From Streptomyces formicae (GTDB lineage Bacteria; Actinomycetota; Actinomycetes; Streptomycetales; Streptomycetaceae), in assembly GCF_002556545.1 (NCBI RefSeq), contig NZ_CP022685.1, positions 5,806,001-5,870,000 on the forward strand: a stretch of DNA of 64,000 bases. Direction: 5' to 3'. A model generated the notes under the pieces. That model saw nothing but the letters and a program-made list of their open reading frames with translations. It searched no databases and was not told the DNA's origin. A program made the translations under genes and the position numbers. Of the stretch, positions 1 through 64,000 are shown in pieces. Positions within the stretch are counted from its first letter, which is position 1. The number at the start of each line of letters is the position of its first letter.

Positions 1-312
1 AACGTCCCGATCGGCTACTCCGGCCACGAGACCGGCCTGCAGACCACGCTGGCCGCGGTCGCCCTCGGCGCCACCTTCGTCGAGCGCCACATCACCCTGG
101 ACCGCGCCATGTGGGGCTCCGACCAGGCCGCCTCCGTCGAGCCGCAGGGCCTGACCCGTCTGGTCCGCGACATCCGCACCATCGAGGCGTCCCTCGGCGA
201 CGGCGTCAAGAAGGTCTACGAGTCGGAGCTCGGCCCGATGAAGAAGCTGCGCCGCGTCCCGGGCGTCGTCGCCGAGAGCGAGTCGGCCGAGACCGAGCCG
301 GTCGCCGTCTGA
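1..312 (+). CDS. N-acetylneuraminate synthase family protein (NeuB/SpsE-like), 3' part
   Basis: The reading frame is open from the first base to the TGA at 310-312, so only the last 103 residues are visible. They hold the end of a NeuB-type TIM barrel: the GYSGHE motif near the visible start, then ALGATFVERHITLDR and the WGSDQAAS segment that close the active site. NeuB enzymes condense phosphoenolpyruvate with an N-acetylated hexosamine to make sialic-acid-like nonulosonates. No C-terminal antifreeze (SAF) domain follows; the protein ends about 35 residues after the barrel. The polysialyltransferase-like gene 53 bp downstream fits a surface-glycan role. The family is clear; the exact substrate cannot be read from this fragment. 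Confidence 0.82.
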   Translation, partial: NVPIGYSGHETGLQTTLAAVALGATFVERHITLDRAMWGSDQAASVEPQGLTRLVRDIRTIEASLGDGVKKVYESELGPMKKLRRVPGVVAESESAETEPVAV

Positions 313-365
313 GCACGCGACCCGCTTTAACCGGATACGGATTAACGGGATACGGACATACGACG

Positions 366-1469
366 ATGAGCCCCCGAGTCGGCCGAGCCGCCGATGCCAC
401 CGGCACCACCGCTCCCTCCACGCTCGCCTTCGTGGAGAGCCCTGTTCAGCTTCTGAACGTCCTGGAGTGGGCGCACGCCGCGGCCGCGACGGGCCCGACC
501 GGGGGACTCACCGTCGTCGTCCTCTCCCCGAACGACCCGATGACGCGCGGCCAGCTGCGGCGCATGGCCCAGCTGGCCCGTGACGAGGGCGTCGAGGTCC
601 GCTGGGAGGAGGCGCGCGGTGGCACCGCCGCCCCCTTCCACACCATCGGCGGCCTCGCGGGCCCGCTGCGCAGGGCCGACCGGATAGTGATCGGCGACCC
701 CTTCTCGCGCTACGTGCAGCTGCTGCTCACGATCACGCGCGCCCGCTCCCTGGTCGTCGTGGACGACGGCACGGCCACGATGGAGTTCATCGCCCAACTG
801 GCCCGTGGGGAACGCCTGGTGCGCTGGCACCGCAAGGGCGGCAGACCGGGCCCCCGTGACCTGGTCTTCGCCCCGGTGTCGGCCACGGCACGGCGCCGCC
901 TCACTCCCGGCGGGGCGCGTGCCGTGGAGGTCTTCTCCGCGATGCCCATCGACCAGGCACCGGACGGCGTGACGGTCTCCGTCAACGCCTTCGCCTGGAC
1001 CAGGGAGCGCTTCGGACCGCCCCGCATCACCCGGGGCGCCGACCTCGTCGGCACCTCCCTGGTGGAGACCGGGGTGGTCGACCCCGACCGCTACGTGGAG
1101 GCGGTCCGCGCGCTCTCGCACACGCACGGCGCGACCCGCTACTTCGCACACCGCCGCGAGAGCGCCGAGAAGCTCCACCGCCTCGCGGTCGAGACGGGCC
1201 TCCAGGTCGTACGCCCCGACCTGCCCCTGGAGCTGATCGCGCGGCGCGGCCCCATCGGCCGTACGATCCTCAGCTTCCCCTCGACGGTCGTGCACACCCT
1301 GCCGCTCGCCCTCGCGGGCACCGAGGTGAAGGTCGCGGTCTGCGACATCGACCCGGCCTGGCTGACCGAGACGGCGTCCCCGCGCGCCCAGGGCTTCCTG
1401 TCCGGGGTGACGGGGACGGCACGGGACGTGCACCGCCTGACGTCGGTGCGGCACACGGCACCGGCGTGA
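366..1469 (+). CDS. Polysialyltransferase-like glycosyltransferase
   Basis: A 367-residue soluble protein. Residues about 20-35 hold a FVESPVQLLNVLEW segment, followed by alternating strands and helices, a VVVDDGTAT motif near residue 135 and a FPSTVVHTLPLAL segment near residue 305. The VESPVQ opening, the DDGT motif and the late serine/threonine-rich segment resemble bacterial polysialyltransferase and capsule-transferase families (glycosyltransferase 52/DUF type). The ATG at 366 is taken as the start because the upstream in-frame sequence is low complexity and the sialate synthase gene ends at 312. Location directly after a NeuB-like gene suggests transfer of a nonulosonate-like sugar to a surface polymer. 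The acceptor and true activity are inferred. Confidence 0.65.
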   Translation: MSPRVGRAADATGTTAPSTLAFVESPVQLLNVLEWAHAAAATGPTGGLTVVVLSPNDPMTRGQLRRMAQLARDEGVEVRWEEARGGTAAPFHTIGGLAGPLRRADRIVIGDPFSRYVQLLLTITRARSLVVVDDGTATMEFIAQLARGERLVRWHRKGGRPGPRDLVFAPVSATARRRLTPGGARAVEVFSAMPIDQAPDGVTVSVNAFAWTRERFGPPRITRGADLVGTSLVETGVVDPDRYVEAVRALSHTHGATRYFAHRRESAEKLHRLAVETGLQVVRPDLPLELIARRGPIGRTILSFPSTVVHTLPLALAGTEVKVAVCDIDPAWLTETASPRAQGFLSGVTGTARDVHRLTSVRHTAPA

Positions 1470-1479
1470 GCCCGCACGC

Positions 1480-1935
1480 TCAGGCGGCGGCGAACCCCTT
1501 CACGTACCGCCGCTGCCAGGGCGTCTCCACCGCGTGCCGGTCGTAGCGCGCGCGGACGAACGCGACCGCTTCCCCGGCGGGCACCCCGTCGAGGACGGCG
1601 AGGCAGGCCAGGGCGGTCCCCGTCCTGCCGCGCCCGCCGCCGCAGGCCAGTTCGACGCGTTCGCCCGCGGCGCGGGCCCAGGCGTCGCGCAGCACCTCGC
1701 GCGCCCGCGCCCGGTCGGCGGGCAGCCGGAAGTCGGGCCAGCGCAGCCAGACGTGCTCCCAGGCGATGCCCTCCGGCGCCTTGCCGAGCAGATAGACCCC
1801 GAAGCCGGGCGTCGGCCCCTCCGGCAGCGGGCGCCGCAGCCCCCGCCCCCGGACGAGCCGCCCGGAAGGAAGCCGCAGGACGCCGGGCGCGTCGGCCTGC
1901 CAGGTCGCTGTCGTCGCGCGGTGATCCTCGCTCAT
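1480..1935 (-). CDS. Protein tyrosine / dual-specificity phosphatase family protein
   Basis: A 151-residue cytoplasmic protein with the signature CGGGRGRTG at residues 98-106. This fits CX5R(T/S)G, with Cys98 as the expected nucleophile and Arg104 as the phosphate-binding residue. The residue before the cysteine is alanine, where most of the family has histidine. A preceding WPDFRLPADR segment fits the substrate-loop region. The family hydrolyses phosphotyrosine or other phosphomonoesters. The gene runs convergently to the glycosyltransferase gene, ending 10 bp from its stop. The start is ATG at 1935. Streptomyces carries similar short proteins of unknown target; a substrate cannot be deduced here. 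Confidence 0.75.
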   Translation of the reverse strand: MSEDHRATTATWQADAPGVLRLPSGRLVRGRGLRRPLPEGPTPGFGVYLLGKAPEGIAWEHVWLRWPDFRLPADRARAREVLRDAWARAAGERVELACGGGRGRTGTALACLAVLDGVPAGEAVAFVRARYDRHAVETPWQRRYVKGFAAA

Positions 1936-1989
1936 GGCCGCTCATCGTACGGAGTCCTCTCGTACGGAGCTCCTCTTGTACGGAGCTCC

Positions 1990-2379
1990 TCAGACCCCTG
2001 TCCGCAGATACGTCCAGGTGTTGGGGCCGACGATGCCGTCGTCGTTCAAGTGCCAGGAACGCTGGAACTTCTTCACGGCCGAGCGGGTGTCCTTCCCGAA
2101 CCGGCCGTCGATCCCGTCGGGTCCGATGCCGATGCCCCGGAACCGGAGCAGCGCCTGGATCTCCTTGACCTGCCTGCCGCTGTCGCCGTAGTCGCTGTAG
2201 ACGTTCCTGGTGTCGTAGCCGCAGTAGAAGCCGAGGTTGGTGCGCCACGAGCAACTGGCCGACACGGACGGCGCGGTGGGTTCGGCCGCCGACGCGGTGG
2301 TGGCGGCGACCCCGGTCGCGGCGGTCGCGGCGAGGAGGCCTGCGGCGAGCACGGTCGCTGCCTTGTGGTGGTGGGTCAT
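1990..2379 (-). CDS. Secreted peptidoglycan-binding domain protein
   Basis: 129 residues. Residues 1-32 are a classical Sec signal peptide: basic start, alanine-rich core and an ASAAE cleavage-like site. After it, residues 43-57 contain two cysteines (CSW and FYCGYDTRN) that could form a disulfide. Residues 65-125 form a PG_binding_1 repeat, with VKEIQALLRFRGI, GIDGRFGKDTRSAVKKFQ and DGIVGPNTW motifs. The ATG at 2379 is preceded by CAGGAG at a good distance. The domain binds cell-wall peptidoglycan. There is no attached hydrolase, so this is a stand-alone wall-binding protein. Confidence 0.8.
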   Translation of the reverse strand: MTHHHKAATVLAAGLLAATAATGVAATTASAAEPTAPSVSASCSWRTNLGFYCGYDTRNVYSDYGDSGRQVKEIQALLRFRGIGIGPDGIDGRFGKDTRSAVKKFQRSWHLNDDGIVGPNTWTYLRTGV

Positions 2380-2623
2380 GGGTGCTCCTGAGGAGAGGAA
2401 GGGGCGGCGCTCCCGTGTGCGGCCGCCCGGACCCGAAGCACGCTAGGTGCGCGGCCGCCCGTGCCGCGTCCAGCGGGAGTGTGACTCCTCTGTGCACCCA
2501 CGGTTGTGGCGGGGTCAACCCTCGGCGTAGCTCCTTGGGGGCATCAACCCCGCGCGGTACGGGCGAGAAGGCGCGGCATCGCGGCGATGCGCACCGGGAA
2601 AGGCCCCCGTCCGAGACCATCCC

Positions 2624-3157
2624 TCAGCGTTGTTCCGGACAGAGTGCGCCCGGCGCCGCGTTGTTGGGCGTGCACGTCACCAGGGCCAAAGACAGGTAGG
2701 ACTGTCCGTTCAGGTAGTGGCCGAGCGACACGTCGCCACCCCATCCCAGACGATCGGCAGCCGCCGCCACGTGCACCGCTAGCCGCGTCGTGTCCCGATC
2801 CTGCTCGGAGGCAAACCGCGGAGCGTACTCGGCGAGCTGAAGCGCCAACCACTCGGCGGCCAGCTTCGGCTCCTTCCATGTGCCCCGGATGAGCTTCGAC
2901 GGCTTCATCAGCCAGTGAGCAGTCTCGATAGGCGGCAGGCCGGTCACGGGGAACTCGGCCACGACTTGGCGGTAACGGGCGGCCAGCCGCAGACCGTCCT
3001 TGTCGTCCTCACCTGCTGGCGGTGGCGGCGGATCGGGGTACGGCGGCCGTCTCAACGCGTCCTCGTCGAAGTGCGCTCTAGGGCCGGTCCACAGATAGGC
3101 GTGGATGTGCAACGGGCGTCCCACCTCGGGGAGATGCGGAAGCGGCCCCCAACCCAC
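2624..3157 (-). CDS. Hypothetical protein in the lower-GC accessory operon
   Basis: Up to 177 residues, with no domain I recognise. The readable features are an N-terminal RPLHIHAYLWTGP segment, a proline run (YPDPPPPPAGEDD) around residue 45, and a helical second half with tryptophans, GTWKEPKLAAEWLALQLAEYAP and DRLGWGGDVSLGHYLNG. No membrane segment or signal peptide is seen. It is the last gene of a minus-strand run with two small genes, a DUF6879 gene and a broken XRE gene, 39 bp after the DUF397-like gene. The start is uncertain: GTG at 3157 gives the longest form, GTG at 3124 starts at the conserved-looking GRPLHIH segment, and neither has a clear ribosome site. Confidence 0.55.
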   Translation of the reverse strand: MGWGPLPHLPEVGRPLHIHAYLWTGPRAHFDEDALRRPPYPDPPPPPAGEDDKDGLRLAARYRQVVAEFPVTGLPPIETAHWLMKPSKLIRGTWKEPKLAAEWLALQLAEYAPRFASEQDRDTTRLAVHVAAAADRLGWGGDVSLGHYLNGQSYLSLALVTCTPNNAAPGALCPEQR

Positions 3158-3196
3158 GGGGACGGGTCGAGAGCCGCTTTCAGGGAGTGCCGTGGA

Positions 3197-3427
3197 TCAG
3201 GCGGAGAGTCCGAAGCGCGCCGGGTCGATACCGGCCGCGTCCAGTTCCTCCGTGGTGAACCTCAGGGGCTCCGCATGGGGCCGCTTGCTGTCGCGCAGGG
3301 CCCACGCGTTGGGGCCGATCTTCGCGAGCTGTGCGCACGCTTCGCCGTCCGGGTGCGTGCTACCTCCGCACGCCTTGACGAACACGACTCCGTCGATGGG
3401 CAGGGCGTACAGGTCGGTTCCGGGCAT
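3197..3427 (-). CDS. DUF397-like small protein
   Basis: A 76-residue acidic protein. Its second half (PNAWALRDSKRPHAEPLRFTTEELDAAG) matches the DUF397 signature, an RDSK motif followed by a short strand and an E/D-rich helix. The ATG at 3427 is chosen over a longer frame because GGAAGG lies 8 bp upstream. DUF397 proteins are encoded next to XRE/DUF5753 regulators in Streptomyces (the WhiJ/AbaA and Scr1/Scr2 type pairs) and modulate them. Here the adjacent upstream regulator is frameshifted, so this protein may have lost its partner. Confidence 0.72.
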   Translation of the reverse strand: MPGTDLYALPIDGVVFVKACGGSTHPDGEACAQLAKIGPNAWALRDSKRPHAEPLRFTTEELDAAGIDPARFGLSA

Positions 3428-3519
3428 GGTGCACCTTCCTGGGGGCGCTGACAGGATAGGCCGGGGCTTCCTCTGTTTGGTCGGCATCTGCCTATCGTGG
3501 CCCCGGTGCGGCAGGGCTT

Positions 3520-4349
3520 CTAGCCTGTTTCCTGTTCCCTCAAGAAGTCATCTCGGATGCCCGCGACAAGGCTTCGCATGTCCTCGCCCGAAACGGCTAC
3601 CTGCTCGAATCCTTCGAACTTTTCCGCGTAGAGCTCCACGTCCCGGAACTCGGTAGTAGTGATCTCGGCGTGGGGAATTTCGACGATGACTAGCCGTTTG
3701 TCGAAGAGGACGAAAGAGGAGCTGGGGAGGTCGACCATCTGCACTGAAAGCGGCACGACGCCGATGCTCACGTTGGGCATTCGCGACATGCCGATGATCT
3801 TGTCCAGCTGTGCGGCCATCATTCGCGGTTGGATGAGCCGCCACCTGAGAACGGATTCCGTGATGACGAATCGGAACGTGCGAGCTGTGTCGTACAAGAC
3901 GCCTTGGCGACGGACGCGTGCCCCGTCGTCTTTTCCAGGATGGCATCCGTGTAGCCGTGCCTGCCCAAGACTGCACGCACGTATTCCGGGGACTGGAGCA
4001 GGCCGGGAACGCACACCGGCTGGAAGAGACGCATCAGTGTCGTCTGAGCTTCTATCGCTCTGATCGCTTCCTGATGCTTGTGCAGGCCGGTGCGCCGGTA
4101 GATGCGCCACGCTGTCGCCTCGGTAGCGGCCATACGGGCCGCCTCGGCCAGCTGTGCCTTGATCTCTTCGGAGACTTCCAGCGCGGTAAGGACGCGCTCG
4201 ACGTCCATGAGGCTCGGAGTGATGACCCCGTTTTCAATCTTGCTGAGCTTGCTCGGGGACATGGTTGCGCTCCGGGCAACCACCTTGGCTTGCTTGCCGC
4301 TAGCCTCCCGTAGCTCCCGCAGCGCCGCACCGATATCAATCGTGGTCAC
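3520..4349 (-). pseudogene. XRE-family regulator with DUF5753 domain, disrupted by a frameshift
   Basis: The first part, to about position 3930, encodes an XRE helix-turn-helix (LRELREASGKQAKVVARSA, SKLSKIENG) and the start of the DUF5753 ligand-like domain (QPVCVPGLLQSPEYVRAVL). Its frame then runs into a stop at 3819. The rest of DUF5753 (RRQGVLYDTARTFRFVITE, MSRMPNVSIGVVPL, TEFRDVELYAEKFEGFEQVA) continues in another frame to the stop at 3520. The switch falls within 3906-3935 and equals one missing base or two extra ones. I see no canonical slippery heptamer. The GTG start at 4349 overlaps the upstream stop as GTGA. It is a recent pseudogene, a sequencing error, or less likely a recoded gene. 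Confidence 0.78.
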
Positions 4350-4876
4350 TCCGGCTTGTACCGCTCCCACCATTCAGCGAACGGCTCGGCTCGCCGCATC
4401 GCCTCATCCCGATGTGCTAGCCATTCTTGAGCCTGACTCTCTGGGAGGAGCTCGGCCCCTACGAACTCCCCGAAATCGCCGTACTGCATAGAAACGACGT
4501 TCCGTTCATCGAACGCCCAGAAGTCCGGAACACCTTGAAGCGGGTTCGGCTGCTCTGTGGTGTCGAGAATGAAGAGCTCTTCACCAGCTGCCTGGTTCCG
4601 AATGTAGCCCCAGCCCAGTTCGAAGCGAAGATAATTGCTCAGCGGCCGGGAAAGGATGTGAACCCGGTACATACGCCTACCGGCCTCTATGGCGTTCCGT
4701 ACAGTAGTCACCCATCCCGCCGACTTGTACTCTTCCGGCTGCGGCTTACCGGCCAGAAAAGCGTGATAGGCATCAACGCCCCCTGACTTGCTGTAGTCGT
4801 CCAGCGTCTCCAGCCGGAACGCCTCTTGCTGAAACTCCGTGAAGAGCTTTCCGAAGTCGTCAGGTGAGATGTTCAC
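4346..4876 (-). CDS. DUF6879 family protein
   Basis: 176 residues in a compact alpha/beta protein with no signal peptide. It has an N-terminal FGKLFTEFQQEAFRLETLDDY segment, a GRRMYRVHILSRPLSNYLRFELGWGYIRN strand-rich core, a DTTEQPNPLQGVPDFWAFD segment and a terminal EWLAHRDEAMRRAEPFAEWW helix. These are the marks of the DUF6879 proteins common next to XRE/DUF5753 regulators in Streptomyces. The function is unknown. The GTG at 4876 is preferred because AGAGGG lies 6 bp upstream; it overlaps the upstream gene by 17 bp. The stop overlaps the regulator start, so translation of the two is probably coupled. Base composition is visibly less GC-rich than in the flanking core genes. Confidence 0.72.
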   Translation of the reverse strand: MNISPDDFGKLFTEFQQEAFRLETLDDYSKSGGVDAYHAFLAGKPQPEEYKSAGWVTTVRNAIEAGRRMYRVHILSRPLSNYLRFELGWGYIRNQAAGEELFILDTTEQPNPLQGVPDFWAFDERNVVSMQYGDFGEFVGAELLPESQAQEWLAHRDEAMRRAEPFAEWWERYKPE

Positions 4877-5069
4877 GGGCAACCCTCTTGAGCAGTGCCA
4901 TGGGGATACGGACAGCCGTCTCGTGCTCCGGCATCTTCATAATGGAGAGCGCTTCCTCGTCCTCCACCTTGAAGCCCTGCACTAAGACATGCTCGGCGTC
5001 CTTGTCGATGGCCCACACGGTCGGGCACGGGCCCTCATCACACTCGCTCGCGAGCTGTCTGGGCTTCAC
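4860..5069 (-). CDS. Small conserved hypothetical protein, first gene of the DUF6879 operon
   Basis: 69 residues from a GTG at 5069, supported by a GGGGG ribosome site 8 bp upstream. The protein has two cysteines (SECDEGPCPTVWAID), an acidic stretch (FKVEDEEALSIM) and ends with a basic amphipathic helix (IPMALLKRVAREHL). No named domain is recognised. Very similar-sized genes precede DUF6879 and XRE genes in other Streptomyces. Its 3' end overlaps the DUF6879 gene by 17 bp, so the two are translationally linked. A structural or regulatory partner of the same system is likely but unproven. Confidence 0.6.
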   Translation of the reverse strand: MKPRQLASECDEGPCPTVWAIDKDAEHVLVQGFKVEDEEALSIMKMPEHETAVRIPMALLKRVAREHLT

Positions 5070-5174
5070 CGGCTGACCCCCTGCATAGGTGGCGTGTGTT
5101 CTTGTTCGATCCTTCCGACCCTGTAGCCAGGGGGTCAAGGGGCGGCAGTTGAGAGAACAGGAAACCGCCCTTCG

Positions 5175-5357
5175 TCAGCGCCGCATGTTCTTGACGGCGC
5201 GTATGAGGGTGCCGAGTTGGGTGCGGGACGTGCTGAGGATGACCTCTGGCTCGTCGCTTTCGCGGAGGCGGATCGTTCCGTCGGGGGCGGTGGCGATGTT
5301 GACGCAGGAGGAGGCTTCTTGGCTGTACGTCGACTTCTGCCAGGCGAGTTCGGTCAC
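5175..5357 (-). CDS. DUF397 domain protein (AbaA/WhiJ-associated type)
   Basis: A 60-residue protein that is essentially a bare DUF397 domain: WQKSTYSQEASSCVNIA, then TIRLRESDEPEVILSTSRTQLGTLIRAV. The opening W-x-KSxYS and the central strand pair are diagnostic, although the usual RDSK is RESD here. The GTG at 5357 lies 13 bp after the XRE regulator stop and has AGGAAG upstream, so the two genes form an operon. In the characterised Streptomyces pairs the small protein opposes or modulates the DNA-binding partner. Confidence 0.82.
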   Translation of the reverse strand: MTELAWQKSTYSQEASSCVNIATAPDGTIRLRESDEPEVILSTSRTQLGTLIRAVKNMRR

Positions 5358-5370
5358 GGTGGTGGGCTTC

Positions 5371-6225
5371 CTAGACGTCTTTGATGAGCTGGGCGATGAA
5401 GTCGCGGGACTTGGCCGGGGCGAGGGCGGCACGCTCCATGCGGTCCAGGACCAAGCGGTAGCGCTCCAACTGGGCTGGGGAGTCGATGAGTTCGCCTCCG
5501 TGATCGGTGTCGATCTGAACGGTGTCCAGTTGCCGAACCGGGCCGTGGAGGTAGTCGACGCCCTGGCCCGAGGTGTGGAAGGGGCCGCTTTCGAAGGGGA
5601 CGACGGCCAGGGTGACGTGGTCGAGGTCGCCCATGTCGATGAGGTGGCCGAGCTGGTCCCGGTTCGTGGTCCGGTCGCCGAAGCGCATGCGCAGGGCCGC
5701 TTCGTGGATGATCGCCGTATAGGGCGAGGGCTGGTCGCGGTGGAGTACGGCCTGACGCTTCACCCGGTGGGAGACCCGGTGTTCGATCTCGTGGGGTTTG
5801 AGCTGCGGGACGGTCTGGTCGAAGAGGGCTCGCGCATGGGCGGCGGTCTGGAGCAGGCCGGGGATGTTGATGATCTGGGCGACGCGGATCCGCGTCGCGT
5901 GGTGCTCCAACTCGGTCAGGTCCAGCATGCGCGGCGAGAGGATGTCGCGGTACTCCTCCCACCAGCCGCGTCGGCGATCACCTGGCATGGCGGCGAGGGC
6001 GTCGACCAGTTCGCCGTCCGTGCAGTCGTAGTGTCCCGCGAGCGCGCGCACGCGGTCACCGCTCACTCCGTAGCGCCCCGCCTCGATGTTGCTGATGCGC
6101 GACTGGGGGACACCCAGGAGCGCAGCCGCCTCGGTAACGCTCAGGTCGGCGCGCTCGCGCAGTCGGCGCAGTTCGGTGCCGAGGCGTCGTCGACGCACCG
6201 TCGGCAGGGAACTCGGCTCGGGCAT
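5371..6225 (-). CDS. XRE-family transcriptional regulator with DUF5753 domain (WhiJ-like)
   Basis: 284 residues. Residues about 15-70 form an XRE helix-turn-helix (LGTELRRLRERADLSVTEAAALLGVPQSRISNIEAG is the core region). The remainder is DUF5753: INIPGLLQTAAHARALF, HRVKRQAVLHRD, YTAIIHEAALRMRFG, HVTLAVVPFESGPF and the C-terminal YRLVLDRMERAAL helix. The ATG at 6225 is chosen over a longer frame because GAGGAG lies 9 bp upstream. A DUF397 gene follows in the same operon and an RsbW-like kinase gene diverges from it, matching the abaA/whiJ gene set known to affect development and antibiotic production. The 12-bp inverted repeat at 6281-6319 is the likely target. Confidence 0.88.
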   Translation of the reverse strand: MPEPSSLPTVRRRRLGTELRRLRERADLSVTEAAALLGVPQSRISNIEAGRYGVSGDRVRALAGHYDCTDGELVDALAAMPGDRRRGWWEEYRDILSPRMLDLTELEHHATRIRVAQIINIPGLLQTAAHARALFDQTVPQLKPHEIEHRVSHRVKRQAVLHRDQPSPYTAIIHEAALRMRFGDRTTNRDQLGHLIDMGDLDHVTLAVVPFESGPFHTSGQGVDYLHGPVRQLDTVQIDTDHGGELIDSPAQLERYRLVLDRMERAALAPAKSRDFIAQLIKDV

Positions 6226-6280
6226 CGATTGCTTCTCCTCGTCCGTGCATGCGTTGCAGAGGTACCCCACACGGGGGAAC

Positions 6281-6319
6281 ATGGTCTGCATTTCCTGCTA
6301 AGCATGGAATGCAGACCAT
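6281..6319. promoter_or_regulatory. Inverted-repeat operator between the XRE regulator and kinase genes
   Basis: ATGGTCTGCATT at 6281-6292 and AATGCAGACCAT at 6308-6319 are perfect 12-bp inverted arms separated by 15 bp. The inner flanks (CCTGCT and AGCATGG) extend the symmetry with a one-base slip. It lies 55 bp upstream of the regulator start and 135 bp upstream of the divergent kinase start. Autoregulation by the XRE protein is the simplest inference; no binding data can be read from sequence. Confidence 0.7.
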
Positions 6320-6454
6320 GCTACGTCCTACGGTGTCACTCGAACCGCTCAACTGCCCCCCCGTAAGCCGGAAGCGCACCGCACCGCACGGCGCGGCATG
6401 CCACCGCCGGGAACCGGCAACGAGCGAGCCGAACTCCGCCCCCAAGGAGGCGAC

Positions 6455-6904
6455 ATGGCAACCGTATCCCCGCCCCACACCTGGTCGTACGCCCTTCACC
6501 TGCCCCACGACCCCCGTGCTCCCCGCATCGCCCGCATGACGCCCCGCGCCGTCCTTCCCGCGTGCGGACTGGCTGAACTGGCAGACCTTGCCGAGCTGTT
6601 GACGTCCGAGCTCGTCACCAATGCCTATCGGCACTCCGAGGGCCCCGCCGCCCTGCGCCTGCGCGGCACCGACGACCCGTGCGGGCTGCGGGTCAGCGTG
6701 TGGGACACGAACCCGCACATCCCTTCTCCTTTCGACAAGCCGCCCGGCCGCCGAGGCCCACTGCGCCCTGTCCCGCACGAGTCGGACAGCGGGCGCGGTC
6801 TCGGCCTCGTCGCGCAGTGGGCCCGGGCCTGGGGCGGACACCCCCTGGGTGACGACCTCTTCGGGCGGGGCGGCAAGCTGCTGTGGTTCGAGCTCGGCGC
6901 CTGA
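6455..6904 (+). CDS. ATP-binding protein, RsbW-like anti-sigma/serine kinase family
   Basis: 149 residues of a GHKL (HATPase_c) domain. The N box is ELVTNAYRHSEG near residue 55, the G1 box is VWDTNP near residue 90, and the G2 region is ESDSGRGLGLVAQWA near residue 113. This is the short form typical of Streptomyces anti-sigma-factor kinases, which bind or phosphorylate sigma-factor antagonists. The start ATG is preceded by a near-ideal AAGGAGG. It is divergent from the WhiJ-like regulator operon, as in the abaA locus. The target is not apparent; the STAS protein at 22745 is a conceivable but unsupported partner. Confidence 0.85.
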   Translation: MATVSPPHTWSYALHLPHDPRAPRIARMTPRAVLPACGLAELADLAELLTSELVTNAYRHSEGPAALRLRGTDDPCGLRVSVWDTNPHIPSPFDKPPGRRGPLRPVPHESDSGRGLGLVAQWARAWGGHPLGDDLFGRGGKLLWFELGA

Positions 6905-6913
6905 GGGGCTTCG

Positions 6914-7528
6914 TCACTGCGGGAGGGGTGGACGGATGGGAGAAGAGGAGGCCCGGCCCCCCGTGAGCGAGTGGTGGAGCGTGTACCGCCGCACGCCGGG
7001 CGCGTCGGCGATGGCCGCCTCGTGCGCTGCCGCGTCGGTCCACTCCGAGACGACGATCGCGCGTCCGCCGTCCGCCGTCAGGTGAAGGTGCGTGGCCAGC
7101 AGGCCGGTTGCCGGTGTGCTCGCGTTCTCCAGCGTCTGCTCCACGGCCTCCGTCATGGTGATCGCGAAGACGCCGGGGGAGTGCTCCGCGTCGTGCACCA
7201 CGCTGCGGTGCAGCCGGGTCCGGTTGAGGCCAGGCCGTTCGATCCCCGGCACCAGCGTGTCGACGCGGCTGATCACGGCGGTGCGGTAGGCGCGGGCCCA
7301 CGCCAGGTGGTCCTCGTCGCTGGTCCACTGCGCGTAGTGGAGGAGCCCCGTGCCGTCCGTCGCGACGAAGAGGTGCTGCGCGAGCCGCGCGGGAGGGGCC
7401 TCGGCGGCGGCCCACTCCTGGACGACGGCGTCGGCGGCCGCCCGGGTGCGCTCGGGGGTGCCGGTGCGCCACTCGCTGATCAGGACGGTGCCCGCGTCGG
7501 GATGGATGAGGTCCAGGAGATGTGTCAT
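6914..7528 (-). CDS. Antibiotic biosynthesis monooxygenase (ABM)-like protein, two repeats
   Basis: 204 residues. Two ferredoxin-like ABM repeats are visible: residues about 1-95 (GTVLISEWRTGTPERTRAAADA, QHLFVATDGTGLLHYAQW) and about 105-190 (VFAITMTEAVEQ, THLHLTADGGRAIVVSEWTD). Some ABM proteins are cofactor-free quinone-forming monooxygenases or haem-degrading enzymes, but many are uncharacterised. The ATG at 7528 begins at the first strand; a longer frame exists but adds only low-complexity sequence. The gene ends 9 bp from the convergent kinase gene. No cluster of biosynthetic genes surrounds it, so a specific substrate cannot be proposed. Confidence 0.68.
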   Translation of the reverse strand: MTHLLDLIHPDAGTVLISEWRTGTPERTRAAADAVVQEWAAAEAPPARLAQHLFVATDGTGLLHYAQWTSDEDHLAWARAYRTAVISRVDTLVPGIERPGLNRTRLHRSVVHDAEHSPGVFAITMTEAVEQTLENASTPATGLLATHLHLTADGGRAIVVSEWTDAAAHEAAIADAPGVRRYTLHHSLTGGRASSSPIRPPLPQ

Positions 7529-7730
7529 GCCACCCGACGCTCCACCCTCAACTGCGGTTGAGGTCAACCGCACGGCCGAACGCCAGGCGCGGGCGGGCTC
7601 CGCGCAAGGACGTCAGCGAAACGTCAGCGGTGGAACGGCGAAGCGTGAGCGGCAGGCGTCAGACTCATGAATGTCTGCAGGTCAGGCACGGATTTCCGCG
7701 AGACCGGCGTGAGCCGTGCCGCGCCGCCAC

Positions 7731-7766
7731 CACCTTCAGCACCTTCACCACCTTCACCACCTTCAC
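7731..7766. repeat. 9-bp tandem repeat upstream of the DUF4232 lipoprotein gene
   Basis: Four head-to-tail copies of CACCTTCAC (the first ends in G). They lie about 20 bp upstream of the lipoprotein start codon, in the 5' untranslated region. The array could alter transcript structure or vary in copy number between strains. Confidence 0.8.
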
Positions 7767-7785
7767 CACTCACGGGGGATTTCCC

Positions 7786-8496
7786 ATGCGTACGTTCCGC
7801 AGCCGCACCACCGTCCTCGCCGCCACGGCCACCGCCGCCCTCGCCCTGACCCTGACCGCCTGCGGCGGCGGGGACGAGGGCTCCGACGCGAAGTCCGCGG
7901 GTTCGGCGTCCGGCGGCTCGGCGTCGTCCTCGTCGACCGGCACCGACAAGGGCACGTCGTCCGGCACCGGCACCGGCGCCAGCACGTCGAACGGCAGCGG
8001 CACCGGCACCGGCAAGGGCACGTCGGGCGACGACGGCGCCGCGAAGGCGTCCGCCGGTGACGCGGGCTCCAAGGCCGCGCCCCTGTGCACCACCAAGGAC
8101 GTCAACATCAGCGCCGCGAACCGGGGTGGCCCGCCCTACACCCACATCGTCCTGACGGCGAAGAACACCTCGGGCCACAGCTGCACGATGAACGGCTTCC
8201 CGCAGGTCCAGTTCCTGGAGAGCCACAAGGAGAACGTCCCCGCGGTCGCCAAGAGCAAGCCCGCGGCGCCCGTCGTCCTGTCCGCGGGCGCCCCCGCGTA
8301 CGCCCTGGTGAAGCTGTCGGACGGCGGCAAGGAGGAGGCCACCGAGCCCGTCACGGCCTTCTCCGTCATGCTCCAGGGCGGCAGCGGCCAGGCCGCCGTC
8401 AAGGCGCCGGGCGGCAGCGGCATCGCCGTTGACCCGGCGAAGTGGGCGACCGGCTACTGGACGCCCGAACTCCGCAACGGCGCGGACGACTTCTGA
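7786..8496 (+). CDS. DUF4232 domain lipoprotein
   Basis: 236 residues. The signal peptide ends in a lipobox (TLTAC, Cys26), so the protein is lipid-anchored outside the membrane. Residues 27-100 are a long Gly/Ser/Thr/Lys low-complexity linker with TGTDKGTSSGTGTG-type repeats. The C-terminal 135 residues are a DUF4232 domain: CTTKDVNISAANRGG, IVLTAKNTSGHSCTMNGFP and a beta-rich end. CACGGGGGA provides a ribosome site before the ATG. DUF4232 proteins are common and uncharacterised in Streptomyces. The linker probably spans the wall so that the domain is displayed beyond it. Confidence 0.85.
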   Translation: MRTFRSRTTVLAATATAALALTLTACGGGDEGSDAKSAGSASGGSASSSSTGTDKGTSSGTGTGASTSNGSGTGTGKGTSGDDGAAKASAGDAGSKAAPLCTTKDVNISAANRGGPPYTHIVLTAKNTSGHSCTMNGFPQVQFLESHKENVPAVAKSKPAAPVVLSAGAPAYALVKLSDGGKEEATEPVTAFSVMLQGGSGQAAVKAPGGSGIAVDPAKWATGYWTPELRNGADDF

Positions 8497-8532
8497 GCCG
8501 TCCTCCCCGCTGGCCGGAGCTACCCTCGCCGC

Positions 8533-8937
8533 ATGGCGATCACATACGAGTGGCGGGGTGACTTCGAGGACCCGGAGGTCAACCTGCTGCACGCCGAGGG
8601 GTTCGGGCATCCGGCGCTCGACATCGGGTGGCGGGAGCAGGTGCGGCGGCACAGCCTGGGGTGGGTCTGCGCGCGGGACGGAGCGGGCGCGGGGGAGCTT
8701 GCCGGGTTCGTCAACGTCGCCTGGGACGGCGGCGTGCACGCCTTCGTTCTCGACACCGTCGTGGCCGGGCGGCGCCGGGGGCAGGGCATCGGCGCCGCGC
8801 TCGTGGCCCGCGCCGCGGAAGGCGCGCGCGACGCCCGGTGCGAGTGGCTGCACGTCGACTTCGACGACGAACTGCGCGGCTTCTACTTCGACGCCTGCGG
8901 GTTCAGGTCGACGGCGGCGGGGCTCATCGCACTCTGA
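8533..8937 (+). CDS. GNAT family N-acetyltransferase
   Basis: 134 residues with the compact GNAT fold. FVLDTVVAGRRRGQGIGAALVARAAEGAR around residues 72-100 holds the (R/Q)-x-x-G-x-G/A acetyl-CoA pyrophosphate loop (RRGQGIGAA). It is followed by the CEWLHVDFDDELRGFYFDACGF strand and helix typical of motif B. The family transfers acetyl groups from acetyl-CoA to amines. The start is ATG 37 bp after the DUF4232 gene. No substrate is evident from the neighbours. Confidence 0.88.
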   Translation: MAITYEWRGDFEDPEVNLLHAEGFGHPALDIGWREQVRRHSLGWVCARDGAGAGELAGFVNVAWDGGVHAFVLDTVVAGRRRGQGIGAALVARAAEGARDARCEWLHVDFDDELRGFYFDACGFRSTAAGLIAL

Positions 8938-8953
8938 CGGCAGCAGCAGCGGC

Positions 8954-9766
8954 CTACGACGGCCGCGCGATCACATGGAACGCGTTGCCCAGCGGATCGG
9001 TGAGCCGCGCCATGCGGCCGTACGGCATGTCCGACGGGGCGTCGGCGTCGCCGCCCGCCGCCACCGCGCGGGCCACCACCGCGTCCGTGTCCGCCACTTC
9101 GAACGTCGTCTCCCAGCGCGACGAGGGCGCGTCCGGGGCGCCGAAGACGCCGCCGATCTCGTGGCCGTCCGGGCGTCGCAGGAACGTGAAGTCGAAGTCC
9201 GGGAGGTCCTCGTTGCCGTCCAGGGTGTAGGAGAAGAGCGTCGCGTAGAAGGTCCGCGCGCGCTCCGCGTGCGGTGTCGACAGGTCGTTGCGGACCAGCG
9301 CGCCCGGCTCGTTCACCAGCTCGCAGCCGAGCAGGTCCCGGCCCTGCCAGAGTCCGAACTCCGCGCCCACCGGGTCAAGGAGCACGGCGGCGCGGCCCAG
9401 CGGGCCGCGCTCGGCCGGGCCCCGGGTCACCGTCGCGCCCGCCGCCACGGCGCGGTCCGTCACCGCGTCGCAGTCGTCCGCGGCGAAGTACATCCGCCAG
9501 GCGCCGAGGCGGGGCGCGCCCTCGGGCACCGTCCGCAGCCCCGCGACCGGGCGGCCGCGCAGCAGGCAGGTGATCCCGCGGCCCGCGTCGGCGCGGAATC
9601 CCCCACGGAAATCCTCGCGGGAATCTTCGAGGGAATCCTCGCGGAACTCCCAGTCGAACACCGCTCCGTAGAACTCCGCCGCGCGCTCGGCCGCGGCTCC
9701 TTCGGTGACGTCGAGGTCGGTCCACGTGGGCGTGGACTCGGGCTGGTTTCCGGTGAGGAAGCTCAT
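8954..9766 (-). CDS. VOC family protein with two glyoxalase-like domains
   Basis: 270 residues arranged as two VOC (glyoxalase/bleomycin-resistance) halves. The first spans about 15-140 (TWTDLDVTEGAAAERAAEFYGAVFDWEF, AVLLDPVGAEFGLWQ) and the second about 150-265 (CELVNEPGALVRNDLSTPHAERARTFYATLFSYTL, ARLTDPLGNAFHVI). Between strands of the first half lies an unusual acidic/arginine insertion (EDSLEDSREDFRGGF) encoded by a short imperfect DNA repeat near 9600-9650. The ATG at 9766 is only 19 bp from a perfect 11-bp inverted repeat, so expression is probably repressor-controlled. Possible roles include metal-dependent lyase or binding-type resistance; unresolved. Confidence 0.82.
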   Translation of the reverse strand: MSFLTGNQPESTPTWTDLDVTEGAAAERAAEFYGAVFDWEFREDSLEDSREDFRGGFRADAGRGITCLLRGRPVAGLRTVPEGAPRLGAWRMYFAADDCDAVTDRAVAAGATVTRGPAERGPLGRAAVLLDPVGAEFGLWQGRDLLGCELVNEPGALVRNDLSTPHAERARTFYATLFSYTLDGNEDLPDFDFTFLRRPDGHEIGGVFGAPDAPSSRWETTFEVADTDAVVARAVAAGGDADAPSDMPYGRMARLTDPLGNAFHVIARPS

Positions 9767-9785
9767 GGATCCCACGGTAGGACTC

Positions 9786-9810
9786 CACTAGGACAGGAAC
9801 TGTCCTAGTG
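9786..9810. promoter_or_regulatory. Perfect 11-bp inverted repeat operator between VOC and membrane-protein genes
   Basis: CACTAGGACAG (9786-9796) and CTGTCCTAGTG (9800-9810) are exact inverted arms around GAA. The site is 20 bp upstream of the VOC start codon and 75 bp upstream of the divergent membrane-protein gene. It looks like a binding site for a dimeric winged-helix repressor. No regulator gene lies beside it, so it would act in trans. Confidence 0.75.
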
Positions 9811-9884
9811 GGGGATCGTCTCCCCCGCGCGGCGGACCCGTCCCCTCCCGTACGACGACGTGGCGGCCGCCCCACCGCGCCAGC

Positions 9885-10412
9885 ATGAGAACCATGTTGA
9901 AGATCGACGCACTGCCCACCGTGCCCCGCTGGGCCGCACTCGCCGCCCACGCCGTGCCACTGATCACGCTGCCCTCCGCGCTCTGGCGGGTGGCCCTGGT
10001 CGCCGGCCTGCCCGTCACCGCCGAGCCGCAGAGCGGCACCGGCGAAGCCGCGTACATCCTCATGCTCAGCGTGGTCTCGGAAGGGCTCGCGCTCCTCACG
10101 CTCGGACTGGTGCGCGGCTGGGGCGAGACCGTACCGTCGTGGCTGCCCGGCATCGGAGGGCGGCCGGTGCGGCCGCTCGCGGCCGTCGTGCCCGCGCTCC
10201 TCGGGGCGTTCGCCCTGTTCGCGCTGCTCGGCTGGGCCTTCTACGCACCGATCGCGGGGCTCGGAGACGGCTCCGTCACGGACAGCTCGGCACAGACGGC
10301 CCTGCTCCTGGTGTGCTATGCGCCGCTGGTGGCCTGGCCGCCCCTGCTCACGGCGGTGACGGTGGCCTACTACAGGCGCCGAACGGCATCCGCATCCTTC
10401 GTAGCGGCATAA
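9885..10412 (+). CDS. Small integral membrane protein
   Basis: 175 residues with about four hydrophobic segments: near residues 15-45 (AALAAHAVPLITLPSALWRVALVAGLP), 55-80 (AAYILMLSVVSEGLALLTLGLV), 100-125 (AAVVPALLGAFALFALLGWAFYAPI) and 140-165 (TALLLVCYAPLVAWPPLLTAVTVAYY). It ends in a basic YYRRR tail. No catalytic motif is seen. ATG at 9885 is followed by a second ATG at 9894, and either could start it. The divergent palindrome at 9786-9810 may control it. The function is unknown. Confidence 0.7.
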   Translation: MRTMLKIDALPTVPRWAALAAHAVPLITLPSALWRVALVAGLPVTAEPQSGTGEAAYILMLSVVSEGLALLTLGLVRGWGETVPSWLPGIGGRPVRPLAAVVPALLGAFALFALLGWAFYAPIAGLGDGSVTDSSAQTALLLVCYAPLVAWPPLLTAVTVAYYRRRTASASFVAA

Positions 10413-10531
10413 AAGTTTACCCATCGCGACCGACGCCCATGCGCCACGCGGCCACGAATTCTTCCCCTATCGGGCTGAACTTTTGTTGATCGTGGGTCAG
10501 TTGGCCCCCGCGTCGGCCTACCCTTCACAGG

Positions 10532-11779
10532 GTGAACCAATTGATGTCCCGCGAGTCCGAAGCCGAGCCGGGATCCGAGTCCGCTCCCGCGGAAGCACTG
10601 CCCGGCGCGCTGCCCGAAGCGCTGCGCGCCGAACTCGTCGCCTTCCGCCGCGACTTGCACATGCACCCCGAGCTCGGCAACCAGGAGTTCCGTACCACCG
10701 CGGCCCTCAAGGCCCGCCTAGAGGAGGCGGGGCTCAAGCCCCGTGTGCTCGCCATTGGTACGGGGCTGACCTGCGACATCGGCGACTGGGACGGCGTGAG
10801 GCCCATGCTCGCGCTGCGCGCCGACATCGACGCGCTGCCCATCCCCGACACCAAGACGGGCGTCCCGTACCGCTCGACCGTGCCCGACCGCGCCCACGCC
10901 TGCGGACACGACGTGCACACCACGGTCGTGCTCGGCGCGGGGCTCGTCCTCGCCGACCTCGCCGCGCGCGGCCAACTGCCCCACCCCGTCCGGCTGATCT
11001 TCCAGCCCGCCGAGGAGGTCCTGCCGGGCGGCGCGCCCGACGCCATCGAGTCGGGTGTCCTCGACGGCGTCGGCCGGATCGTCGGAGTGCACTGCGACCC
11101 CCGCGTCGACGCGGGCCGCATCGGCCTGCGGCACGGGCCCATCACCTCCGCCTGCGACCGCCTCGAAGTCGCGCTGGACGGCCCCGGCGGGCACACCGCG
11201 CGCCCGCACCTCACCACCGACCTCGTGACCGCCGCCGCCAAGGTCGTCACCGAGGTCCCCGCCCTGGTCGCCCGGCGCATCGACGCCCGCTCCGGTCTCT
11301 CGGTGACCTGGGGCCGCATCGAGTCCGGGCACGCCTGCAACGTGATCCCGCAGCACGCCGAGCTCTCCGGGACGGTGCGCTGCCTGGACCTCAAGGCCTG
11401 GCGGCAGGCGCCCGACCTGGTGCACGGCGCCATCCAGGAGGTCGCCGAGCTCTACCGGGCCAAGCCCGAGATCAACTACATCCGGGGCGTGCCGCCCGTG
11501 GTCAACGACCCGTCGGTCACCGACCTGCTGCGCGAGGCCATGACCGAGCGGCGCGGCCCGCTCGCCGTCGAGGACACCGAACAGAGCCTCGGCGGCGAGG
11601 ACTTCTCCTGGTACCTGGAGCACGTGCCGGGCGCCATGGCCCGGCTCGGCGTGCGCAAGCCGGGGGAGCGCACCGTCCGCGACCTCCACCAGGGCGACTT
11701 CGACGCCGACGAGTCGGCCATCACGGCCGGCGTGGAACTCTTCACCGCGGCGGCGCTGTTGGACGCGGGCCGGGAGTGA
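10532..11779 (+). CDS. M20-family amidohydrolase / metallopeptidase
   Basis: 415 residues of the M20D amidohydrolase type (hippurate hydrolase, N-acyl-amino-acid amidase). Metal-site motifs are readable in order: LHMHPELGNQEF near residue 45, ALRADIDALPI near 95, ACGHDVHTTVVLGAGLVL near 125 and FQPAEEVLPGG near 160. A dimerisation or lid segment (GPGGHTARPH) lies near 228 and GGEDFSWYL near 355. It would release amino acids or acyl groups from N-acyl substrates in the cytoplasm. GTG at 10532 is used; ATG at 10544 is an alternative. The nucleoside-binding lipoprotein operon follows, but no shared operator precedes this gene. Confidence 0.88.
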   Translation: MNQLMSRESEAEPGSESAPAEALPGALPEALRAELVAFRRDLHMHPELGNQEFRTTAALKARLEEAGLKPRVLAIGTGLTCDIGDWDGVRPMLALRADIDALPIPDTKTGVPYRSTVPDRAHACGHDVHTTVVLGAGLVLADLAARGQLPHPVRLIFQPAEEVLPGGAPDAIESGVLDGVGRIVGVHCDPRVDAGRIGLRHGPITSACDRLEVALDGPGGHTARPHLTTDLVTAAAKVVTEVPALVARRIDARSGLSVTWGRIESGHACNVIPQHAELSGTVRCLDLKAWRQAPDLVHGAIQEVAELYRAKPEINYIRGVPPVVNDPSVTDLLREAMTERRGPLAVEDTEQSLGGEDFSWYLEHVPGAMARLGVRKPGERTVRDLHQGDFDADESAITAGVELFTAAALLDAGRE

Positions 11780-11864
11780 CCCCCGGCGCGAGGAGGTGCA
11801 CGCGGAGGTAGGCGAAGAGGTACACGAATAGGTAACGGCCGTGCGAAACCCCGTTCCCTTTCTT

Positions 11865-11878
11865 TCTACGCGCGTTAC
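11865..11878. promoter_or_regulatory. Nucleoside-regulon palindrome upstream of the first BMP lipoprotein gene
   Basis: TCTACGCGCGTTAC matches the left ten bases of the palindrome TCTACGCGCGTAGA found at other nucleoside genes in this window. Its right edge forms a TACTGT -10-like hexamer (11876-11881), so a bound repressor would cover the promoter. The block that follows (GAAATCAGCGCC) is also repeated before the second lipoprotein gene. Confidence 0.7.
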
Positions 11879-11935
11879 TGTGCGCCGAAATCAGCGCCGT
11901 CAACGGTGCGTTGGGGAACGTAAGGAGTACGTCCT

Positions 11936-13018
11936 ATGCGTCGTGTATCGAAACTTTCCCAAGTGGCCGTGGCGGTGGCGAGCCTCGCCCTCGCGGCCTC
12001 CGCGTGCGGCAAGACCAGCGACGAGGCGTCGAAGGACGACGGCAAGGACAAGGGGTCCGCCGGTTCGTCGGAGTACAAGGGCAAGGGCATCGGCCTCGCC
12101 TACGACATCGGCGGCAAGGGCGACCAGTCCTTCAACGACGCCGCCTACGCGGGCTACTCGAAGGCCCGCGAGGAGTTCAAGATCGGCGGCGTGGACATGG
12201 AGCCGGGCGACGGCGAGTCCAGCGCCGACAAGGTCCAGCGCCTCGAACAGCTCGCCAGGCAGGGCTACGACCCGGTCGTCGGCGTCGGCTTCGTCTACGC
12301 GCCCGCCGTGCAGGCCGCCGCGAAGAAGTACCCCGACACCACCTTCGGGATCATCGACGACAACACCGTGAAGGCGGACAACGTCGTCGACCTGGTCTTC
12401 CACGAGGAGCAGGGCTCCTATCTCGCGGGGGTCGCCGCGGCCAAGGTCTCCAAGGCCAAGCACGTCGGCTTCGTGGGCGGCGTGGACATCCCGCTCATCC
12501 ACAAGTTCGAGGCGGGCTTCGTCCAGGGCGTGAAGTCCGTGGACCCGAAGATCGAGATCGAGAAGCGCTATCTGACCGAGAAGCCCGAGGAGGGCGGCTT
12601 CTCCAGCCCCGACAAGGGGCAGAACGCCGCCAGCGGTCAGATCGAGGCCGGAGCGGACGTGATCTACCACGCCGCCGGGCTCTCCGGGCAGGGCGTCATC
12701 CAGGAGGTCGGCTCGCAGAAGAAGTGGGCGATCGGCGTCGACTCCGACCAGTACAAGCAGAAGGCCCTCGCCAAGTACAAGGACCACATCCTCGGCTCGG
12801 CCTTCAAGGACGTCGGCGGTGCGGTCTACGACCTGACGAAGTCGGTCGTCCAGGGCAAGCCGATGAAGGGCGAGCAGCGCTACGACCTCAAGTCGGGCCG
12901 CGTCGGGTTCTCCGACTCCAATCCGAAGTACACGGCGATGAAGGACGTCGTCGCCGCCGTGGAGAAGGCCAAGAAGGACATCATCAGCGGCAAGGTCAAG
13001 GTCAAGATCGCGCCATAG
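11936..13018 (+). CDS. BMP family nucleoside-binding lipoprotein (first copy)
   Basis: 360 residues. The signal peptide carries a lipobox (AASAC, Cys24), so this is a lipid-anchored substrate-binding protein of the Bmp/PnrA family that captures purine and pyrimidine nucleosides for an ABC importer. Motifs: GLAYDIGGKGDQSFNDAAYAG near residue 52, VVGVGFVYAPAV near 120, FVGGVDIPLIHKFEAGFVQG near 180, VIYHAAGLSGQGVI near 242 and WAIGVDSDQYKQ near 263. AAGGAG precedes the ATG. It is followed by a strong terminator and a close paralog, and by the transporter genes. Confidence 0.93.
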   Translation: MRRVSKLSQVAVAVASLALAASACGKTSDEASKDDGKDKGSAGSSEYKGKGIGLAYDIGGKGDQSFNDAAYAGYSKAREEFKIGGVDMEPGDGESSADKVQRLEQLARQGYDPVVGVGFVYAPAVQAAAKKYPDTTFGIIDDNTVKADNVVDLVFHEEQGSYLAGVAAAKVSKAKHVGFVGGVDIPLIHKFEAGFVQGVKSVDPKIEIEKRYLTEKPEEGGFSSPDKGQNAASGQIEAGADVIYHAAGLSGQGVIQEVGSQKKWAIGVDSDQYKQKALAKYKDHILGSAFKDVGGAVYDLTKSVVQGKPMKGEQRYDLKSGRVGFSDSNPKYTAMKDVVAAVEKAKKDIISGKVKVKIAP

Positions 13019-13063
13019 CTCCGCGGCGCGGAGACGTTTTACGTAGTACGTACTGCGGCGCCT

Positions 13064-13088
13064 GGGCGCCCCCACGAAGGGGGCGCCC
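13064..13088 (+). terminator. Terminator between the two BMP lipoprotein genes
   Basis: GGGCGCCCCC and GGGGGCGCCC form a perfect 10-bp stem around an ACGAA loop, 45 bp after the first lipoprotein stop. No U-tract follows, as is usual in Streptomyces. It separates the first copy from the second, which has its own promoter and operator. Confidence 0.8.
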
Positions 13089-13163
13089 ACTCGGCGTTCG
13101 GGCGCCGGACATCTGGTGGCCACAGCTCGATAACGGACCGGACAGAAGGGTTCTTATGTCAGG

Positions 13164-13177
13164 TCTACGCGCGTTAC
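13164..13177. promoter_or_regulatory. Nucleoside-regulon palindrome upstream of the second BMP lipoprotein gene
   Basis: TCTACGCGCGTTAC is identical over 14 bases to the site before the first lipoprotein gene. It runs into a TACGCT -10-like hexamer at 13175-13180. A GCGAAATCAGCGCC block follows, as at the first copy, so the promoter region was duplicated together with the gene. Confidence 0.72.
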
Positions 13178-13250
13178 GCTGCGGCGAAATCAGCGCCAGG
13201 TGAGGCGCTCGTACGTGCTTGTGCTTGCTTGTACTAAGGAGTTCGTCTCT

Positions 13251-14303
13251 ATGCGCCGGGTGTCTCGAATAGCTGTCGCGGGCGCCGCGACCGCCGCCCT
13301 CGCCGTCTCCGTCTCTGCCTGCGGTGGCACGTCAAGCGACGCCGCCGCCAGCAAGGACGACAAGAACAAGGGCGTCGCCATCGCCTACGACGTCGGCGGC
13401 GCCGGCGACCAGTCGTTCAACGACGCCGCGACCGAGGGCATGAAGAAGGCCGCCGCCGAGTTCAAGACCGGCGAGAAGGCCGTCGAGCCGGTCGACGGCG
13501 AGTCGGACGCCGACAAGGCGCAGCGCCTGACGCAGCTCGCGAAGCAGGGCTACAACCCGGTCATCGGCGTCGGCTACGCCTACGCCCCGGCGATCAAGGA
13601 AGTCTCCGCGAAGTTCCCGAAGGTCTCCTTCGGCATCGTCGACGACGAGACCGTCAAGGCCAAGAACGTCTCCGACCTGGTCTTCAGCGAGCAGGAGGCG
13701 TCCTACCTGGCAGGCGTCACCGCCGCCAAGGTCACCAAGTCCAAGACCGTCGGCTTCGTGGGCGGCGTGGACGTGCCGCTCATCCACAAGTTCGAGGCGG
13801 GCTTCGTCCAGGGCGTCAAGGACACCAACCCCAAGGTCAAGGTCGTCAAGCAGTACCTGACCGAGAAGGCCGAGGACGGCGGGTTCACCAGCCCCGACAA
13901 GGGCAAGACCGCCACCCAGGGCCACATCGAGAAGGGCGCCGACGTGGTCTACCACGCCGCGGGCCTCTCCGGTCAGGGCGTCATCGAGGCCGCCGCCGCC
14001 AAGAAGGTCTGGGCGATCGGCGTCGACTCCGACCAGTACAAGCAGGACGCGCTCGCCAAGTACAAGAAGTACATCCTGACCTCGGCGACCAAGGACGTCG
14101 CGGGCTCGGTCTACAACCTGGCGAAGGCCGTCGAGGACGGCAACGCCAAGGGCGGCGTCGTCCGCGCCGACCTCGCCTCCGGCGGTGTCGCGCTGACCGA
14201 CTCGAACCCCGAGTTCAAGAAGATGACGGATGTCCAGGCCGCGGTGAAGAAGGCCGAAGAGGGCATCAAGAGCGGCAAGATCAAGGTCAAGGCCAAGCCG
14301 TAG
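13251..14303 (+). CDS. BMP family nucleoside-binding lipoprotein (second copy)
   Basis: 350 residues, a close paralog of the gene at 11936. It shares the lipobox (VSAC), the AYDVGGAGDQSFNDAA motif, FVGGVDVPLIHKFEAGFVQG, VVYHAAGLSGQGVI and WAIGVDSDQYKQ. The ATG at 13251 has AAGGAG upstream. Differences cluster in the N-terminal linker and C-terminal lobe, so the two copies may differ in nucleoside preference or expression level. Both would serve the single ABC transporter encoded downstream. Duplication of gene plus promoter is inferred from the shared upstream block. Confidence 0.93.
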   Translation: MRRVSRIAVAGAATAALAVSVSACGGTSSDAAASKDDKNKGVAIAYDVGGAGDQSFNDAATEGMKKAAAEFKTGEKAVEPVDGESDADKAQRLTQLAKQGYNPVIGVGYAYAPAIKEVSAKFPKVSFGIVDDETVKAKNVSDLVFSEQEASYLAGVTAAKVTKSKTVGFVGGVDVPLIHKFEAGFVQGVKDTNPKVKVVKQYLTEKAEDGGFTSPDKGKTATQGHIEKGADVVYHAAGLSGQGVIEAAAAKKVWAIGVDSDQYKQDALAKYKKYILTSATKDVAGSVYNLAKAVEDGNAKGGVVRADLASGGVALTDSNPEFKKMTDVQAAVKKAEEGIKSGKIKVKAKP

Positions 14304-14304
14304 C

Positions 14305-14376
14305 GGCATACCGGCTGCCGTGACGAGTGGCCTGCCGGCTGCCGCGACACGTGGCATACCGGCTGCCGTGACAGCA
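14305..14376. repeat. Three tandem 24-bp repeats
   Basis: Units start at 14305, 14329 and 14353. Units 1 and 3 begin GGCATACCGGCTGCCGTGAC, and unit 2 differs at a few positions. The array begins right after the lipoprotein stop codon, in the 250-bp leader before the ABC ATPase gene. Each unit contains a CCGGCTGCCG-type self-complementary core, so the array could form structured RNA or act as a terminator. Confidence 0.8.
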
Positions 14377-14488
14377 GCGTGATTCTCGTGCGACGGGGTG
14401 TGGGGGACGATGGTTCACCCGCGCCCCGTTCGCGCGGAACACACCTCAACTTCCTTCCACACCAGGGAAGTTCCCTAGAAGCAGGGGC

Positions 14489-14502
14489 ACTGCGCGCGTA
14501 GG
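14489..14502. promoter_or_regulatory. Degenerate nucleoside-regulon palindrome upstream of the ABC transporter operon
   Basis: ACTGCGCGCGTAGG keeps the right half (CGCGCGTAG) of the shared palindrome, with three mismatches to TCTACGCGCGTAGA. It sits 55 bp upstream of the presumed ATPase start, after a small AGGGAAGTTCCCT palindrome at 14464-14476. Functionality is less certain than for the other six sites. Confidence 0.45.
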
Positions 14503-14557
14503 CGGCCCCTTTCCCTCAGGCCCTTCAAGGCCTTTCGGCCTCCGAGGAGAGTGCGCC

Positions 14558-16183
14558 ATCGACGCGTCCACCAGCCCTCCGCCCACCGGCAAGACCACAA
14601 CTCCCGCCAGTGGTACCGCTGTTGAGCTCAGCGGCATCACCAAGCGCTTCCCGGGCGTCGTGGCCAACCACGACATCCACCTGACCGTCCGCAAGGGCAC
14701 CGTGCACGCCCTCGTCGGCGAGAACGGCGCGGGCAAGTCGACCCTGATGAAGATCCTCTACGGCATGCAGAAGCCGGACGAGGGCACCATCACCGTCGAC
14801 GGCCGGCAGGTCTCCTTCGCCGGCCCCGCCGACGCGATCGTCCTCGGCATCGGCATGGTGCACCAACACTTCATGCTCGCCGACCAGTTGACGGTCCTGG
14901 AGAACATCGTCCTGGGCAGCGAGAAGCTGCACGGCATCGGCTCCGCGGCCCGCCGCAGGATCACCGAGATCTCCGAGCGGTACGGCCTCGGGGTGCGCCC
15001 CGACGTGTACGTCGAGGACCTCGGCGTCGCCGACCGCCAGCGCGTGGAGATCCTCAAGGTCCTCTACCGGGGCGCCACCACGCTGATCCTGGACGAGCCG
15101 ACGGCCGTGCTCGTGCCGCAGGAGGTCGACGCGCTCTTCGACAACCTGCGCGAGCTCAAGGCCGAGGGCCTCTCCGTCATCTTCATCTCGCACAAGCTCG
15201 GTGAAGTCCTCTCGGTGGCCGACGACATCACGGTCATCCGGCGCGGTACGACGGTGGGCACGGCGATCCCGTCCGAGACGACGCCCCGCCAGCTCGCCGA
15301 GCTGATGGTGGGCAGCGAGCTGCCGACGCCGGAGACGGCGGAGTCGACGGTCACGGACCGCGCGATGATCCAGGTCGAGAACCTCAGGCTGCTCGCCGAC
15401 GGCGAGTCGGGCCGCGCGCTGCTCGACGACATCTCCTTCACGATCCACGAGGGCGAGGTCCTCGGCATCGCGGGCGTCGAGGGCAACGGCCAGACCGAGC
15501 TCATCGACGCGCTCATCGGCCTCAAGCACGCCGACTCCGGCGTGATCCGCATGGCGGGCGAGGACATCACCGCCGTGCCCACCCGCAAGCGCCGCGAGGA
15601 CGGCATCGGCTACATCCCCGAGGACCGCCACCGCCACGGCCTCCTCCTGGAGTCCTCGCTGTGGGAGAACCGCATCCTCGGCCACGTCACCGAGAAGCCG
15701 AACGCGAAAGGCTTCTGGCTGGACCCCAAGGGCGCCCAGGCCGACACCCGCCGCATCGTCGAGGAGTACGACGTCCGTACGCCCGGCATCGACGTCACCG
15801 CCGCCTCCCTCTCCGGCGGCAACCAGCAGAAGCTGATCGTCGGCCGCGAGATGAGCCACAAGCCGCGCTTCCTGATCGCCGCCCACCCCACCCGCGGTGT
15901 GGACGTCGGCGCGCAGGCGCAGATCTGGGACCAGATCCGCGAGGCCCGCCGCGAGGGGCTCGCCGTCCTCCTCATCTCCGCCGACCTAGACGAGCTGATC
16001 GGTCTCTCCGACACCCTCCGCGTGATCTACCGCGGACGGCTCGTGGCGGACGCCGACCCGGCCGCCGTCACGCCGGAGGAGCTGGGTTCGGCGATGACGG
16101 GCGCGGCCTCCGGTCACCTCGAACACGTAGAAGAAGACCCCGAAGAGGGCTCTGCCGACACTTCGGAGGACGACGCCCGATGA
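14558..16183 (+). CDS. Nucleoside ABC transporter ATP-binding protein, ATC start
   Basis: 541 residues with two fused nucleotide-binding domains, as in the BmpD/YufO/RbsA-like importers. The first has a full Walker A (GENGAGKST) and DEPTAVL Walker B, but a weak signature (LGVADRQ). The second has a degenerate Walker A (GVEGNGQTE), a canonical SGGNQQK signature and AHPTRGVD in place of a catalytic glutamate. One productive ATP site is therefore likely. No ATG, GTG or TTG is in frame between 14471 and GTG at 14660, and that GTG would cut off the RFPGV strand. ATC at 14558 follows GAGGAG by 8 bp. Its stop overlaps the first permease as ATGA. Confidence 0.9.
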   Translation: MDASTSPPPTGKTTTPASGTAVELSGITKRFPGVVANHDIHLTVRKGTVHALVGENGAGKSTLMKILYGMQKPDEGTITVDGRQVSFAGPADAIVLGIGMVHQHFMLADQLTVLENIVLGSEKLHGIGSAARRRITEISERYGLGVRPDVYVEDLGVADRQRVEILKVLYRGATTLILDEPTAVLVPQEVDALFDNLRELKAEGLSVIFISHKLGEVLSVADDITVIRRGTTVGTAIPSETTPRQLAELMVGSELPTPETAESTVTDRAMIQVENLRLLADGESGRALLDDISFTIHEGEVLGIAGVEGNGQTELIDALIGLKHADSGVIRMAGEDITAVPTRKRREDGIGYIPEDRHRHGLLLESSLWENRILGHVTEKPNAKGFWLDPKGAQADTRRIVEEYDVRTPGIDVTAASLSGGNQQKLIVGREMSHKPRFLIAAHPTRGVDVGAQAQIWDQIREARREGLAVLLISADLDELIGLSDTLRVIYRGRLVADADPAAVTPEELGSAMTGAASGHLEHVEEDPEEGSADTSEDDAR

Positions 16184-17313
16184 AGAAGTTCGACAAGGAG
16201 CGCGTGCTCCTCGCGGTGGCCGGACCGGTCATCGCCCTGGTCGTGGCCGTGGTGCTGACCTCGGGCGTGCTGCTCGCCTCGGGCAAGAGCCCGATCGAGC
16301 CGTACAGCCTGATGTTCGAGCAGGCCACCTTCTCCGACGTCCAGGTGCTGATCATCAACCAGGCCGGGATGTACTACCTGGCCGCGCTCGCGGTGGCCAT
16401 CGGCTTCCGGATGAACCTGTTCAACATCGGTGTGGACGGCCAGTACCGGCTCGCCGCGATGGTGACCGCCGTCGTCGGCACGCACCTCGCGCTGCCGTCC
16501 TTCCTGCAGATCCCGATGCTCATGGCGGTCGCCATGCTCACCGGCGCCTTCTGGGCAGGCATCGCGGGTGTCCTCAAGACCACGCGCGGCGTCAGCGAGG
16601 TCGTCGCCACGATCATGCTCAACGCCATCGCGACGAGCGTCATCGCCTACTTCACCCTCACCGAGAACTTCGGCGTCCCGGTCGGCAACAACCAGACCAC
16701 GGGCGTGATGAAGGAGTCCGGCTGGTTCCCGGGCATCAGCATGGGCGAGTCCGGCGAGATCTACGGCTTCGTGTTCGTCGCGGTCCTCGCGGGCGTCCTG
16801 TACTGGCTGGTCCTCAACCGCACCCGCTTCGGCTTCGACCTGCGCGCCACCGGCGCCTCCGAGTCGGCCGCCGCGGCCAGCGGCGTCAACGCCAAGCGGA
16901 TGGTGCTGAGCGCGATGCTCATCTCCGGCGCGGTCTCGGGCCTCGCGGGCCTGCCGATCCTGCTCGGCGACACCCACACCTACAGCCTCTCCTTCCCCGC
17001 GGGCCTCGGGTTCACGGCCATCGGCATCGCACTGCTCGGCCGCAACAACCCGGTCGGCATCGCGCTCGCCGCGCTGCTCTGGGCCTTCCTCGACAAGGCT
17101 TCGCCCGCCCTCGACTACGCCACGCCCGAGCCGTACGACAAGGAAATCGCGGTGATCATGCAGGGCATCATCGTGATCGCGGTCGTCGTCTCCTACGAGG
17201 CCGTGGGCCGTTGGGGCCTGCGCCGCCAGCAGCAGCGCGTGGGTGAGGAACTGGCCGCCGCCGCACGGGCGAACGGCAACAACGACTCCGCGAAGGAGGT
17301 GGCTGCCCGATGA
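16180..17313 (+). CDS. Nucleoside ABC transporter permease 1
   Basis: 377 residues and about ten hydrophobic segments, of the BPD_transp_2 family used by nucleoside and branched-chain importers. An N-terminal helix spans residues 9-32. A large core contains FRMNLFNIGVDGQ, TTRGVSEVVATIMLNAIA (the loop that contacts the ATPase) and the repeated GAVSGLAGLP and FTAIGIALLGRNNPVG segments. ATGA overlap with the ATPase stop and a second ATGA overlap with permease 2 show tight translational coupling. It pairs with the next gene to form the membrane pore. Confidence 0.93.
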   Translation: MKKFDKERVLLAVAGPVIALVVAVVLTSGVLLASGKSPIEPYSLMFEQATFSDVQVLIINQAGMYYLAALAVAIGFRMNLFNIGVDGQYRLAAMVTAVVGTHLALPSFLQIPMLMAVAMLTGAFWAGIAGVLKTTRGVSEVVATIMLNAIATSVIAYFTLTENFGVPVGNNQTTGVMKESGWFPGISMGESGEIYGFVFVAVLAGVLYWLVLNRTRFGFDLRATGASESAAAASGVNAKRMVLSAMLISGAVSGLAGLPILLGDTHTYSLSFPAGLGFTAIGIALLGRNNPVGIALAALLWAFLDKASPALDYATPEPYDKEIAVIMQGIIVIAVVVSYEAVGRWGLRRQQQRVGEELAAAARANGNNDSAKEVAAR

Positions 17314-18572
17314 GTACGGCATCCGTGGCCAAGCCCCCGGCCAAGCAGCCCGCCGCGGGCCGCCGCCGCATCTCGCTCCCCGTCCTGATGCTGGTCATCG
17401 CGGGCGTCCTGGTGCTGACCTCCGTGGTCCGCATGATCACCGGCGCCGACGGCATCACGTCCATCGGACAGATGTCGACGGCCCTCCAGCTCGCCGTGCC
17501 GATCGGGCTCGCGGGCCTCGGCGGCCTGTGGGCCGAGCGCGCGGGCGTGGTCAACATCGGTCTCGAGGGCATGCTGATCCTCGGCACCTGGTTCGGCGCC
17601 TGGGCGGGCTTCCAGTGGGGCCCCTGGGTGGGCGTCCTGTTCGGGATCATCGGCGGCGCGCTCGGCGGTCTGCTGCACGCGATCGTGACGGTCACCTTCA
17701 ACGTCAACCACATCGTCTCCGGTGTGGCCCTCAACATCCTCGCCCTGGGCGCCACCCGCTACCTCGCCACCTTCGCCTTCGAGGGCGAGGAGGGCGGCAC
17801 CTCCAAGCAGTCGCCGCCGGTCGACTCGCTCGGCAGCTTCTCCGTGCCGGGCCTGTCCGACTGGCTCGTCGACCTCAACGGCAAGCACTGGTTCCTGGTC
17901 TCCGACCTCGCGGGCCTGCTCGGCGGTCTGATCACCAACCTGTCGCCGCTCACCGTGGTCGCCGTGGCGATGGTCCCGCTGAGCTGGTGGGTCCTGTGGC
18001 GCACCTCGTTCGGCCTGCGCCTGCGCTCCTGCGGCGAGAACCCGATCGCGGCCGAGTCGCTCGGCGTGAACGTCTACAAGTACAAGTACCTGGCCGTGGT
18101 CATCTCCGGCGGCCTCGCGGGCCTCGGCGGCGCCTTCCTCTCCCTGGTCGCCTCCAACATCTACCTGGAGGGCCAGACCGGCGGCCGAGGCTACATCGGC
18201 CTCGCCGCGATGATCTTCGGCAACTGGATGCCGGGCGGACTCGCGCTCGGCGCGGGCCTGTTCGGTTACACCGACAGCCTGAAGCTCCGGGGTGGCGGCA
18301 CGAACGTGCACGCGCTGCTGCTGCTCATCGCGATCCTGCTGGTCATCGGCGCGGTCTACCTCGCCTGGCGCAAGCGCTACGTGCCCGCGGTGATCACCGC
18401 GGCGATCTCCGCGCTGATGTTCCTGTGGTACGGCTTGACCGACGAGGTGCCCAACCAGGTCGTCACCGCGACTCCGTACGTCGTGACCCTGCTGGTCCTC
18501 TCGCTCTCCGCCCAGCGCCTGCGGATGCCGAAGGCGGACGGAATGCCCTACCGAAGGGGACAAGGCAAGTGA
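17310..18572 (+). CDS. Nucleoside ABC transporter permease 2
   Basis: 420 residues, paralogous to the preceding permease. The recognisable segments are AVPIGLAGLGGLWAERAGVV, NIGLEGMLILGTWFGAW, TFNVNHIVSGVALNILALGA, GVNVYKYKYLAVVISGGLAG and YIGLAAMIFGNWMPGG. About ten membrane spans are seen. It begins with an ATGA overlap and ends with a GTGA overlap onto the cytidine deaminase gene. Co-translation of a pyrimidine-nucleoside deaminase with the importer indicates that cytidine and deoxycytidine are among the cargoes. Confidence 0.93.
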   Translation: MSTASVAKPPAKQPAAGRRRISLPVLMLVIAGVLVLTSVVRMITGADGITSIGQMSTALQLAVPIGLAGLGGLWAERAGVVNIGLEGMLILGTWFGAWAGFQWGPWVGVLFGIIGGALGGLLHAIVTVTFNVNHIVSGVALNILALGATRYLATFAFEGEEGGTSKQSPPVDSLGSFSVPGLSDWLVDLNGKHWFLVSDLAGLLGGLITNLSPLTVVAVAMVPLSWWVLWRTSFGLRLRSCGENPIAAESLGVNVYKYKYLAVVISGGLAGLGGAFLSLVASNIYLEGQTGGRGYIGLAAMIFGNWMPGGLALGAGLFGYTDSLKLRGGGTNVHALLLLIAILLVIGAVYLAWRKRYVPAVITAAISALMFLWYGLTDEVPNQVVTATPYVVTLLVLSLSAQRLRMPKADGMPYRRGQGK

Positions 18573-18970
18573 CGACCACCGCTGTCGACGCCGACTGGGA
18601 CGCCCTGCGAGAGGCCGCGCGCGAGGCCATGTCCCGTGCGTACGCGCCCTATTCGGGCTTCCCGGTCGGCGCGGCGGCCCTGGTCGACGACGGCCGCACG
18701 GTCTCCGGGTGCAACGTCGAGAACGCCTCGTACGGCCTCGGGCTGTGCGCCGAGTGCGGCCTCGTCTCGCAGCTCCAGCTGACCGGCGGCGGCCGTCTCA
18801 CGCACTTCACCTGCGTGGACGGCAAGGGCGAGATCCTGATGCCGTGCGGCCGCTGCCGTCAGCTCCTGTACGAGTTCGGGGGCGCGGCCCTCCTCCTGGA
18901 GACGTCGTCGGGGGTGCGCACGCTCGGCGATCTGCTGCCGGACGCGTTCGGCCCCGAGCACCTCAACTGA
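18569..18970 (+). CDS. cdd: Cytidine deaminase
   Basis: 133 residues, of the tetrameric cytidine deaminase class. Substrate motif GCNVENASYGLGLCAE holds the catalytic glutamate and one zinc cysteine (CAE), and PCGRCRQ supplies the other two zinc cysteines. N-terminal YAPYSGFPVGAAAL is the conserved active-site segment. The enzyme converts cytidine and deoxycytidine to uridine and deoxyuridine plus ammonia. Its GTG start overlaps the permease stop (GTGA), so imported cytidine can be deaminated at once. The product feeds the pyrimidine nucleoside phosphorylase gene downstream. Confidence 0.96.
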   Translation: MTTTAVDADWDALREAAREAMSRAYAPYSGFPVGAAALVDDGRTVSGCNVENASYGLGLCAECGLVSQLQLTGGGRLTHFTCVDGKGEILMPCGRCRQLLYEFGGAALLLETSSGVRTLGDLLPDAFGPEHLN

Positions 18971-18975
18971 ACGGC

Positions 18976-19017
18976 GGCCCCGCCCTCTTGGGATCTTCCT
19001 GATCCCGGTGCGGGGCC
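18976..19017 (+). terminator. Nested hairpin terminator after cdd
   Basis: GGCCCCGC (18976-18983) pairs with GCGGGGCC (19010-19017), enclosing a second stem GGGATC/GATCCC. It starts 6 bp after the cdd stop and ends just before the deoA promoter palindrome, so deoA is probably transcribed separately. Confidence 0.78.
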
Positions 19018-19033
19018 ACCTTCATCTCCCGGC

Positions 19034-19047
19034 TCTATGCGCGTAGA
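19034..19047. promoter_or_regulatory. Nucleoside-regulon palindrome at the deoA promoter
   Basis: TCTATGCGCGTAGA, extended to CTCTATGCGCGTAGAG at 19033-19048, is the palindrome with one mismatch. The TAGAGT at 19044-19049 can serve as a -10 hexamer, so the operator overlaps the promoter 60 bp before the start codon. Confidence 0.75.
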
Positions 19048-19107
19048 GTCGCGACGGTACTGATGTATGTGTGTGCGTACGCCGTTGTACTGCTGGAAGG
19101 ACATGCC

Positions 19108-20385
19108 ATGGACGTCATCTCTGTCATCCGCACCAAGCGCGACCGGGGCGAGCTCAGCGACGAGCAGATCGACTGGGTCATCGACGCGTACACGCGCGGC
19201 GCGGTCGCCGACGAACAGATGTCGTCCCTGGCCATGGCGATCCTCCTGAACGGCATGAACCGCAAGGAGATCGCCCGCTGGACCGCCGCGATGATCGCGT
19301 CCGGTGAGCGCATGGACTTCTCCTCCCTGTCCCGCCCCACCGCCGACAAGCACTCCACGGGCGGCGTCGGCGACAAGATCACGCTGCCGCTCGCCCCGCT
19401 GGTCGCCGCGTGCGGGGCCGCGGTGCCGCAGCTGTCGGGCAGGGGCCTCGGCCACACCGGCGGCACGCTCGACAAGCTGGAGGCCATTCCCGGCTGGCGG
19501 GCGCTGCTCTCCAACGAGGAGATGCTGAACGTCCTGGAGGGCGTCGGCTCGGTGATCTGCGCGGCGGGCGACGGCCTGGCTCCCGCCGACAAGAAGCTGT
19601 ACGCGCTCCGCGACGTGACGGGCACGGTGGAGGCGATCCCGCTGATCGCCTCGTCCATCATGTCCAAGAAGATCGCCGAGGGCACGGGCTCCCTGGTCCT
19701 CGACGTGAAGGTCGGCACCGGCGCCTTCATGAAGAACCTCGACGACGCGCGCGAACTGGCCTCCACGATGGTCGAGTTGGGCACGGACAGCGGCGTGCGC
19801 ACGGTGGCGCTCCTCACCGACATGTCGACGCCACTCGGCCTGACGGCGGGCAACGCGCTCGAAGTCCGCGAATCGGTGGAGGTCCTCGCGGGCGGCGGCC
19901 CCGCGGACGTCGTCGAACTCACCCTCGCCCTGGCCCGCGAGATGCTGGACGCGGCGGGCCTGCCGGACGCCGACCCGGCGAAGGCGCTGGCCGACGGCTC
20001 CGCGATGGACGTCTGGCGCCGCATGATCGCGGCGCAGGGGGGCGACCCGGACGCGGAGTTGCCGGTGGCACGGGAGCGGCACGTGGTGACGGCCCCCTCG
20101 TCCGGCGTCCTCACCCGCCTCGACGCGTACGACATCGGCGTGGCCGCCTGGCGTCTCGGCGCGGGGCGGGCCCGCAAGGAGGACGTGGTGCAGGCGGGCG
20201 CGGGCGTCGAACTCCACGTGAGGCCGGGGGCGGCCGTGGTGCAGGGCCAGCCTCTCCTCACCCTCCACACGGACACACCGTCCCGCTTCGCGTACGCGCT
20301 CCAGTCGCTGGAGGGGGCGTACGACATCGCTCCCGTCGGCACGGGTTTCTCGCCGGGGGCGATTGTGCTGGGGCGGGTTGGCTAG
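19108..20385 (+). CDS. deoA: Thymidine / pyrimidine-nucleoside phosphorylase
   Basis: 425 residues. The family signature SGRGLGHTGGTLDKLEAIPG is near residue 112, and the phosphate-site segment KHSTGGVGDKITLPLAPLVAACG near residue 80. The N-terminal helical bundle (RDRGELSDEQIDWVIDAYTRG) and C-terminal domain are complete. The enzyme cleaves thymidine, deoxyuridine or uridine with phosphate to the base and (deoxy)ribose-1-phosphate. ATG at 19108 has GGAAGG upstream. Together with cdd it completes pyrimidine nucleoside breakdown, and its sugar product is passed to the phosphomutase and DeoC enzymes encoded elsewhere in this window. Confidence 0.96.
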   Translation: MDVISVIRTKRDRGELSDEQIDWVIDAYTRGAVADEQMSSLAMAILLNGMNRKEIARWTAAMIASGERMDFSSLSRPTADKHSTGGVGDKITLPLAPLVAACGAAVPQLSGRGLGHTGGTLDKLEAIPGWRALLSNEEMLNVLEGVGSVICAAGDGLAPADKKLYALRDVTGTVEAIPLIASSIMSKKIAEGTGSLVLDVKVGTGAFMKNLDDARELASTMVELGTDSGVRTVALLTDMSTPLGLTAGNALEVRESVEVLAGGGPADVVELTLALAREMLDAAGLPDADPAKALADGSAMDVWRRMIAAQGGDPDAELPVARERHVVTAPSSGVLTRLDAYDIGVAAWRLGAGRARKEDVVQAGAGVELHVRPGAAVVQGQPLLTLHTDTPSRFAYALQSLEGAYDIAPVGTGFSPGAIVLGRVG

Positions 20386-20851
20386 GGGTGGTCCGGTGAG
20401 GGTTCGGTGCGGGTTCGCTGTGGCTGAGCGCGCAGTTCCCCGCGCCCCTACGGGGCGCTGCCCGAGCAGGCTCTCTCCTGCCTGGCGGGGGTGAATTCCA
20501 GCCCCTCCGGCGTTTGAGGAGCGGGGTCTGGGGCGGAGCCCCAGGGGGTGCGGGGGCTCGGCGATTTGGGTGCCGCTGCGTCGTGGCTGAGCGCGCAGTT
20601 CCCCGTGCCCCTGAGGGGGCTATTTCAGCCCCTCCGGCGTTTGAGGAGCGGGGTCTGGGGCGGAGCCCCAGGGGGCACGGAGGCTCGGGGATTCGGGTGT
20701 CGGCGCGGCGTGGCTGAGCGCGCAGTTCCCCGCGCCCCGGCGGGGGCCCCTGTTCGGAAGGGCAGGCGCCTCTGCCCTTCCACCTCTGGCCCCGGCGCCA
20801 GCCACCCCGTATGCAGGAAGAAGACCGCAACCTGCGCCGGGAGAAGGCACC
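20386..20851. repeat. Intergenic repeat cluster of two alternating families
   Basis: A 466-bp gap without a credible gene. One family (GTGGCTGAGCGCGCAGTTCC core, followed by CCGCGCCCC) occurs at 20420-20448, 20583-20611 and 20710-20738. A second family, starting CAGCCCCTCCGGCGTTTGAG and ending in the hairpin CTGGGGCGGAGCCCCAG, occurs at 20499-20548 and 20626-20675. Both families recur elsewhere in this window. The second looks like a transcription terminator with a GGA loop. Such elements are common in Streptomyces intergenic DNA and have no assigned function. Confidence 0.82.
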
Positions 20852-22729
20852 TTGCACCACCACGACCACACCAGAGCCGCCGGGACCGAGAGGCCCCGGG
20901 GCCCGGCCCGCAGGCCGGGGGACGCGTCACCCGCGGGGCTCCTCGGTCTGCAGCGCGGCGCGGGCAACGCCGCCGTGGTCCAACTGCTGCGCCAGGCCGG
21001 TCACCCGGGCGCCCGCGAGGAGCCGCAGGTCCAGCGCTCCACCGTCCACGACGTCCTGCGCTCCGCGGGCAAGGCCCTCGACGACACGACCCGCACCGAC
21101 ATGGAGACCCGGCTCGGCGCGGACTTCTCCGACGTACGCCTGCACACCGACGCCGCCGCGAAGGCATCCGCGGCCGAGGTGGGCGCCCGCGCCTACACCT
21201 CGGGCAGCCACGTCGTCATCGGCGAGGGCGGCGCCGACCGGCACACCCTCGCCCATGAGCTGACCCACGTCATCCAGCAGCGGCAGGGCCCGGTGGCAGG
21301 CACGGACAACGGTTCGGGGCTGAGCGTCTCCGACCCCTCCGACCGCTTCGAGCGCGAGGCGGAGGCCAACGCCCACCGTGCGCTGTCGGCCGACGCCCCC
21401 GCGACGGCGGCCCTGTCGCGGGAGGCGAACGCGGGCGCCGCACACGCCACCACCGACGTCCAGCGGTACGCCAGCGGCCGGGTCAAGAGCCTGGTCAGCG
21501 AGCAGGACGAGGGCCCCTACTTCGAGTCGCAGGCACCGCAGGGCACCCTGGTCGAGGACCCGGACCGCGTCGGCAAGCACTCGGTGAACCACCTCGACGC
21601 CCGCACCCACGACCCGTTCCAGCAGGACGTGACCGAGGAGAGCGGGCAGGACCGGCCCGCGGGAGAGCACGGCCTGCCGCTCAGGGTCGCGGGCGACGGA
21701 ACGATGGCCGTGCACGACACCGAGCGCGAGCCGAAGGAGTTCTACGCGACGCAGGCCGTCATCGACGCCAGCAACGAGGCCCTGTGGGGCGCGAACGGCG
21801 TCGGGAGCAAGTACCGCCTCGTGGCGCGCGGAGCCCAGATCTCCGTACAGAGCCCGGCGGACGGTCGCTCCGTCGTCCTCAAGCGCGTGCAGCCCGAGGC
21901 ACGGAACAACCCCACGAACGCCGCGTCGGGCTTCGCGAACCTGCTGAAGTCCGAATGCATCGACGTGGCCCGCGAGTTGATGGGCGGCGGCAGGCAGACG
22001 GACGTCGTCCTCGCGGACCAGGACGTCAGGCCCTGGGAGGACGCCACCGTCGACTCCGTGGCGGGCGACCTCGCCGACCACGTCGACGCACCCGACGCGG
22101 CCACCCCCGAGCGGTACGGCGGCGCCCTGCGCGAGCACCCCGGCGCGATGGACGCCGCCTCGGCGGACCTCGGCGTGAACAAGGCCGCGGCCCCCCAGGT
22201 GGGCGAGGGCTTCACCACCGTCTCCCTGGGCCAGAGCGACAAGCTCGACTTCGCCGACTCCGCCACCCCCACGGAACGGCCGCAGGACATCTGGGGCTTC
22301 CACTTCGCGGGCGTGGCGGCGATCAGCGCGGACGGCCAGGACCGCGTCACCCTGGAGAACTACACCAGGACCGGCAACTCGGGCGACGCGCTCAAGGCCC
22401 TCCTCCCCAAGCTGGTCGAGCAGTTCAAGGCGAAGACCGCCATCCCGCTGCTGCGCCCCGGCGGCAAGCCGCTGCCCCGCGGCTCGGAGATGGACCAGGT
22501 GAACAAGCTGCTCCAGGGCCTCGCGGGGAACGTGCAGCAGGGCACCCAGGAGTTCATGCGCCTGTCCGCGGCGAAGGACGAGTGGAACAGCAAGTGGTTC
22601 TTCCGCATGTACGGGTCGGGCGCGGGCCAGACCTTCCACGAGCAGCAGTACGACAGCGGCAGGGGTGACTTCGTGAACCCCCTGACACTGCGCGTCCGCA
22701 AGCGGCGACAGCAGCCGACGGAGTCCTGA
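20852..22729 (+). CDS. DUF4157 (eCIS-core) protein with predicted papain-like C-terminal domain
   Basis: 625 residues, no signal peptide. Residues about 65-150 are a DUF4157 domain: LGADFSDVRLHTDAAAKASA and the zinc-protease-like HELTHVIQQ (His135, Glu136, His139). Comparative genomics strongly links DUF4157 to cargo of extracellular contractile injection systems. A linker rich in Asp/Glu/Gly follows. The C-terminal half is not a family I can name, but Cys369 at a helix start (SECIDVAREL), His484 (WGFHFAGVAAI) and Glu502/Asn503 (VTLENYTR) are spaced like a papain-like protease or deamidase triad. The TTG start follows GAGAAGG. No injection-system structural genes are in the window. Confidence 0.8.
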   Translation: MHHHDHTRAAGTERPRGPARRPGDASPAGLLGLQRGAGNAAVVQLLRQAGHPGAREEPQVQRSTVHDVLRSAGKALDDTTRTDMETRLGADFSDVRLHTDAAAKASAAEVGARAYTSGSHVVIGEGGADRHTLAHELTHVIQQRQGPVAGTDNGSGLSVSDPSDRFEREAEANAHRALSADAPATAALSREANAGAAHATTDVQRYASGRVKSLVSEQDEGPYFESQAPQGTLVEDPDRVGKHSVNHLDARTHDPFQQDVTEESGQDRPAGEHGLPLRVAGDGTMAVHDTEREPKEFYATQAVIDASNEALWGANGVGSKYRLVARGAQISVQSPADGRSVVLKRVQPEARNNPTNAASGFANLLKSECIDVARELMGGGRQTDVVLADQDVRPWEDATVDSVAGDLADHVDAPDAATPERYGGALREHPGAMDAASADLGVNKAAAPQVGEGFTTVSLGQSDKLDFADSATPTERPQDIWGFHFAGVAAISADGQDRVTLENYTRTGNSGDALKALLPKLVEQFKAKTAIPLLRPGGKPLPRGSEMDQVNKLLQGLAGNVQQGTQEFMRLSAAKDEWNSKWFFRMYGSGAGQTFHEQQYDSGRGDFVNPLTLRVRKRRQQPTES

Positions 22730-22744
22730 CGGCCGACGGCACCG

Positions 22745-23149
22745 ATGAGTTCCACCGGTCCCGCGAGTCATCCTTGCGTGGCCGATTCCGAAGAGAACCT
22801 CATCCGCATCGCCGGGCCGCTGCGCCCGGGCGATGTCCCGCCCCTGTGCGAACAGGTCGCCGCCGCCCGGCACGGGCCCGGCGGCAGCGACGTGATCTGT
22901 GACGTCACCGACGTCACCACCGCCGACCTGTCGACCGTCGACGCCATCGCCCGGCTGCACCTCGCCGCCCGCAGGGCCGGGGGCCGGATCCGGCTCAGGA
23001 ACCCCGCCCCCGCCCTGCTCGCCCTGCTCGGGCTCGTCGGGATCGTCGAACTCCTCGGGCTAGTCGTCGAGGTGGAGGGGAACGCCGAACAGCGGGAACC
23101 ACCGCGGGGTGTCCAGGAAGCAGTGGAAGCCGGCGATACGGCCCTCTGA
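22745..23149 (+). CDS. STAS domain protein (anti-sigma-factor antagonist-like)
   Basis: 134 residues. After an N-terminal tail, ENLIRIAGPLRPGD, DVICDVTDVTTADLSTVDAIARLHLAARRAGGRIRLRNP and LLALLGLVGIVELL give the STAS fold, with the helix after the second strand carrying the DLSTVD segment. In SpoIIAA-like proteins a serine or threonine here is phosphorylated by an RsbW-type kinase, and Ser in DLSTVD is the natural candidate. The last 90 bp overlap the convergent sigma-factor gene, so the two transcripts are antisense. It starts 15 bp after the DUF4157 gene, which suggests co-transcription but not a shared function. Confidence 0.75.
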   Translation: MSSTGPASHPCVADSEENLIRIAGPLRPGDVPPLCEQVAAARHGPGGSDVICDVTDVTTADLSTVDAIARLHLAARRAGGRIRLRNPAPALLALLGLVGIVELLGLVVEVEGNAEQREPPRGVQEAVEAGDTAL

Positions 23150-24043
23150 GATCTCGATGACCTGGATCGCCCAGGGCATGAAGCCGCCCTTGTCGGGGTC
23201 GGGCTTGTAGTGGGCGAAGCCCGGGGTGCCGTTCACGTTCACCGGCAGCAGGCGGCTGTTGGCGCACGAGGCGCCGAGGGTGGTCATGAAGCCCGTGATG
23301 TCCTCGGTGCCGCGCAGCCACAGGTCGAACGGCGGCATCGTCATGACGGCGTCCTCGGCGAGGAGCGCGGTCAGCGCCGTCATGTCGTACCCCTCGAAGG
23401 CGGCTACGTAGCGCTCCAGGAGCTTCTGCTGCTCCTCGTCCAGCGGGTTCGAGACGGCGGTGTCGTCCTCGGGCCGCTCGGCGAGGGTGGCGCGGGCCCT
23501 TTGGAGCGCGCTGTTCACCGAGGCGACGGAGGTGTCGATCAGCTCGGCGACCTCGCTGGCCTTCCACGCGAGGACCTCGCGCAGGATCAGCACGGCCCGC
23601 TGCTTGGGCGGCAGGTTCTGCAGGGCGGCGACGAACGCCAGGCGCACCGACTCCTTGGCGACGGCGGCCTCGGCCGGGTCGTGCAGGGTGGGGAGCACGC
23701 GCGCGTCCGGCATCGGTTCGAGCCAGGTGTTGTCGGGGCGCGGGGTGAGCGCGGCCTGGGCCAGCGGGGCGGCGGCGGTCAGGTCCATGGGACGGGCGCG
23801 GCGGTTGCCCGCGTTCAGCATGTCCAGGCAGACGTTCGTCGCGATGCGGTAGAGCCACGAGCGGACGCTGGAGCGGCCCTCGAACTTCTCGAAGCTGCGC
23901 CAGGCGCGCACCATCGTGTCCTGCACGGCGTCCTCGGCCTCGAAGGCCGAGCCCAGCATCCGGTAGCAGTACCCCGTCAGCTCGACGCGGTACTTCTCCA
24001 GCGTGCTTTCCAGATCGGTCGTCGTCCCTGCGATGTCGCTCAT
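23060..24043 (-). CDS. ECF sigma factor with C-terminal SnoaL-like domain
   Basis: 327 residues. Sigma region 2 (VELTGYCYRMLGSAFEAEDAVQDTMVRAWRSF) is at residues 20-52 and region 4 (LPPKQRAVLILREVLAWKASEVAELIDTSVASVNSALQRAR) near 145-185. A 130-residue SnoaL-like extension follows (LLERYVAAFEGYDMTALTALLAEDAVMTMPPFDLWLRG, GRIAGFHCFLD). Such extended ECF factors often lack a classical anti-sigma factor, and the extension modulates activity. The ATG at 24043 fits the domain boundary. No adjacent anti-sigma gene is present, in line with that class. Target promoters are unknown. Confidence 0.9.
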   Translation of the reverse strand: MSDIAGTTTDLESTLEKYRVELTGYCYRMLGSAFEAEDAVQDTMVRAWRSFEKFEGRSSVRSWLYRIATNVCLDMLNAGNRRARPMDLTAAAPLAQAALTPRPDNTWLEPMPDARVLPTLHDPAEAAVAKESVRLAFVAALQNLPPKQRAVLILREVLAWKASEVAELIDTSVASVNSALQRARATLAERPEDDTAVSNPLDEEQQKLLERYVAAFEGYDMTALTALLAEDAVMTMPPFDLWLRGTEDITGFMTTLGASCANSRLLPVNVNGTPGFAHYKPDPDKGGFMPWAIQVIEISEGRIAGFHCFLDTPRWFPLFGVPLHLDD

Positions 24044-24186
24044 CCCAACCCACCCCTGCGGCTACTTCCGAAGGGCCCGGCAGAAGGCCCACTCCGGAAG
24101 CTACCGCAGCCCACTGACAACGGCCCCCGGAGTGGCGAAACCCGCAGGCGGGGGCCAGTTGTGCGACAGGAGGGCGCGCGCCCGGG

Positions 24187-25479
24187 TCAGTGCGCGGCGG
24201 CCATCAGGCCGCGCCGCTCCCGCACCCGGGCCGCGTGCGAGCCCCACACGGTGACCGACACGACGCCGAGCACCGCGAGGATGCCGAGCCCCACCGTGCC
24301 GCCCCAGCCGCCCGCGTGGAAGGCGACGGCGCCGAGCGTGCCGCCCGCGCTGGAGCCCAGGTAGTACGCGGACTGGTAGAGCGCGGACGCCTGCGCGCGC
24401 CCGGTCGTGGCCGTGCGGCTCACCGACGACGACGCGACCGCGTGGCCCGCGAAGAAGCCCGCCGTGATCAGCACGAGCCCGAGCAGGACCATGACCAGCG
24501 AGGGGGAGAGGGAGAGCAGCAGGCCGCCCGCCGTCGTGCTCACCGCGAGGTACAGCGCCCCGCGCCGCCCGAGCCTGGCCACCAGCTTCCCTGCCGCGGC
24601 CGAGGAGACCGTCCCCACGAGGTAGACGAGGAAGATCGAGCCGATGAGGCCCTGCGGGAGGGAGAAGGGCGCCTCGGTGAGCCGGTAGCCGATCACCGTG
24701 TAGACCGCGCCGAACACGGTCATGAAGAGCGCCCCGATCGCGTACAGCCTGCACAGGAGCGGGTCGGACAGATGCGTACGCACCGTACGCGCGAGGGACC
24801 TGGGGCTGAGCGAGCCCGGGGTGAAGTGCCGGGGCGCGGGCAGCAGCGCGCGGAAGGCGAGGGCGCAGAGCACCGCGATGACGCCCACCACGCCGACCGC
24901 CGCGCGCCAGCCCCAGGCCTGCGCGACCCAGCCCGTGATGACGCGTCCGCTCATGCCGCCGATGGAGTTGCCCGCCACGAACATGCCGATCGCGGCGACG
25001 AGCGCCTTGGGCCGCACCTCCTCGGCGAGGAACGCCATCGCGGACGCGGGCAGCCCCGCGAGCGCCGCGCCCTGCACGGCACGCAGCGCGATGAGCACCT
25101 CGACCGAGGGCGCGAAGGGGACGAGGAGCCCGACCACCACGGCGACGGTCAGCGAGGCGGTCATCACCGCGCGCCGCCCGAACCGCTCGCTGAGCGCGCT
25201 CAGGGGCAGGACGCAGAGGGCCAGTGCGCCGGTCGCCGCCGACACCGTCCAGCTCGCCGTGCTCGCGCTCACGCCGAAGTCGGCGGAGACCAGGGGCAGG
25301 AGGGCCTGCGTGGAGTAGAGGAGCGCGAACGTCGCGACGCCCGCGAGGAAGAGCGCGAAGCTCATGCGGCGGTAGCCGGGCCCGCCGGGGGTCAGGCGCG
25401 TGTCGGTCTCGGTGTCGGGGGACGACGGGGTGAGGGCGACCGCATGGGTGGCGGACGCCCCTGTACTGGCAGCAGGCAT
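24187..25479 (-). CDS. MFS transporter (YnfM/arabinose-efflux-like)
   Basis: About 430 residues with twelve hydrophobic spans. The cytoplasmic loop signature SERFGRRAVMT lies between helices 2 and 3, and the GMFVAGNSIGGMSGRVITGWVAQAWGWRAAV motif marks helices 5 and 6. The first helix is SFALFLAGVATFALLYSTQALLP. It resembles drug or metabolite exporters controlled by a divergent LysR gene. ATG at 25479 is chosen as the start; in-frame ATG codons at 25521 and 25551 would reach into or across the LysR operator. No ribosome site is clear. The substrate is unknown. Confidence 0.85.
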   Translation of the reverse strand: MPAASTGASATHAVALTPSSPDTETDTRLTPGGPGYRRMSFALFLAGVATFALLYSTQALLPLVSADFGVSASTASWTVSAATGALALCVLPLSALSERFGRRAVMTASLTVAVVVGLLVPFAPSVEVLIALRAVQGAALAGLPASAMAFLAEEVRPKALVAAIGMFVAGNSIGGMSGRVITGWVAQAWGWRAAVGVVGVIAVLCALAFRALLPAPRHFTPGSLSPRSLARTVRTHLSDPLLCRLYAIGALFMTVFGAVYTVIGYRLTEAPFSLPQGLIGSIFLVYLVGTVSSAAAGKLVARLGRRGALYLAVSTTAGGLLLSLSPSLVMVLLGLVLITAGFFAGHAVASSSVSRTATTGRAQASALYQSAYYLGSSAGGTLGAVAFHAGGWGGTVGLGILAVLGVVSVTVWGSHAARVRERRGLMAAAH

Positions 25480-25506
25480 GTCCACGAACGTACGACCGCT
25501 TTTTTG

Positions 25507-25521
25507 ATGCGTCCAATGCAT
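25507..25521. promoter_or_regulatory. LysR-type operator between MFS and LysR genes
   Basis: ATGCGTCCAATGCAT has inverted ATGC/GCAT arms and the T-N11-A arrangement (25508 to 25520) of LysR-type boxes. A CATAAT -10-like hexamer at 25530-25535 is followed after seven bases by the LysR ATG, so that transcript may be leaderless. Confidence 0.6.
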
Positions 25522-25542
25522 GGAAACCCCATAATCGTTCCC

Positions 25543-26547
25543 ATGCCGCATCAGCAGAGGTCAGCGCCGCGCCTGTCACGTGACAGTGACGCGGAGGACA
25601 TCGTGACGCTGCTCGCGCCGCGCCTCGCGTACTTCGCGGGGGTCGCCCGCACCGAGCACGTCACGCGCGCCGCGCAGGAGATGGGGATCCCCCAGTCGAC
25701 GCTCTCCCGCGCACTCGTACGCCTGGAGAGGGACCTCGGCGTCGACCTGTTCGCGCGCCGCGGCCGCACGGTCTCGCTCACCCCGGCGGGCCGCACCTTC
25801 CTCGGCTCGGTCGAGCGCGCGCTCGGCGAGGTGGAGCGCGCCGCCGAGTCGGTCAGGGCGGACGCCGACCCGGCGACCGGCAAGGTCGCCTTCGGCTTCC
25901 TGCACACCATGGGTTCGGAGACGGTCCCCGGTCTGCTCCGCGCCTTCCGCGCCGACCACCCGCGCGTCCGCTTCAGCCTCGTGCAGAACTACGGCGAGGC
26001 GATGCTCGAACGCCTGCGCGCGGGCGAGCTCGACCTCTGCCTCACCTCACCGGTGCCCGACGCCCCCGACCTGGTCGCCCGCCGCCTGGACGAGCAGCGC
26101 CTGCGCCTGGTGGTCCCCGACGACCACCGCCTCGCCACCCGCAAGCGCGTCCGCCTGGCCGAGGCGGCCGACGAGGCGTTCGTGACCCTGGAGCCCGGCT
26201 ACGGCCTGCGCCGCATCACCGACGACCTCTGCCAGGAGGCGGGCTTCAAGCCCCGCGTGGCCTTCGAGGGCGAGGAGGCCGAGACCCTGCGCGGCCTGGT
26301 CGCGGCGGGCCTCGGCGTGGCTCTGCTGCCCCCACCTGCCGTACGCCGCCCGGGAGTTGTGGAACTGACGGTGACGGGCCAACGAGCGGTCCGCGAGATC
26401 GGTGTGGCGTGGCTGGGCGGCCACCCGGACACGCCTCCGGTGGCGGCCTTCAAGAGCTTCTTGCTGAGCAGAAAGGGCCGCCTGTTGCAGCAGGGGCTTT
26501 CTTCGCAGCCTGGCCCCGGTGGTGTTTCCAGCCTGTCCGGCGATTGA
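25543..26547 (+). CDS. LysR family transcriptional regulator
   Basis: 334 residues. The winged helix-turn-helix lies at residues about 25-85 (LAPRLAYFAGVARTEHVTRAAQEMGIPQSTLSRALVRLERDLGVDLFARRGR), and a LysR substrate-binding domain follows (KVAFGFLHTMGSETVPGLLRAF, AGELDLCLTSPVPD, FVTLEPGYGLRRITDDL, GLVAAGLGVALLPPPA). It is divergent from an MFS exporter gene and probably controls it and itself. The final codons (SSLSGD) and the stop lie inside a dispersed intergenic repeat, so the C-terminus appears to have been remodelled by insertion of that element. Confidence 0.92.
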   Translation: MPHQQRSAPRLSRDSDAEDIVTLLAPRLAYFAGVARTEHVTRAAQEMGIPQSTLSRALVRLERDLGVDLFARRGRTVSLTPAGRTFLGSVERALGEVERAAESVRADADPATGKVAFGFLHTMGSETVPGLLRAFRADHPRVRFSLVQNYGEAMLERLRAGELDLCLTSPVPDAPDLVARRLDEQRLRLVVPDDHRLATRKRVRLAEAADEAFVTLEPGYGLRRITDDLCQEAGFKPRVAFEGEEAETLRGLVAAGLGVALLPPPAVRRPGVVELTVTGQRAVREIGVAWLGGHPDTPPVAAFKSFLLSRKGRLLQQGLSSQPGPGGVSSLSGD

Positions 26548-26572
26548 GGACGAACTCGGCGAAGCCGGTGAC
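26528..26572. repeat. Dispersed intergenic repeat, copy overlapping the LysR 3' end
   Basis: 45 bp beginning CCAGCCTGTCCGGCGATTGA. An inverted copy with three mismatches is at 52893-52937. The element contains a short CGGC-N3-GCCG-type hairpin and shares its first 20 bases with the CAGCCCCTCCGGCGTTTGAG family near 20.5 and 53.0 kb. It supplies the LysR stop codon. Confidence 0.8.
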
Positions 26573-26594
26573 AGACACCGGCCCCGGCGCGGAC

Positions 26595-27359
26595 TCACCG
26601 TCGAAGCGACTGCCCGAAGCCGGAGGCAAGCGGCATGCGCAACCCCAACGGCGGCGGAGCCGCCAACGCGTCCTCCAACGGCCGCGCGAAATCCGCCCCG
26701 AACAACACCCCCATCACGAAGTCCGAGGCGAGAGCGAGCACTTCGGCCTGGTGCTGGTGCAACCGATGCCCGTCGGAGTGGACTTCGAACCGGCACACGT
26801 CCCGGTTCACCTTCTTCGCCCGCTCCGCGAGCCGGAACGACAGCTCGGGATCGGTCCGTTCGTCGTTCGTGCCGTGCACGACCAGGACCCGGCGCCCCAC
26901 GAGCTGCTTGACCGGCTCGGGCGGCGCGGCCACGTCGTCCTCGGGCAGCCAAGGGGCCAGCGCCAGAACGGAGTTGACCGCTTCGTGCCCACCCGCGCGG
27001 AGCGCCGCGCGGCCGCCCATGTCGACCCCGGCCAGGCAGACGGGGACATCGCCGTAGAGCCGTACGATCTCCTCCACCGCCCAGGTCGCGTCGCGCGCCA
27101 GCTGCGCCTGCGCCCCGTTCCACCCCCGGCAGCCGTAGTGCACGACGTGCGTGGCGAGCCCCGCGTCGCGGCCGTCCTGGGCGAGCCTGCGGCCAAGGGC
27201 GCGCACGCCGCCCGCGGCGAGCGGCGACGGCTTGCGGGTGGACGTCTCGGTGCCGCCGGGCAGCAGGAGCACCACTCCGCTCACCGCCGAGGGCCCCGTC
27301 CCGATCACGCGCCCGAGCCTCGCCGTGCCCGCAGGGCCTGTCGTCCCTTGCTGTGCCAT
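26595..27359 (-). CDS. Alpha/beta hydrolase with an aspartate at the nucleophile position
   Basis: 254 residues. VVLLLPGG near residue 31 provides an oxyanion-type loop. The nucleophile elbow reads AGVDMGGRAAL near residue 114, so aspartate replaces the usual serine. HGTNDERTDPELSF near residue 163 carries the acid region and SDGHRLHQHQAE near 196 the histidine. Aspartate nucleophiles are known in haloalkane dehalogenases and epoxide hydrolases, but the surrounding residues differ from those families, so it may also be a non-hydrolytic member. The gene faces away from add and shares its upstream region. Confidence 0.75.
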   Translation of the reverse strand: MAQQGTTGPAGTARLGRVIGTGPSAVSGVVLLLPGGTETSTRKPSPLAAGGVRALGRRLAQDGRDAGLATHVVHYGCRGWNGAQAQLARDATWAVEEIVRLYGDVPVCLAGVDMGGRAALRAGGHEAVNSVLALAPWLPEDDVAAPPEPVKQLVGRRVLVVHGTNDERTDPELSFRLAERAKKVNRDVCRFEVHSDGHRLHQHQAEVLALASDFVMGVLFGADFARPLEDALAAPPPLGLRMPLASGFGQSLRR

Positions 27360-27432
27360 GACAGAACAGTGTCAGAAGCGATGGTGTACGCCACCCGTCC
27401 GCAGGGTCACTGTTACGTATCGACCAGTGAGT

Positions 27433-27455
27433 TCTACGCGCGTAGGCGCTAGCAT
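27433..27455 (+). promoter_or_regulatory. Nucleoside-regulon palindrome and promoter of add
   Basis: TCTACGCGCGTAGG (27433-27446) exactly precedes a TAGCAT -10-like hexamer (27450-27455). Six bases later is the add ATG, so the transcript is probably leaderless. The operator fills the spacer upstream of the -10 element, as expected for a repressor. Confidence 0.75.
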
Positions 27456-27461
27456 GCCGAA

Positions 27462-28631
27462 ATGACGAGCCAGACACACACGACCGGTCACACGGACCGT
27501 GAAACGCCCAGCGCCGAACAGATCCGCCGTGCCCCGAAGGTGCTCCTGCACGACCACCTCGACGGCGGCCTGCGCCCCGGCACGATCGTCGACCTCGCCC
27601 GCGAGAACGGGTACGAGGGACTGCCCGAGACCGACCCCGACAAGCTCGGGATCTGGTTCCGCGAGGCGGCCGACTCCGGCTCCCTGGAGCGGTACCTGGA
27701 GACCTTCGCGCACACCTGCGCCGTGATGCAGACGAAGGACGCCCTCCGGCGCGTGGCCGCCGAGTGCGCCGAGGACCTCGCCGAGGACGGCGTGGTCTAC
27801 GCCGAGATCCGGTACGCCCCCGAGCAGCACCTGGAGAGCGGCCTCACCCTCGAAGAGGTCGTCGAGGCGGTCAACGAGGGCTTCCGCGAGGGCGAGCGCC
27901 GCGCGAAGGCGAACGGCCACCGCATCCGAGTGGGCGCGCTGCTCACCGCCATGCGGCACGCGGCCCGCGCCCTGGAGATCGCCGAACTCGCCAACCGCTA
28001 CCGCGATCTGGGCGTCGTCGGCTTCGACATCGCGGGCGCCGAGGCCGGGTTCCCGCCCACCCGCCACCTCGACGCGTTCGAGTTCCTCAAGCGCGAGAAC
28101 AACCACTTCACCATCCACGCGGGCGAGGCCTTCGGCCTGCCGTCGATCTGGCAGGCCCTCCAGTGGTGCGGCGCCGACCGGCTCGGCCACGGCGTGCGCA
28201 TCATCGACGACATCGAGGTCGCGGAGGACGGCACGGTCCAGCTCGGCCGCCTCGCCTCGTACGTGCGCGACAAGCGCATTCCGCTGGAGCTCTGCCCGAG
28301 TTCCAACCTGCAGACGGGCGCCGCGACTTCGTACGCCGAGCACCCGATCGGGCTGCTGCGCAAGCTGCACTTCCGCGCGACGGTGAACACCGACAACCGG
28401 CTGATGTCCGGCACCAGCATGAGCCGCGAATTCGAGCACCTGGTCGGCACGTTCGGCTACACGCTCGACGACATGCAGTGGTTCACTGTCAATGCGATGA
28501 AATCAGCATTCATTCCTTTCGATGAACGACTGGCCATGATCAACGACGTGGTCAAGCCCGGTTATGCCGAGCTGAAGTCCGAATGGCTGTTCCGCCAGAC
28601 CGTCTCGACCAGCACTTCTGTCGGGAACTAG
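27462..28631 (+). CDS. add: Adenosine deaminase
   Basis: 389 residues. Zinc and substrate motifs appear in order: [12 protein letters not shown] near residue 27 (two zinc histidines), [10 protein letters not shown] near 187, [14 protein letters not shown] near 213 (zinc histidine and catalytic glutamate), DRLGHGVRI near 240 and [13 protein letters not shown] near 275. [12 protein letters not shown] segment near 308 supplies the catalytic aspartate. The enzyme converts adenosine and deoxyadenosine to inosine and deoxyinosine, which purine nucleoside phosphorylase then cleaves. The ATG has no ribosome site, and the promoter spacing suggests a leaderless mRNA. Confidence 0.96.
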
Positions 28632-28661
28632 CGGAAATTCGCACGTTTTTACGTGACGCGT

Positions 28662-28693
28662 CAGCGGTCGGGAGTCGACATTCCCGGCCGCTG
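28662..28693 (+). terminator. Terminator downstream of add
   Basis: CAGCGGTCGGGA (28662-28673) pairs with TCCCGGCCGCTG (28682-28693) in a 12-bp stem with one G-U pair, 30 bp after the add stop. A smaller CACGT/ACGTG stem precedes it. Confidence 0.7.
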
Positions 28694-28784
28694 ATTCGTT
28701 GTCGGCGAGCCGTGATCCGGACTCATCACCGTCGTTGGACCACCCGAAGCCCCGTCGTCCAAAGACGCAAGGATGCAATAGAAG

Positions 28785-29108
28785 ATGAAGCAGTCTGCCG
28801 CCAAGACCCTCGGTGTCGCCGCTCTCGGTGCCGCTTTCGCCGCCGCCGGCGCGGGTGCCGCCACCGCCGCTCCCGCCGTCCCCGACGCCGCCGCTGCCCT
28901 GGGCACCGTCTCCTCCGTGCTTCCGCTGGACCAGGCGGCCAAGACCCTCCCCGCCGGTGGCCCCGAGTCCCTGGCCGCCGGGCAGAACGCGCTCACCGGC
29001 GCTCTGGCCGGCGTCGAGAAGCCCGGCGACCCGGTCTCCGGCCTGATCGGCGGCCTGCCCGTCGGCAGCGCGACCGGCGCCCTCCCCGGTGCCCTGCCGC
29101 TCGGCTGA
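28785..29108 (+). CDS. Small secreted alanine/glycine/proline-rich protein
   Basis: 107 residues. A Sec signal peptide (residues 1-29, ending ATAAPA) precedes a mature part of about 78 residues with no cysteine. The mature part is rich in Ala, Gly, Leu and Pro, with LPLDQAAKTLPAGGPESLAAGQNALTG and repeated GG-LP motifs (GGLPVGSATGALPGALPLG). It resembles the protein encoded at 35880, which has the same signal-plus-LPG-rich pattern, and similar small secreted proteins found throughout Streptomyces. The function is unknown; a surface or wall-associated role is inferred from secretion and composition only. Confidence 0.72.
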   Translation: MKQSAAKTLGVAALGAAFAAAGAGAATAAPAVPDAAAALGTVSSVLPLDQAAKTLPAGGPESLAAGQNALTGALAGVEKPGDPVSGLIGGLPVGSATGALPGALPLG

Positions 29109-29132
29109 GCCGACCCCTCTTCTTCCGTACGC

Positions 29133-29169
29133 CGATGGGGCGCCCCTCTCCGTGAGGGGCGCCCCATCG
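29133..29169. terminator. Bidirectional terminator with a 16-bp perfect stem
   Basis: CGATGGGGCGCCCCTC (29133-29148) and GAGGGGCGCCCCATCG (29154-29169) pair perfectly around five bases. It lies between two genes that converge (28785 and 29186), so it can stop both transcripts. Confidence 0.88.
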
Positions 29170-29185
29170 TGTGTCCTTCGCGCGG

Positions 29186-29389
29186 TCACCAGGCCCGGCG
29201 TGCGGCCTTGTCCTCGGAGGGCAGCAGGAACCAGAGCGCGATGTAGAGCAGGAACTGCGGTCCCGGCAGCAGGCAGGAGAGCACGAAGATCACGCGCATC
29301 GTCGTCGAGGACGTGCCGAAGCGCTTGGCCAGAGCTGCGCACACTCCGCCGATCATCCGGCCGTGGGTGGGGCGGGCAAGGGCGGTCAT
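29186..29389 (-). CDS. PspC domain protein
   Basis: 67 residues. It is the minimal PspC domain: RPTHGRMIGGVCAALAKRFG, then TTMRVIFVLSCLLPGPQFLLYIALWFLLP, a membrane hairpin. PspC proteins are small membrane proteins of the envelope-stress type and sometimes sense the membrane state. ATG at 29389 fits the domain start. It is transcribed away from the VanZ-like gene region with about 90 bp between them. No other phage-shock genes are nearby. Confidence 0.88.
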   Translation of the reverse strand: MTALARPTHGRMIGGVCAALAKRFGTSSTTMRVIFVLSCLLPGPQFLLYIALWFLLPSEDKAARRAW

Positions 29390-29479
29390 GTCGGGCTCCT
29401 TCGCGAACCGTAGGTGGGAGGCTCTCTCGTCGGCCTCGATGTTTCAAAGGTACGGTCGCGAAGACGGCCGGGCGTCGCT

Positions 29480-30037
29480 CTACGGTGCGATACCGACCCT
29501 GGGAATCGTCGGGGTCGGACCCTGAGAGAGGTCCTCCCGGGGGAGGGCCGCGAACAGCCCCGGATCCTTACGACGGCGGAGCCAGCCCCTGGTCGCGGGC
29601 ACCACGGCGACATGCGCGAGGGCCACCCCGAGGGTGTTCAGGAGCAGCGAGTCGATGTCGACGACCTGCCCGGGGACCCCGGTCTGCAACAGCTCGATGC
29701 CCAGCGAGAGCAGCGCTCCCGCGGCCACCGTTCGCACCAGGGAACCCCACGGCGACACCACGAGCCGCCCCCCGGCCAGCGGGAGGAGTATGCCGAGCGG
29801 GGCGAGCAGCAGCAGCGCCTCGCCGATCCTGCGGGTCGCCTGGAAGCCGCCGAGCGCGAGATCCGCCTTGATCCCGGCGAGCGGCTCCAGGTTCGCGGCG
29901 CTCATCCAGGGGACGTCCAGCGGACGCAGCGTGATCCACCCGACGAGCAGAAGATGTGCGGCGAGGAGGAATCCCCCCGCCGCACGGAAGCGGATGGCGG
30001 CAGTACGGCCGCCCGAGCCTTGACGCACGCTCCCCAA
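29480..30037 (-). CDS. VanZ family membrane protein
   Basis: 185 residues with about four membrane segments. The VanZ motifs are LLLVGWITLRP near residue 30, NLEPLAGI near 50, IGEALLLLAPLGILLPL near 70, and SLGIELLQTGVPGQVVDIDSLLLNTLGVALA near 110-140. In VanZ proteins the E-x-x-Q and R-x-x-D-x-x-D-x-x-x-N segments are the hallmark, and IELLQ/VVDIDSLLLNT matches that. VanZ confers low-level teicoplanin resistance in enterococci, but most Streptomyces homologs have no known role. The start is weak: TTG at 30037 or GTG at 30028. Confidence 0.82.
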   Translation of the reverse strand: MGSVRQGSGGRTAAIRFRAAGGFLLAAHLLLVGWITLRPLDVPWMSAANLEPLAGIKADLALGGFQATRRIGEALLLLAPLGILLPLAGGRLVVSPWGSLVRTVAAGALLSLGIELLQTGVPGQVVDIDSLLLNTLGVALAHVAVVPATRGWLRRRKDPGLFAALPREDLSQGPTPTIPRVGIAP

Positions 30038-30067
30038 GACGCAGGGAACGGCAGGATCGGTTCCGCG

Positions 30068-30670
30068 TCAGGAGCCGACGCTCTGTGTGGGCGGTGCCAC
30101 GGTGCCGGGCCGGGAGCGGACCTCCTGCGTGCACTCATAGCTCCGCAGCGGCGTTCCCGCGGGCCCGCCCATGATCACCGAGTGGTCGTCGGCCGCCGCG
30201 CTGTCCGCGAACGTGCACACGATCTGGGCGAGCGCGAAGGCCGACAGATCCTCCGGCGGCGTACTGAAACGGAGCGTGCTTTCGGGGTCGTCGTCGCCGG
30301 GCCCCGTCACCGTGGTGCCCGCCCGCACGTCCGTGACGAAGCCCGCCTGCTTCTCCTGGTCCGAGGGCACGGCGGCCAGCTCGTCCAGGAGGGTCTGCGC
30401 GATGCGCACCCGGTCGGCGGTCGCCTTGTCCGTACGGATCTGCACGCTCCTGTCCACCGTCACCAGCTGCGAGGCGCACACCAGGAACACCTGGACGGGC
30501 ACGCCGTCGCCCGCCTGCGAGGACAGCGCGGAGTTCGACATCACGCACGGCATCCGCGAGGGCGCGGGACCGAAGTCGGTCGGCACCTCCGTGGACCGGA
30601 TCCCGCACCCCGTGAGCACGGCGGCGAGCGCCAGGCCGACGACCGCGCCGCGCATCCCTCGCCCGTTCAT
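30068..30670 (-). CDS. Lipoprotein co-transcribed with the AfsQ2 kinase
   Basis: 200 residues. A lipobox (LTGC, Cys22) follows a short signal peptide, so it is an extracytoplasmic lipoprotein. The mature part has four cysteines (MPCVM, LVCAS, IVCTF, YECTQ) that could form disulfides, and a DRVRIAQTLLDELAAVPSDQEKQAG helix. Its ATG overlaps the kinase stop as ATGA, so it is the third gene of the afsQ operon. In S. coelicolor a lipoprotein gene has the same position, and a sensory accessory role for AfsQ2 is plausible but unproven. Confidence 0.83.
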   Translation of the reverse strand: MNGRGMRGAVVGLALAAVLTGCGIRSTEVPTDFGPAPSRMPCVMSNSALSSQAGDGVPVQVFLVCASQLVTVDRSVQIRTDKATADRVRIAQTLLDELAAVPSDQEKQAGFVTDVRAGTTVTGPGDDDPESTLRFSTPPEDLSAFALAQIVCTFADSAAADDHSVIMGGPAGTPLRSYECTQEVRSRPGTVAPPTQSVGS

Positions 30671-32214
30671 GCCTGGCCCCCTTCGGCCCGCTCGTCCTCG
30701 GCGTCGGAGCTGTCGCGCGGCAGCCACAGCGTGAACACCGCGCCGCCCTCGGCCGAGTTGGCGGCCGTGATCTCGCCGCCGTGGATGTGCGCGTTCTCCA
30801 GCGCGATGGAGAGCCCGAGGCCACTGCCCTCGGAACGCGGCCGGGACGCGCTCGCCTTGTAGAAGCGGTCGAAGACGTGCGGCAGCACGTCCTCGGGGAT
30901 GCCGGGGCCCCCGTCCCGTACGGCGATGACGAGCTTGTCGCCCGCCAGGCGCACCGAGACCTTCACCGGGGAGCCGCCGTGCTTGAGGGCGTTGCCGATG
31001 AGGTTGGCGAGGATCACGTCGAGGCGGCGCGGGTCCAGGCGCACCATGATGCCGCGCTCCGCGTCGAGGTCGACCGCGTCGAGCCAGGCGCGCGCGTCGA
31101 TGCACGCGGTGATCTGGTCGGCGATGTCCACGTCGTCCAGGACGAGCCGCGCGGTGCCCGCGTCGAACCTGGTGACCTCCATGAGGTTCTCCACCAGGTC
31201 GTTGAGGCGCCGCGTCTCGCTCACCACCAGTCGTACGGCGGGCTCGATCATCGGGTCGACCGAGCCGGTCTCCGCGTCGAGCTCCTCCTCGAGGACCTCG
31301 GTCACCGCGGTGATCGCGGTCAGCGGGGTGCGCAGCTCGTGCGACATGTCGGCGACGAAGCGGCGCGACGCCTCGTCGCGGGCGCTCATGTCGGCGACCT
31401 TCTTCTCCAGGCTCTCCGCCGTGCTGTTGAACGTCCGGGAGAGATCGGCGAGTTCGTCCGTGCCCGAGACCCGCAGGCGGGTGTCGAGCTTGCCCTCGCC
31501 GAGCCGCCGCGCCGCGACGCCGAGCCGGTGCACGGGTTTGAGTACGGTCGTCGCGGCGGCCTGCGCGAGCAGCGCCGAGCCGATCAGGGCGAGCCCCGTG
31601 GCGATCGCGAGCGACCAGCCGAGCGAACTCAGGTCCTTCGCCTCCGGTTCGAGGGATTTGAGCATGTACCCGGTCGGGCCGCCGCCGTTCACCTTGGCGC
31701 CGCCCACCAGGTAGGGCGTGCCGTGGACGACGGTGCGCTGCCAGTACAGGTGGTACGTGCTCTTGTTGCCCGAGGTGACCGGCTGCTCCTTGTTGACCGC
31801 CTTCTGCAGCGATCCCGGCACCTTGGCGAGCGTGAACTCGTCCAGGTCGGAGTAGCCGACGATCTGCCCGCCGCCCTTCTTGGCCGCGACCAGGAGCACG
31901 CTGTAGCGCTGGCTGCTGGTCGCCATCTGCCCGGCGGCGGACTGGAGTTCCTCCTGCGAGGGGTGCGTCTGGAGCGCGCCCGCGCGCGTCTGCATCTGCT
32001 GGCGGAAGTCCTTGAGCGCCGCGTCCTGCGCGCGCGTCAGGACGGCCTCGCGGTTGAGCCAGTACGCGATGCCGGACGCGGAGACCGCCGCGGTGAGCGC
32101 CACCAGGCCGAACACGACGACCAGTCGCAGCCGCAGGCTGGTGAAGCGCAGCCCTGCCAGTATCGCCTTGCGCGCCGCGGCCCAGCCGCGGAGCTTGTCG
32201 TGCGGTTTGGTCAC
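30667..32214 (-). CDS. afsQ2: AfsQ2-like sensor histidine kinase
   Basis: 515 residues. The N-terminal transmembrane segment LRLVVVFGLVALTAAVSASGIAYWL is followed by a roughly 150-residue extracytoplasmic domain and a second span near residue 185. A HAMP region (VLKPVHRLGVAARRLGEGKL), an H box (FVADMSHELRTPLTAI), an N box (ILANLIGNALKHGG) and G boxes (DGGPGIP, GSGLGLSI) complete the kinase. GTG at 32214 overlaps the regulator stop as GTGA. The system responds to nitrogen and nutrient imbalance and affects antibiotic production in S. coelicolor. Confidence 0.93.
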   Translation of the reverse strand: MTKPHDKLRGWAAARKAILAGLRFTSLRLRLVVVFGLVALTAAVSASGIAYWLNREAVLTRAQDAALKDFRQQMQTRAGALQTHPSQEELQSAAGQMATSSQRYSVLLVAAKKGGGQIVGYSDLDEFTLAKVPGSLQKAVNKEQPVTSGNKSTYHLYWQRTVVHGTPYLVGGAKVNGGGPTGYMLKSLEPEAKDLSSLGWSLAIATGLALIGSALLAQAAATTVLKPVHRLGVAARRLGEGKLDTRLRVSGTDELADLSRTFNSTAESLEKKVADMSARDEASRRFVADMSHELRTPLTAITAVTEVLEEELDAETGSVDPMIEPAVRLVVSETRRLNDLVENLMEVTRFDAGTARLVLDDVDIADQITACIDARAWLDAVDLDAERGIMVRLDPRRLDVILANLIGNALKHGGSPVKVSVRLAGDKLVIAVRDGGPGIPEDVLPHVFDRFYKASASRPRSEGSGLGLSIALENAHIHGGEITAANSAEGGAVFTLWLPRDSSDAEDERAEGGQA

Positions 32215-32897
32215 TGAGGGGTGTCCAGCCGATAACCGACGCCGCGCACCGTACGGATCAGGGTCGGCGAGGACGGCACGTCCTCCACCTTCGCGCGCAG
32301 CCGCTGCACACACGCGTCGACGAGCCGGGAGTCGCCGAGGTAGTCGTGCTCCCACACCAGGCGCAGCAACTGCTGGCGGGACAGGGCCTGTCCGGGCCTG
32401 CGGCTCAGCTCCAGGAGCAGCCGCAGCTCGGTCGGAGTGAGCTGAAGATCCTCGCCGTTCTTCGTCACGGTCATCGCGGCGCGGTCGATGACGAGCGAAC
32501 CGAACGTCGCCGCGTCGTTGGCCTCGCGCTCACCGCGCCGCAGCACGGCACGGATCCGGGCGTCGAGCACCCGGCCCTGCACGGGCTTGACCACGTAGTC
32601 GTCGGCGCCCGACTCCAGGCCGACCACCACGTCGATGTCGTCGTTGCGCGCGGTCAGCAGGATGATCGGCAACTGGTCGGTGCGCCGGATGCGACGGCAC
32701 ACCTCGAACCCGTCGATGCCCGGCAGCATCACATCCAGCACGATCAGGTCCGGCCGCTGCTCACTGAGCAGCTTCAGGCCGTCCTCGCCGGTGGCAGCAG
32801 TGGCCACCCGGTGTCCCTGGCGCGTCAGCGAAAGCTCCAGGGCCGTCCGGATGGCGTCGTCGTCCTCGATCAGCAACAGGGAAGGCACGGACGTCAT
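32211..32897 (-). CDS. afsQ1: AfsQ1-like response regulator (OmpR class)
   Basis: 228 residues from ATG at 32897; GTG at 32888 gives the 225-residue form typical of the family. The receiver domain (SLLLIEDDDAIRTALELSL, phosphorylation site in LIVLDVMLPG, LLTARNDD, GADDYVVKP) is joined to a winged-helix DNA-binding domain (LQLTPTELRLLLELSRRPGQALSRQQLL, VDACVQRLRAKVED, RTVRGVGYRL). The last three bases overlap the kinase start. AfsQ1 is known in S. coelicolor to bind the intergenic region shared with sigQ. Confidence 0.95.
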   Translation of the reverse strand: MTSVPSLLLIEDDDAIRTALELSLTRQGHRVATAATGEDGLKLLSEQRPDLIVLDVMLPGIDGFEVCRRIRRTDQLPIILLTARNDDIDVVVGLESGADDYVVKPVQGRVLDARIRAVLRRGEREANDAATFGSLVIDRAAMTVTKNGEDLQLTPTELRLLLELSRRPGQALSRQQLLRLVWEHDYLGDSRLVDACVQRLRAKVEDVPSSPTLIRTVRGVGYRLDTPQ

Positions 32898-33102
32898 TCT
32901 GTCCCATGGCACGGCCCCAGTTCGACTGCTGGAGCGCTCCCACACGTCACCCTCACGCGCGGAAGGGGGTGCGAACCGCTGTTGCAGGCCTGTGACAGTC
33001 GGCGGACACCGTCATGAAGTGCCTCGGGCAGAGTTCTGGTCACAAGCAAGAAGCACCGAAGCACGACCGATCAAGCCGGACTCCACCGACGGGGGGCGCG
33101 AG
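32898..33102. promoter_or_regulatory. Divergent afsQ1/sigQ control region
   Basis: A 205-bp intergenic region between divergent regulator and sigma-factor genes. It contains three GTNAC elements, at 32946-32950, 32992-32996 and 33039-33043. AfsQ1 in S. coelicolor recognises paired GTNAC elements, but I do not see the usual six-base spacing between any two of these. This is suggestive, not a confirmed site. Confidence 0.45.
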
Positions 33103-33867
33103 ATGAATACGCTGCACAGCACCAGCTCAAGCGCAGTTGTCACGCGTCTCCACGACGTCGGGCGGGGCTCTGAGAAGTCCGGTGCCGTGAGCGGGCGGGG
33201 GTGCGCTCGCGGCACCGGGCGTCAGCACACCGCGTACATGACGGTGGTTGACGCCTGCCAGGGGGGACACGGGGGACACGTCGTTCCCGCGGGGACAGAC
33301 GGGGGAGCCGCGTACAGGGAGGACTCGGGGGAGCGGAAGTCCCTGTCGGAGGCGGAGTTCACCGCCTACGTCCAGGAGCGCCGCGCCTCCCTGTACGCCA
33401 CCGCCTATCACTTGACCGGTGACCGCTTCGAGGCCGAGGACCTGCTCCAGAGCGCCCTCTTCTCGACGTACCGGGCCTGGGACAGGATCAGCGACAAGGC
33501 CGCGGTCGGGGGCTACCTCCGCCGCACCATGACCAATCTGCACATCAGCGCGTGGCGCCGCCGCAAGCTGAACGAGTACCCGACCGAGGAACTGCCGGAG
33601 ACGGTGGGCGACACGGACGCGATGCGCGGCACCGAGCTGCGCGCCGTGCTGTGGCAGGCCCTGGCCCGGCTGCCCGAACTCCAGCGCACGATGCTGGTCC
33701 TCCGTTACTACGAGGGCCGCACCGACCCGGAGATCGCGGACATCCTCGACATCAGCGTGGGCACGGTGAAGTCCAGCATCTGGCGGTCGCTCCGTCGGCT
33801 GCGCGAGGACGACGTCCTCAGCTTCGGCCGTGACCAGGAGGAGTCCTTCGGCGAGTTGGTCGCCTGA
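33103..33867 (+). CDS. sigQ: SigQ-like ECF sigma factor (SigE family)
   Basis: 254 residues from ATG at 33103, which follows GGGGGG. The first 80 residues are low complexity and G-rich at the DNA level, so translation could start later (ATG at 33238). The functional part is compact: sigma region 2 (FTAYVQERRASLYATAYHLTGDRFEAEDLLQSALFSTYRAW) and region 4 (LARLPELQRTMLVLRYYEGRTDPEIADILDISVGTVKSSIWRSLRRLR). It matches the SigE/SigQ type. It is divergent from afsQ1, as in S. coelicolor, where SigQ and AfsQ1 have opposing effects on antibiotic production. Confidence 0.9.
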   Translation: MNTLHSTSSSAVVTRLHDVGRGSEKSGAVSGRGCARGTGRQHTAYMTVVDACQGGHGGHVVPAGTDGGAAYREDSGERKSLSEAEFTAYVQERRASLYATAYHLTGDRFEAEDLLQSALFSTYRAWDRISDKAAVGGYLRRTMTNLHISAWRRRKLNEYPTEELPETVGDTDAMRGTELRAVLWQALARLPELQRTMLVLRYYEGRTDPEIADILDISVGTVKSSIWRSLRRLREDDVLSFGRDQEESFGELVA

Positions 33868-33872
33868 GGGAT

Positions 33873-33961
33873 GGGGGGCCGCCGCTCCGGGGGGACGCGG
33901 CGGTAGCAGGGGGGAACCACGGGGGATCAGCAGGGGGGAACACACGGGGGAGTCACGGGGG
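33873..33961 (+). repeat. G-tract array downstream of sigQ (predicted G-quadruplex former)
   Basis: Seven runs of five or six guanines start at 33873, 33889, 33909, 33921, 33933, 33946 and 33957, with the later spacers of 6-7 bases. An ACGGGGGA unit repeats through it. The same motif recurs at 33261-33305 inside the low-complexity start of sigQ. It immediately precedes the terminator hairpin. Confidence 0.75.
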
Positions 33962-33972
33962 AAACAAGTGGC

Positions 33973-34005
33973 AGGACCGGAAGGCCGGGGGGTCTTTCCG
34001 GTCCT
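33973..34005 (+). terminator. sigQ terminator
   Basis: AGGACCGGAA (33973-33982) and TTCCGGTCCT (33996-34005) are perfect arms. A second GC-rich hairpin (GCGCCC/GGGCGC arms near 34028-34053) lies between it and the stop of the convergent kinase gene and may serve that gene. Confidence 0.8.
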
Positions 34006-34068
34006 CGCTGCTTTTCCGGTGCGTTGTGCGCCCGTCGGGTCCCGGCCCGGCGGGCGCTTCGCCGTGTC

Positions 34069-34707
34069 TCAGGCGGCGTCGGCGCGAGCCTTGACGCAGC
34101 GGCCCGCCGCCGCGGCGGCGACCCGGCCGAGGGCCTCGTCCTTGCCGCAGGGGTGCGCGCCGAGCGCGCTCTGACGGGCCACGATGGCGCGTTCCGCGCG
34201 CATCAGGCGCCAGCCGCGCCGCAGCAGGAACGGCACGGACTTCCGGCCCTCGCGCAGATCCCGCAGGAGCCGCCGCCGGAAGGTGGTGGAGGGGCGGCCG
34301 CGCAGACAGATCGCGTCGGCGAGCACGCCGATCTCCCCGCACCGCGCCACGATGTCCGCGGCGAAGATCCCCTCGGCGATGAACAGGGGAGTGCGCTCGA
34401 TGTCGAGCCGCTCCTGCCCCACCCGGGAACTGGTGGCGATGTCGTAGACGGGCACGCGCGTGCGTCCCGTGCGGCACAGCTCCTCGATGGCGGCCAGTGC
34501 CACGTCCGCGTCCCAGGACAGCGGGGAGTCCCAGTCGATGTCCGTACTGCCCGGGACCTGCGGCAGCGTCGGGTCGTCGCCCTCCTTGTAGAAGTCGTCC
34601 AGGCACAGGACGGGCAGCCCGGAGCGGGCGGCGAAGGAGGACTTGCCCGATCCCGAGGGTCCTGTGAGCAGCACGACGCGCGTGGGTATCGGCGGGTGGG
34701 AGCTCAA
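34069..34707 (-). CDS. Uridine kinase-like P-loop kinase
   Basis: 212 residues from TTG at 34707, chosen because GGGAGAAGG lies 9 bp upstream; in-frame ATG at 34752 lacks a ribosome site. It has a P-loop (VLLTGPSGSGKSSFAA) near residue 16, an aspartate-containing substrate strand (CLDDFYKEGDD), a WDSPLSWD motif, and PVYDIATSSRVGQERLDIERTPLFIAEGIFAA with the phosphoribulokinase/uridine-kinase-type pattern. The family phosphorylates uridine, cytidine or related small alcohols with ATP. Given the nucleoside genes nearby, uridine is plausible, but the shared palindrome is not found upstream. Confidence 0.78.
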   Translation of the reverse strand: MSSHPPIPTRVVLLTGPSGSGKSSFAARSGLPVLCLDDFYKEGDDPTLPQVPGSTDIDWDSPLSWDADVALAAIEELCRTGRTRVPVYDIATSSRVGQERLDIERTPLFIAEGIFAADIVARCGEIGVLADAICLRGRPSTTFRRRLLRDLREGRKSVPFLLRRGWRLMRAERAIVARQSALGAHPCGKDEALGRVAAAAAGRCVKARADAA

Positions 34708-34929
34708 TGCGGTGACCCTTCTCCCCTGTGAGTTGTCCGGAACGTCGACCATTATCAACCGACGCGCAAGAGGGCGGGGCCGCAGGGGCGCCCGGGACCC
34801 CCGTCGCAGGACCGAGGACCAAGGACCGAGGCCCCCGGCGGAATAGCGTCGCGGCGGAGATCGCTGGCGATGTCGTACGCGTCACGGCGGTTGACGCGAC
34901 GATCCAGCTGATCCAGGGGGACATTCCGC

Positions 34930-35787
34930 ATGTGGCACGGCGACGCACTCGACCTCGACGCCTATCTCGCCCACCTCGGGTACGAAGGGGACCGCTCGCC
35001 CACGGAGGAGACGCTGCGCGCCCTGCACCGGGCGCACGTGCTCTCGGTGCGCTGGGAGAACCTGGAGGCGGTGCTGCGCAAGAAGCGGCCGCTCGACCTC
35101 GACTCGGTCCAGGCCAAGCTGATCGGCAGCCCGCGCGGCGGCACCTGTTACGAGCACATCACCCTGTACGCGGCGGCCCTGGAGCGGCTCGGATTCCGCT
35201 TCCTCGTGGTGCAGGGCCGGGTGCAGATGGGCGAGACGGTCAAGATCAGGCCCGAGTCGCACGCCATGGTCGTGGTGGAGCTCGGGGGCAAGCGCCTGCT
35301 GAGCGACGTCGGGTTCGGGTCGAGCCCGCTGGAGCTCATCGAGCTGACCGACGACACCCAGGTGTCGGACGGAACCTGGGCGTACCGGCTGCTGCGCCAG
35401 GAGGTCACGCCGGGTGCCGAGGGGTGGGCGCTGCACCAGCCCGTGCGCGAGGGCGACGGGCAGCCCGACACCACCGGTGACGGGTGGATGGTCCGGCACA
35501 CCTTCACGCTCCACCCGCAGTACCCCGCCGATCTGCGCGTGAGCAACCACTTCGGCTCCTCCAGCCCGAACTCGCCCTTCAGCGACCGGGTCTTCGTGCA
35601 GCGCGTGCACGAGGACCGGCTGCACCTGCTCGACAACCGGCTGCTGACCACGGTCAGGCCCGGCGTGCCGGGCCCGCCGGAGAGCCGGGAGCTGGCCGCG
35701 GCCGAGGTCCCGAAGGTCCTTGCCGACGTCTTCGGGATCGAACTCTCGCCCGAGGACGCCGAACTGCTGTTGCCGAAGCTGGTCTGA
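34930..35787 (+). CDS. Arylamine N-acetyltransferase
   Basis: 285 residues. The catalytic triad is visible in order: Cys in SPRGGTCYEHITLYAAAL near residue 75, His in PESHAMVVVEL near 115, and Asp in LLSDVGFGSSP near 130. The N-terminal helical bundle (LDAYLAHLGYEG, LRALHRAHVLSVRWENLEAVL) is complete. The enzyme moves acetyl groups from acetyl-CoA to arylamines or hydrazines. Streptomyces carries several; some act in biosynthesis, such as ansamycin or aminohydroxybenzoate pathways, and others in detoxification. The start is ATG, preceded by GGGGGA. Confidence 0.93.
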   Translation: MWHGDALDLDAYLAHLGYEGDRSPTEETLRALHRAHVLSVRWENLEAVLRKKRPLDLDSVQAKLIGSPRGGTCYEHITLYAAALERLGFRFLVVQGRVQMGETVKIRPESHAMVVVELGGKRLLSDVGFGSSPLELIELTDDTQVSDGTWAYRLLRQEVTPGAEGWALHQPVREGDGQPDTTGDGWMVRHTFTLHPQYPADLRVSNHFGSSSPNSPFSDRVFVQRVHEDRLHLLDNRLLTTVRPGVPGPPESRELAAAEVPKVLADVFGIELSPEDAELLLPKLV

Positions 35788-35879
35788 GGGGCGCGGGTCG
35801 GCTTTGGGTGGTGGCACCCGCCTCAACTACGCTACGTGTGCGCTCGATCACCCACCACGTACGGATATGGGCGGTACCC

Positions 35880-36314
35880 ATGGCACGAAACACAGCATCC
35901 AACTCCCCGCGTCCCGGCGTCCGCGCCCTGCTGCGCGTGGGCCTGACCGTCACCGCGGCGGGCGCCGCGCTCGGTGCGGGCGGCGCGGCGAACGCGAGCG
36001 CGGCGGAGCCGGTCGCGGCCGCTCCGACGGCCGGATTCGCCACGCCCGTGGGCGACGTCGACGCGGGGGCGCCGGGGAAGGCGGTCCTGGACGCGGTGCG
36101 GCGTTCGACGGCGGGCGGCCTCGCCCCCGCCAAGGCCCTGCGGCTCAACCCGCTGGCCGGCACCGGCGTCGACCCGCTCGACAACTCGCTGGGCACCCAG
36201 ATCGCCGACTTCAAGCCGATCAGCACGGCGGCCGTCACCGCGCCGCTCACCGAGGGCGCCGCCCTTCAGGACCTGCCGGTGGTCGGTCCCGCGACGGGGC
36301 TGCTGCCCGGCTGA
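35880..36314 (+). CDS. Secreted Ala/Pro/Gly-rich protein, related in style to 28785
   Basis: 144 residues. A long Sec signal region (residues 1-40, ending ANASAAEP) is followed by a low-complexity mature domain: GFATPVGDVDAGAPGKAVLDAVRRSTAGGLAPAKALRLNPLAGTG, then SLGTQIADFKPISTAAVTAPLTEGAALQDLPVVGPATGLLPG. The ending GLLPG and alternating hydrophobic/proline pattern match the shorter secreted protein at 28785. The last 49 bp overlap the convergent MFS gene. The function is unknown. Confidence 0.7.
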   Translation: MARNTASNSPRPGVRALLRVGLTVTAAGAALGAGGAANASAAEPVAAAPTAGFATPVGDVDAGAPGKAVLDAVRRSTAGGLAPAKALRLNPLAGTGVDPLDNSLGTQIADFKPISTAAVTAPLTEGAALQDLPVVGPATGLLPG

Positions 36315-37828
36315 GCGGCCTCGGGCGCCGCCTCGGTGCCCGACCGCAGCGGCACCTCGCGGATCAGCAAGGCCGCCGCGAACGTGAGCGCGCACAGGGC
36401 GGCCGTGCCCGCCATGACGCCGTGCAGGCCCCCGGAGACACCGGAGCGGAAGGCGTCCCGCACCGGTTCCGGCAGGTCGCCGAGGGCCGCGGGCGTCACC
36501 TGGTGGCCGCCCGCGAGGCGCTCGCCCTTGGGGCCGAGCCGGTCGGTGAGGGTGTCGGCCAGGCGGCCGGTGTGGACCGAGCCGAGCACGGCGACGCCCA
36601 GCGAACCGCCGATGGTGCGCAGGAGCGTGGTCGTGCCGCTCGCCGCGCCCATGTCGCGGGGCTCCGCGCTGTTCATGGTGATCAGCAGGGCCGGTTGCAT
36701 CAGGGCGCCGAGGCCCGCGCCGAGCACGAAGGTGAGCGCGGAGGTCACCGCGGTCGCGGTGTCCACGCCGACCGTGAGCAGGGCGAGCGCGCCCGCCGTG
36801 GCGACCGCGCCGCCGACGATCGGGTACGCGCGGTAGGCACCCCCGTGGCCCACCGCGCGCCCGATGTACAGCTGCGCGCCCATCATGCCGAGCATCAGCG
36901 GGAGCAGCAGCAGACCGCTCCGCGTGGACGACATGCCGCGCACGAACTGCATGTACTGCGGCAGATAGCTCGCCGCGCCCAGCATCGCCGCGCCCGCGAG
37001 GAAGGTGAGCACTTGGGCGAGCGTGAAGTTGCGGTCCCGGAACAGCCTTGGGGGGACGATCGGTTCGGGCGCGCGCAGCTCCACGCGGACGAAGACGGCG
37101 AGCGCGGCCGCGGTGAGCAGGGCGAGGCCCGCGATCTGCGGGGAGAGCCAGTCGTACGTCGTACCGCCCCAGGTCCCCAGCAGGGTGAGCGCCAGGATGC
37201 CCACGGTCAGGAGCCCGGCGCCCGCGTAGTCGACGCGGGCGGTGCTGCGGGTGCTCGGCAGCCGGACGAGCAGGCCGACGATCAGGAGGGCCGCGGCGCC
37301 GACGGGGACGTTGACGTAGAAGACCCAGCGCCAGTCCAGCTGGTCGGTGAGGAAGCCGCCGAGCAGCGGCCCGCCGATCATGGCCGCGGGCAGCAGCACG
37401 CCGATCATCGACTGCGAGCGGCCCGCCTGCGCGGGCGGCAGGAGCGTTCCGATGAGGGAGAGCGCGCCGACGAAGAGGCCGCCCGCGCCGAGCCCCTGGA
37501 CCGCCCGGAACGCGATCAACTGGCCGATGTCCTGGGCCAGTCCGCAGAGGACGGACCCGATGAGGAAGACCGTGATCGAGGCCAGGTAGCTGCCCTTGCG
37601 GCCGTACAGGTCACCGGCCTTGCCCCAGAGGGGGGTGGAGACGGCGGCGGTGAGCAGATAGGCCGTCACCACCCAGGAGAAGTGGTCGAGGCCGCCGAGT
37701 TCGCCGACGATCGTGGGGAGCGCGGTGCCGACGATCGTGCCGTCGAGCGTGGCCAGGATGATGCCGAGCAGCAGTCCGAGGATGACGAGGCGGGAGGGGG
37801 GCGGTGCTTCTTCCGTGCGGTGGTCCAT
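36266..37828 (-). CDS. MFS efflux transporter, EmrB/QacA (14-helix) family
   Basis: 520 residues with about fourteen membrane segments. DGTIVGTALPTIVGELGGLDHFSWVVTAYLLTAAVSTPLWGKAGDLYGRK is the DHA2 signature (motif D1 plus the G-x-L-a-D-r-x-G-r-k-type motif A). The motif C-like GVLLPAAMIGGPLLGGFLTDQLDWRWVFYVNVPVG lies near residue 155. The gene follows the FMN reductase gene by 27 bp, so both are driven by the TetR-controlled promoter. Export of a redox-active or quinone-like drug would make sense of the pairing, but that is inference. Confidence 0.92.
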   Translation of the reverse strand: MDHRTEEAPPPSRLVILGLLLGIILATLDGTIVGTALPTIVGELGGLDHFSWVVTAYLLTAAVSTPLWGKAGDLYGRKGSYLASITVFLIGSVLCGLAQDIGQLIAFRAVQGLGAGGLFVGALSLIGTLLPPAQAGRSQSMIGVLLPAAMIGGPLLGGFLTDQLDWRWVFYVNVPVGAAALLIVGLLVRLPSTRSTARVDYAGAGLLTVGILALTLLGTWGGTTYDWLSPQIAGLALLTAAALAVFVRVELRAPEPIVPPRLFRDRNFTLAQVLTFLAGAAMLGAASYLPQYMQFVRGMSSTRSGLLLLPLMLGMMGAQLYIGRAVGHGGAYRAYPIVGGAVATAGALALLTVGVDTATAVTSALTFVLGAGLGALMQPALLITMNSAEPRDMGAASGTTTLLRTIGGSLGVAVLGSVHTGRLADTLTDRLGPKGERLAGGHQVTPAALGDLPEPVRDAFRSGVSGGLHGVMAGTAALCALTFAAALLIREVPLRSGTEAAPEAAQPGSSPVAGPTTGRS

Positions 37829-37855
37829 GGCTTCCCCGATGTGTGTGACGTGACG

Positions 37856-38461
37856 TCAGGCGGCGTACGGGCGGGCGTTCCTGGCGTCGCGCAGGGCGTG
37901 GGCCCACCAGGTGAGCTGGTCGAGCATCGACTTGGCGGCGGCGTCGCTCTGCGGGTCCCGCATCGCCTGCTCCTCGTCGAACAGGCCCCAGACGTTGTGC
38001 AGGCTGACCGTGTTGCGGATGGTCGTCGCGTTCAACTCCGCCATGACGAGGCGGAGTTGTTCGACGGCGCGCAGGCCGCCCGAGATGCCGCCGTAGGACA
38101 CGAAGCCGATCGGCTTGGCGTGCCACTGCGTGTTGTGCCAGTCGATGGCGTTCTTCAGGGCGGCCGGGAAGCTGTGGTTGTACTCGGGGGTGACGAACAC
38201 GAAGGCGTCGGCGTCCGCCAGGCGCGGCGAGACCAGCGCGAGGGCCTCCGTGGTGGCGGCGGGCGGCGCCTGGCCGAAGTCGGGCAGGACGGTGGGCAGC
38301 GGGGTCTTCGCGAGGTCGACGACGTCGACGCTCATGTCGCCGCGCTGGTCGATGTGCCCCTTGATCCACTCGGTGACGACGGGCGCGAAGCGGCCCTCGC
38401 GGGTGGAGCCGACGAGGACGGCGACGCGGAGCGCGGCCGGGGCCGTGGCGGTTTCGGACAT
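37856..38461 (-). CDS. NADPH-dependent FMN reductase / quinone reductase
   Basis: 201 residues in a flavodoxin-like fold. RVAVLVGSTREGRFAPVVTEWIKG near residue 11 binds the FMN phosphate. FVFVTPEYNHSFPAALKNAIDW near residue 84 is the second flavin loop and KPIGFVSYGGISGGLRAVEQLR near 115 the third. Members reduce azo dyes, chromate or quinones with NAD(P)H. Its start is 33 bp from the large dyad operator. It leads the operon with the EmrB/QacA-type exporter, so reduction and export of the same toxic compound is a reasonable model. Confidence 0.93.
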   Translation of the reverse strand: MSETATAPAALRVAVLVGSTREGRFAPVVTEWIKGHIDQRGDMSVDVVDLAKTPLPTVLPDFGQAPPAATTEALALVSPRLADADAFVFVTPEYNHSFPAALKNAIDWHNTQWHAKPIGFVSYGGISGGLRAVEQLRLVMAELNATTIRNTVSLHNVWGLFDEEQAMRDPQSDAAAKSMLDQLTWWAHALRDARNARPYAA

Positions 38462-38493
38462 GGGTGCCCCCTGGACGTGTGCGACTGGAATGT

Positions 38494-38561
38494 GTACGGC
38501 GTATCTCTCGCGTACAACGTACACATCGATGTGTACGGCGTCTACAAGAGATACGGTGTAC
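38494..38561. promoter_or_regulatory. Large symmetric dyad operator of the TetR/FMN-reductase divergent promoter
   Basis: The centre is a perfect 20-bp palindrome, CGTACACATCGATGTGTACG (38518-38537). Outer arms GTATCTCT (38501-38508) and AGAGATAC (38547-38554) share exactly the same centre of symmetry, and GTAC at 38494-38497 mirrors GTAC at 38558-38561. It therefore looks like nested binding sites for two or more dimers. It covers the TetR -10 region (TACGGT, 38552-38557) and lies just upstream of the reductase gene. Confidence 0.85.
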
Positions 38562-38563
38562 GC

Positions 38564-39292
38564 ATGGCTCCACAGAAGAAGAGCGCGCTCGACCCTTCGC
38601 TCTGGGATCGGCTCGAGCGCCCCGCGTCCACGCAGCGCACCGCGCTGACCCTGCAGAAGATCGCGGCGGTCGCGGTGGAGATCGCCGATGCCGAGGGGTA
38701 CCCGGCCGTCACCATGCGCCGCCTCGCCACCGAACTCGGCGTCGCGCCCATGGCCGCCTACCGGCACGTCTCCGACAAGTACGAGCTGTCGGTCCTGATG
38801 GTCGAGTGGGTGACGGGCGAGCTCGTGGTGCCCGACGGCGTGACCGGGTGGCGGGACACGCTGCGCGCTTTCGCGGTGCAGGCCAGGCAGTTGATGCTGA
38901 ACCACCCGTGGCTCGCGCACATGCCGACCCCGCTGTACGCGCTCACGCCGAGCCGGATGGCCGTCGCCGAGCGGCAGTTGGCGTCCCTGGACGGGCTCGG
39001 CCTCGACGCCGATCAGATGATGGTCGCCTTCCGCACGGTCAACTCCTACGTGCAGGGCTCCACCCAGGCCGAGGTGGTCCTGCGCCGCTACCGCGACGAG
39101 CAGGGCTGGAGCAGCGGCCACGAGTCGCGCGAAGCCCTCGCGCCGCAGATGAACTACCTGATGGAGACCGGTCGTTACCCCACCTACGAGCGCTACGGCC
39201 TGAGCGCGACCCGCAAGGACGACGACGCGTGGACGTTCGAGTCGGGCCTGGACTGTGTGCTCGACGGGATCGCGGCACGGCTCGGGATCTGA
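38564..39292 (+). CDS. TetR family regulator of the FMN-reductase/MFS operon
   Basis: 242 residues. The helix-turn-helix at residues about 25-75 reads LTLQKIAAVAVEIADAEGYPAVTMRRLATELGVAPMAAYRHVSDKYEL. The C-terminal domain has the tetracycline-repressor-like style, with LRAFAVQARQLMLNHPWLAHMPTPLYALTPSRMAVAERQLASLDGLGLDADQ. The divergent drug exporter and the dyad operator make local repression released by a ligand the most likely control. The ATG follows a TACGGT hexamer by six bases, which points to a leaderless transcript. Confidence 0.93.
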   Translation: MAPQKKSALDPSLWDRLERPASTQRTALTLQKIAAVAVEIADAEGYPAVTMRRLATELGVAPMAAYRHVSDKYELSVLMVEWVTGELVVPDGVTGWRDTLRAFAVQARQLMLNHPWLAHMPTPLYALTPSRMAVAERQLASLDGLGLDADQMMVAFRTVNSYVQGSTQAEVVLRRYRDEQGWSSGHESREALAPQMNYLMETGRYPTYERYGLSATRKDDDAWTFESGLDCVLDGIAARLGI

Positions 39293-39322
39293 CCGGGACG
39301 GACGAGAAGGGTGCGCCCATGA

Positions 39323-39359
39323 CGAAGCCCCGGCCTCCTGGACGGAGACCGGGGCTTCG
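39323..39359. terminator. Bidirectional terminator between TetR and aldehyde dehydrogenase genes
   Basis: CGAAGCCCCGG (39323-39333) pairs with CCGGGGCTTCG (39349-39359), with an inner CTCC/GGAG stem. It is followed by an inverted copy of the CGCGCAGTTCCCCGCGCCCC family at about 39382-39410. Both flanking genes converge on it. Confidence 0.85.
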
Positions 39360-39446
39360 GCGCGGTTCAGGTGCGCCCGTGGGGGCGCGGGGAACTGCGC
39401 GCCCAGCCACAACGCGCGCGCGGAAGTGGACCGCCCCCGCGGAGCG

Positions 39447-40331
39447 CTAGTAGGCGGAGCCCGACGCCCCCAGCGACCCCGTCGGGTGCCAGACCGTCTT
39501 GGTCTCAAGGAAGGCCGTCAGGCGGTGCGTGCCGGGGTCGGCCCCGAAGTCCACAGCCTGTGGACGCAGCACGCGCTTGAGGTTGTCGGCGGCCGCGATC
39601 TCCAGATCGCGGGCCAGCTCCGCGTCCGCCCCCGTGAGATCGATCGCGTTGACGTCCTGGTGCGCGGCGAGCGGGGCCGCGATCTCGGCGGTCCTGCCGG
39701 TGAGGATGTTGACCACGCCACCCGGGACGTCCGAGGTCGCGAGGACCTCGCCGAGCGAGAGCGCGGGCAGCGGCGCCTTCTCCGAGGCGATCACGACGGC
39801 CGTGTTGCCCGTGGCGATCACCGGGGCGAGCACCGAGACCAGGCCGAGGAACGAGGACTCCTGGGGCGCGAGCACCGTGACCACACCGGTCGGCTCCGGC
39901 GTCGACAGGTTGAAGAACGGGCCCGCCACCGGGTTGGCGCCGCCGACGACCTGGGCGATCTTGTCCGTCCAGCCCGCGTACCAGACCCAGCGGTCGATCG
40001 CCGCGTCGACCTGGGCGGCGGCCTTCGACTTGGAGACGCCCTCCGCGTCCGCGACCTCGCGCACGAACTGCTCGCGGCGGCCCTCCAGCATCTCGGCGAC
40101 GCGGTAGAGGACCTGGCCGCGGTTGTACGCGGTCGCACCCGCCCAGCCGCCCTGCGCCTTGCGGGCCGCCACGACGGCGTCACGCGCGTCCTTGCGGGAC
40201 CCCAGCGGCGCGTTGGCCAGCCACTTGCCCTTTGCGTCGGTCACCTCGTACACCCGGCCGCTCTCGGAACGCGGGAACTTGCCGCCCACGTACAGCTTGT
40301 AGGTCTTGAAGACACTGAGTCGGTCAGACAT
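39447..40331 (-). CDS. Aldehyde dehydrogenase-like protein lacking the catalytic domain
   Basis: 294 residues. It aligns with the NAD-binding half of aldehyde dehydrogenases: KLYVGGKFPRSESGRVYEV, AAYNRGQVLYRVAEML and the cofactor segment PTGVVTVLAPQESSFLGLVSVLAPVIATGNTAVVIAS. It stops before the catalytic cysteine: no FxNxGQxC motif is present, and the end is a short non-homologous tail. It overlaps the full-length enzyme gene by 8 bp. The pair looks like the two halves of ALDH16-type proteins, where a second degenerate dehydrogenase domain is non-catalytic. A structural or stabilising subunit is likely. Confidence 0.82.
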   Translation of the reverse strand: MSDRLSVFKTYKLYVGGKFPRSESGRVYEVTDAKGKWLANAPLGSRKDARDAVVAARKAQGGWAGATAYNRGQVLYRVAEMLEGRREQFVREVADAEGVSKSKAAAQVDAAIDRWVWYAGWTDKIAQVVGGANPVAGPFFNLSTPEPTGVVTVLAPQESSFLGLVSVLAPVIATGNTAVVIASEKAPLPALSLGEVLATSDVPGGVVNILTGRTAEIAAPLAAHQDVNAIDLTGADAELARDLEIAAADNLKRVLRPQAVDFGADPGTHRLTAFLETKTVWHPTGSLGASGSAY

Positions 40332-41763
40332 CGAGGTACGCCTCCAGGCCGTGTCGGCCGCCCTCGCGGCCGAAGCCCGACTCCTTGTAGCCGCCGAACG
40401 GCGAGGTCGGGTCGAACTTGTTGAATGTGTTGGCCCAGACGACGCCCGCCCTGAGCTTGTTCGCGACCGCGAGGATGCGCGAACCCTTCTCCGTCCAGAT
40501 GCCGGCGGAGAGCCCGTACTGCGAGTTGTTGGCCTTGGCGACCGCCTCGTCCGGCGTACGGAAGGAGAGTACCGAGAGCACCGGGCCGAAGATCTCGTCG
40601 CGGGCGACGGTGTGCGCCTGCGTCACGTTCGTGAAGAGCGTCGGCGCGAACCAGTAGCCGGACGAGGGCAGTTCGCACGGTGCCGACCAGCGCTCGGCGC
40701 CCTCCGCCTCGCCGGTCTCGGCGAGCGCGGTGATCCGGGCGAGCTGCTCGGCGGAGTTGATCGCGCCGATGTCCGTGTTCTTGTCGAGCGGGTCGCCGAG
40801 GCGCAGGGTGGACAGGCGCCGCTTGAGCGCGTCGAGGACCTCGTCCTGGACCGACTCCTGGACGAGGAGGCGCGAGCCCGCGCAGCAGACCTGGCCCTGG
40901 TTGAAGAAGATGCCCGTGACGATGCCCTCGACCGCCTGGTCGATGGGGGCGTCGTCGAAGACGATGTTCGCGCCCTTGCCGCCCAGTTCGAGCGTGACCT
41001 TCTTGTCGGTGCCCGCGACCTGGCGCGCGATGGCCTTGCCGACGGCGGTCGAGCCGGTGAAGGCGACCTTGTTCACGTCCGGGTGGGCGGTCAGGGCCGC
41101 GCCCGCGTCGCCGTACCCGGGAAGGATGTTGACGACGCCCTTGGGCAGGCCCGCCTGGCGGCAGATGTCCGCGAAGAACAGGGCGCTCAGGGGAGTGGTC
41201 TCGGCGGGCTTCAGGACGACCGTGTTGCCGGTGGCGAGCGCCGGGGCGATCTTCCAGGCCAGCATCAGGAGCGGGAAGTTCCACGGGATGACCTGGCCCG
41301 CGACGCCGAGCGGCGCCGGGTTCGGGCCGTACCCGGCGTGGTCGAGCTTGTCGGCCCAGCCCGCGTAGTAGAAGAAGTGCGCGGCGACCAGGGGGAGGTC
41401 GGCGTCGCGCGTCTCCTTGATGGGCTTTCCGTTGTCGAGGGTCTCCAGGACGGCCAGTTCGCGGCTGCGCTCCTGGATGATCCTGGCGATCCGGAACAGG
41501 TACTTGGCGCGCTCGGCGCCCGGCAGCGCCGACCACTTCTCGAACGCCTTGCGGGCGGCCTTCACCGCGCGGTCGACGTCTTCGGAGGAGGCCCGCGCGA
41601 CTTCGGAGAGGACCTCTTCGGTCGACGGGGAGACCGTCTTGAAGACCTTGCCGTCGGCGGCCTCGGTGAACTCGCCGTCGATGAACAGGCCGTACGAAGG
41701 GGCGATGTCGACGACGGAGCGGGACTCGGGCGCCGGTGCGTACTCGAAGGGAGTGGAGGTCAT
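40324..41763 (-). CDS. Aldehyde dehydrogenase (probable acetaldehyde oxidation)
   Basis: 479 residues, complete. VIPWNFPLLMLAWKIAPALATGNTVVLKPAE is the NAD-binding segment, FTGSTAVGKAIA the following loop, LELGGKGANIVF holds the general-base glutamate, and FFNQGQVCCAGSRLLVQE the catalytic cysteine. It lies 3 bp after deoC. DeoC makes acetaldehyde from deoxyribose-5-phosphate, so oxidation of that acetaldehyde to acetate is the obvious role. The assignment to acetaldehyde rests on the neighbour, not on the sequence. Confidence 0.92.
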   Translation of the reverse strand: MTSTPFEYAPAPESRSVVDIAPSYGLFIDGEFTEAADGKVFKTVSPSTEEVLSEVARASSEDVDRAVKAARKAFEKWSALPGAERAKYLFRIARIIQERSRELAVLETLDNGKPIKETRDADLPLVAAHFFYYAGWADKLDHAGYGPNPAPLGVAGQVIPWNFPLLMLAWKIAPALATGNTVVLKPAETTPLSALFFADICRQAGLPKGVVNILPGYGDAGAALTAHPDVNKVAFTGSTAVGKAIARQVAGTDKKVTLELGGKGANIVFDDAPIDQAVEGIVTGIFFNQGQVCCAGSRLLVQESVQDEVLDALKRRLSTLRLGDPLDKNTDIGAINSAEQLARITALAETGEAEGAERWSAPCELPSSGYWFAPTLFTNVTQAHTVARDEIFGPVLSVLSFRTPDEAVAKANNSQYGLSAGIWTEKGSRILAVANKLRAGVVWANTFNKFDPTSPFGGYKESGFGREGGRHGLEAYLDV

Positions 41764-41766
41764 GGG

Positions 41767-42711
41767 TCAGTCCACCGTCACGTAGTCGGGGCCGGAGTAG
41801 CGTCCTGTGGCCAGCTTCTGGCGCTGCATCAGCAGGTCGTTGAGGAGCGAGGAGGCGCCGAAGCGGAACCAGTGGTTGTCCAGCCAGTCGGGGCCCGCCG
41901 TCTCGTTCACCAGGACGAGGAACTTCACCGCGTCCTTGGTCGAGCGGATGCCGCCCGCGGGCTTCACCCCGATCTGCACGCCCGTCTGTGCGCGGAAGTC
42001 GCGGACGGCCTCCAGCATCAGGAGCGTGTTGGGCGGGGTGGCGTTGACGCCGACCTTGCCGGTCGAGGTCTTGATGAAGTCGGCGCCCGCGATCATGCCG
42101 ATCCAGCTGGCGCGCTTGATGTTGTCGTACGTCGAGAGTTCGCCGGTCTCGAAGATGACCTTCAGGCGGGCGGTGCCGCTGGCCTCCTTCACGGCGCGGA
42201 TCTGCTCGAACACCGTCATGTAGTCGCCGGAGAGGAAGGCGCCCCGGTCGATGACCATGTCGATCTCGTCGGCGCCCGCGGCGACGGCCTCGCGCACGTC
42301 GCCGAGCTTCACGTCGATGGCGGCGCGGCCCGCGGGGAAGGCGGTGGCCACGGAAGCGACCTTCACACCGCTGCCCGCGACGGCCTCCTTGGCGGTGGCC
42401 ACCATGTCCGGATAGACGCAGACGGCGGCGGTGCGGGGCGTGTCACGGTCGGTGGGGTCCGGGTGGACGGCCTTGGCGCCGAGCGCCCGGACCTTGCCCG
42501 GGGTGTCGGCGCCCTCGAGGGTCGTCAGGTCGATCATCGAGATGGCCAGGTCGATGGCGTACGCCTTCGCCGTGGTCTTGATCGAACGGGTACCGAGCGA
42601 GGCGGCACGCGCCTCCAGGCCGACCGCGTCGACGCCGGGCAGCCCGTGGAGGAAGCGGCGGAGCGTGCTGTCGGACGCGGTCACGTCAGCGAATGCAGTG
42701 GGCATGGTCAC
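41767..42711 (-). CDS. deoC: Deoxyribose-phosphate aldolase
   Basis: 314 residues, of the longer actinobacterial/eukaryotic DeoC type. The Schiff-base lysine is in MIAGADFIKTSTGKVG, the second active-site lysine in VQIGVKPAGGIRSTKDAVKF, and the catalytic aspartate in GADEIDMVIDRGAFLSG. It splits 2-deoxyribose-5-phosphate into glyceraldehyde-3-phosphate and acetaldehyde. GTG at 42711 or ATG at 42705 starts it. A TATGCT hexamer six bases before the GTG, with no ribosome site, suggests a leaderless transcript. The operator palindrome sits in the promoter spacer. Confidence 0.95.
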   Translation of the reverse strand: MTMPTAFADVTASDSTLRRFLHGLPGVDAVGLEARAASLGTRSIKTTAKAYAIDLAISMIDLTTLEGADTPGKVRALGAKAVHPDPTDRDTPRTAAVCVYPDMVATAKEAVAGSGVKVASVATAFPAGRAAIDVKLGDVREAVAAGADEIDMVIDRGAFLSGDYMTVFEQIRAVKEASGTARLKVIFETGELSTYDNIKRASWIGMIAGADFIKTSTGKVGVNATPPNTLLMLEAVRDFRAQTGVQIGVKPAGGIRSTKDAVKFLVLVNETAGPDWLDNHWFRFGASSLLNDLLMQRQKLATGRYSGPDYVTVD

Positions 42712-42723
42712 GAGGGGAGCATA

Positions 42724-42737
42724 TCTACGCGCGTAGC
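42724..42737. promoter_or_regulatory. Nucleoside-regulon palindrome at the deoC promoter
   Basis: TCTACGCGCGTAGC, containing the perfect 12-bp palindrome CTACGCGCGTAG. On the minus strand it fills the 17-bp spacer between a TGTACA -35-like and a TATGCT -10-like hexamer. A bound protein would block RNA polymerase. Confidence 0.8.
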
Positions 42738-42809
42738 TGCTGTACAGGGGGCCGGGGGGTCCGCTCCGGGGTGGGTCCGCACGGTTGGCTCGTGCCGTGC
42801 GGGGCCGGT

Positions 42810-42960
42810 CGCGCAGTTCCCCGCGCCCCTTGGTCCGTGGGCCACTGCCCGCGTTCCGTGCGTGCTACCCGGGGATTCGCGCAGTTCCCCGCGCCCCTTG
42901 GTCCGTGGCCCACTGTCCGCGTCCGGCGCGAGCTGCCCGGGGAACTGCGCGAGTGGCCAT
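42810..42960. repeat. Intergenic repeats between deoC and the PH-domain gene
   Basis: The gap 42712-43033 holds no gene. Two direct copies of CGCGCAGTTCCCCGCGCCCC plus TTGGTCCGTGG start at 42810 and 42878, a 68-bp period. An inverted partial copy (GGGGAACTGCGCG) is near 42940. It is the same family as at 20.4, 39.4 and 63.7 kb. Confidence 0.78.
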
Positions 42961-43033
42961 GGCGTAGGCGCAGGTGTACCTCCTACGGAAGGCGCCCTGA
43001 GGGGGCGCGAGGGGCTTCAGGCAGAATCAGGGT

Positions 43034-43678
43034 ATGAGCGACCCTCAGAAGCCCGTGGCGGAGCCCTCCGAGCCCGCCTACCAGGACCGCACCTACCGGT
43101 CCCCGGCCGGTATCGCCGGTGGTGTCCTGCTGCTCGCCCTGGGCACCTGGCTCGGCGTCGACGCCGTCATCCGCGGCGAGGGCAGGACCCCGTGGCTCGC
43201 GATCGCCGGGCTGCTGCTCGCCGTGCCGCTGGTCGTCGCGTACACGGTGCGGCCCTGCGTCTACGCCAACGACGACCGGCTGCGCGTCCGCAACCCCTTC
43301 CGGAGCATCACGCTGCCGTGGGCGTCCGTCGCCACGCTCCGCTCCGGATACTCCAACGAGGTCCTCACCAACGACGGCACCAAGTTCCAGCTCTGGGCGA
43401 TCCCCGTCTCGCTGCGCGGCCGCAAGAAGGCGGCGCGCAGGCAGTCGCAGGCCACCGCGGCCGGTGACCCGACGAGCGGCAAGCCCTTCCTCGACCCCAC
43501 GACACGGCCCACGCGCTCCTCGGGCGACCAGTCCATGGACAGCCTCCGCGAACTCGCCGAGCGCCAGGCCGACGCCGAGTCGGCCCAGGGCGAGCCGGTG
43601 GTGCGCTGGGCGTACGAGATCCTCGCTCCTGCCGTGGCGGGTGCCGTGCTGCTCGTCGTCCTGCTCGCGGTCACCTGA
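43034..43678 (+). CDS. PH-like domain membrane protein
   Basis: 214 residues. Two adjacent hydrophobic segments (residues about 25-45 and 53-72) precede a compact bacterial PH-like domain: RPCVYANDDRLRVRNPFRSITLPWASVATLRSGYSNEVLTNDGTKFQLWAIPVSLRGR. A final hydrophobic helix (ILAPAVAGAVLLVVLLAV) ends the protein. A basic, glutamine- and arginine-rich loop with a DPTTRPTRSSGDQSMDSLRELAERQ helix separates them. Bacterial PH-like membrane proteins are widespread and mostly uncharacterised. The start is ATG. Confidence 0.75.
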   Translation: MSDPQKPVAEPSEPAYQDRTYRSPAGIAGGVLLLALGTWLGVDAVIRGEGRTPWLAIAGLLLAVPLVVAYTVRPCVYANDDRLRVRNPFRSITLPWASVATLRSGYSNEVLTNDGTKFQLWAIPVSLRGRKKAARRQSQATAAGDPTSGKPFLDPTTRPTRSSGDQSMDSLRELAERQADAESAQGEPVVRWAYEILAPAVAGAVLLVVLLAVT

Positions 43679-43727
43679 GGCGACAGGCGACAGGCGACAG
43701 GCGAGAGTCGACAGGCGTAGGCGGGGG

Positions 43728-44939
43728 CTACGGAGGGCCCAGCCATGCCAGGAGCATGTGGCCGCCGAACGCGGCCGAGGTGAGGGCGAGCGCCGTCAGC
43801 GCCGTCACCAGCACATGCGTCCTCGCGCGCGCCAGCGCCACCGCGATCGGCAGCAGCAGCGGGAAGCCGGGCAGCAGGAAGCGCGCCCTCGGGAAGTAGA
43901 CGCCGCTGCTGCCGAGGACGATCAGCAGGAGCAGGCCGGTGAAGACCAGCAGCGGCAGCGGCTGGCGGTCGCCCACCGAGAGCACGAAGAGGACCACCGA
44001 GCCGAGCAGCACCGCCGTCACCATCGCGAGGAACAGCTGCGGCCGCTCGATCACGAACAGCGCGTGCATCCGGCGCAGCGTCTCCACGCCCCCGTCCCAC
44101 TTGTTGTGCCACAGCTTCTGTACGGCGAAGTAGCCGTCCCAGCGGCCCAGGCGCAGGCCCACCCACCCGACGTACGCGAGCCAGCCGAGCGGGGCGATGA
44201 GGGCGCCGAGCAGCGGGCGCGGGGCGAAGGGGGCGCGGCGCAGGGAGAGCAGCGCCGCCACGGACACCGCGGCCGCCAGCGCGACCCCGGTGGGGCGCGT
44301 CAGGCCCGCGAGCGCCGCGAGGGAGCCCGCCCACAGCCAGCGGCCCGTGAGCACCGCGTACAGCGACCACGCCGTGAGGGCGGTGAAGAGGGACTCGGTG
44401 TAGCCCATCCACTGCACGAGCGCGACCGGCAGGCTGCCCCACAGGACCGCGAGGACGACGCCCGCCCTGCGGCCGTACAGCCGGTCGCCCACCGCGAAGA
44501 TCCCCCACGCCGCGGCGAACGAGCAGACCAGCGCGATCCCCAGGCCCACGGCCCCGCGCGGCAGGCCGGGCACGAGGGCGTCGCCCGCCCTGATCAGGGA
44601 CGGGAGCAGCGGGAAGAACGCGAGGTTGTTCGCGTCGAACTGGGTGCCGAGCGTGTGCGCGTAGCCGTGCTCGGCGATCTTCAGGTACCAGTCGCAGTCC
44701 CACGACTCCATCAGCAGGTGCCGGATCCCGCGGTGCTCGCGGTGCGCCCACGCCCCGAACACCAGGAGGCCGAGCGTGCGCACGGCCGCGTACGCGAGGA
44801 GCGCGGGGGAGGCGTGGCGCAGGGCGCGCAGAGCGCGGGCGCGGAAGGCGGGGGAGGGGTGTGCGGTGGTGCGGGGGCGCCTGGACGCGGGGACGCGGGA
44901 CGGGGCGGCGGTCGAGGGCTCGGAGATTCCGTACGGCAC
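43728..44939 (-). CDS. PIG-V-like mannosyltransferase, integral membrane
   Basis: 403 residues from GTG at 44939, which has GGGAG 8 bp upstream. About ten membrane segments are visible. The family motifs are readable: ESWDCDWYLKIAEHGY near residue 70, NNLAFFPLLPSLI near 95, QWMGYTESLFTALTAWSLYAV near 165, and AGLTRPTGVALAAA near 200. These match GPI-mannosyltransferase PIG-V and GT-C enzymes that use polyprenyl-phosphate sugars. In Actinobacteria such enzymes mannosylate lipids or glycoproteins. Which acceptor is used cannot be told from the neighbours. Confidence 0.85.
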   Translation of the reverse strand: MPYGISEPSTAAPSRVPASRRPRTTAHPSPAFRARALRALRHASPALLAYAAVRTLGLLVFGAWAHREHRGIRHLLMESWDCDWYLKIAEHGYAHTLGTQFDANNLAFFPLLPSLIRAGDALVPGLPRGAVGLGIALVCSFAAAWGIFAVGDRLYGRRAGVVLAVLWGSLPVALVQWMGYTESLFTALTAWSLYAVLTGRWLWAGSLAALAGLTRPTGVALAAAVSVAALLSLRRAPFAPRPLLGALIAPLGWLAYVGWVGLRLGRWDGYFAVQKLWHNKWDGGVETLRRMHALFVIERPQLFLAMVTAVLLGSVVLFVLSVGDRQPLPLLVFTGLLLLIVLGSSGVYFPRARFLLPGFPLLLPIAVALARARTHVLVTALTALALTSAAFGGHMLLAWLGPP

Positions 44940-45067
44940 TGCGGCAGCTCCCGGAACGTGATCGTGCGCTACCGGTCGACCCTTCCTGGGGGACCGGCAG
45001 CGCACCGGATCACTGCGTCAGCTGCCGTAGTGGAACCACTCTCGCGGGTGGCCCGGGGGCGGTGTCG

Positions 45068-46711
45068 TCAGATGCCCGCCGCCGCCGACAGGTCCCGCTT
45101 GATCGCGGCGAGGAGTTCCGTGGCCCTGGCGCGCGCCGCGGGGAGCTCCTGCTTCGCCGACACCGGGACCACCACCTCCAGGTAGCACTTGAGCTTCGGC
45201 TCCGTGCCGCTCGGGCGGACGATCACGCGGGCGCCCTCCAGCGTGTAGCGCAGGCCGTCCGTGGGCGGCAGCTCGTCCGTGCCCCGCGTCAGGTCCTCCG
45301 CCCGCGTCACCCGCAGGCCCGCGAGTTCCGTCGGCGGCTGCTCGCGCAGGCGGCGCATCGCGTCCGCGATCAGGGAGAGGTCCTCCACGCGGACCGACAG
45401 CTGGTCGGTGGCGTGCAGGCCGTGCTCCACGGCCAGGTCGTCGAGGAGGTCGAGGACGGTGCGGTCCTGCTCCTTGAGCTCGGACGCGAGCTCCGTGAGC
45501 AGCAGCGCCGCCGTGATGCCGTCCTTGTCGCGTACGCCCTCGGGGTCCACGCAGTAGCCGAGCGCCTCTTCGTAGCCGTAGCGCAGGCCGTCCACGCGGG
45601 CGATCCACTTGAAGCCGGTCAGGGTCTCCTCGTACCCGAGGCCCGCCTTCTCCGCGATCCTGCCGAGCAGGGACGAGGACACGATCGACTCCGCGAACGT
45701 GCCGCGGGCGCCACGCGCGACCAGGTGCGCGGCGAGCAGCGCCCCCACCTCGTCGCCGCGGAGCATCCGCCACTCCGCGCCGTCCTTGACGGCCGCGGCG
45801 CAGCGGTCCGCGTCGGGGTCGTTGGCGATGACCAGGTCGGGGGCCGGGGTGGTGCGGGCCGCCGTCGCGAAGGACAGGTCCATCGCGCCCGGCTCCTCCG
45901 GGTTGGGGAACGCGACCGTCGGGAAGTCCGGGTCGGGCTCGGCCTGTTCGGCGACGAGCGTCGGCTCGGGGAATCCCGCCCTCGCGAACGCCGCGAGGAG
46001 GGTGTCCTTGCCGACGCCGTGCATCGCCGTGTAGACGACGCGGGCGGTGCGGGGGGAGTCCGGGTCCAGGACGGCGTCCGTGCGCGCCAGATAGGCCTCC
46101 AGGACGTCCTCGGAGAGGGTTTCCCAGCCGGTCTCGGGGCGGGGCACGTCGTGCAGGCTCGCGATCGCGTCGATCTGCGCGGCGATCTCCGCGTCCGCGG
46201 GCGGGACGATCTGCGAGCCGTCGCCGAGGTAGACCTTGTAGCCGTTGTCGCGCGGGGGGTTGTGGCTGGCGGTCACCTCCACGCCCGCGACCGCGCCGAG
46301 GTGCCGTATGGCGAAGGCGAGCACGGGGGTGGGCAGGGGGCGGGGCAGGACGGCCGCCTTCAGGCCCGCGCCGGTCATCACGGCGGCGGTGTCGCGGGCG
46401 AAGTCGGCGGACTTGTGGCGGGCGTCGTAGCCGATGACGACGAGGCCGTCGGTCTCACCCTTGGCCTTGAGGTACGCGGCGAGGCCCGCGGCGGCGCGGA
46501 TGACCACGGTGCGGTTCATGCGCATGGGTCCCGCGCCGAGTTCACCGCGGAGCCCCGCGGTGCCGAACTGGAGGGTGCCGCCGAAGCGGGCCGCCAGGTC
46601 GTCGGTGTCCTCGGCGTCGATGAGCTTGGCGAGCTCGTCGCGGGTCTCGGGGTCCGGGTCCTCGGAGAGCCATGCCTGGGCCCGTGCGATGAGTTCGGAG
46701 TGGTCCTGCAC
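45068..46711 (-). CDS. Phosphosugar mutase (phosphopentomutase/phosphomannomutase, PGM2 type)
   Basis: 547 residues. The active serine is in EVTASHNPPRDNGYKVY near residue 140, the metal loop is ANDPDADRCAAAV near 285, the sugar loop YEEALGYCVDP near 380, and the phosphate loop RPSGTEPKLKCYLEV near 505. The PGM2-like subgroup includes phosphopentomutases that interconvert (deoxy)ribose-1-phosphate and -5-phosphate. Next to purine nucleoside phosphorylase and with deoC nearby, that is the likely job here; phosphomannomutase is the usual annotation. It is probably co-transcribed with the phosphorylase gene 196 bp upstream. Confidence 0.88.
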   Translation of the reverse strand: MQDHSELIARAQAWLSEDPDPETRDELAKLIDAEDTDDLAARFGGTLQFGTAGLRGELGAGPMRMNRTVVIRAAAGLAAYLKAKGETDGLVVIGYDARHKSADFARDTAAVMTGAGLKAAVLPRPLPTPVLAFAIRHLGAVAGVEVTASHNPPRDNGYKVYLGDGSQIVPPADAEIAAQIDAIASLHDVPRPETGWETLSEDVLEAYLARTDAVLDPDSPRTARVVYTAMHGVGKDTLLAAFARAGFPEPTLVAEQAEPDPDFPTVAFPNPEEPGAMDLSFATAARTTPAPDLVIANDPDADRCAAAVKDGAEWRMLRGDEVGALLAAHLVARGARGTFAESIVSSSLLGRIAEKAGLGYEETLTGFKWIARVDGLRYGYEEALGYCVDPEGVRDKDGITAALLLTELASELKEQDRTVLDLLDDLAVEHGLHATDQLSVRVEDLSLIADAMRRLREQPPTELAGLRVTRAEDLTRGTDELPPTDGLRYTLEGARVIVRPSGTEPKLKCYLEVVVPVSAKQELPAARARATELLAAIKRDLSAAAGI

Positions 46712-46762
46712 GTGTGTTCAGCCTCTCGTGTGCGGGTCTCGTGCCGTCTCGTTGGGGTGCGG

Positions 46763-46857
46763 GGCCCGCGGCCGCGGGCCGGGGGGCCGAGTCGCTACTG
46801 CCGTGGGCAGATGTTCCGCAGGGCGGAACGGGTGGGCACAGCCCCCGTCGCCGAGGG
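46763..46857. repeat. Palindrome plus dispersed 55-bp element between mutase and phosphorylase genes
   Basis: GGCCCGCGGCCGCGGGCC (46763-46780) is an exact 18-bp palindrome. At 46803-46857 lies a 55-bp element, beginning GTGGGCAGATGTTCCGCAGG, whose near-identical copy (one mismatch seen) is at 59915-59969. It contains a TTCCGC/GCGGAA hairpin. The sequence has no coding potential and its role is unknown. Confidence 0.8.
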
Positions 46858-46907
46858 ACGGGCACGGGACGCACCCGCCCCTCGCCTAGGGAGCCGTTCC
46901 CGCGAGG

Positions 46908-47732
46908 TCAGATGCGGCCGAGGACCTTGCCGAGGAGCTCGCCCATGCGGGTGGCGCTGTCGCGGCCCGCCTGGAGCACCTCCTCGTGGTTCAGCGGCTC
47001 GCCCGTCATGCCCGCGGCGAGGTTGGTGACCAGGGAGATGCCGAGCACCTCCGCACCGGCCTCGCGGGCGGCGATCGCCTCGAGCACGGTGGACATGCCG
47101 ACCAGGTCCGCACCGATCGTGCGGGCCATGCGGATCTCGGCGGGGGTCTCGTAGTGCGGGCCGGGGAACTGCGCGTAGACGCCCTCTTCGAGGGTCGGGT
47201 CGATCTCCTTGCAGAGCGCCCGCAGCCGCGGCGAGTACAGGTCCGTGAGGTCGACGAAGTTCGCGCCGACGATCGGGGACGTCGCCGTGAGGTTGAGGTG
47301 GTCGCTGATCAGCACCGGCTGGCCGGGGCGCATGCCCTCGCGCAGGCCGCCGCAGCCGTTGGTCAGCACGATGGTCTTGCAGCCCGCGGCCACGGCGGTG
47401 CGGACACCGTGCGAGACGGCGGCCACGCCACGGCCCTCGTAGTAGTGGGTGCGGCCCAGGAAGACCAGCGCGCGCTTGTCGCCGACCTTGAAGGAGCGGA
47501 TGCGGCCGCCGTGGCCCTCGACGGCCGGCGGCGGGAAGCCGGGCAGCTCGGTGACCGGGAACTCGGCATCGGGCGCACCGAGCGCCTCGACGGCCGGCGC
47601 CCAGCCGGAGCCCATCACGAGGGCTACGTCGTGGGTCTCGGCGCCCGTCAGCTCACGCAGGCGCGCGGCGGCGGCGTCGGCGGCGGCGTAGGGGTCGCCC
47701 TGGATGTCGTCCGGAATAACTGAAGCGTTCAC
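46908..47732 (-). CDS. punA: Purine nucleoside phosphorylase (class II, trimeric)
   Basis: 274 residues. [17 protein letters not shown] near residue 38 is the phosphate loop, [11 protein letters not shown] holds an active-site histidine, [10 protein letters not shown] the arginine/tyrosine loop, and [26 protein letters not shown] the purine-side strand. [15 protein letters not shown] completes the class II signature. It cleaves (deoxy)inosine and (deoxy)guanosine with phosphate. GTG at 47732 is preceded by a TACTCT hexamer 7 bases away and no ribosome site, so it is probably leaderless. The operator palindrome is 25 bp upstream. Confidence 0.95.
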
Positions 47733-47756
47733 GCCGATGAGAGTAGCCGGTCACGC

Positions 47757-47770
47757 CCTACGCGCGTAGA
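47757..47770. promoter_or_regulatory. Nucleoside-regulon palindrome at the purine nucleoside phosphorylase promoter
   Basis: CCTACGCGCGTAGA contains the perfect CTACGCGCGTAG. On the minus strand it overlaps the expected -35 region and the upstream part of the spacer of the TACTCT promoter. It is the clearest site together with those before add and deoC. Confidence 0.78.
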
Positions 47771-47845
47771 TGACGATGCTCACGGGATTTCGATCGTTGT
47801 CTTGTCGTTTCCGACGAGAGGGGCGGGTGAGCCCGGAGCCCCCGG

Positions 47846-48283
47846 CTAGCACGGGCGCTTGCGCAGCTCCATGACGTAGTCGTGCGGCGCTCCCGCGGAC
47901 TCCGCCGCGTCGGCGAGTTCTCCCAGATAACGCGCCGAGGGAAGACCCCCCTCGTACCCGTTCAGGACGTACACCCACGCCGGTTCCTCGCCCTCCAGCG
48001 TGTGCACCCTGACCCGCATGCGGCGGTAGATGTCCAGGCCCACGCCCTCCCACCGGTCCATGGAGTCCTCGTCCATGGGGGCGATGTCGTAGAGCGTCAC
48101 GAAGATCTGCGAGCGGGGCGCCTCGACGATCGTCGCGAGCGCACCCTCCCAGCCCATGTGCTCCCCGCCGAACGTGAGCCGCCAGCCGTTCAGCCAGCCG
48201 GTCGCGCGCAGCGGTGAGTGCGGGGCGCGGCGTGACATGAGCCGCGGATCCAGATTGCCGGCGTACGCGGCGTAGAGCGACAT
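47846..48283 (-). CDS. Gamma-glutamylcyclotransferase-like protein
   Basis: 145 residues from ATG at 48283. The opening YAAYAGNLDPRLMSRRAP is the Y-G-S-N/YAGNL motif of the GGCT fold. An acidic residue in ITLYDIAPMDEDSMDRWEG and a C-terminal aromatic/glycine segment (YVLNGYEGGLPSARYLGELADAA) follow. The fold catalyses 5-oxoproline release from gamma-glutamyl peptides, but many bacterial members are of unknown activity. It lies between punA and the divergent LpdA-like gene, and the shared palindrome at 47757 lies just downstream of its stop. Confidence 0.82.
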   Translation of the reverse strand: MSLYAAYAGNLDPRLMSRRAPHSPLRATGWLNGWRLTFGGEHMGWEGALATIVEAPRSQIFVTLYDIAPMDEDSMDRWEGVGLDIYRRMRVRVHTLEGEEPAWVYVLNGYEGGLPSARYLGELADAAESAGAPHDYVMELRKRPC

Positions 48284-48387
48284 GTGGTCGAGGGTACGGC
48301 AGCGAGACCTGGGCCTCTCCCGTAACAGAAGGGCCGGGGCCACGGACGGAGGGCCCCGGGGCGAACCTGCTTGAAGCGTGCGGGACA

Positions 48388-49836
48388 ATGAGTTACGTGA
48401 CTCGGATCGTGATCATTGGTGGCGGACCCGGCGGATACGAGGCGGCCCTCGTGGCGGCCCAGCTCGGCGCGGAGGTGACCGTCGTCGATTGCGACGGTCT
48501 GGGCGGGGCGTCGGTGCTCACCGACTGCGTGCCGTCCAAGACTCTGATCGCCACGGCCGAGGTGATGACGACCTTCGACTCTTCGTACGAGGAGCTGGGG
48601 ATCATCGTCGCGGACGACACTCCGCACATCGACTCTCCCGCGCGCGTGGTCGGCGTCGACCTCGGCAAGGTCAACCGCCGGGTGAAGCGCCTCGCGCTCG
48701 CCCAGTCCCACGACATCACCGCCTCCGTCACGCGTGCGGGCGCGCGCGTGCTGCGCGGCCGGGGCCGGCTGGAGGGCCAGCAGGACATCGACGGCTCCCG
48801 GAAGGTCGTCGTGCGCGCCGCCGACGGCACCGAGGAGACCCTCGTCGCCGATGCCGTGCTCATCGCCACCGGCGGGCACCCGCGCGAGGTTCCCGACGCC
48901 CAGCCCGACGGCGAGCGGATCCTGAACTGGACCCAGGTGTACGACCTGGATGAGCTGCCCGAGGAACTCATCGTGGTCGGCTCGGGCGTGACCGGCGCCG
49001 AGTTCGCCGGTGCCTACCAGGCGCTCGGGTCGAACGTCACCCTCGTGTCGAGCCGCGACCGGGTGCTCCCGGGCGAGGACCCGGACGCCGCCGCCGTCCT
49101 GGAGGACGTCTTCCGGCGCCGCGGCATGAACGTCATGTCCCGCTCCCGTGCCGCCTCCGCCAAGCGGGTGGGCGACCGGGTCGAGGTCACGCTCAACGAC
49201 GGCCGCGTCATCTCCGGCACGCACTGCCTGATGGCCGTCGGCGCCATCCCGAACAGCAGCGGCATGGGCCTGGAGGAGGCCGGGGTCAGGCTGAAGGACT
49301 CCGGGCACATCTGGACCGACAAGGTCTCGCGGACCTCCGCCCCCGGCGTCTACGCCGCGGGTGACGTGACCGGGATCTTCGCGCTCGCCTCCGTCGCCGC
49401 CATGCAGGGGCGCATCGCGATGTACCACTTCCTCGGCGACGCGGTGACACCGCTGAACCTGAAGACCGTGTCCTCCAACGTCTTCACCGACCCGGAGATC
49501 GCGACCGTCGGCTACAGCCAGGCCGACGTCGACGCGGGCAAGATCGACGCGCGCGTGGTGAAGCTGCCGCTCCTGCGCAATCCGCGCGCGAAGATGCAGG
49601 GCATCCGCGACGGTTTCGTCAAGATCTTCTGCCGTCCCGGCACGGGCATCGTGGTCGGCGGAGTGGTCGTCGCGCCGCGCGCTTCGGAACTGATCCATCC
49701 CATCTCGATCGCGGTCGACAACAATCTGACGGTCGAGCAGATCGCGAATGCGTTCACCGTGTACCCATCGCTTTCGGGGTCGATCGCCGAGGTCGCGCGT
49801 CAACTCCACACCCGGAAGACGGCGGGCGAAGCCTGA
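48388..49836 (+). CDS. lpdA: NAD(P)H-quinone dehydrogenase, LpdA-like flavoprotein
   Basis: 482 residues. FAD motif VIIGGGPGGYEAALVAAQLGAEVTVVD begins near residue 8, and the NAD motif IVVGSGVTGAEFAGAYQALGSNVTLV near 190. The redox-active segment reads GGASVLTDCVPSKTLI: only one cysteine remains where disulfide reductases have two, so it is not lipoamide dehydrogenase in mechanism. This is typical of the mycobacterial LpdA/Rv3303c type quinone reductase. The C-terminal dimer domain (FTDPEIATVGYSQADV, HPISIAVDNNLTVEQIANAFTVYPSLSGSIAEVAR) is complete. Confidence 0.92.
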   Translation: MSYVTRIVIIGGGPGGYEAALVAAQLGAEVTVVDCDGLGGASVLTDCVPSKTLIATAEVMTTFDSSYEELGIIVADDTPHIDSPARVVGVDLGKVNRRVKRLALAQSHDITASVTRAGARVLRGRGRLEGQQDIDGSRKVVVRAADGTEETLVADAVLIATGGHPREVPDAQPDGERILNWTQVYDLDELPEELIVVGSGVTGAEFAGAYQALGSNVTLVSSRDRVLPGEDPDAAAVLEDVFRRRGMNVMSRSRAASAKRVGDRVEVTLNDGRVISGTHCLMAVGAIPNSSGMGLEEAGVRLKDSGHIWTDKVSRTSAPGVYAAGDVTGIFALASVAAMQGRIAMYHFLGDAVTPLNLKTVSSNVFTDPEIATVGYSQADVDAGKIDARVVKLPLLRNPRAKMQGIRDGFVKIFCRPGTGIVVGGVVVAPRASELIHPISIAVDNNLTVEQIANAFTVYPSLSGSIAEVARQLHTRKTAGEA

Positions 49837-50012
49837 TCCAAGAGACGGCCTGAATCAACTCTTCGCAGGTCACGCAGTGTTGCCGCGCATTCGCGAGGCA
49901 TACTCGGAGTGAGTAGGCACCTATACCACTTCCCACCCTGCCGTGCGAACAACTTCTGTAATTCGGCGCAAACTGCTGAAAGCAGACGGTCGTTGGGGTT
50001 ACTGTCAGTTTC

Positions 50013-50984
50013 GTGTTCGCTGCAGAACGTCGCCAATTGATCCTCGAAATGGTGCGAGCCAACGGAGCGGTATCGCTCCGTGAGCTCGCCCGCGTCGTCC
50101 AGACCTCCGAAGTGACCGTACGGCGGGACGTGCGCGCGCTGGAGGCAGAAGGACTCCTCGACCGCCGACATGGCGGTGCGGTATTGCCGGGCGGATTCAC
50201 GCGGGAGTCCGGCTTTCCGCAGAAATCACATCTCGCGACCGCCGAGAAGACGGCCATCGCCGATCTCGCGGCGGGACTCGTCGAAGAGGGCGAAGCCATC
50301 GTCGTCGGGGCGGGTACGACCACGCAGGAGCTGGCCCGACGGCTCGCGCGGGTACCCGGTCTGACCGTCGTCACCAATTCACTCCTGGTGGCACAGGCGT
50401 TGGCGCATGCCAACAGGGTCGAAGTCGTCATGACGGGCGGCACCCTGCGCGGCTCCAACTACGCGCTGGTGGGCAGCGGGGCCGAGCAGTCCCTCCAGGG
50501 GCTGCGGGTCTCCAGGGCCTTCCTCTCGGGCAGTGGTCTGACCGCCGAGCGCGGCCTGTCCACGTCCAACATGCTCTCCGCGAGCGTGGACCGCGCCCTG
50601 GTCCAGGCGGCGGCCGAGGTCGTGGTCCTCGCCGACCACACCAAGCTCGGTACCGACACGATGTTCCAGACGGTGCCGACGGACGTCATCACCCGTCTGG
50701 TCACGGACGAGCCGCCGGCGCACGACGACCGCGCGGCCACCGAACTGCAGGCCCTGGCCGACCAGGGCGTGCAGATCGCGGTGGCGGGCGGCTCCGCCAG
50801 CCCTAACGCCGGGCCCGGTGTCGATTCCGTCCCGGCGGGGCGCCAGCCGCGCCGGGACGTGCCCCTGCCGGGTCAGCGTCGCAACCACGGGGCGGGTCCT
50901 GGCCAGCAACTGCGCAGCGCGCTTCTCGGGGAGCAGCCGCCCGGGGAGCGGTCCGCGCGGGTCGCCGATCTGCGGCGGCGCTGA
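50013..50984 (+). CDS. DeoR family transcriptional regulator with extra C-terminal tail
   Basis: 323 residues. The DeoR winged helix-turn-helix is at the N-terminus: AAERRQLILEMVRANGAVSLRELARVVQTSEVTVRRDVRALEAEGLLDRRHGGA. The phosphosugar-sensing domain follows (EGEAIVVGAGTTTQELARRL, VVTNSLLVAQALAHANRVEVVMTGGTLR, VVVLADHTKLG). A low-complexity tail of roughly 65 residues rich in Gly, Pro, Arg and Gln follows the usual end. GTG at 50013 follows a TACTGT hexamer by seven bases, so it may be leaderless. A DeoR protein beside nucleoside genes could control the palindrome regulon, but this is untested, and DeoR operators are usually longer. Confidence 0.9.
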   Translation: MFAAERRQLILEMVRANGAVSLRELARVVQTSEVTVRRDVRALEAEGLLDRRHGGAVLPGGFTRESGFPQKSHLATAEKTAIADLAAGLVEEGEAIVVGAGTTTQELARRLARVPGLTVVTNSLLVAQALAHANRVEVVMTGGTLRGSNYALVGSGAEQSLQGLRVSRAFLSGSGLTAERGLSTSNMLSASVDRALVQAAAEVVVLADHTKLGTDTMFQTVPTDVITRLVTDEPPAHDDRAATELQALADQGVQIAVAGGSASPNAGPGVDSVPAGRQPRRDVPLPGQRRNHGAGPGQQLRSALLGEQPPGERSARVADLRRR

Positions 50985-51064
50985 TCGTCGGGCCTGCCCC
51001 CGCCGGCGCGGGTGCGGGCCCGGGACGGGCGTGACGGCGGGTGATGCGCCCTGCCCGGCGGCGG

Positions 51065-51682
51065 CTACGCCGTGGGCTGCCCGTCCGCCTTCAGGCCCCG
51101 CAGGGTCAGGAGCAGCAGGCGGTCGGCCAACTCCGGGTCGTCCGGGGTCTCTTCGGCCGCCAGTGAGATCGCGTTGGTCAGCTGGAGCAGGTCGGAGATG
51201 GAGACCTCGGGCCGTACGGCCCCCGACTCCTGGGCGCGGGCGAGCAGCGTCGAGCCCGCCTCGCGCATCGGCTTGCTGCACTGCGAGAGCGCCGAACTGT
51301 CGTCGTGCGACGCCGACATGAGGGCGCTCGACAGGCCGCGGTACTCACCCGCATGAGTGACGATCGCGCGCAGCCACGCCACCAGGGCGGAGCAGGGCTG
51401 CGGGTCGTCGAGCAGGGCCTGCGAGCGCGCGAGCAGGTCGCTGACCGCGTCCTCCCAGACCGCGCTCATCAGCGCGTGCCGGTTCGGGAAGTGCCGGTAG
51501 AGCGTGCCGATGCCGACGCCCGCGCGGCGTGCCACGTCCTCCAGGGACGCGCCCGTGCCGTGCTCGGCGAAGGCCGTGCGCGCCTCGGCGAGCAGCCGCT
51601 CGTAGTTGCGGCGCGCGTCGGCCCGCATGGCGCGCGCGGACTCCTGCGGCGCTCTCGCCCGCTGTCCCGTGCCGGTCGTCAT
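51065..51682 (-). CDS. TetR family regulator
   Basis: 205 residues. The N-terminal helix-turn-helix (LLAEARTAFAEHGTGASLEDVARRAGVGIGTLYRHFPNRHALMSAVW) begins near residue 28. The ligand domain is helical, with SALVAWLRAIVTHAGEYRGLSSALM and EVSISDLLQLTNAISLAAEE. No adjacent gene is an obvious target: the DeoR gene converges on it and a small membrane gene lies upstream on the same strand. No inverted repeat stands out in its short upstream region. The ligand and regulon are unknown. Confidence 0.9.
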   Translation of the reverse strand: MTTGTGQRARAPQESARAMRADARRNYERLLAEARTAFAEHGTGASLEDVARRAGVGIGTLYRHFPNRHALMSAVWEDAVSDLLARSQALLDDPQPCSALVAWLRAIVTHAGEYRGLSSALMSASHDDSSALSQCSKPMREAGSTLLARAQESGAVRPEVSISDLLQLTNAISLAAEETPDDPELADRLLLLTLRGLKADGQPTA

Positions 51683-51750
51683 CCCCGCACCCTTCGTGAA
51701 CGTACGCGTCCCTCAAGGATGCCACTGCCGGGCCCGGCCGATCGGCGGCG

Positions 51751-51930
51751 TCAGGGCGCCTCGGGGCCGAAGAAGGCGGTCAGCTCCGCGCGGGCCCTGC
51801 GCTCGCGCCTGCGGGGCGGCAGGGTGCCGCCGCGCAGGTTCCGCGCCAGCCAGAGCAGCAGCGGATAGGTGACGCAGGTGCCTACGACGAGTCCGCTCAG
51901 CACGCCCGCGGCCAGATCCCCCGTGAACAT
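51751..51930 (-). CDS. Small single-pass membrane protein
   Basis: 59 residues from ATG at 51930. One hydrophobic segment (AAGVLSGLVVGTCVTYPLLLWLA) is followed by a very basic tail (RNLRGGTLPPRRRERRARAELTAFFG). AGGTGGG lies 7 bp upstream, inside the end of the preceding gene, which stops 3 bp before the ATG. The two are therefore an operon. No function can be assigned. Confidence 0.65.
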   Translation of the reverse strand: MFTGDLAAGVLSGLVVGTCVTYPLLLWLARNLRGGTLPPRRRERRARAELTAFFGPEAP

Positions 51931-51932
51931 GG

Positions 51933-52799
51933 TCAACCCACCTTCGTCCGCTGCCGCTTGGCGCCGGGACGGAGTCCGTCGTGCGCCGTGGCGATCATCG
52001 TCGCCCCGTTGTCCGGCACCACCGCGCCGTAGCCGAGCAGCCGCCAGCGCGGATCCACGGCGTCGCTCTCGTAGTACGGCACGGGCCCCGACGCCGACGG
52101 CACCAGCAGCGGTGCCGGTTCCCGCGCACAGGCGTCGCAGGCGGCGACCTCCACCGTCGCGGTCTCCAGGACGACGGGTGGCGCCACGCGCGCGTGCCCG
52201 CGTGCGTGCAGCGGGTTGAAGTAGCAGGGCGGGTCGGGGCGCAGCGGCCGCTCGGTCACCAGCGCCTCCAGGGCCCGCATGCCGATGCGGCTGAACTCGA
52301 TGCCCGCGACGAGCTCGCCGACCGCGTGCGCGGCGTCGTACGCGGGATCGGGGCTGGCCGGTCCCTCGAAGGCGGGCAGGATCACGGAGTTGCTCGCCTG
52401 GATCGACGCGGTCGTCGCGAACGAGGACAGTTCCGCGCGCAGGGGCGGCGTCAGGGTGCAGGTGTCGCGCAGGGCGTCGCCGAGCGCGGAGGCGTCGCTC
52501 AGGAGCGCGGCGCGCTCCTCGGCGTACCCGCGCAGCGCCTCGGGGTCGCCCCGTGGATCCGGCAGCGGGGCACGCCAGTCGGGCGCCGGTAGGGGCAGGG
52601 CGAAGGTGTACGGGCGGCGGCGGCCCAGCGGCAGTGTGGTGAAGCGGCGCAGCAGGGCCACGGTCAAGGCCGTGGCGAGACCGAGGATCAGGCCCGCCTC
52701 GTAGTGCTGTCCTGTGTCGGCGTTCGCCGCGTACCAGGCGGCGGCCGCGATGGCGCCTGCGGCGGGCGGCAGGCAGAGTACGTCCCCCGTGCGTGTCAC
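51933..52799 (-). CDS. Membrane protein with TPM-like C-terminal segment
   Basis: 288 residues. Two N-terminal hydrophobic segments (AAGAIAAAAWYAANA and YEAGLILGLATALTVALL) are followed by a soluble domain of unknown fold with LLSDASALGDALRDTCTLTPPLRAEL and EFSRIGMRALEALV. The C-terminal part has a cysteine cluster (CYFNPLHARGHARV, VAACDACAREPAPLLV) and a VPYYESDAVDPRWRLLGYGA segment, like the zinc-cysteine tail of TPM-domain membrane proteins of Streptomyces. GTG at 52799 starts it. It forms an operon with the small membrane protein downstream. Confidence 0.68.
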   Translation of the reverse strand: MTRTGDVLCLPPAAGAIAAAAWYAANADTGQHYEAGLILGLATALTVALLRRFTTLPLGRRRPYTFALPLPAPDWRAPLPDPRGDPEALRGYAEERAALLSDASALGDALRDTCTLTPPLRAELSSFATTASIQASNSVILPAFEGPASPDPAYDAAHAVGELVAGIEFSRIGMRALEALVTERPLRPDPPCYFNPLHARGHARVAPPVVLETATVEVAACDACAREPAPLLVPSASGPVPYYESDAVDPRWRLLGYGAVVPDNGATMIATAHDGLRPGAKRQRTKVG

Positions 52800-52892
52800 T
52801 GAAGTCCCCCCGTGGTCTTCGGCTCTACGTGGGGGTAGGACGCGGTGGGGGTGGGGGCGGTTGCATGTCCCTCGGCGCCGTGGCTGATGCCG

Positions 52893-52937
52893 GTCACCGG
52901 CTCCGCCGAGTTCGTCCTCAAACGCCGGACGGGCTGG
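52893..52937. repeat. Dispersed intergenic repeat, inverted copy of 26528-26572
   Basis: The reverse complement begins CCAGCCCGTCCGGCGTTTGA and matches the copy at the LysR gene end at 42 of 45 positions. It lies in a 290-bp gap with several GCTCGGCCCGGC direct repeats (52950-53000) and no gene. Confidence 0.8.
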
Positions 52938-53027
52938 AAATGCCGCCGGGCCGAGCTGGTTACTCCAGCTCGGCCCGGCGGCACTCAGCTCGGCCCGGCA
53001 CGTATTCGGCCCGGCGGAGCGAATATT

Positions 53028-53076
53028 CAGCCCCTCCGGCGTTTGAGGAGCGGGGTCCGGGGCGGAGCCCCGGGGA
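53028..53076. repeat. CAGCCCC...GGGGCGGAGCCCC intergenic repeat at the accA2 3' end
   Basis: It starts CAGCCCCTCCGGCGTTTGAG and ends with a CCGGGGCGGAGCCCCGG hairpin. The same family is present twice near 20.5-20.7 kb with a CTGGGGCGGAGCCCCAG hairpin, so one stem base pair differs by a compensatory change. Its position 15 bp beyond the accA2 stop fits a terminator. Confidence 0.82.
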
Positions 53077-53090
53077 ACCCCGTCGCCGAG

Positions 53091-54866
53091 TCAGTCCTTG
53101 ATCTCACAGATGACCGCACCGGAGGTCAGGCTCGCGCCCACCTCCGCCGTGAGGCCCTTGATCGTGCCCGACCGGTGGGCGTTGAGGGGCTGTTCCATCT
53201 TCATCGCTTCGAGGACCACGATCAGGTCGCCCTCGTTGACCTCCTGGCCCTCCTCGACCGCGACCTTGACGATCGTGCCCTGCATGGGCGAGGCGAGGGT
53301 GTCGCCGGAGGCGGCGGGGCCGGACTTCTTGGCCGCGCGCCGCTTGGGGCGGGCGCCGCCCGCCGCCGCGGTCCGCGCGATCGTCATGCCGAGGGAGGAC
53401 GGCAGGGAGACTTCCAGGCGCTTGCCGCCGACCTCGACGACGACCGTCTCGCGGCCCGGCTCCTCATCGGTCTCCGCGTCCGCCGCGGGCGCGGCGAAGG
53501 CCGGGATCTCGTTGACGAACTCGGTCTCGATCCACCGCGTGAAGATGGTGAACGGGCCGCTGGAGCCGGTCAGTTCGGGCGCGAAAGCCGGGTCCCTGAC
53601 CACTGCGCGGTGGAAGGGGATGGCGGTGGCCATGCCCTCGACGGTGAACTCGTCCAGGGCGCGCGCCGCACGCTGCAGCGCCTGCTCGCGCGTCGCACCG
53701 GTCACGATCAGCTTGGCCAGGAGCGAGTCCCAGGCCGGGCCGATGACCGAGCCCGACTCCACGCCCGCGTCCAGGCGGACACCGGGGCCCGAGGGCGGCG
53801 CGAAGGCGGTGACGGTGCCGGGCGCGGGCAGGAAGCCCCGGCCCGGGTCCTCGCCGTTGATGCGGAACTCGAAGGAATGGCCGCGCAGTTCGGGGTCGCC
53901 GTAGCCCAGTTCCTCGCCGTCGGCGATGCGGAACATCTCGCGTACGAGGTCGATGCCCGCCACCTCTTCGGTGACCGGGTGTTCCACCTGCAGGCGGGTG
54001 TTGACCTCCAGGAAGGAGATCGTGCCGTCCGCGCCGACGAGGAACTCGACGGTTCCGGCGCCGACGTAGCCGGCTTCCTTCAGGATCGCCTTGGAGGCGC
54101 TGTACAGCTCCTCGACCTGGGCGTCGGAGAGGAACGGCGCGGGGGCCTCCTCCACCAGCTTCTGGTGGCGGCGCTGCAGCGAGCAGTCACGGGTGGAGAC
54201 GACGACCACGTTGCCGTGCTGGTCGGCCAGGCACTGGGTCTCCACGTGCCGGGGCTTGTCCAGGTAGCGCTCCACGAAGCACTCGCCGCGGCCGAAGGCG
54301 GCCACCGCCTCGCGCACCGCGGAGTCGTACAGCTCGGGGACCTCCTCCAGGGTGCGGGCGACCTTCAGGCCGCGGCCGCCGCCGCCGAACGCCGCCTTGA
54401 TGGCGATCGGCAGGCCGTGCTCCTGGGCGAAGGCCACGACCTCGTCGGAGCCCGAGACCGGGTCCGGGGTGCCCGCGACCAGCGGGGCACCCGCGCGCTG
54501 CGCGATGTGCCGGGCGGCGACCTTGTCGCCCAGGTCCCTGATGGCCTGCGGCGGCGGACCGATCCAGGTCAGGCCCGCGTCGATGACGGCCTGCGCGAAC
54601 TCGGCGTTCTCCGAAAGGAATCCGTAGCCGGGGTGGATCGCGTCCGCCCCCGCGTCCTTGGCCGCGGCCAGCACCTTGGAGATGTCCAGGTAGCTGGTTG
54701 CCGGAGTGTCACCGCCCAGCGCGAACGCCTCATCGGCCGCCCGTACGTGCAGAGCGTCCCGGTCGGGATCTGCGTAGACGGCTACGCTCGCGATCCCCGC
54801 GTCCCGGCATGCCCGAGCAACACGGACAGCGATTTCGCCACGGTTGGCGATGAGCACCTTGCGCAC
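53091..54866 (-). CDS. accA2: Acyl-CoA carboxylase alpha subunit (biotin carboxylase plus BCCP)
   Basis: 591 residues from GTG at 54866, preceded by GGAGGGA. N-terminal biotin carboxylase: [24 protein letters not shown]-grasp glycine loop [31 protein letters not shown], and the catalytic [29 protein letters not shown]. The final 70 residues are a biotinyl domain with the EAMKM motif ([14 protein letters not shown]) holding the biotin lysine. It carboxylates biotin for transfer by the beta subunit at 56836. BirA at 58559 attaches the biotin and the epsilon peptide at 56602 joins the complex. Confidence 0.96.
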
Positions 54867-55227
54867 GATGGCTCCCTCCTTGAAACAAGCCGAGTTTAGG
54901 GACAGCCGACACGGGCTTACGACCCGTCCCCAAGGGTGAGCTTGCCCACACGGAGTGTGATTCGAGGCTCGCCCGATCCGTGAAATCCCTTGTCGTACCA
55001 CGGTACGCAGGCTTCCTGCCCGGCAGCCTAGCCCTCCGGTGTGGCCAAGGTCTCTGTGAGTCCGCGCTGCGGCGGGACGCCTTTCTTTGTGGAGTCCCTA
55101 CGAATGGCCCAATGATTCTTTGCCTTCGACACAGCCCTTGTCCCCGGGTTTACCCGTTAGTAGCGTTCGCGATGGCTCGAACGTACTTGGGGTAACAGCG
55201 GAAGCAGCGGAAAGTGGGTGGGGCGCC
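54867..55227. promoter_or_regulatory. 361-bp intergenic region with a CGTACC/GGTACG palindrome
   Basis: This holds the divergent control region of accA2 and the membrane-protein gene. CGTACCACGGTACG at 54994-55007 is a perfect inverted repeat with a 2-bp centre. A second, imperfect dyad around GACACGGGC...GACCCGTCCC lies near 54900-54930. No RNA gene or credible ORF is seen. Confidence 0.5.
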
Positions 55228-55683
55228 GTGGCGCGCAGACCGGTGGCCTGGGTGGGCGCGATCGTTCTCTTCGCGGAGGCGGTCGGCATCGCGCTGCTCA
55301 ACTGGATCCTCGGCCTCGTCGTCGACAACCAGGACATGTCCCTCGCCGGTCTCGACCCGCACGCGATGACCGTGTCGACCTGGATCGCCGGCGCCCTCTT
55401 CGGCGGCTACCTCGCGCTGTGCGGCATCGTCCTGATCCGCACGGCCGTCCGCGACCGCGCCCCCGGCACCTTCGGCCGCCTGCTCCTGATCAGCTGCGCC
55501 GTCGTGCAAGCGCTGCTCGGCGCGTTCTCCCTCGGCCTGGTCGGCTGGCCCGCGTTCGCGTTCATGATGGTCGTCCTCGGCCTGCTCGTCCTGACGCTCG
55601 TCGCGTACGACAAGAAGGCGCGGCAGGACGAGGGCGGCGGCGAGGGGCAGGTGCCGCAGGACGGCGCCCCGCAGCCCGCCTGA
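55228..55683 (+). CDS. Four-helix membrane protein of unknown function
   Basis: 151 residues from GTG at 55228, with GTGGG upstream. Four hydrophobic segments are visible: VGAIVLFAEAVGIALLNWILGLV near the start, TWIAGALFGGYLALCGIVLIRTAV, LLLISCAVVQALLGAFSLGLVGW, and FAFMMVVLGLLVLTLVAYD. An acidic and glutamine-rich C-terminal tail (KKARQDEGGGEGQVPQDG) follows. The gene is divergent from accA2 and its order next to accA2 and Maf is conserved in Streptomyces as far as I recall. No function is known. Confidence 0.78.
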   Translation: MARRPVAWVGAIVLFAEAVGIALLNWILGLVVDNQDMSLAGLDPHAMTVSTWIAGALFGGYLALCGIVLIRTAVRDRAPGTFGRLLLISCAVVQALLGAFSLGLVGWPAFAFMMVVLGLLVLTLVAYDKKARQDEGGGEGQVPQDGAPQPA

Positions 55684-55729
55684 GGCCCTCCGGGCCCTTC
55701 CTGGGCCCCGTCGGCCCTTCCTGGGCCCG

Positions 55730-56335
55730 TCAGGCCCACAACTCCGTGATGCCCACGCCCAGTTGCGCGAGCAGGCGGCGCAGCAGCGGCAGGGAGAGGC
55801 CGATGACGTTCCCGTGGTCGCCCTCGATGCCCTCGATGAACGGGGCCGAGCGGCCGTCCAGCGTGAACGCCCCCGCCACGTGCAGCGGTTCGCCGCTCGC
55901 GACGTACGCGGCGATCTCCTCGTCCGAGGGTTCGCCGAAGCGGACCACGGTCGACGCCGTGCCCGACGCGTACCGGCCCGACGCGGTGTCGTAGACGCAG
56001 TGGCCCGTCTGCAGGACGCCCGCGCGGCCGCGCATCGACTTCCAGCGGGCGGTCGCCTCCTCGGCGTCGGCGGGCTTGCCGAGCGCCTGGCCGTCCAGTT
56101 CGAGCACCGAGTCGCAGCCGATCACCAGGGCGCCCTTGACGTCGGGGCGCGCGGCGACCACCGATGCCTTGGCCTCGGCGAGGGCCAGGGCGAGTTCGGC
56201 GGGGGTCGGCGCGGAGACCGCGTCCTCGTCCACCCCGCTGACGATGACCTCGGGGGCGAGGCCCGCCTGGCGGAGCAGCCCGAGGCGGGCGGGGGACTGG
56301 GAGGCGAGCACGAGGCGGCGGCGCGGATCACTCAT
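55730..56335 (-). CDS. maf: Maf-like nucleotide pyrophosphatase
   Basis: 201 residues. The family opening [22 protein letters not shown] holds the SxSPxR motif, EAKASVVA follows, and [22 protein letters not shown] supplies the metal-binding aspartate and the GKP turn. Maf proteins hydrolyse non-canonical nucleoside triphosphates or act as septum inhibitors in Bacillus. The C-terminal [33 protein letters not shown] strand set is complete. ATG at 56335 fits. It lies within the acyl-CoA carboxylase gene group, probably co-transcribed with mmpB and the epsilon gene. Confidence 0.92.
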
Positions 56336-56383
56336 GCGGTCAGCGTAGCGAGCGGCGGCGGTGGGGTTCTGGCGCGGGCAGCG

Positions 56384-56512
56384 CTAGCGGATGCCCAGGA
56401 CGAACATCGCCACCACCATGGCCAGGGCAAGGACGAGTCCCGCACGGCGCATCTTCGCCTGCATGTCCCGCATGTCCTTGGGCGGGTTGTTCTCCGGGTC
56501 CGACCACAGCAT
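56384..56512 (-). CDS. mmpB: Morphogenic membrane protein MmpB-like microprotein
   Basis: A 42-residue gene, too short for usual ORF cut-offs. The protein begins MLWSDPENNPPKDMRDMQ, and then one hydrophobic helix (AGLVLALAMVVAMFVLG) ends two residues before the stop. Size, the acidic LWSDPENxPP start and position between maf and the carboxylase epsilon gene match the small membrane proteins annotated as MmpB in Streptomyces. The start is ATG at 56512 with no strong ribosome site. A role in morphogenesis is from family annotation only. Confidence 0.78.
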   Translation of the reverse strand: MLWSDPENNPPKDMRDMQAKMRRAGLVLALAMVVAMFVLGIR

Positions 56513-56601
56513 GTAATCGATAGTGCGGTCGGCGGGGCCGGGGCGCCTGAGTACGCGTACTCAAGTTCCCCGGACCCGCTCGGTGAGACGGGCGGGCAGC
56601 T

Positions 56602-56808
56602 CTAGCCGGGCCAGTAGCTGCGGCCCCATGACGTGGGGCCCGGCGCGGGCAGCCGGTGCCGGGCCACGCGCGCGGGGTCGGCCCACGCGTCGGGGGGCGT
56701 GGGCGCGCCGGACGGCTGGTGGGACACCGCCGCGGCGCGCGCCTGGACCACCGCCAGGGCGGCGGCGAGCTCCTCCGGGGTCGGGTTGCCCCGTACGACC
56801 TTGATCAT
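56602..56808 (-). CDS. Acyl-CoA carboxylase epsilon subunit
   Basis: 68 residues. The N-terminal helix IKVVRGNPTPEELAAALAVVQARAAA is the family hallmark, followed by a variable proline-rich middle and the conserved ending RHRLPAPGPTSWGRSYWPG. Epsilon peptides bind the alpha-beta carboxylase complex and raise its activity and stability. The start is ATG. It lies 27 bp after the beta-subunit gene stop on the same strand, so the two are one operon. Confidence 0.9.
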   Translation of the reverse strand: MIKVVRGNPTPEELAAALAVVQARAAAVSHQPSGAPTPPDAWADPARVARHRLPAPGPTSWGRSYWPG

Positions 56809-56835
56809 GACCGCTCCGTGGGGGACTGGTGGGGG

Positions 56836-58410
56836 CTAGAGGGGGATGTTTCCGTGCTTCTTCGGAGGGAGGGATTCCCGCTTCGTGCGCAGCTGACGCA
56901 GACCGCGCACGAGGTGGGCGCGGGTCTCCGACGGCATGATGACCGCGTCGATGTAGCCGCGCTCGGCCGCCGTGTACGGGTTGAGCAGCGTGTCCTCGTA
57001 CTCCTGGATCAGCTGGGCCCGCGTCGCCTCCTGGTCGTCGGCCGCGGCGATCGTGCGGCGGTGCAGGATGTTCACCGCGCCCTGCGCGCCCATCACCGCG
57101 ATCTGGGCGGTCGGCCAGGCCAGGTTGAGGTCGGCGCCCAGGTGCTTGGAGCCCATCACGTCGTACGCGCCGCCGAACGCCTTGCGCGTGATGATCGTGA
57201 TCAGCGGGACCGTCGCCTCGGCGTACGCGTAGATCAGCTTCGCGCCGCGCCGGATGATGCCCGTGTGCTCCTGCTCGACGCCCGGCAGGAAGCCCGGCAC
57301 GTCGACGAAGGTGATGACCGGGATGTTGAACGCGTCGCAGGTGCGGACGAAGCGGGCGCCCTTCTCGGAGGCGTCGATGTTCAGGCAACCGGCGAACTGC
57401 GTCGGCTGGTTGGCGACGATGCCCACGGGGCGGCCCTCGATCCGGCCGAAGCCGGTGAGGATGTTCGGCGCGAACAGTGCCTGCGTCTCGAAGAACTCCG
57501 CGTCGTCCAGGACGTGTTCGATCACGCCGTGCATGTCGTACGGCTGGTTGGCGCTGTCCGGGACGAGCGTGTCCAGCTCGCGGTCCTCGTCCGTCGGCGC
57601 GAGGTCCGCCTCCTCGGGGAAGGCCGGGGGGTCGCTCAGGTTGTTCGAAGGCAGGTACGACAGAAGGGACTTGACGTACTCGATCGCGTCCTTCTCGTCG
57701 CCCGCCATGTGATGGGCCACGCCCGACGTGGAGTTGTGGGTGCGGGCGCCGCCGAGCTCCTCGAAGCCGACGTCCTCTCCCGTGACCGTCTTGATGACGT
57801 CCGGGCCCGTGATGAACATGTGCGACGTCTGGTCGACCATCACCGTGAAGTCCGTGATCGCCGGGGAGTAGACGGCGCCGCCCGCGCAGGGGCCCACGAC
57901 GAGGGAGATCTGCGGGATCACGCCCGAGGCGTGCGTGTTCCTGCGGAAGATCTCGCCGTACATGCCGAGGGCCATGACGCCCTCCTGGATGCGGGCGCCG
58001 CCGGAGTCGTTGATGCCGATCACCGGACAGCCGGTCTTCAGCGCGAAGTCCATGACCTTGACGATCTTCTGGCCGAAGACCTCGCCGAGCGCGCCGCCGA
58101 AGACGGTGAAGTCCTGCGAGAACACGGCCACGGGGCGGCCGTCCACGGTGCCGTAACCGGTCACCACGCCGTCGCCGTACGGCCTGTTCTGGTCAAGACC
58201 GAAGTTGGTCGAGCGGTGCTGCGCGAACTCGTCCAGCTCCACGAAGGACTCGTCGTCGAGCAACAGCTCGATCCGCTCACGCGCCGTCAACTTGCCCTTG
58301 GCGTGCTGCTTCTCGACCGCTCGCGCCGAACCCGCGTGTTTGGCCTCCTCGATGCGGCGCTGCAGATCGGCGAGCTTGCCTGCGGTCGTGTGGATGTCGA
58401 TCTCGGACAT
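56836..58410 (-). CDS. pccB: Acyl-CoA (propionyl-CoA) carboxylase beta subunit
   Basis: 524 residues, the carboxyltransferase. ATG at 58410 is the natural start ([26 protein letters not shown]). Oxyanion and CoA segments are visible: [48 protein letters not shown] and, in the C-terminal half, [32 protein letters not shown] and [12 protein letters not shown]. The dicarboxyl-binding residue before the first oxyanion loop ([15 protein letters not shown]) carries the aspartate found in propionyl-CoA-type subunits. It combines with AccA2 and epsilon to make methylmalonyl-CoA or malonyl-CoA for polyketides and fatty acids. Confidence 0.95.
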
Positions 58411-58558
58411 AGGGATGCGGCTCCCTGCCTGCTCATCGGGGTTTCTGGCGGCTTCTGGCACGTGTGACGGCCTGCGGTGCGGCTTGCTACTGACCCGTAG
58501 CGTATCGGCGCCGATACCGTTCGGCAGTGCGGCGTTTACCACACCTAGGGTGGCTTGC

Positions 58559-59428
58559 ATGACGTCGTCAGATGCTGAAGGCAATCGCTGGTCCGACCTG
58601 GGGAGGCCGCCGCTCAACGCCGCCTCGCTGCGGCGCGCTCTCGTCCGTGAGGGCGGTCTGTGGACCTCCCTGGACGTGGTCGCCAGTACCGGGTCCACCA
58701 ACAGCGATCTCGTGGGGCGGGCCGGGGAGCTCCCCGAAGGGGCGGTCCTCGTCGCCGAGGAGCAGAGCGCGGGGCGGGGGCGGCTCGATCGGCAGTGGTC
58801 CGCGCCCGCCCGGTCCGGTCTCTTCTTCTCCGTGCTGCTCAAGCCCGCCGAAGTCCCCGTCGAGCGGTGGGGGTGGCTGCCGCTGCTCACCGGTGTCGCC
58901 GTCGCCACGGGGCTCTCGCGGGCGGCCGGGGTGGACACCGCACTCAAGTGGCCCAATGACCTCCTGGTGACTGTGGGGGGCGCCGAACGCAAGGCCGGGG
59001 GCATCCTCGCGGAGCGGGCGGGTGGTGCGGTCGACGGGGGCGGCGGTGTCGTGGTGGGCGTCGGGCTCAACGTGACACTGCGCGAGGACGAGCTGCCGGT
59101 CCCGACCGCGGGCTCGTTGGGGCTGGCCGGGGCGGTGAGCACGGACCGGGATCCGTTGCTGCGGGCCGTGCTGCGGGCGCTTGAGCAGTGGTACGGGGAC
59201 TGGCGGGCCGCGGGCGGGGATCCGGGGGCGTCCCGGCTCCAGGAGACGTACGCGGCGGGGTGCGCGACGCTGGGGCGCACGGTGCGGGCCGAGCTGCCGG
59301 GGGATCGGTCGATCACGGGGGAGGCGGTTGCCGTGGACGGGGACGGTCGGCTCGTCCTGGCTACGGAGGACGGGGTGCAGCAGCCTGTGGGGGCGGGGGA
59401 CATTGTGCATTTGCGGGGGGCGGGGTGA
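58559..59428 (+). CDS. birA: Biotin-[acetyl-CoA-carboxylase] ligase
   Basis: 289 residues. The catalytic loop [18 protein letters not shown] near residue 65 contains the GRGRxxRxW biotinoyl-AMP motif, and [13 protein letters not shown] near residue 125 holds the KWPNDL motif. A C-terminal SH3-like segment ([34 protein letters not shown]) completes it. No N-terminal DNA-binding domain is present, so it is a ligase only. It is divergent from pccB and modifies the AccA2 biotinyl domain. Its stop codon falls in the first unit of a 46-bp tandem repeat. Confidence 0.95.
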
Positions 59429-59643
59429 GCGTCTGCCCTCGCTGTCGTGGGGCGGGGCTGCGGTGGTGGGGTGAGCGTCTGCCCTCGCTGTCGTGGGGCG
59501 GGGCTGCGGTGGTGGGGTGAGCGTCTGCCCTCGCTGTCGTGGGGCGGGGCTGCGGTGGTGGGGTGAGCGTCTCCCCTCGCTGTCGTGGGGCGGGGCTGCG
59601 GTGGTGGGGTGAGCGTCTTCTCGCCGTCGTAGGGCGGGGCCGC
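59425..59643 (+). repeat. 46-bp tandem repeat array after birA
   Basis: Units start at 59425, 59471, 59517, 59563 and 59609, beginning GTGAGCGTCTGCCCTCGCTG; the last unit is partial and diverged. The birA stop TGA (59426-59428) is part of unit 1. There are no spacers, so it is not a CRISPR. The array leads directly into the structured element at 59644-59734. The gap 59429-60140 carries no gene. Confidence 0.88.
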
Positions 59644-59734
59644 GGCGGTATGTCCGTCCTCGCCGTCCCAGAGCATTGCCACGGTTTGGGCCCCTCGGCA
59701 CGTGGCAACCAGTGCTCCGGGCGGACATACCGCC
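59644..59734. repeat. Structured intergenic element with 13-bp arms, copy 1
   Basis: GGCGGTATGTCCG (59644-59656) and CGGACATACCGCC (59722-59734) are perfect arms. Inside, TTGCCACG pairs with CGTGGCAA and GAGCA with TGCTC. The left arm is followed by CTCGCCGTCCCAGA and the right arm by ACGTCCCCTCGG, both shared with copy 2 at 63512-63604. Two base pairs differ between copies by compensatory changes. Confidence 0.82.
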
Positions 59735-59914
59735 ACGTCCCCTCGGGTCGCGGGCGGCCGCGGGCCGGTGGGGGTTGCCGCGCCGCGGCCGGGCTGTTGC
59801 CGCTTCCGCCGTTCCAACTGCCGCTGCCGCCGCTCCAGCTTCCGCTGCCGCGCCGCTCGCGCTGGGGGTGATCGCTCGCCGTTGGGCTGGGCCGCTGCCG
59901 CTGTCGCCGCCGCT

Positions 59915-59969
59915 GTGGGCAGATGTTCCGCAGGGCGGAACGGGTGGGCACAGCCCCCGTTGCCGAGGG
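59915..59969. repeat. 55-bp dispersed element, second copy
   Basis: It begins GTGGGCAGATGTTCCGCAGG and matches 46803-46857 with one visible mismatch. It contains TTCCGC/GCGGAA arms. It sits 172 bp upstream of the adenylate cyclase gene. Confidence 0.82.
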
Positions 59970-60140
59970 GGGAACGGGGGCGCCAGACACGGTGCGGGCG
60001 GGCGGGGGCAGGGGCGGTGTGGAGGTGCGGGGCGGTGGTCAAGGGGAACGTCACGGGAGTCGGGAGTGAGCTGCGGCACACCTGCCGTAAAGTTGGCGCC
60101 GGTCGATACCTGACCGCGGCAGATCGGAAGGGCAGCAGGC

Positions 60141-61271
60141 GTGACCGTCGACGACACGGGATCCGGCGAGGTACCGGAGGTGGGCGCCGGGGTCCCCGAA
60201 GTGGACGAGAAGTCGGAGGATCCTGAGAAGGACCCCCTCGCTCTCCGGCTCGAGGGGCTGATCCTCGGGGCCGATCGCCGGTACACCCCCTTCCAGGCAG
60301 CCCGCAGCGCGGGCGTCTCCATGGAGCTGGCCTCACGGTTCTGGCGAGCCATGGGCTTCCCCGACATCGGCCAGGCCAAGGCGCTCACCGAGGCCGACGT
60401 ACTCGCCCTGCGGCGCCTCGCCGGCCTCGTCGAGGCGGGCCTGCTGAGCGAGGCCATGGCCGTACAGGTGGCACGGTCGACCGGACAGACCACCGCGCGA
60501 CTCGCGGAGTGGCAGATCGACTCGTTCCTGGAGGGCCTCACCGAGCCGCCCGAGCCGGGAATGACCCGTACGGAAGTCACGTATCCGCTCGTCGAGCTGC
60601 TCCTGCCCGAGCTGGAGGAGTTCCTCGTCTACGTGTGGCGGCGCCAGCTCGCCGCCGCCACGGGCCGAGTCGTGCAGGCCGCCGACGACGAGGAGATGGT
60701 CGACCGGCGCCTCGCGGTCGGATTCGCCGACCTCGTGGGCTTCACCCGGCTCACCCGGCGGATGGAGGAGGAAGAGCTCGGCGAGCTCGTCGAGGCCTTC
60801 GAGACCACCGCCGCCGACCTGGTCGCCGCGCACGGCGGGCGGCTCATCAAGACCCTCGGCGACGAGGTCCTGTACGCCGCCGACGACGCCGGGACCGCCG
60901 CGGAGATCGCGCTGCGCCTCATCGAGACCATGGCCAACGACGAGACCATGCCCGAGCTGCGGGTCGGCATCGCCTTCGGGACCGTGACCACGCGCATGGG
61001 CGACGTCTTCGGCACGACCGTGAACCTCGCGTCCCGGCTCACGTCGATAGCTCCCCGGGACGCCGTCCTCGTGGACGGCGCCTTCGCCGAGGAGCTGACG
61101 CGGACCGGCGACGCGCCCGCCTCCGAGGCGGAGGCCGCCGCGCTGGCCGAGCGCGCGGAGAAGGAGGGCGAGGAGCCGCCCACCTACCGCTTCGCCCTCC
61201 AGCCGATGTGGCAGCGGCCGGTGCGCGGGCTCGGGGTCGTCGAGCCCTGGCTGCTCGCCCGCAGGAGCTGA
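60141..61271 (+). CDS. cya: Class III adenylate cyclase
   Basis: 376 residues from GTG at 60141. The N-terminal half is helical and resembles a regulatory helix-turn-helix-like region ([42 protein letters not shown]). The catalytic domain begins near residue 185. The first metal aspartate is in [29 protein letters not shown] carries the adenine-specifying lysine and the second metal aspartate, and [15 protein letters not shown] the transition-state Asn/Arg. It makes cyclic AMP, which in Streptomyces controls germination and development. The product is soluble, with no transmembrane segment. Confidence 0.93.
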
Positions 61272-61349
61272 CCGCCGCCCCTTCCACTGGGGTCGGGGCG
61301 GCTGACATGATCCTTCGGTAACGGTCGTTAACCGGGTGGAGGAGACGTC

Positions 61350-62147
61350 ATGGGTGACGAGCAGCGGTACGGGGAGTACGTGGCGGTCAGGCGGCACGGC
61401 CACGTCGTCGAGCTCGTTCTCGACCGGCCGAAGGCCATGAACGCCGTCTCGGCGGAGATGGGGCGCTCCATCGCCGCCGCCTGCGCCGCGCTGACGGACG
61501 ACCGTGACGCCCGCGTCGTCGTCCTGACCTCCACCCACGAGCGGGCCTTCTGCGTCGGCGCCGACCTCAAGGAGCGGAACTCCTTCAGCGACGCCGAGTT
61601 GCGCCGTCAGCGGCCCACCTCGCGTGGCGCCTACGGCGGTGTCCTCGAACTCCCCATGCCGACGATCGCCGCCGTGCACGGCTTCGCGCTCGGCGGAGGG
61701 TTCGAGCTCGCGCTGTCGTGCGACGTGATCGTCGCCGACTCGACCGCCGTCGTCGGGCTTCCCGAGGTGTCGGTCGGCGTCATTCCCGGCGGCGGCGGCA
61801 CCCAGCTGCTGCCGCGTCGCGTCGGGTCCGCCCGCGCGGCCGAGCTGATCTTCTCGGCGCGGCGCGTGGAGGCCGCGGAGGCGCGGGAGTTGGGCCTGGT
61901 GGACGTACTGGTCGACGGGGACGGGGCCCGCACGGAGGCGCTCGCGCTCGGCGCCCGCATGGCCGCCAACTCGCCCGTCGGGCTGCGCGCCGCCAAGCGC
62001 GCGCTGCGCCTCGGGCAGGGGCTCGACCTGCGTGCGGGGCTCGAGGTGGAGGACGCGGCGTGGCGCGACGTGGCGTTCTCGGGGGACCGGGTGGAGGGTG
62101 TCGCCGCGTTCAACGAGAAGCGGAAGCCGGAGTGGCCCGGGGAGTAG
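61350..62147 (+). CDS. Enoyl-CoA hydratase/isomerase family protein
   Basis: 265 residues in the crotonase fold. FCVGADLKERNSF near residue 68 is the first oxyanion loop, VHGFALGGGFELALSCDVIVAD near 108 the second, and LPEVSVGVIPGGGGTQLLPRRVG carries the conserved glutamate region. C-terminal helices (AREL-GLVDVLVDGD, NSPVGLRAAKRALRLG) are complete. The family hydrates enoyl-CoAs in fatty acid breakdown or does related chemistry; the specific substrate is not indicated. It lies 78 bp after cya. Confidence 0.92.
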   Translation: MGDEQRYGEYVAVRRHGHVVELVLDRPKAMNAVSAEMGRSIAAACAALTDDRDARVVVLTSTHERAFCVGADLKERNSFSDAELRRQRPTSRGAYGGVLELPMPTIAAVHGFALGGGFELALSCDVIVADSTAVVGLPEVSVGVIPGGGGTQLLPRRVGSARAAELIFSARRVEAAEARELGLVDVLVDGDGARTEALALGARMAANSPVGLRAAKRALRLGQGLDLRAGLEVEDAAWRDVAFSGDRVEGVAAFNEKRKPEWPGE

Positions 62148-62149
62148 GG

Positions 62150-62203
62150 GCCTGGCTGGCCTGGCCTGGTCTGGTCTGGTCTGGCCTGGCCTGGCTCAGG
62201 CGT
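62150..62203 (+). repeat. CTGGC/CTGGT short tandem repeat after the enoyl-CoA hydratase gene
   Basis: About ten pentanucleotide units (CTGGC or CTGGT) follow the stop codon in the 111-bp gap before the GGDEF gene. It may slip in length; no function is evident. Confidence 0.8.
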
Positions 62204-62258
62204 TCTTTGGGTTATGTCCCGAAGTTCCTAAATGCCGTAAACCTTCTAGCCTGGGGTC

Positions 62259-63455
62259 ATGGGTGAGGATGTCCGGCTGCGGGCCGTGGTGGAGTTGGCG
62301 CAGGGGATGGCCGCGGCGCACGCTCCGCGTGAGTCCTGGCGCGCGGCCGCCCTCGGTGCCTGCCGCGCGCTGAACGGGAGCTTCGCCGCGCTCTCCGTGT
62401 GGGAGCGCGATCTGGGGCGGCTGCGGGTGCTCGTGAACGTGGGCGAACGGGCCGAGGGCGAGGAGGAGTTCCCCGAGCGGGAGTCCTACCCCGTCAACCA
62501 GTTCCCGGAGATCGCCGAGTTCCTGCACGAACGCTGGGCCGGTGGCGGTGAGCCGCACGCCTGGGTCGAGACCGCCGAGGGGCCCGCGGGCGGCAGGGCC
62601 GCGGGCTACTGCCACGAGCGCGTCACCGCGCTGCGGCGGCGCGGGCGCGGCTGCTGTGTGGTCGCGCCGATCGTGCTGCACGGGCGGGCGTGGGGCGAGC
62701 TGTACGTGGCGCGGCCGGTGGGCGCGCCCGTCTTCGACCGGGCCGACGCCGACTTCGCCACGGTCCTCGCGGCGGTCGTCGCCGCCGGGATCGCCCAGAC
62801 CGAACGCCTCGAGGAGGCGCGGCGGCTCGCCTTCACCGACGCGCTCACCGGGCTCGCCAATCGGCGCGCGGTCGATCTGCGGCTCGACGAGGCGGTGGAG
62901 CGGCACCGGGTCGACGGCGTCGTGGTGAGCCTCGTCGTCTGCGACGTGAACGGGCTCAAGCGGGTCAATGACACCCGGGGACATGCCGTCGGCGACCGCC
63001 TTCTCGAGCGGTTCGGGTCGGTCCTCTCCGTCTGCGGCGCAATGCTCCCGGGGGCACTCGCGGCGCGGCTCGGCGGGGACGAGTTCTGTCTGCTCTCGGT
63101 GGGGCCCGGGGCTGATGAGGTGGTGCGGGTGGCCGAGGAACTCTGCGTACGGGCGGGGGAGTTGGAGCTCGGCGACGGGGTCGCCTGCGGGGTCGCGTCG
63201 ACCGGTGACCCGATCGGGGCGGTGCGTTCGGGTCGCCGGCTGTTCCGGCTCGCGGACGCGGCGCAGTACCGGGCGAAGGCTGCGCGGGCGGTGAAGCCGG
63301 TGGTGGCGGGGCGGGGTGGGGGTGAGGAGGGTGATGATCCGGTGGTTCGGCTGGCTGACGCGCCGTCCGGGGAGGGCGGGGCGGAGGTGGGGGAGCGGCG
63401 GAGGTTTCGGGGGCGGGAGCCGCGGGGGGCTCGGGGGGCGCGGGGCTCGTCGTGA
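62259..63455 (+). CDS. cdgE: GAF-GGDEF diguanylate cyclase (CdgE-like)
   Basis: 398 residues. Residues about 20-180 form a GAF-like sensor (ESWRAAALGACRALNGSFAALSVWERD, CCVVAPIVLHGRAWGELYVARPVG, FATVLAAVVAAGIAQTERL). The GGDEF domain follows: FTDALTGLANRRAVDLRL, VVCDVNGLKRVNDTRGHAVGDRLL and the intact ARLGGDEFCLL signature near residue 270. It should make cyclic di-GMP, which with BldD controls Streptomyces development. A low-complexity Gly/Arg-rich tail ends in a 44-bp tandem repeat that includes the stop. The symbol is from remembered synteny with SCO4931. Confidence 0.88.
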   Translation: MGEDVRLRAVVELAQGMAAAHAPRESWRAAALGACRALNGSFAALSVWERDLGRLRVLVNVGERAEGEEEFPERESYPVNQFPEIAEFLHERWAGGGEPHAWVETAEGPAGGRAAGYCHERVTALRRRGRGCCVVAPIVLHGRAWGELYVARPVGAPVFDRADADFATVLAAVVAAGIAQTERLEEARRLAFTDALTGLANRRAVDLRLDEAVERHRVDGVVVSLVVCDVNGLKRVNDTRGHAVGDRLLERFGSVLSVCGAMLPGALAARLGGDEFCLLSVGPGADEVVRVAEELCVRAGELELGDGVACGVASTGDPIGAVRSGRRLFRLADAAQYRAKAARAVKPVVAGRGGGEEGDDPVVRLADAPSGEGGAEVGERRRFRGREPRGARGARGSS

Positions 63456-63511
63456 GGGCGGGGCCGCGGGGGGCTCGGGGGGCGCGGGGCTCGTCGTGAG
63501 GGCGGGGCCGC
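63446..63511 (+). repeat. 44-bp direct repeat at the cdgE 3' end
   Basis: Copies start at 63446 and 63490 (CTCGTCGTGAGGGCGGGGCC...); the second is truncated where the structured element begins. The first copy contains the cdgE stop codon, the same arrangement as at birA. The gap 63456-63934 carries no gene. Confidence 0.82.
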
Positions 63512-63604
63512 GGGGGTATGTGCGTACTCGCCGTCCCAGATGACCGCTACCGGGCTTGCTTCCTTGCCTCGGTCTTCTTATGTGCTCCGTGCGCACATAC
63601 CCCC
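63512..63604. repeat. Structured intergenic element with 13-bp arms, copy 2
   Basis: GGGGGTATGTGCG (63512-63524) and CGCACATACCCCC (63592-63604) are perfect arms. Shared flanks are ACTCGCCGTCCCAGA inside the left arm and ACGTCCCCTCGG beyond the right arm. The loop sequence differs almost entirely from copy 1 at 59644. Confidence 0.82.
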
Positions 63605-63647
63605 ACGTCCCCTCGGCCGCGCTCGCGGCTGCGGCCCGGCGGGGGCG

Positions 63648-63808
63648 GGCCCCTTCAGGGGCGCGGGGAACTGCGCGAACCCCCGTGTGCCGCCGCACTG
63701 GACGTGGGGATGATGCCGCCATTGCCCCCACCCACCCACGCGCGGTGGCCCCTTCAGGGGCGCGGGGAACTGCGCAAAACCCCGTGTGACACCGCACCGG
63801 ACGTGGGG
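63648..63808. repeat. Two direct repeats of a 60-bp unit upstream of hutH
   Basis: Units near 63648 and 63748 begin GGCCCCTTCAGGGGCGCGGG and continue through AACTGCGC to a GACGTGGGG end. They differ at a few positions. The core is the inverted form of the CGCGCAGTTCCCCGCGCCCC family. They end about 125 bp before the hutH start. Confidence 0.78.
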
Positions 63809-63934
63809 TCGCAGCCGTCGTGGGAACCCCGGAGCCGAGAGGCAGGGACCGGGGCGTAGGGGGTTGCCGTCAAGGAGTAAGCCCGTGCGGATCCACCCGT
63901 GACACTCGGCGATTCAGTCCGTACGCTGCTGAAT

Positions 63935-64000
63935 ATGGATATGCACAGCGTGGGCACTGTGGCCCTTGGGACGTCCGGAACGAGCGCCGAGGACGTCATC
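63935..64000 (+). CDS. hutH: Histidine ammonia-lyase, N-terminal fragment
   Basis: Only the first 22 codons are in the window. They read MDMHSVGTVALGTSGTSAED followed by VI, which resembles the N-terminus of actinobacterial histidine ammonia-lyases (MDMHTVVVGTSGTTAEDV style). The match of the first four residues and of GTSG-T-AEDV is the evidence, helped by remembered order after cdgE in S. coelicolor. The enzyme removes ammonia from histidine to give urocanate. The catalytic ASG triplet lies outside the window, so the call is provisional. Confidence 0.7.
   Translation, partial: MDMHSVGTVALGTSGTSAEDVI

Follow-up and report, generated by a model that had tools for sequence, protein, structure and literature searches.

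Our results show that a 14-bp even palindrome with a central CG (left half TCTACGC, right half GCGTAGA) marks a scattered regulon in Streptomyces formicae, and this operator is probably read by a LacI-family repressor of 340 aa whose gene, identified here by sequence comparison, bears a conserved half of the operator at its own promoter. The work started from a window of 64,000 nucleotides (contig NZ_CP022685.1, positions 5,806,001-5,870,000, forward strand), and outside it lie the bulk of the regulon and the gene of its likely regulator. We further propose, tentatively, that in Streptomycetaceae one conserved LacI-family repressor may run the whole nucleic-acid-eating programme, starting with secreted nucleases, nucleotidase and phosphatase, continuing with the importers of nucleosides and bases and with phosphorolysis, and ending at the purSQL step of purine synthesis, by reading purine sufficiency and not the presence of the substrates.

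The original prediction claimed seven palindrome sites in the window, and all of them were found where it had placed them (Table 1). The sites of deoA, add, deoC and the purine nucleoside phosphorylase (PNP) gene carry one mismatch to the palindrome, and those of bmp1, bmp2 and the ABC operon carry three. Taken alone, the count at three mismatches exceeds chance only weakly, with eight matches, the eighth at 49581, against a chance mean of 3.47, and with 3 of 100 shuffles reaching eight. A stronger test is the ranking by a scoring matrix built from 124 operator sites of other genomes, although these were picked by their likeness to the consensus first proposed, so that the independence of the matrix is incomplete. 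Exactly the seven sites take the first seven ranks of the window, with scores of 22.8, 22.8, 22.6, 21.5, 13.7, 13.7 and 8.8, and the eighth, at 43708, scores 8.0, while the maxima in 30 simulated windows were 17.9 at rank 1, 11.2 at rank 4 and 7.8 at rank 7. Promoter placement had been claimed for six sites, and six of the seven indeed lie on or beside a -10-like box (TANNNT, placed by eye), in the manner of repressor operators. By eye no clear hexamer of this type was seen near the weak site at 14489, which is nevertheless credible because the same position before the ABC operon is occupied, with at most two mismatches, in 10/10 other genomes. The gene names first given were upheld for deoA, add, deoC and PNP, whose NCBIfam matches are above the cut-off. 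The ABC genes (the profile search covered the ATPase and the permease) and bmp2 matched 'B6 ABC transporter' families, in all cases under the cut-off, and the frame 11911-13203, used as query for bmp1, gave no NCBIfam match.

Table 1. Genes and operator sites of the window, and the candidate regulator gene
Feature	Position	Strand	Basis or remark
Operator TCTACGCGCGTTAC before bmp1	11865..11878	+	overlaps -10-like TACTGT (11876-11881), hexamer by eye
BMP-type substrate-binding lipoprotein 1 (bmp1)	11936..13018	+	lipobox-like LAASAC near N-terminus, by eye
Operator TCTACGCGCGTTAC before bmp2	13164..13177	+	overlaps TACGCT (13175-13180), hexamer by eye
BMP-type substrate-binding lipoprotein 2 (bmp2)	13251..14303	+	ABC_BMP_B6 98.9 bits, under cut-off 400; ORF as listed begins at GTG 13200
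Weak operator ACTGCGCGCGTAGG before ABC operon	14489..14502	+	orthologous position in other genomes
ABC transporter operon	14660..18572	+	ATPase 14660-16183, permease 17310-18572; NCBIfam matches under cut-off
Operator TCTATGCGCGTAGA before deoA	19034..19047	+	overlaps -10-like TAGAGT of deoA; pattern match
deoA, thymidine phosphorylase	19063..20385	+	PRK05820 635 bits, cut-off 269; coordinates of longest ORF, in-frame start at 19108 also possible
Operator TCTACGCGCGTAGG before add	27433..27446	+	3 bp 5' of TAGCAT; pattern match
add, adenosine deaminase	27462..28631	+	NCBIfam 643 bits, cut-off 412
deoC, deoxyribose-phosphate aldolase	41767..42711	-	TIGR00126 180.9 bits, cut-off 117.3
Operator GCTACGCGCGTAGA (gene-strand letters) before deoC	42724..42737	-	abuts TATGCT, hexamer by eye
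Purine nucleoside phosphorylase (PNP)	46908..47732	-	TIGR01698 344.5 bits, cut-off 302.6; Pfam PNP_UDP_1
Operator TCTACGCGCGTAGG (gene-strand letters) before PNP gene	47757..47770	-	11 nt 5' of TACTCT, hexamer by eye
DeoR/AgaR-type regulator	50013..50984	+	DeoR 73.6 bits, NCBIfam cut-off 244; AgaR best match, also under cut-off
Candidate LacI-family regulator, 340 aa	G000:C1:4490518-4491537		own genome, outside window

In the genome of S. formicae the palindrome occurs, with at most two mismatches, in 22 places against 8 for the reversed control. Twelve of the 22 are at genes concerned with nucleic acids or with nucleotides, nucleosides or bases, and one is at a conserved amidase/aminotransferase operon; the other nine (L007, L010, L012-L017 and L019), which lie within coding sequence or beside unrelated genes, were left out. 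The operator was found in all 20 Streptomycetaceae genomes scanned, and eleven Streptomyces genomes contained 93 one-mismatch sites against 4 for the control. Two of the conditions set for refuting the original prediction were put to the test, and it withstood both. Enrichment before nucleoside genes was evident in nine Streptomyces genomes, where 67 of the 75 one-mismatch sites listed are at regulon genes, a number that includes 6 at the co-conserved amidase and 7 at an HNH nuclease. These last seven lie inside coding sequence, in signal-peptide codons (VYARR in S. formicae), so that coding constraint could mimic conservation there. Among the eight uncounted sites (L133, L139 and L417 being the remainder), three stand before oligopeptide-type ABC permeases and two at a MAM-domain protein; both of these recur and may be real members. 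As for conservation at orthologous promoters, the operator is present at 17/18 Streptomyces loci for add and at 19/19 for purS, and for each gene at 0/11 loci outside the family. A site before bmp was present in 10/10 genomes, and equivalents of the deoC and PNP sites, picked by their sequence, in 9/9 genomes each, while the deoA site is restricted to part of the genus (4 to 5 of 19 Streptomyces loci). The perfect palindrome, used as query, was found in none of 61 genomes of the genus, and real sites thus carry at least one mismatch. The operator is also found at purSQL, at two nucleobase permeases, of the NCS1 and NCS2 types, at genes for a 5'-nucleotidase and an acid phosphatase, and at nuclease genes whose products have signal-peptide-like starts. 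The regulon is scattered, as first proposed, but nucleoside catabolism is too narrow a description of it, since its genes extend to nucleic-acid scavenging and purine supply.

Which protein reads the operator? A LacI-type binder had been proposed from the symmetry of the site, and this proposal gains support from a LacI gene with a conserved half operator at its own promoter. The predicted product has an N-terminal LacI helix-turn-helix (PF00356, 56.5 bits, cut-off 27) and an effector domain of the LacI/PurR type, residues 4-301 aligning to CcpA (E 6e-52) and residues 5-336 to PurR (E 4e-43). Among the 21 LacI genes found in the genome, this one alone has an upstream match within three mismatches. 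The match consists of the right half of the operator, which lies over the -10 box in most copies, and a degenerate left half with three mismatches. At the chance rate of the window, about 0.6 such matches would turn up before 21 genes, and the case for the auto-site therefore rests on its conservation. The sequence CGCGTAGA precedes the LacI gene in 30/30 loci (the best 30 of 61, S. formicae included) and in 80/80 named loci of the closest relatives, two sets that may overlap, and in 11/20 loci drawn from the other 31 genomes. In the left half T1 (1.9 bits) and A4 (1.3 bits) are conserved, but the two columns adjoining the right half conserve non-palindrome bases (T 1.1, C 1.5 bits), with three flanking columns reaching 1.4-1.6 bits. 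The pattern TNNAYNCGCGTAGANT, designed after the LacI and deoA sites were known and modelled partly on the LacI auto-site, has four matches in the genome, at the LacI gene, purS, deoA and NCS1, against none for the reversed control. Orthologues of the candidate occur in 61/61 Streptomycetaceae genomes, with an identical recognition helix in the 50 copies inspected, and operator and orthologue occur together in 8/8 genomes of other genera of the family. In four of four genomes outside the family there was no one-mismatch site, and no protein among the best matches was more than 41% identical. With the LacI protein as tblastn query, plasmid records yielded one copy of 72% in Streptomyces chartreusis, the others being at most 41%.

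We propose that a dimer of this protein would bind the palindrome and, judging from the position of the sites, block RNA polymerase at the -10 region; its own gene would be weakly repressed. The operators stand at the starts of genes for extracellular nucleic-acid digestion, phosphate removal, uptake of nucleosides and bases and nucleoside breakdown, and also before purSQL. Since purine synthesis and purine acquisition have the operator in common, we favour, with modest confidence and given the operator and the LacI repressor, purine sufficiency as the signal, with a base or a nucleoside as corepressor; purine shortage would release all the targets together. In E. coli PurR, where the corepressors are hypoxanthine or guanine, Arg190 contacts the purine base, and the base-contacting residues are Tyr73, Phe74, Arg190, Thr192, Phe221 and Asp275. 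At these six positions the candidate has Phe, Phe, Thr, Thr, Tyr and Asp, with a gap nearby in the alignment; Arg190 is not kept and stands opposite Thr. Possible, if doubtful, is a different effector logic, with the same operator and the same repressor, in which the inducers would be nucleosides or deoxyribose phosphates, as for CytR or DeoR, and uptake and catabolism would be switched on by substrates that release the repressor. The targets in the window are mostly catabolic or uptake genes, for add, deoA and deoC, induction by the substrate would be equally ordinary, which counts against a corepressor, and CytR, induced by cytidine and adenosine, is likewise a LacI-family protein (PMC4052901). 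Against induction stands the purSQL operator, conserved as described above, because nucleoside-induced purine synthesis would make little metabolic sense.

The binder might instead belong to another family (TetR, GntR, MarR or other), the LacI gene being a mere target. LacI binding is a prediction, the screen for the binder took in LacI genes only, and some divergent genomes keep operators while their LacI gene lacks the auto-site: this is so for 8 of the 20 divergent LacI copies, with the recognition helix unchanged, and the genomes sampled from groups g6, g9 and g14 have neither the auto-site nor the purS site, those from g13 are without the purS site, and in all of them some of the other sites persist. 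We nonetheless consider a non-LacI binder improbable, because a 14-bp even palindrome with a central CG has the shape of a LacI operator, its right half is so constant at a LacI gene, and operator and LacI orthologue co-occur at the family level. The specificity residues agree as well. An Arg at AA-20 of LacI proteins has been tied to G at NT-6 (Camas et al. 2010, PMC2978694); the palindrome has C at NT-6 and the candidate Tyr at AA-20, which fits, although with Arg in 13 of the 21 LacI proteins and another residue in 8 this pairing only narrows the field of LacI candidates.

Could the motif be a promoter element, such as an extended -10 box read by a sigma factor, and no operator? The right half often coincides with a -10-like box (CGTAGAGT at deoA, CGTAGACT at the LacI gene) and is the one half well kept at the LacI gene. 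This reading is very unlikely, since before add, pnp and purS a separate TANNNT follows the full palindrome at differing distances, paired changes preserve the symmetry at deoA in one genome (TCCATGCGCGTGGA), and before purS of several other genera it is the left half that is intact and the right half that varies (TCTACGCGCGTCGC and similar). Least likely of all is the DeoR/AgaR-type protein encoded at 50013, named as a candidate binder for its location alone; it lies near pnp, but nearness means little in a regulon scattered genome-wide: the best match in the 331 bases upstream of its gene has six mismatches, and its profile scores are all under cut-off.

None of the papers listed by our literature search was recognisable as describing this palindrome as an operator or the LacI protein as its regulator, and none held a regulator that ties the digestion of extracellular nucleic acids to the supply of purines in Streptomyces; a prior prediction may exist all the same. 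In an iModulon study, a 'purines' iModulon is mentioned for S. coelicolor (PMC11538686), and the purine and GTP pools of Streptomyces are described as feeding into development and antibiotic timing (PMC6627660). In S. coelicolor, putative nucleases and the adenosine deaminase SCO4901 are reported at far higher abundance than in S. lividans, which the authors read as cell lysis and phosphate recycling (PMC7244524); shared control would also fit, if these nucleases are the site-bearing ones. The operator-regulator pair proposed here would make the link between digestion and purine supply directly testable by one knock-out, and would constitute a defined switch for strain engineering.

Several known regulators resemble the candidate in part. 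NupR of Bacillus thuringiensis regulates nucleoside transport but belongs to the GntR/HutC family (PMC9430930), and XdhR of S. coelicolor, a purine-linked regulator, is a TetR-family protein that responds to (p)ppGpp and has xdh and act genes under its control (PMC6627660). Closer in family are the Streptomyces LacI proteins ScnR1/SCO1642, GvmR and GvmR2, tied to guvermectin, a purine nucleoside product; the ScnR1/GvmR operator is likewise a 14-bp palindrome with a central CG, but its sequence, RTCATWCGYATGAY / RTSATACGHATRAY (consensus compared by eye), differs from ours (PMC12292694). UriR of Corynebacterium is an actinobacterial LacI regulator of nucleosides (uridine), described as a local regulator (PMC4052901), and CytR of gamma-proteobacteria, also of the LacI family, governs nucleoside transport and utilization (PMC3454398). 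The candidate scores under the NCBIfam cut-offs for UriR (116.1 bits, cut-off 550), CytR (175.1, cut-off 436), PurR (185.9, cut-off 501) and RbsR (193, cut-off 382, and 182.4, cut-off 531). The CytR regulon is not known to include purSQL. E. coli PurR, a LacI-family protein 32% identical to the candidate, has a different operator. It controls purine synthesis (PMC4052901), as the site at purSQL would suggest for the candidate, whereas the regulon described here is mostly one of scavenging and catabolism. If our proposal is correct, a single repressor would merge in Streptomycetaceae the jobs that in enterobacteria are split among PurR, CytR and DeoR.

All seven sites of the even 14-bp palindrome (consensus TCTACGCGCGTAGA) proposed to mark a nucleoside regulon are present in the window, those at 19034, 27433, 42724 and 47757 differing from the consensus by one base and those at 11865, 13164 and 14489 by three. 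At three mismatches the window count is eight, weakly above chance (shuffle mean 3.47; at least eight in 3 of 100 shuffles). A matrix derived from 124 sites of other genomes gave exactly these seven as the window's best matches (scores 22.8 to 8.8; eighth score 8.0; rank-7 maximum among 30 simulated windows 7.8), although, since the training sites were selected by similarity to the consensus, this ranking is supportive rather than an independent discovery. The eighth-best match, TCGACAGGCGTAGG (43708-43721), lies between two convergent gene ends and is probably due to chance. Regarding the downstream genes, deoA, add, deoC and the purine nucleoside phosphorylase gene (pnp) kept the names originally assigned, while the ABC transporter genes and the lipoprotein gene bmp2 fell below NCBIfam cut-offs and the bmp1 frame gave no match. 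By eye, six of the seven sites overlap or abut a TANNNT hexamer or precede one by at most 11 nt; 14489 has none overlapping, abutting or within 11 nt downstream. Such placement on or beside -10 boxes would be typical of repressors.

In the complete 9.6 Mb genome, 22 places match within two mismatches, versus 8 for the reversed motif used as control. The genes adjoining the 18 places outside the window were annotated, and eight of these sites lie at genes for nucleic acids, nucleotides or bases (see table); together with four window sites, 12 of the 22 are at genes for nucleic acids, nucleotides, nucleosides or bases. By eye, the nucleases, the nucleotidase and the phosphatase have signal-peptide-like N-termini. 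Another site (L006) precedes an operon for a carbon-nitrogen hydrolase, whose top NCBIfam match, N-carbamoylputrescine amidase, is below cut-off, and a class III aminotransferase; this amidase operon site was found again in other genomes. The other nine places, within coding sequence or next to unrelated genes, were not counted as regulon.

Predicted operator sites outside the window in the S. formicae genome
Gene	Locus	Site
NCS1 permease	L005	before or at gene start
HAD-IIIB acid phosphatase	L008	before or at gene start
Exo_endo_phos protein	L009	before or at gene start
5'-nucleotidase	L011	before or at gene start
Endonuclease I	L018	before or at gene start
GmrSD_C (HNH-type) nuclease	L020:2357-3004	before or at gene start; operator within signal-peptide codons
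NCS2 xanthine/uracil-type permease	L021	before or at gene start
purSQL	L022	before or at gene start

The arrangement at the HNH-type nuclease recurs in several Streptomyces (L053, L055, L056, L058, L059, L061, L063, L068), and there operator constraint and coding constraint are indistinguishable.

Our results show that the operator is conserved within the family. Eleven Streptomyces genomes contain 93 one-mismatch sites versus 4 in the reversed control. The matches listed include 75 sites from nine of these genomes (one site of G004 absent). Of these, 67 were assigned to regulon genes (add and a paralogue of it, deoA, deoC, pnp, the ABC operon, purS, NCS1, NCS2, an HNH or Exo_endo nuclease, acid phosphatase or the amidase operon), and 8 lie elsewhere; if the 6 sites at the amidase operon and the 7 at the HNH nuclease, which fall within coding sequence, are set aside, 54 of 75 remain. 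The predicted conservation at orthologous promoters was borne out at add (17/18 Streptomyces loci) and purS (19/19, within two mismatches), with 0/11 loci outside the family for either. At add, conservation amounts to 2.0 bits per operator column; the 5' flank has 0.32, and the 3' flank, where the -10-like box and the start codon lie, has 1.42. Across the Streptomycetaceae sample, 22 of the 28 loci have a purS site within three mismatches (two of the misses being mis-anchored loci), as do 15 of 20 further loci, two of whose genomes were already among the 28. The BMP and ABC-operon sites were each found in 10/10 genomes, in stretches picked by distance from deoA. The site at deoA itself is confined to some genomes: besides the window's copy, 19 loci yielded three one-mismatch copies, one weak match and one symmetric variant, TCCATGCGCGTGGA, with both halves altered, a pattern that speaks for a dimer reading the palindrome. 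In the other Streptomycetaceae genera, all 8 genomes sampled carry one-mismatch operators (35 in total, versus 0 for the control), as against 0/4 genomes outside the family.

Further one-mismatch sites were seen in individual genomes. In G009, G016 and G007 (L135, L142, L146) an oligopeptide-type ABC permease gene, a possible regulon member, has one about 265-276 bp upstream, and an SseB-domain gene is found on the opposite side of the site. Another is at the start of a secreted-looking protein of 486-516 aa (L138, L148; G016, G003) whose InhA-like MAM match is weak and does not reach the Pfam cut-off. A second add paralogue (L143, L099; G007, G001), about 62-63% identical, also has an operator at its start.

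The even palindrome with its central CG suggested a LacI protein, and the binder screen covered the LacI genes of the own genome (21, from 150 of 179 first-look candidates scored). Only one has an upstream match within three mismatches, TCCATCCGCGTAGA, located 22 bp before its GTG start and extending into a TAGACT -10-like box. By itself this is weak evidence, because about 0.6 such matches are expected by chance upstream of 21 genes at the window shuffle-search rate. Orthologues of this gene occur in 61/61 Streptomycetaceae genomes (17 genera), and CGCGTAGA is found at the same promoter position in 30/30 loci (the best 30 of 61, own genome included) and in 80/80 named loci of the closest relatives; 20 loci drawn from the other 31 gave CGCGTAGA in 11, CGCATAGA in one and neither in 8. 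A comparison of 86 distinct promoter sequences showed the left half to be kept at T1 (1.9 bits) and A4 (1.3 bits), whereas in its final two columns T and C are conserved instead of the palindrome's C and G. The flanks mostly carry 0.1-0.8 bits, with three columns at 1.4-1.6. The recognition helix TSTAVVSYV is identical in 50/50 copies inspected. The pattern TNNAYNCGCGTAGANT, designed after the LacI and deoA sites were known, has four genome matches (the LacI gene, purS, deoA and NCS1; reversed control 0). Orthologue and operator stop at the same family boundary: in 12 outside genomes the best protein matches share no more than about 40% identity. Camas et al. 2010 (PMC2978694) pair Arg at AA-20 with G at NT-6; here the palindrome has C at NT-6 and the candidate has Tyr at AA-20, a residue that several of the genome's 8 non-Arg LacI proteins have or could have. 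We consider this LacI protein the predicted operator binder. In one Streptomyces genome its orthologue is split over two frames (L247, G010:C2:3170764-3171850), by a frameshift or an assembly error.

The regulon is nevertheless not uniform, and the predicted autoregulation is not universal. In the genomes sampled from groups g6, g9 and g14 the LacI protein is present and its recognition helix unchanged, yet both the site in its own promoter and the purS site are missing; sampled g13 lacks the purS site, and four of the g7 copies sampled lack the auto-site. Sites persist at pnp in g6, g9 and g13 and at add also in g6 and g9, while g14 keeps one at NCS2.

LacI repressors of scattered regulons are already a known kind. 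PMC4052901 describes LacI regulons for nucleosides (AdeR, HpxR and UriR among five groups) as well as SCO5692, a regulon of Streptomycetaceae, and for S. coelicolor PMC11538686 mentions an iModulon for purines. The papers listed by full-text searches included no recognisable account of this operator or regulator, and an earlier prediction may exist. NCBIfam cut-offs ruled out the candidate as PurR, CytR, RbsR or UriR.

One operator would serve four functions, namely digestion, uptake and breakdown together with purSQL. The first three would be accounted for by substrate induction, which fails to explain purSQL. As a caveat to PurR-like logic, the candidate, unlike E. coli PurR, has Thr at the aligned position of PurR Arg190. 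Because a purine-sufficiency signal would account for all four functions, purSQL included, we favour a corepressor logic resembling that of E. coli PurR over substrate induction.
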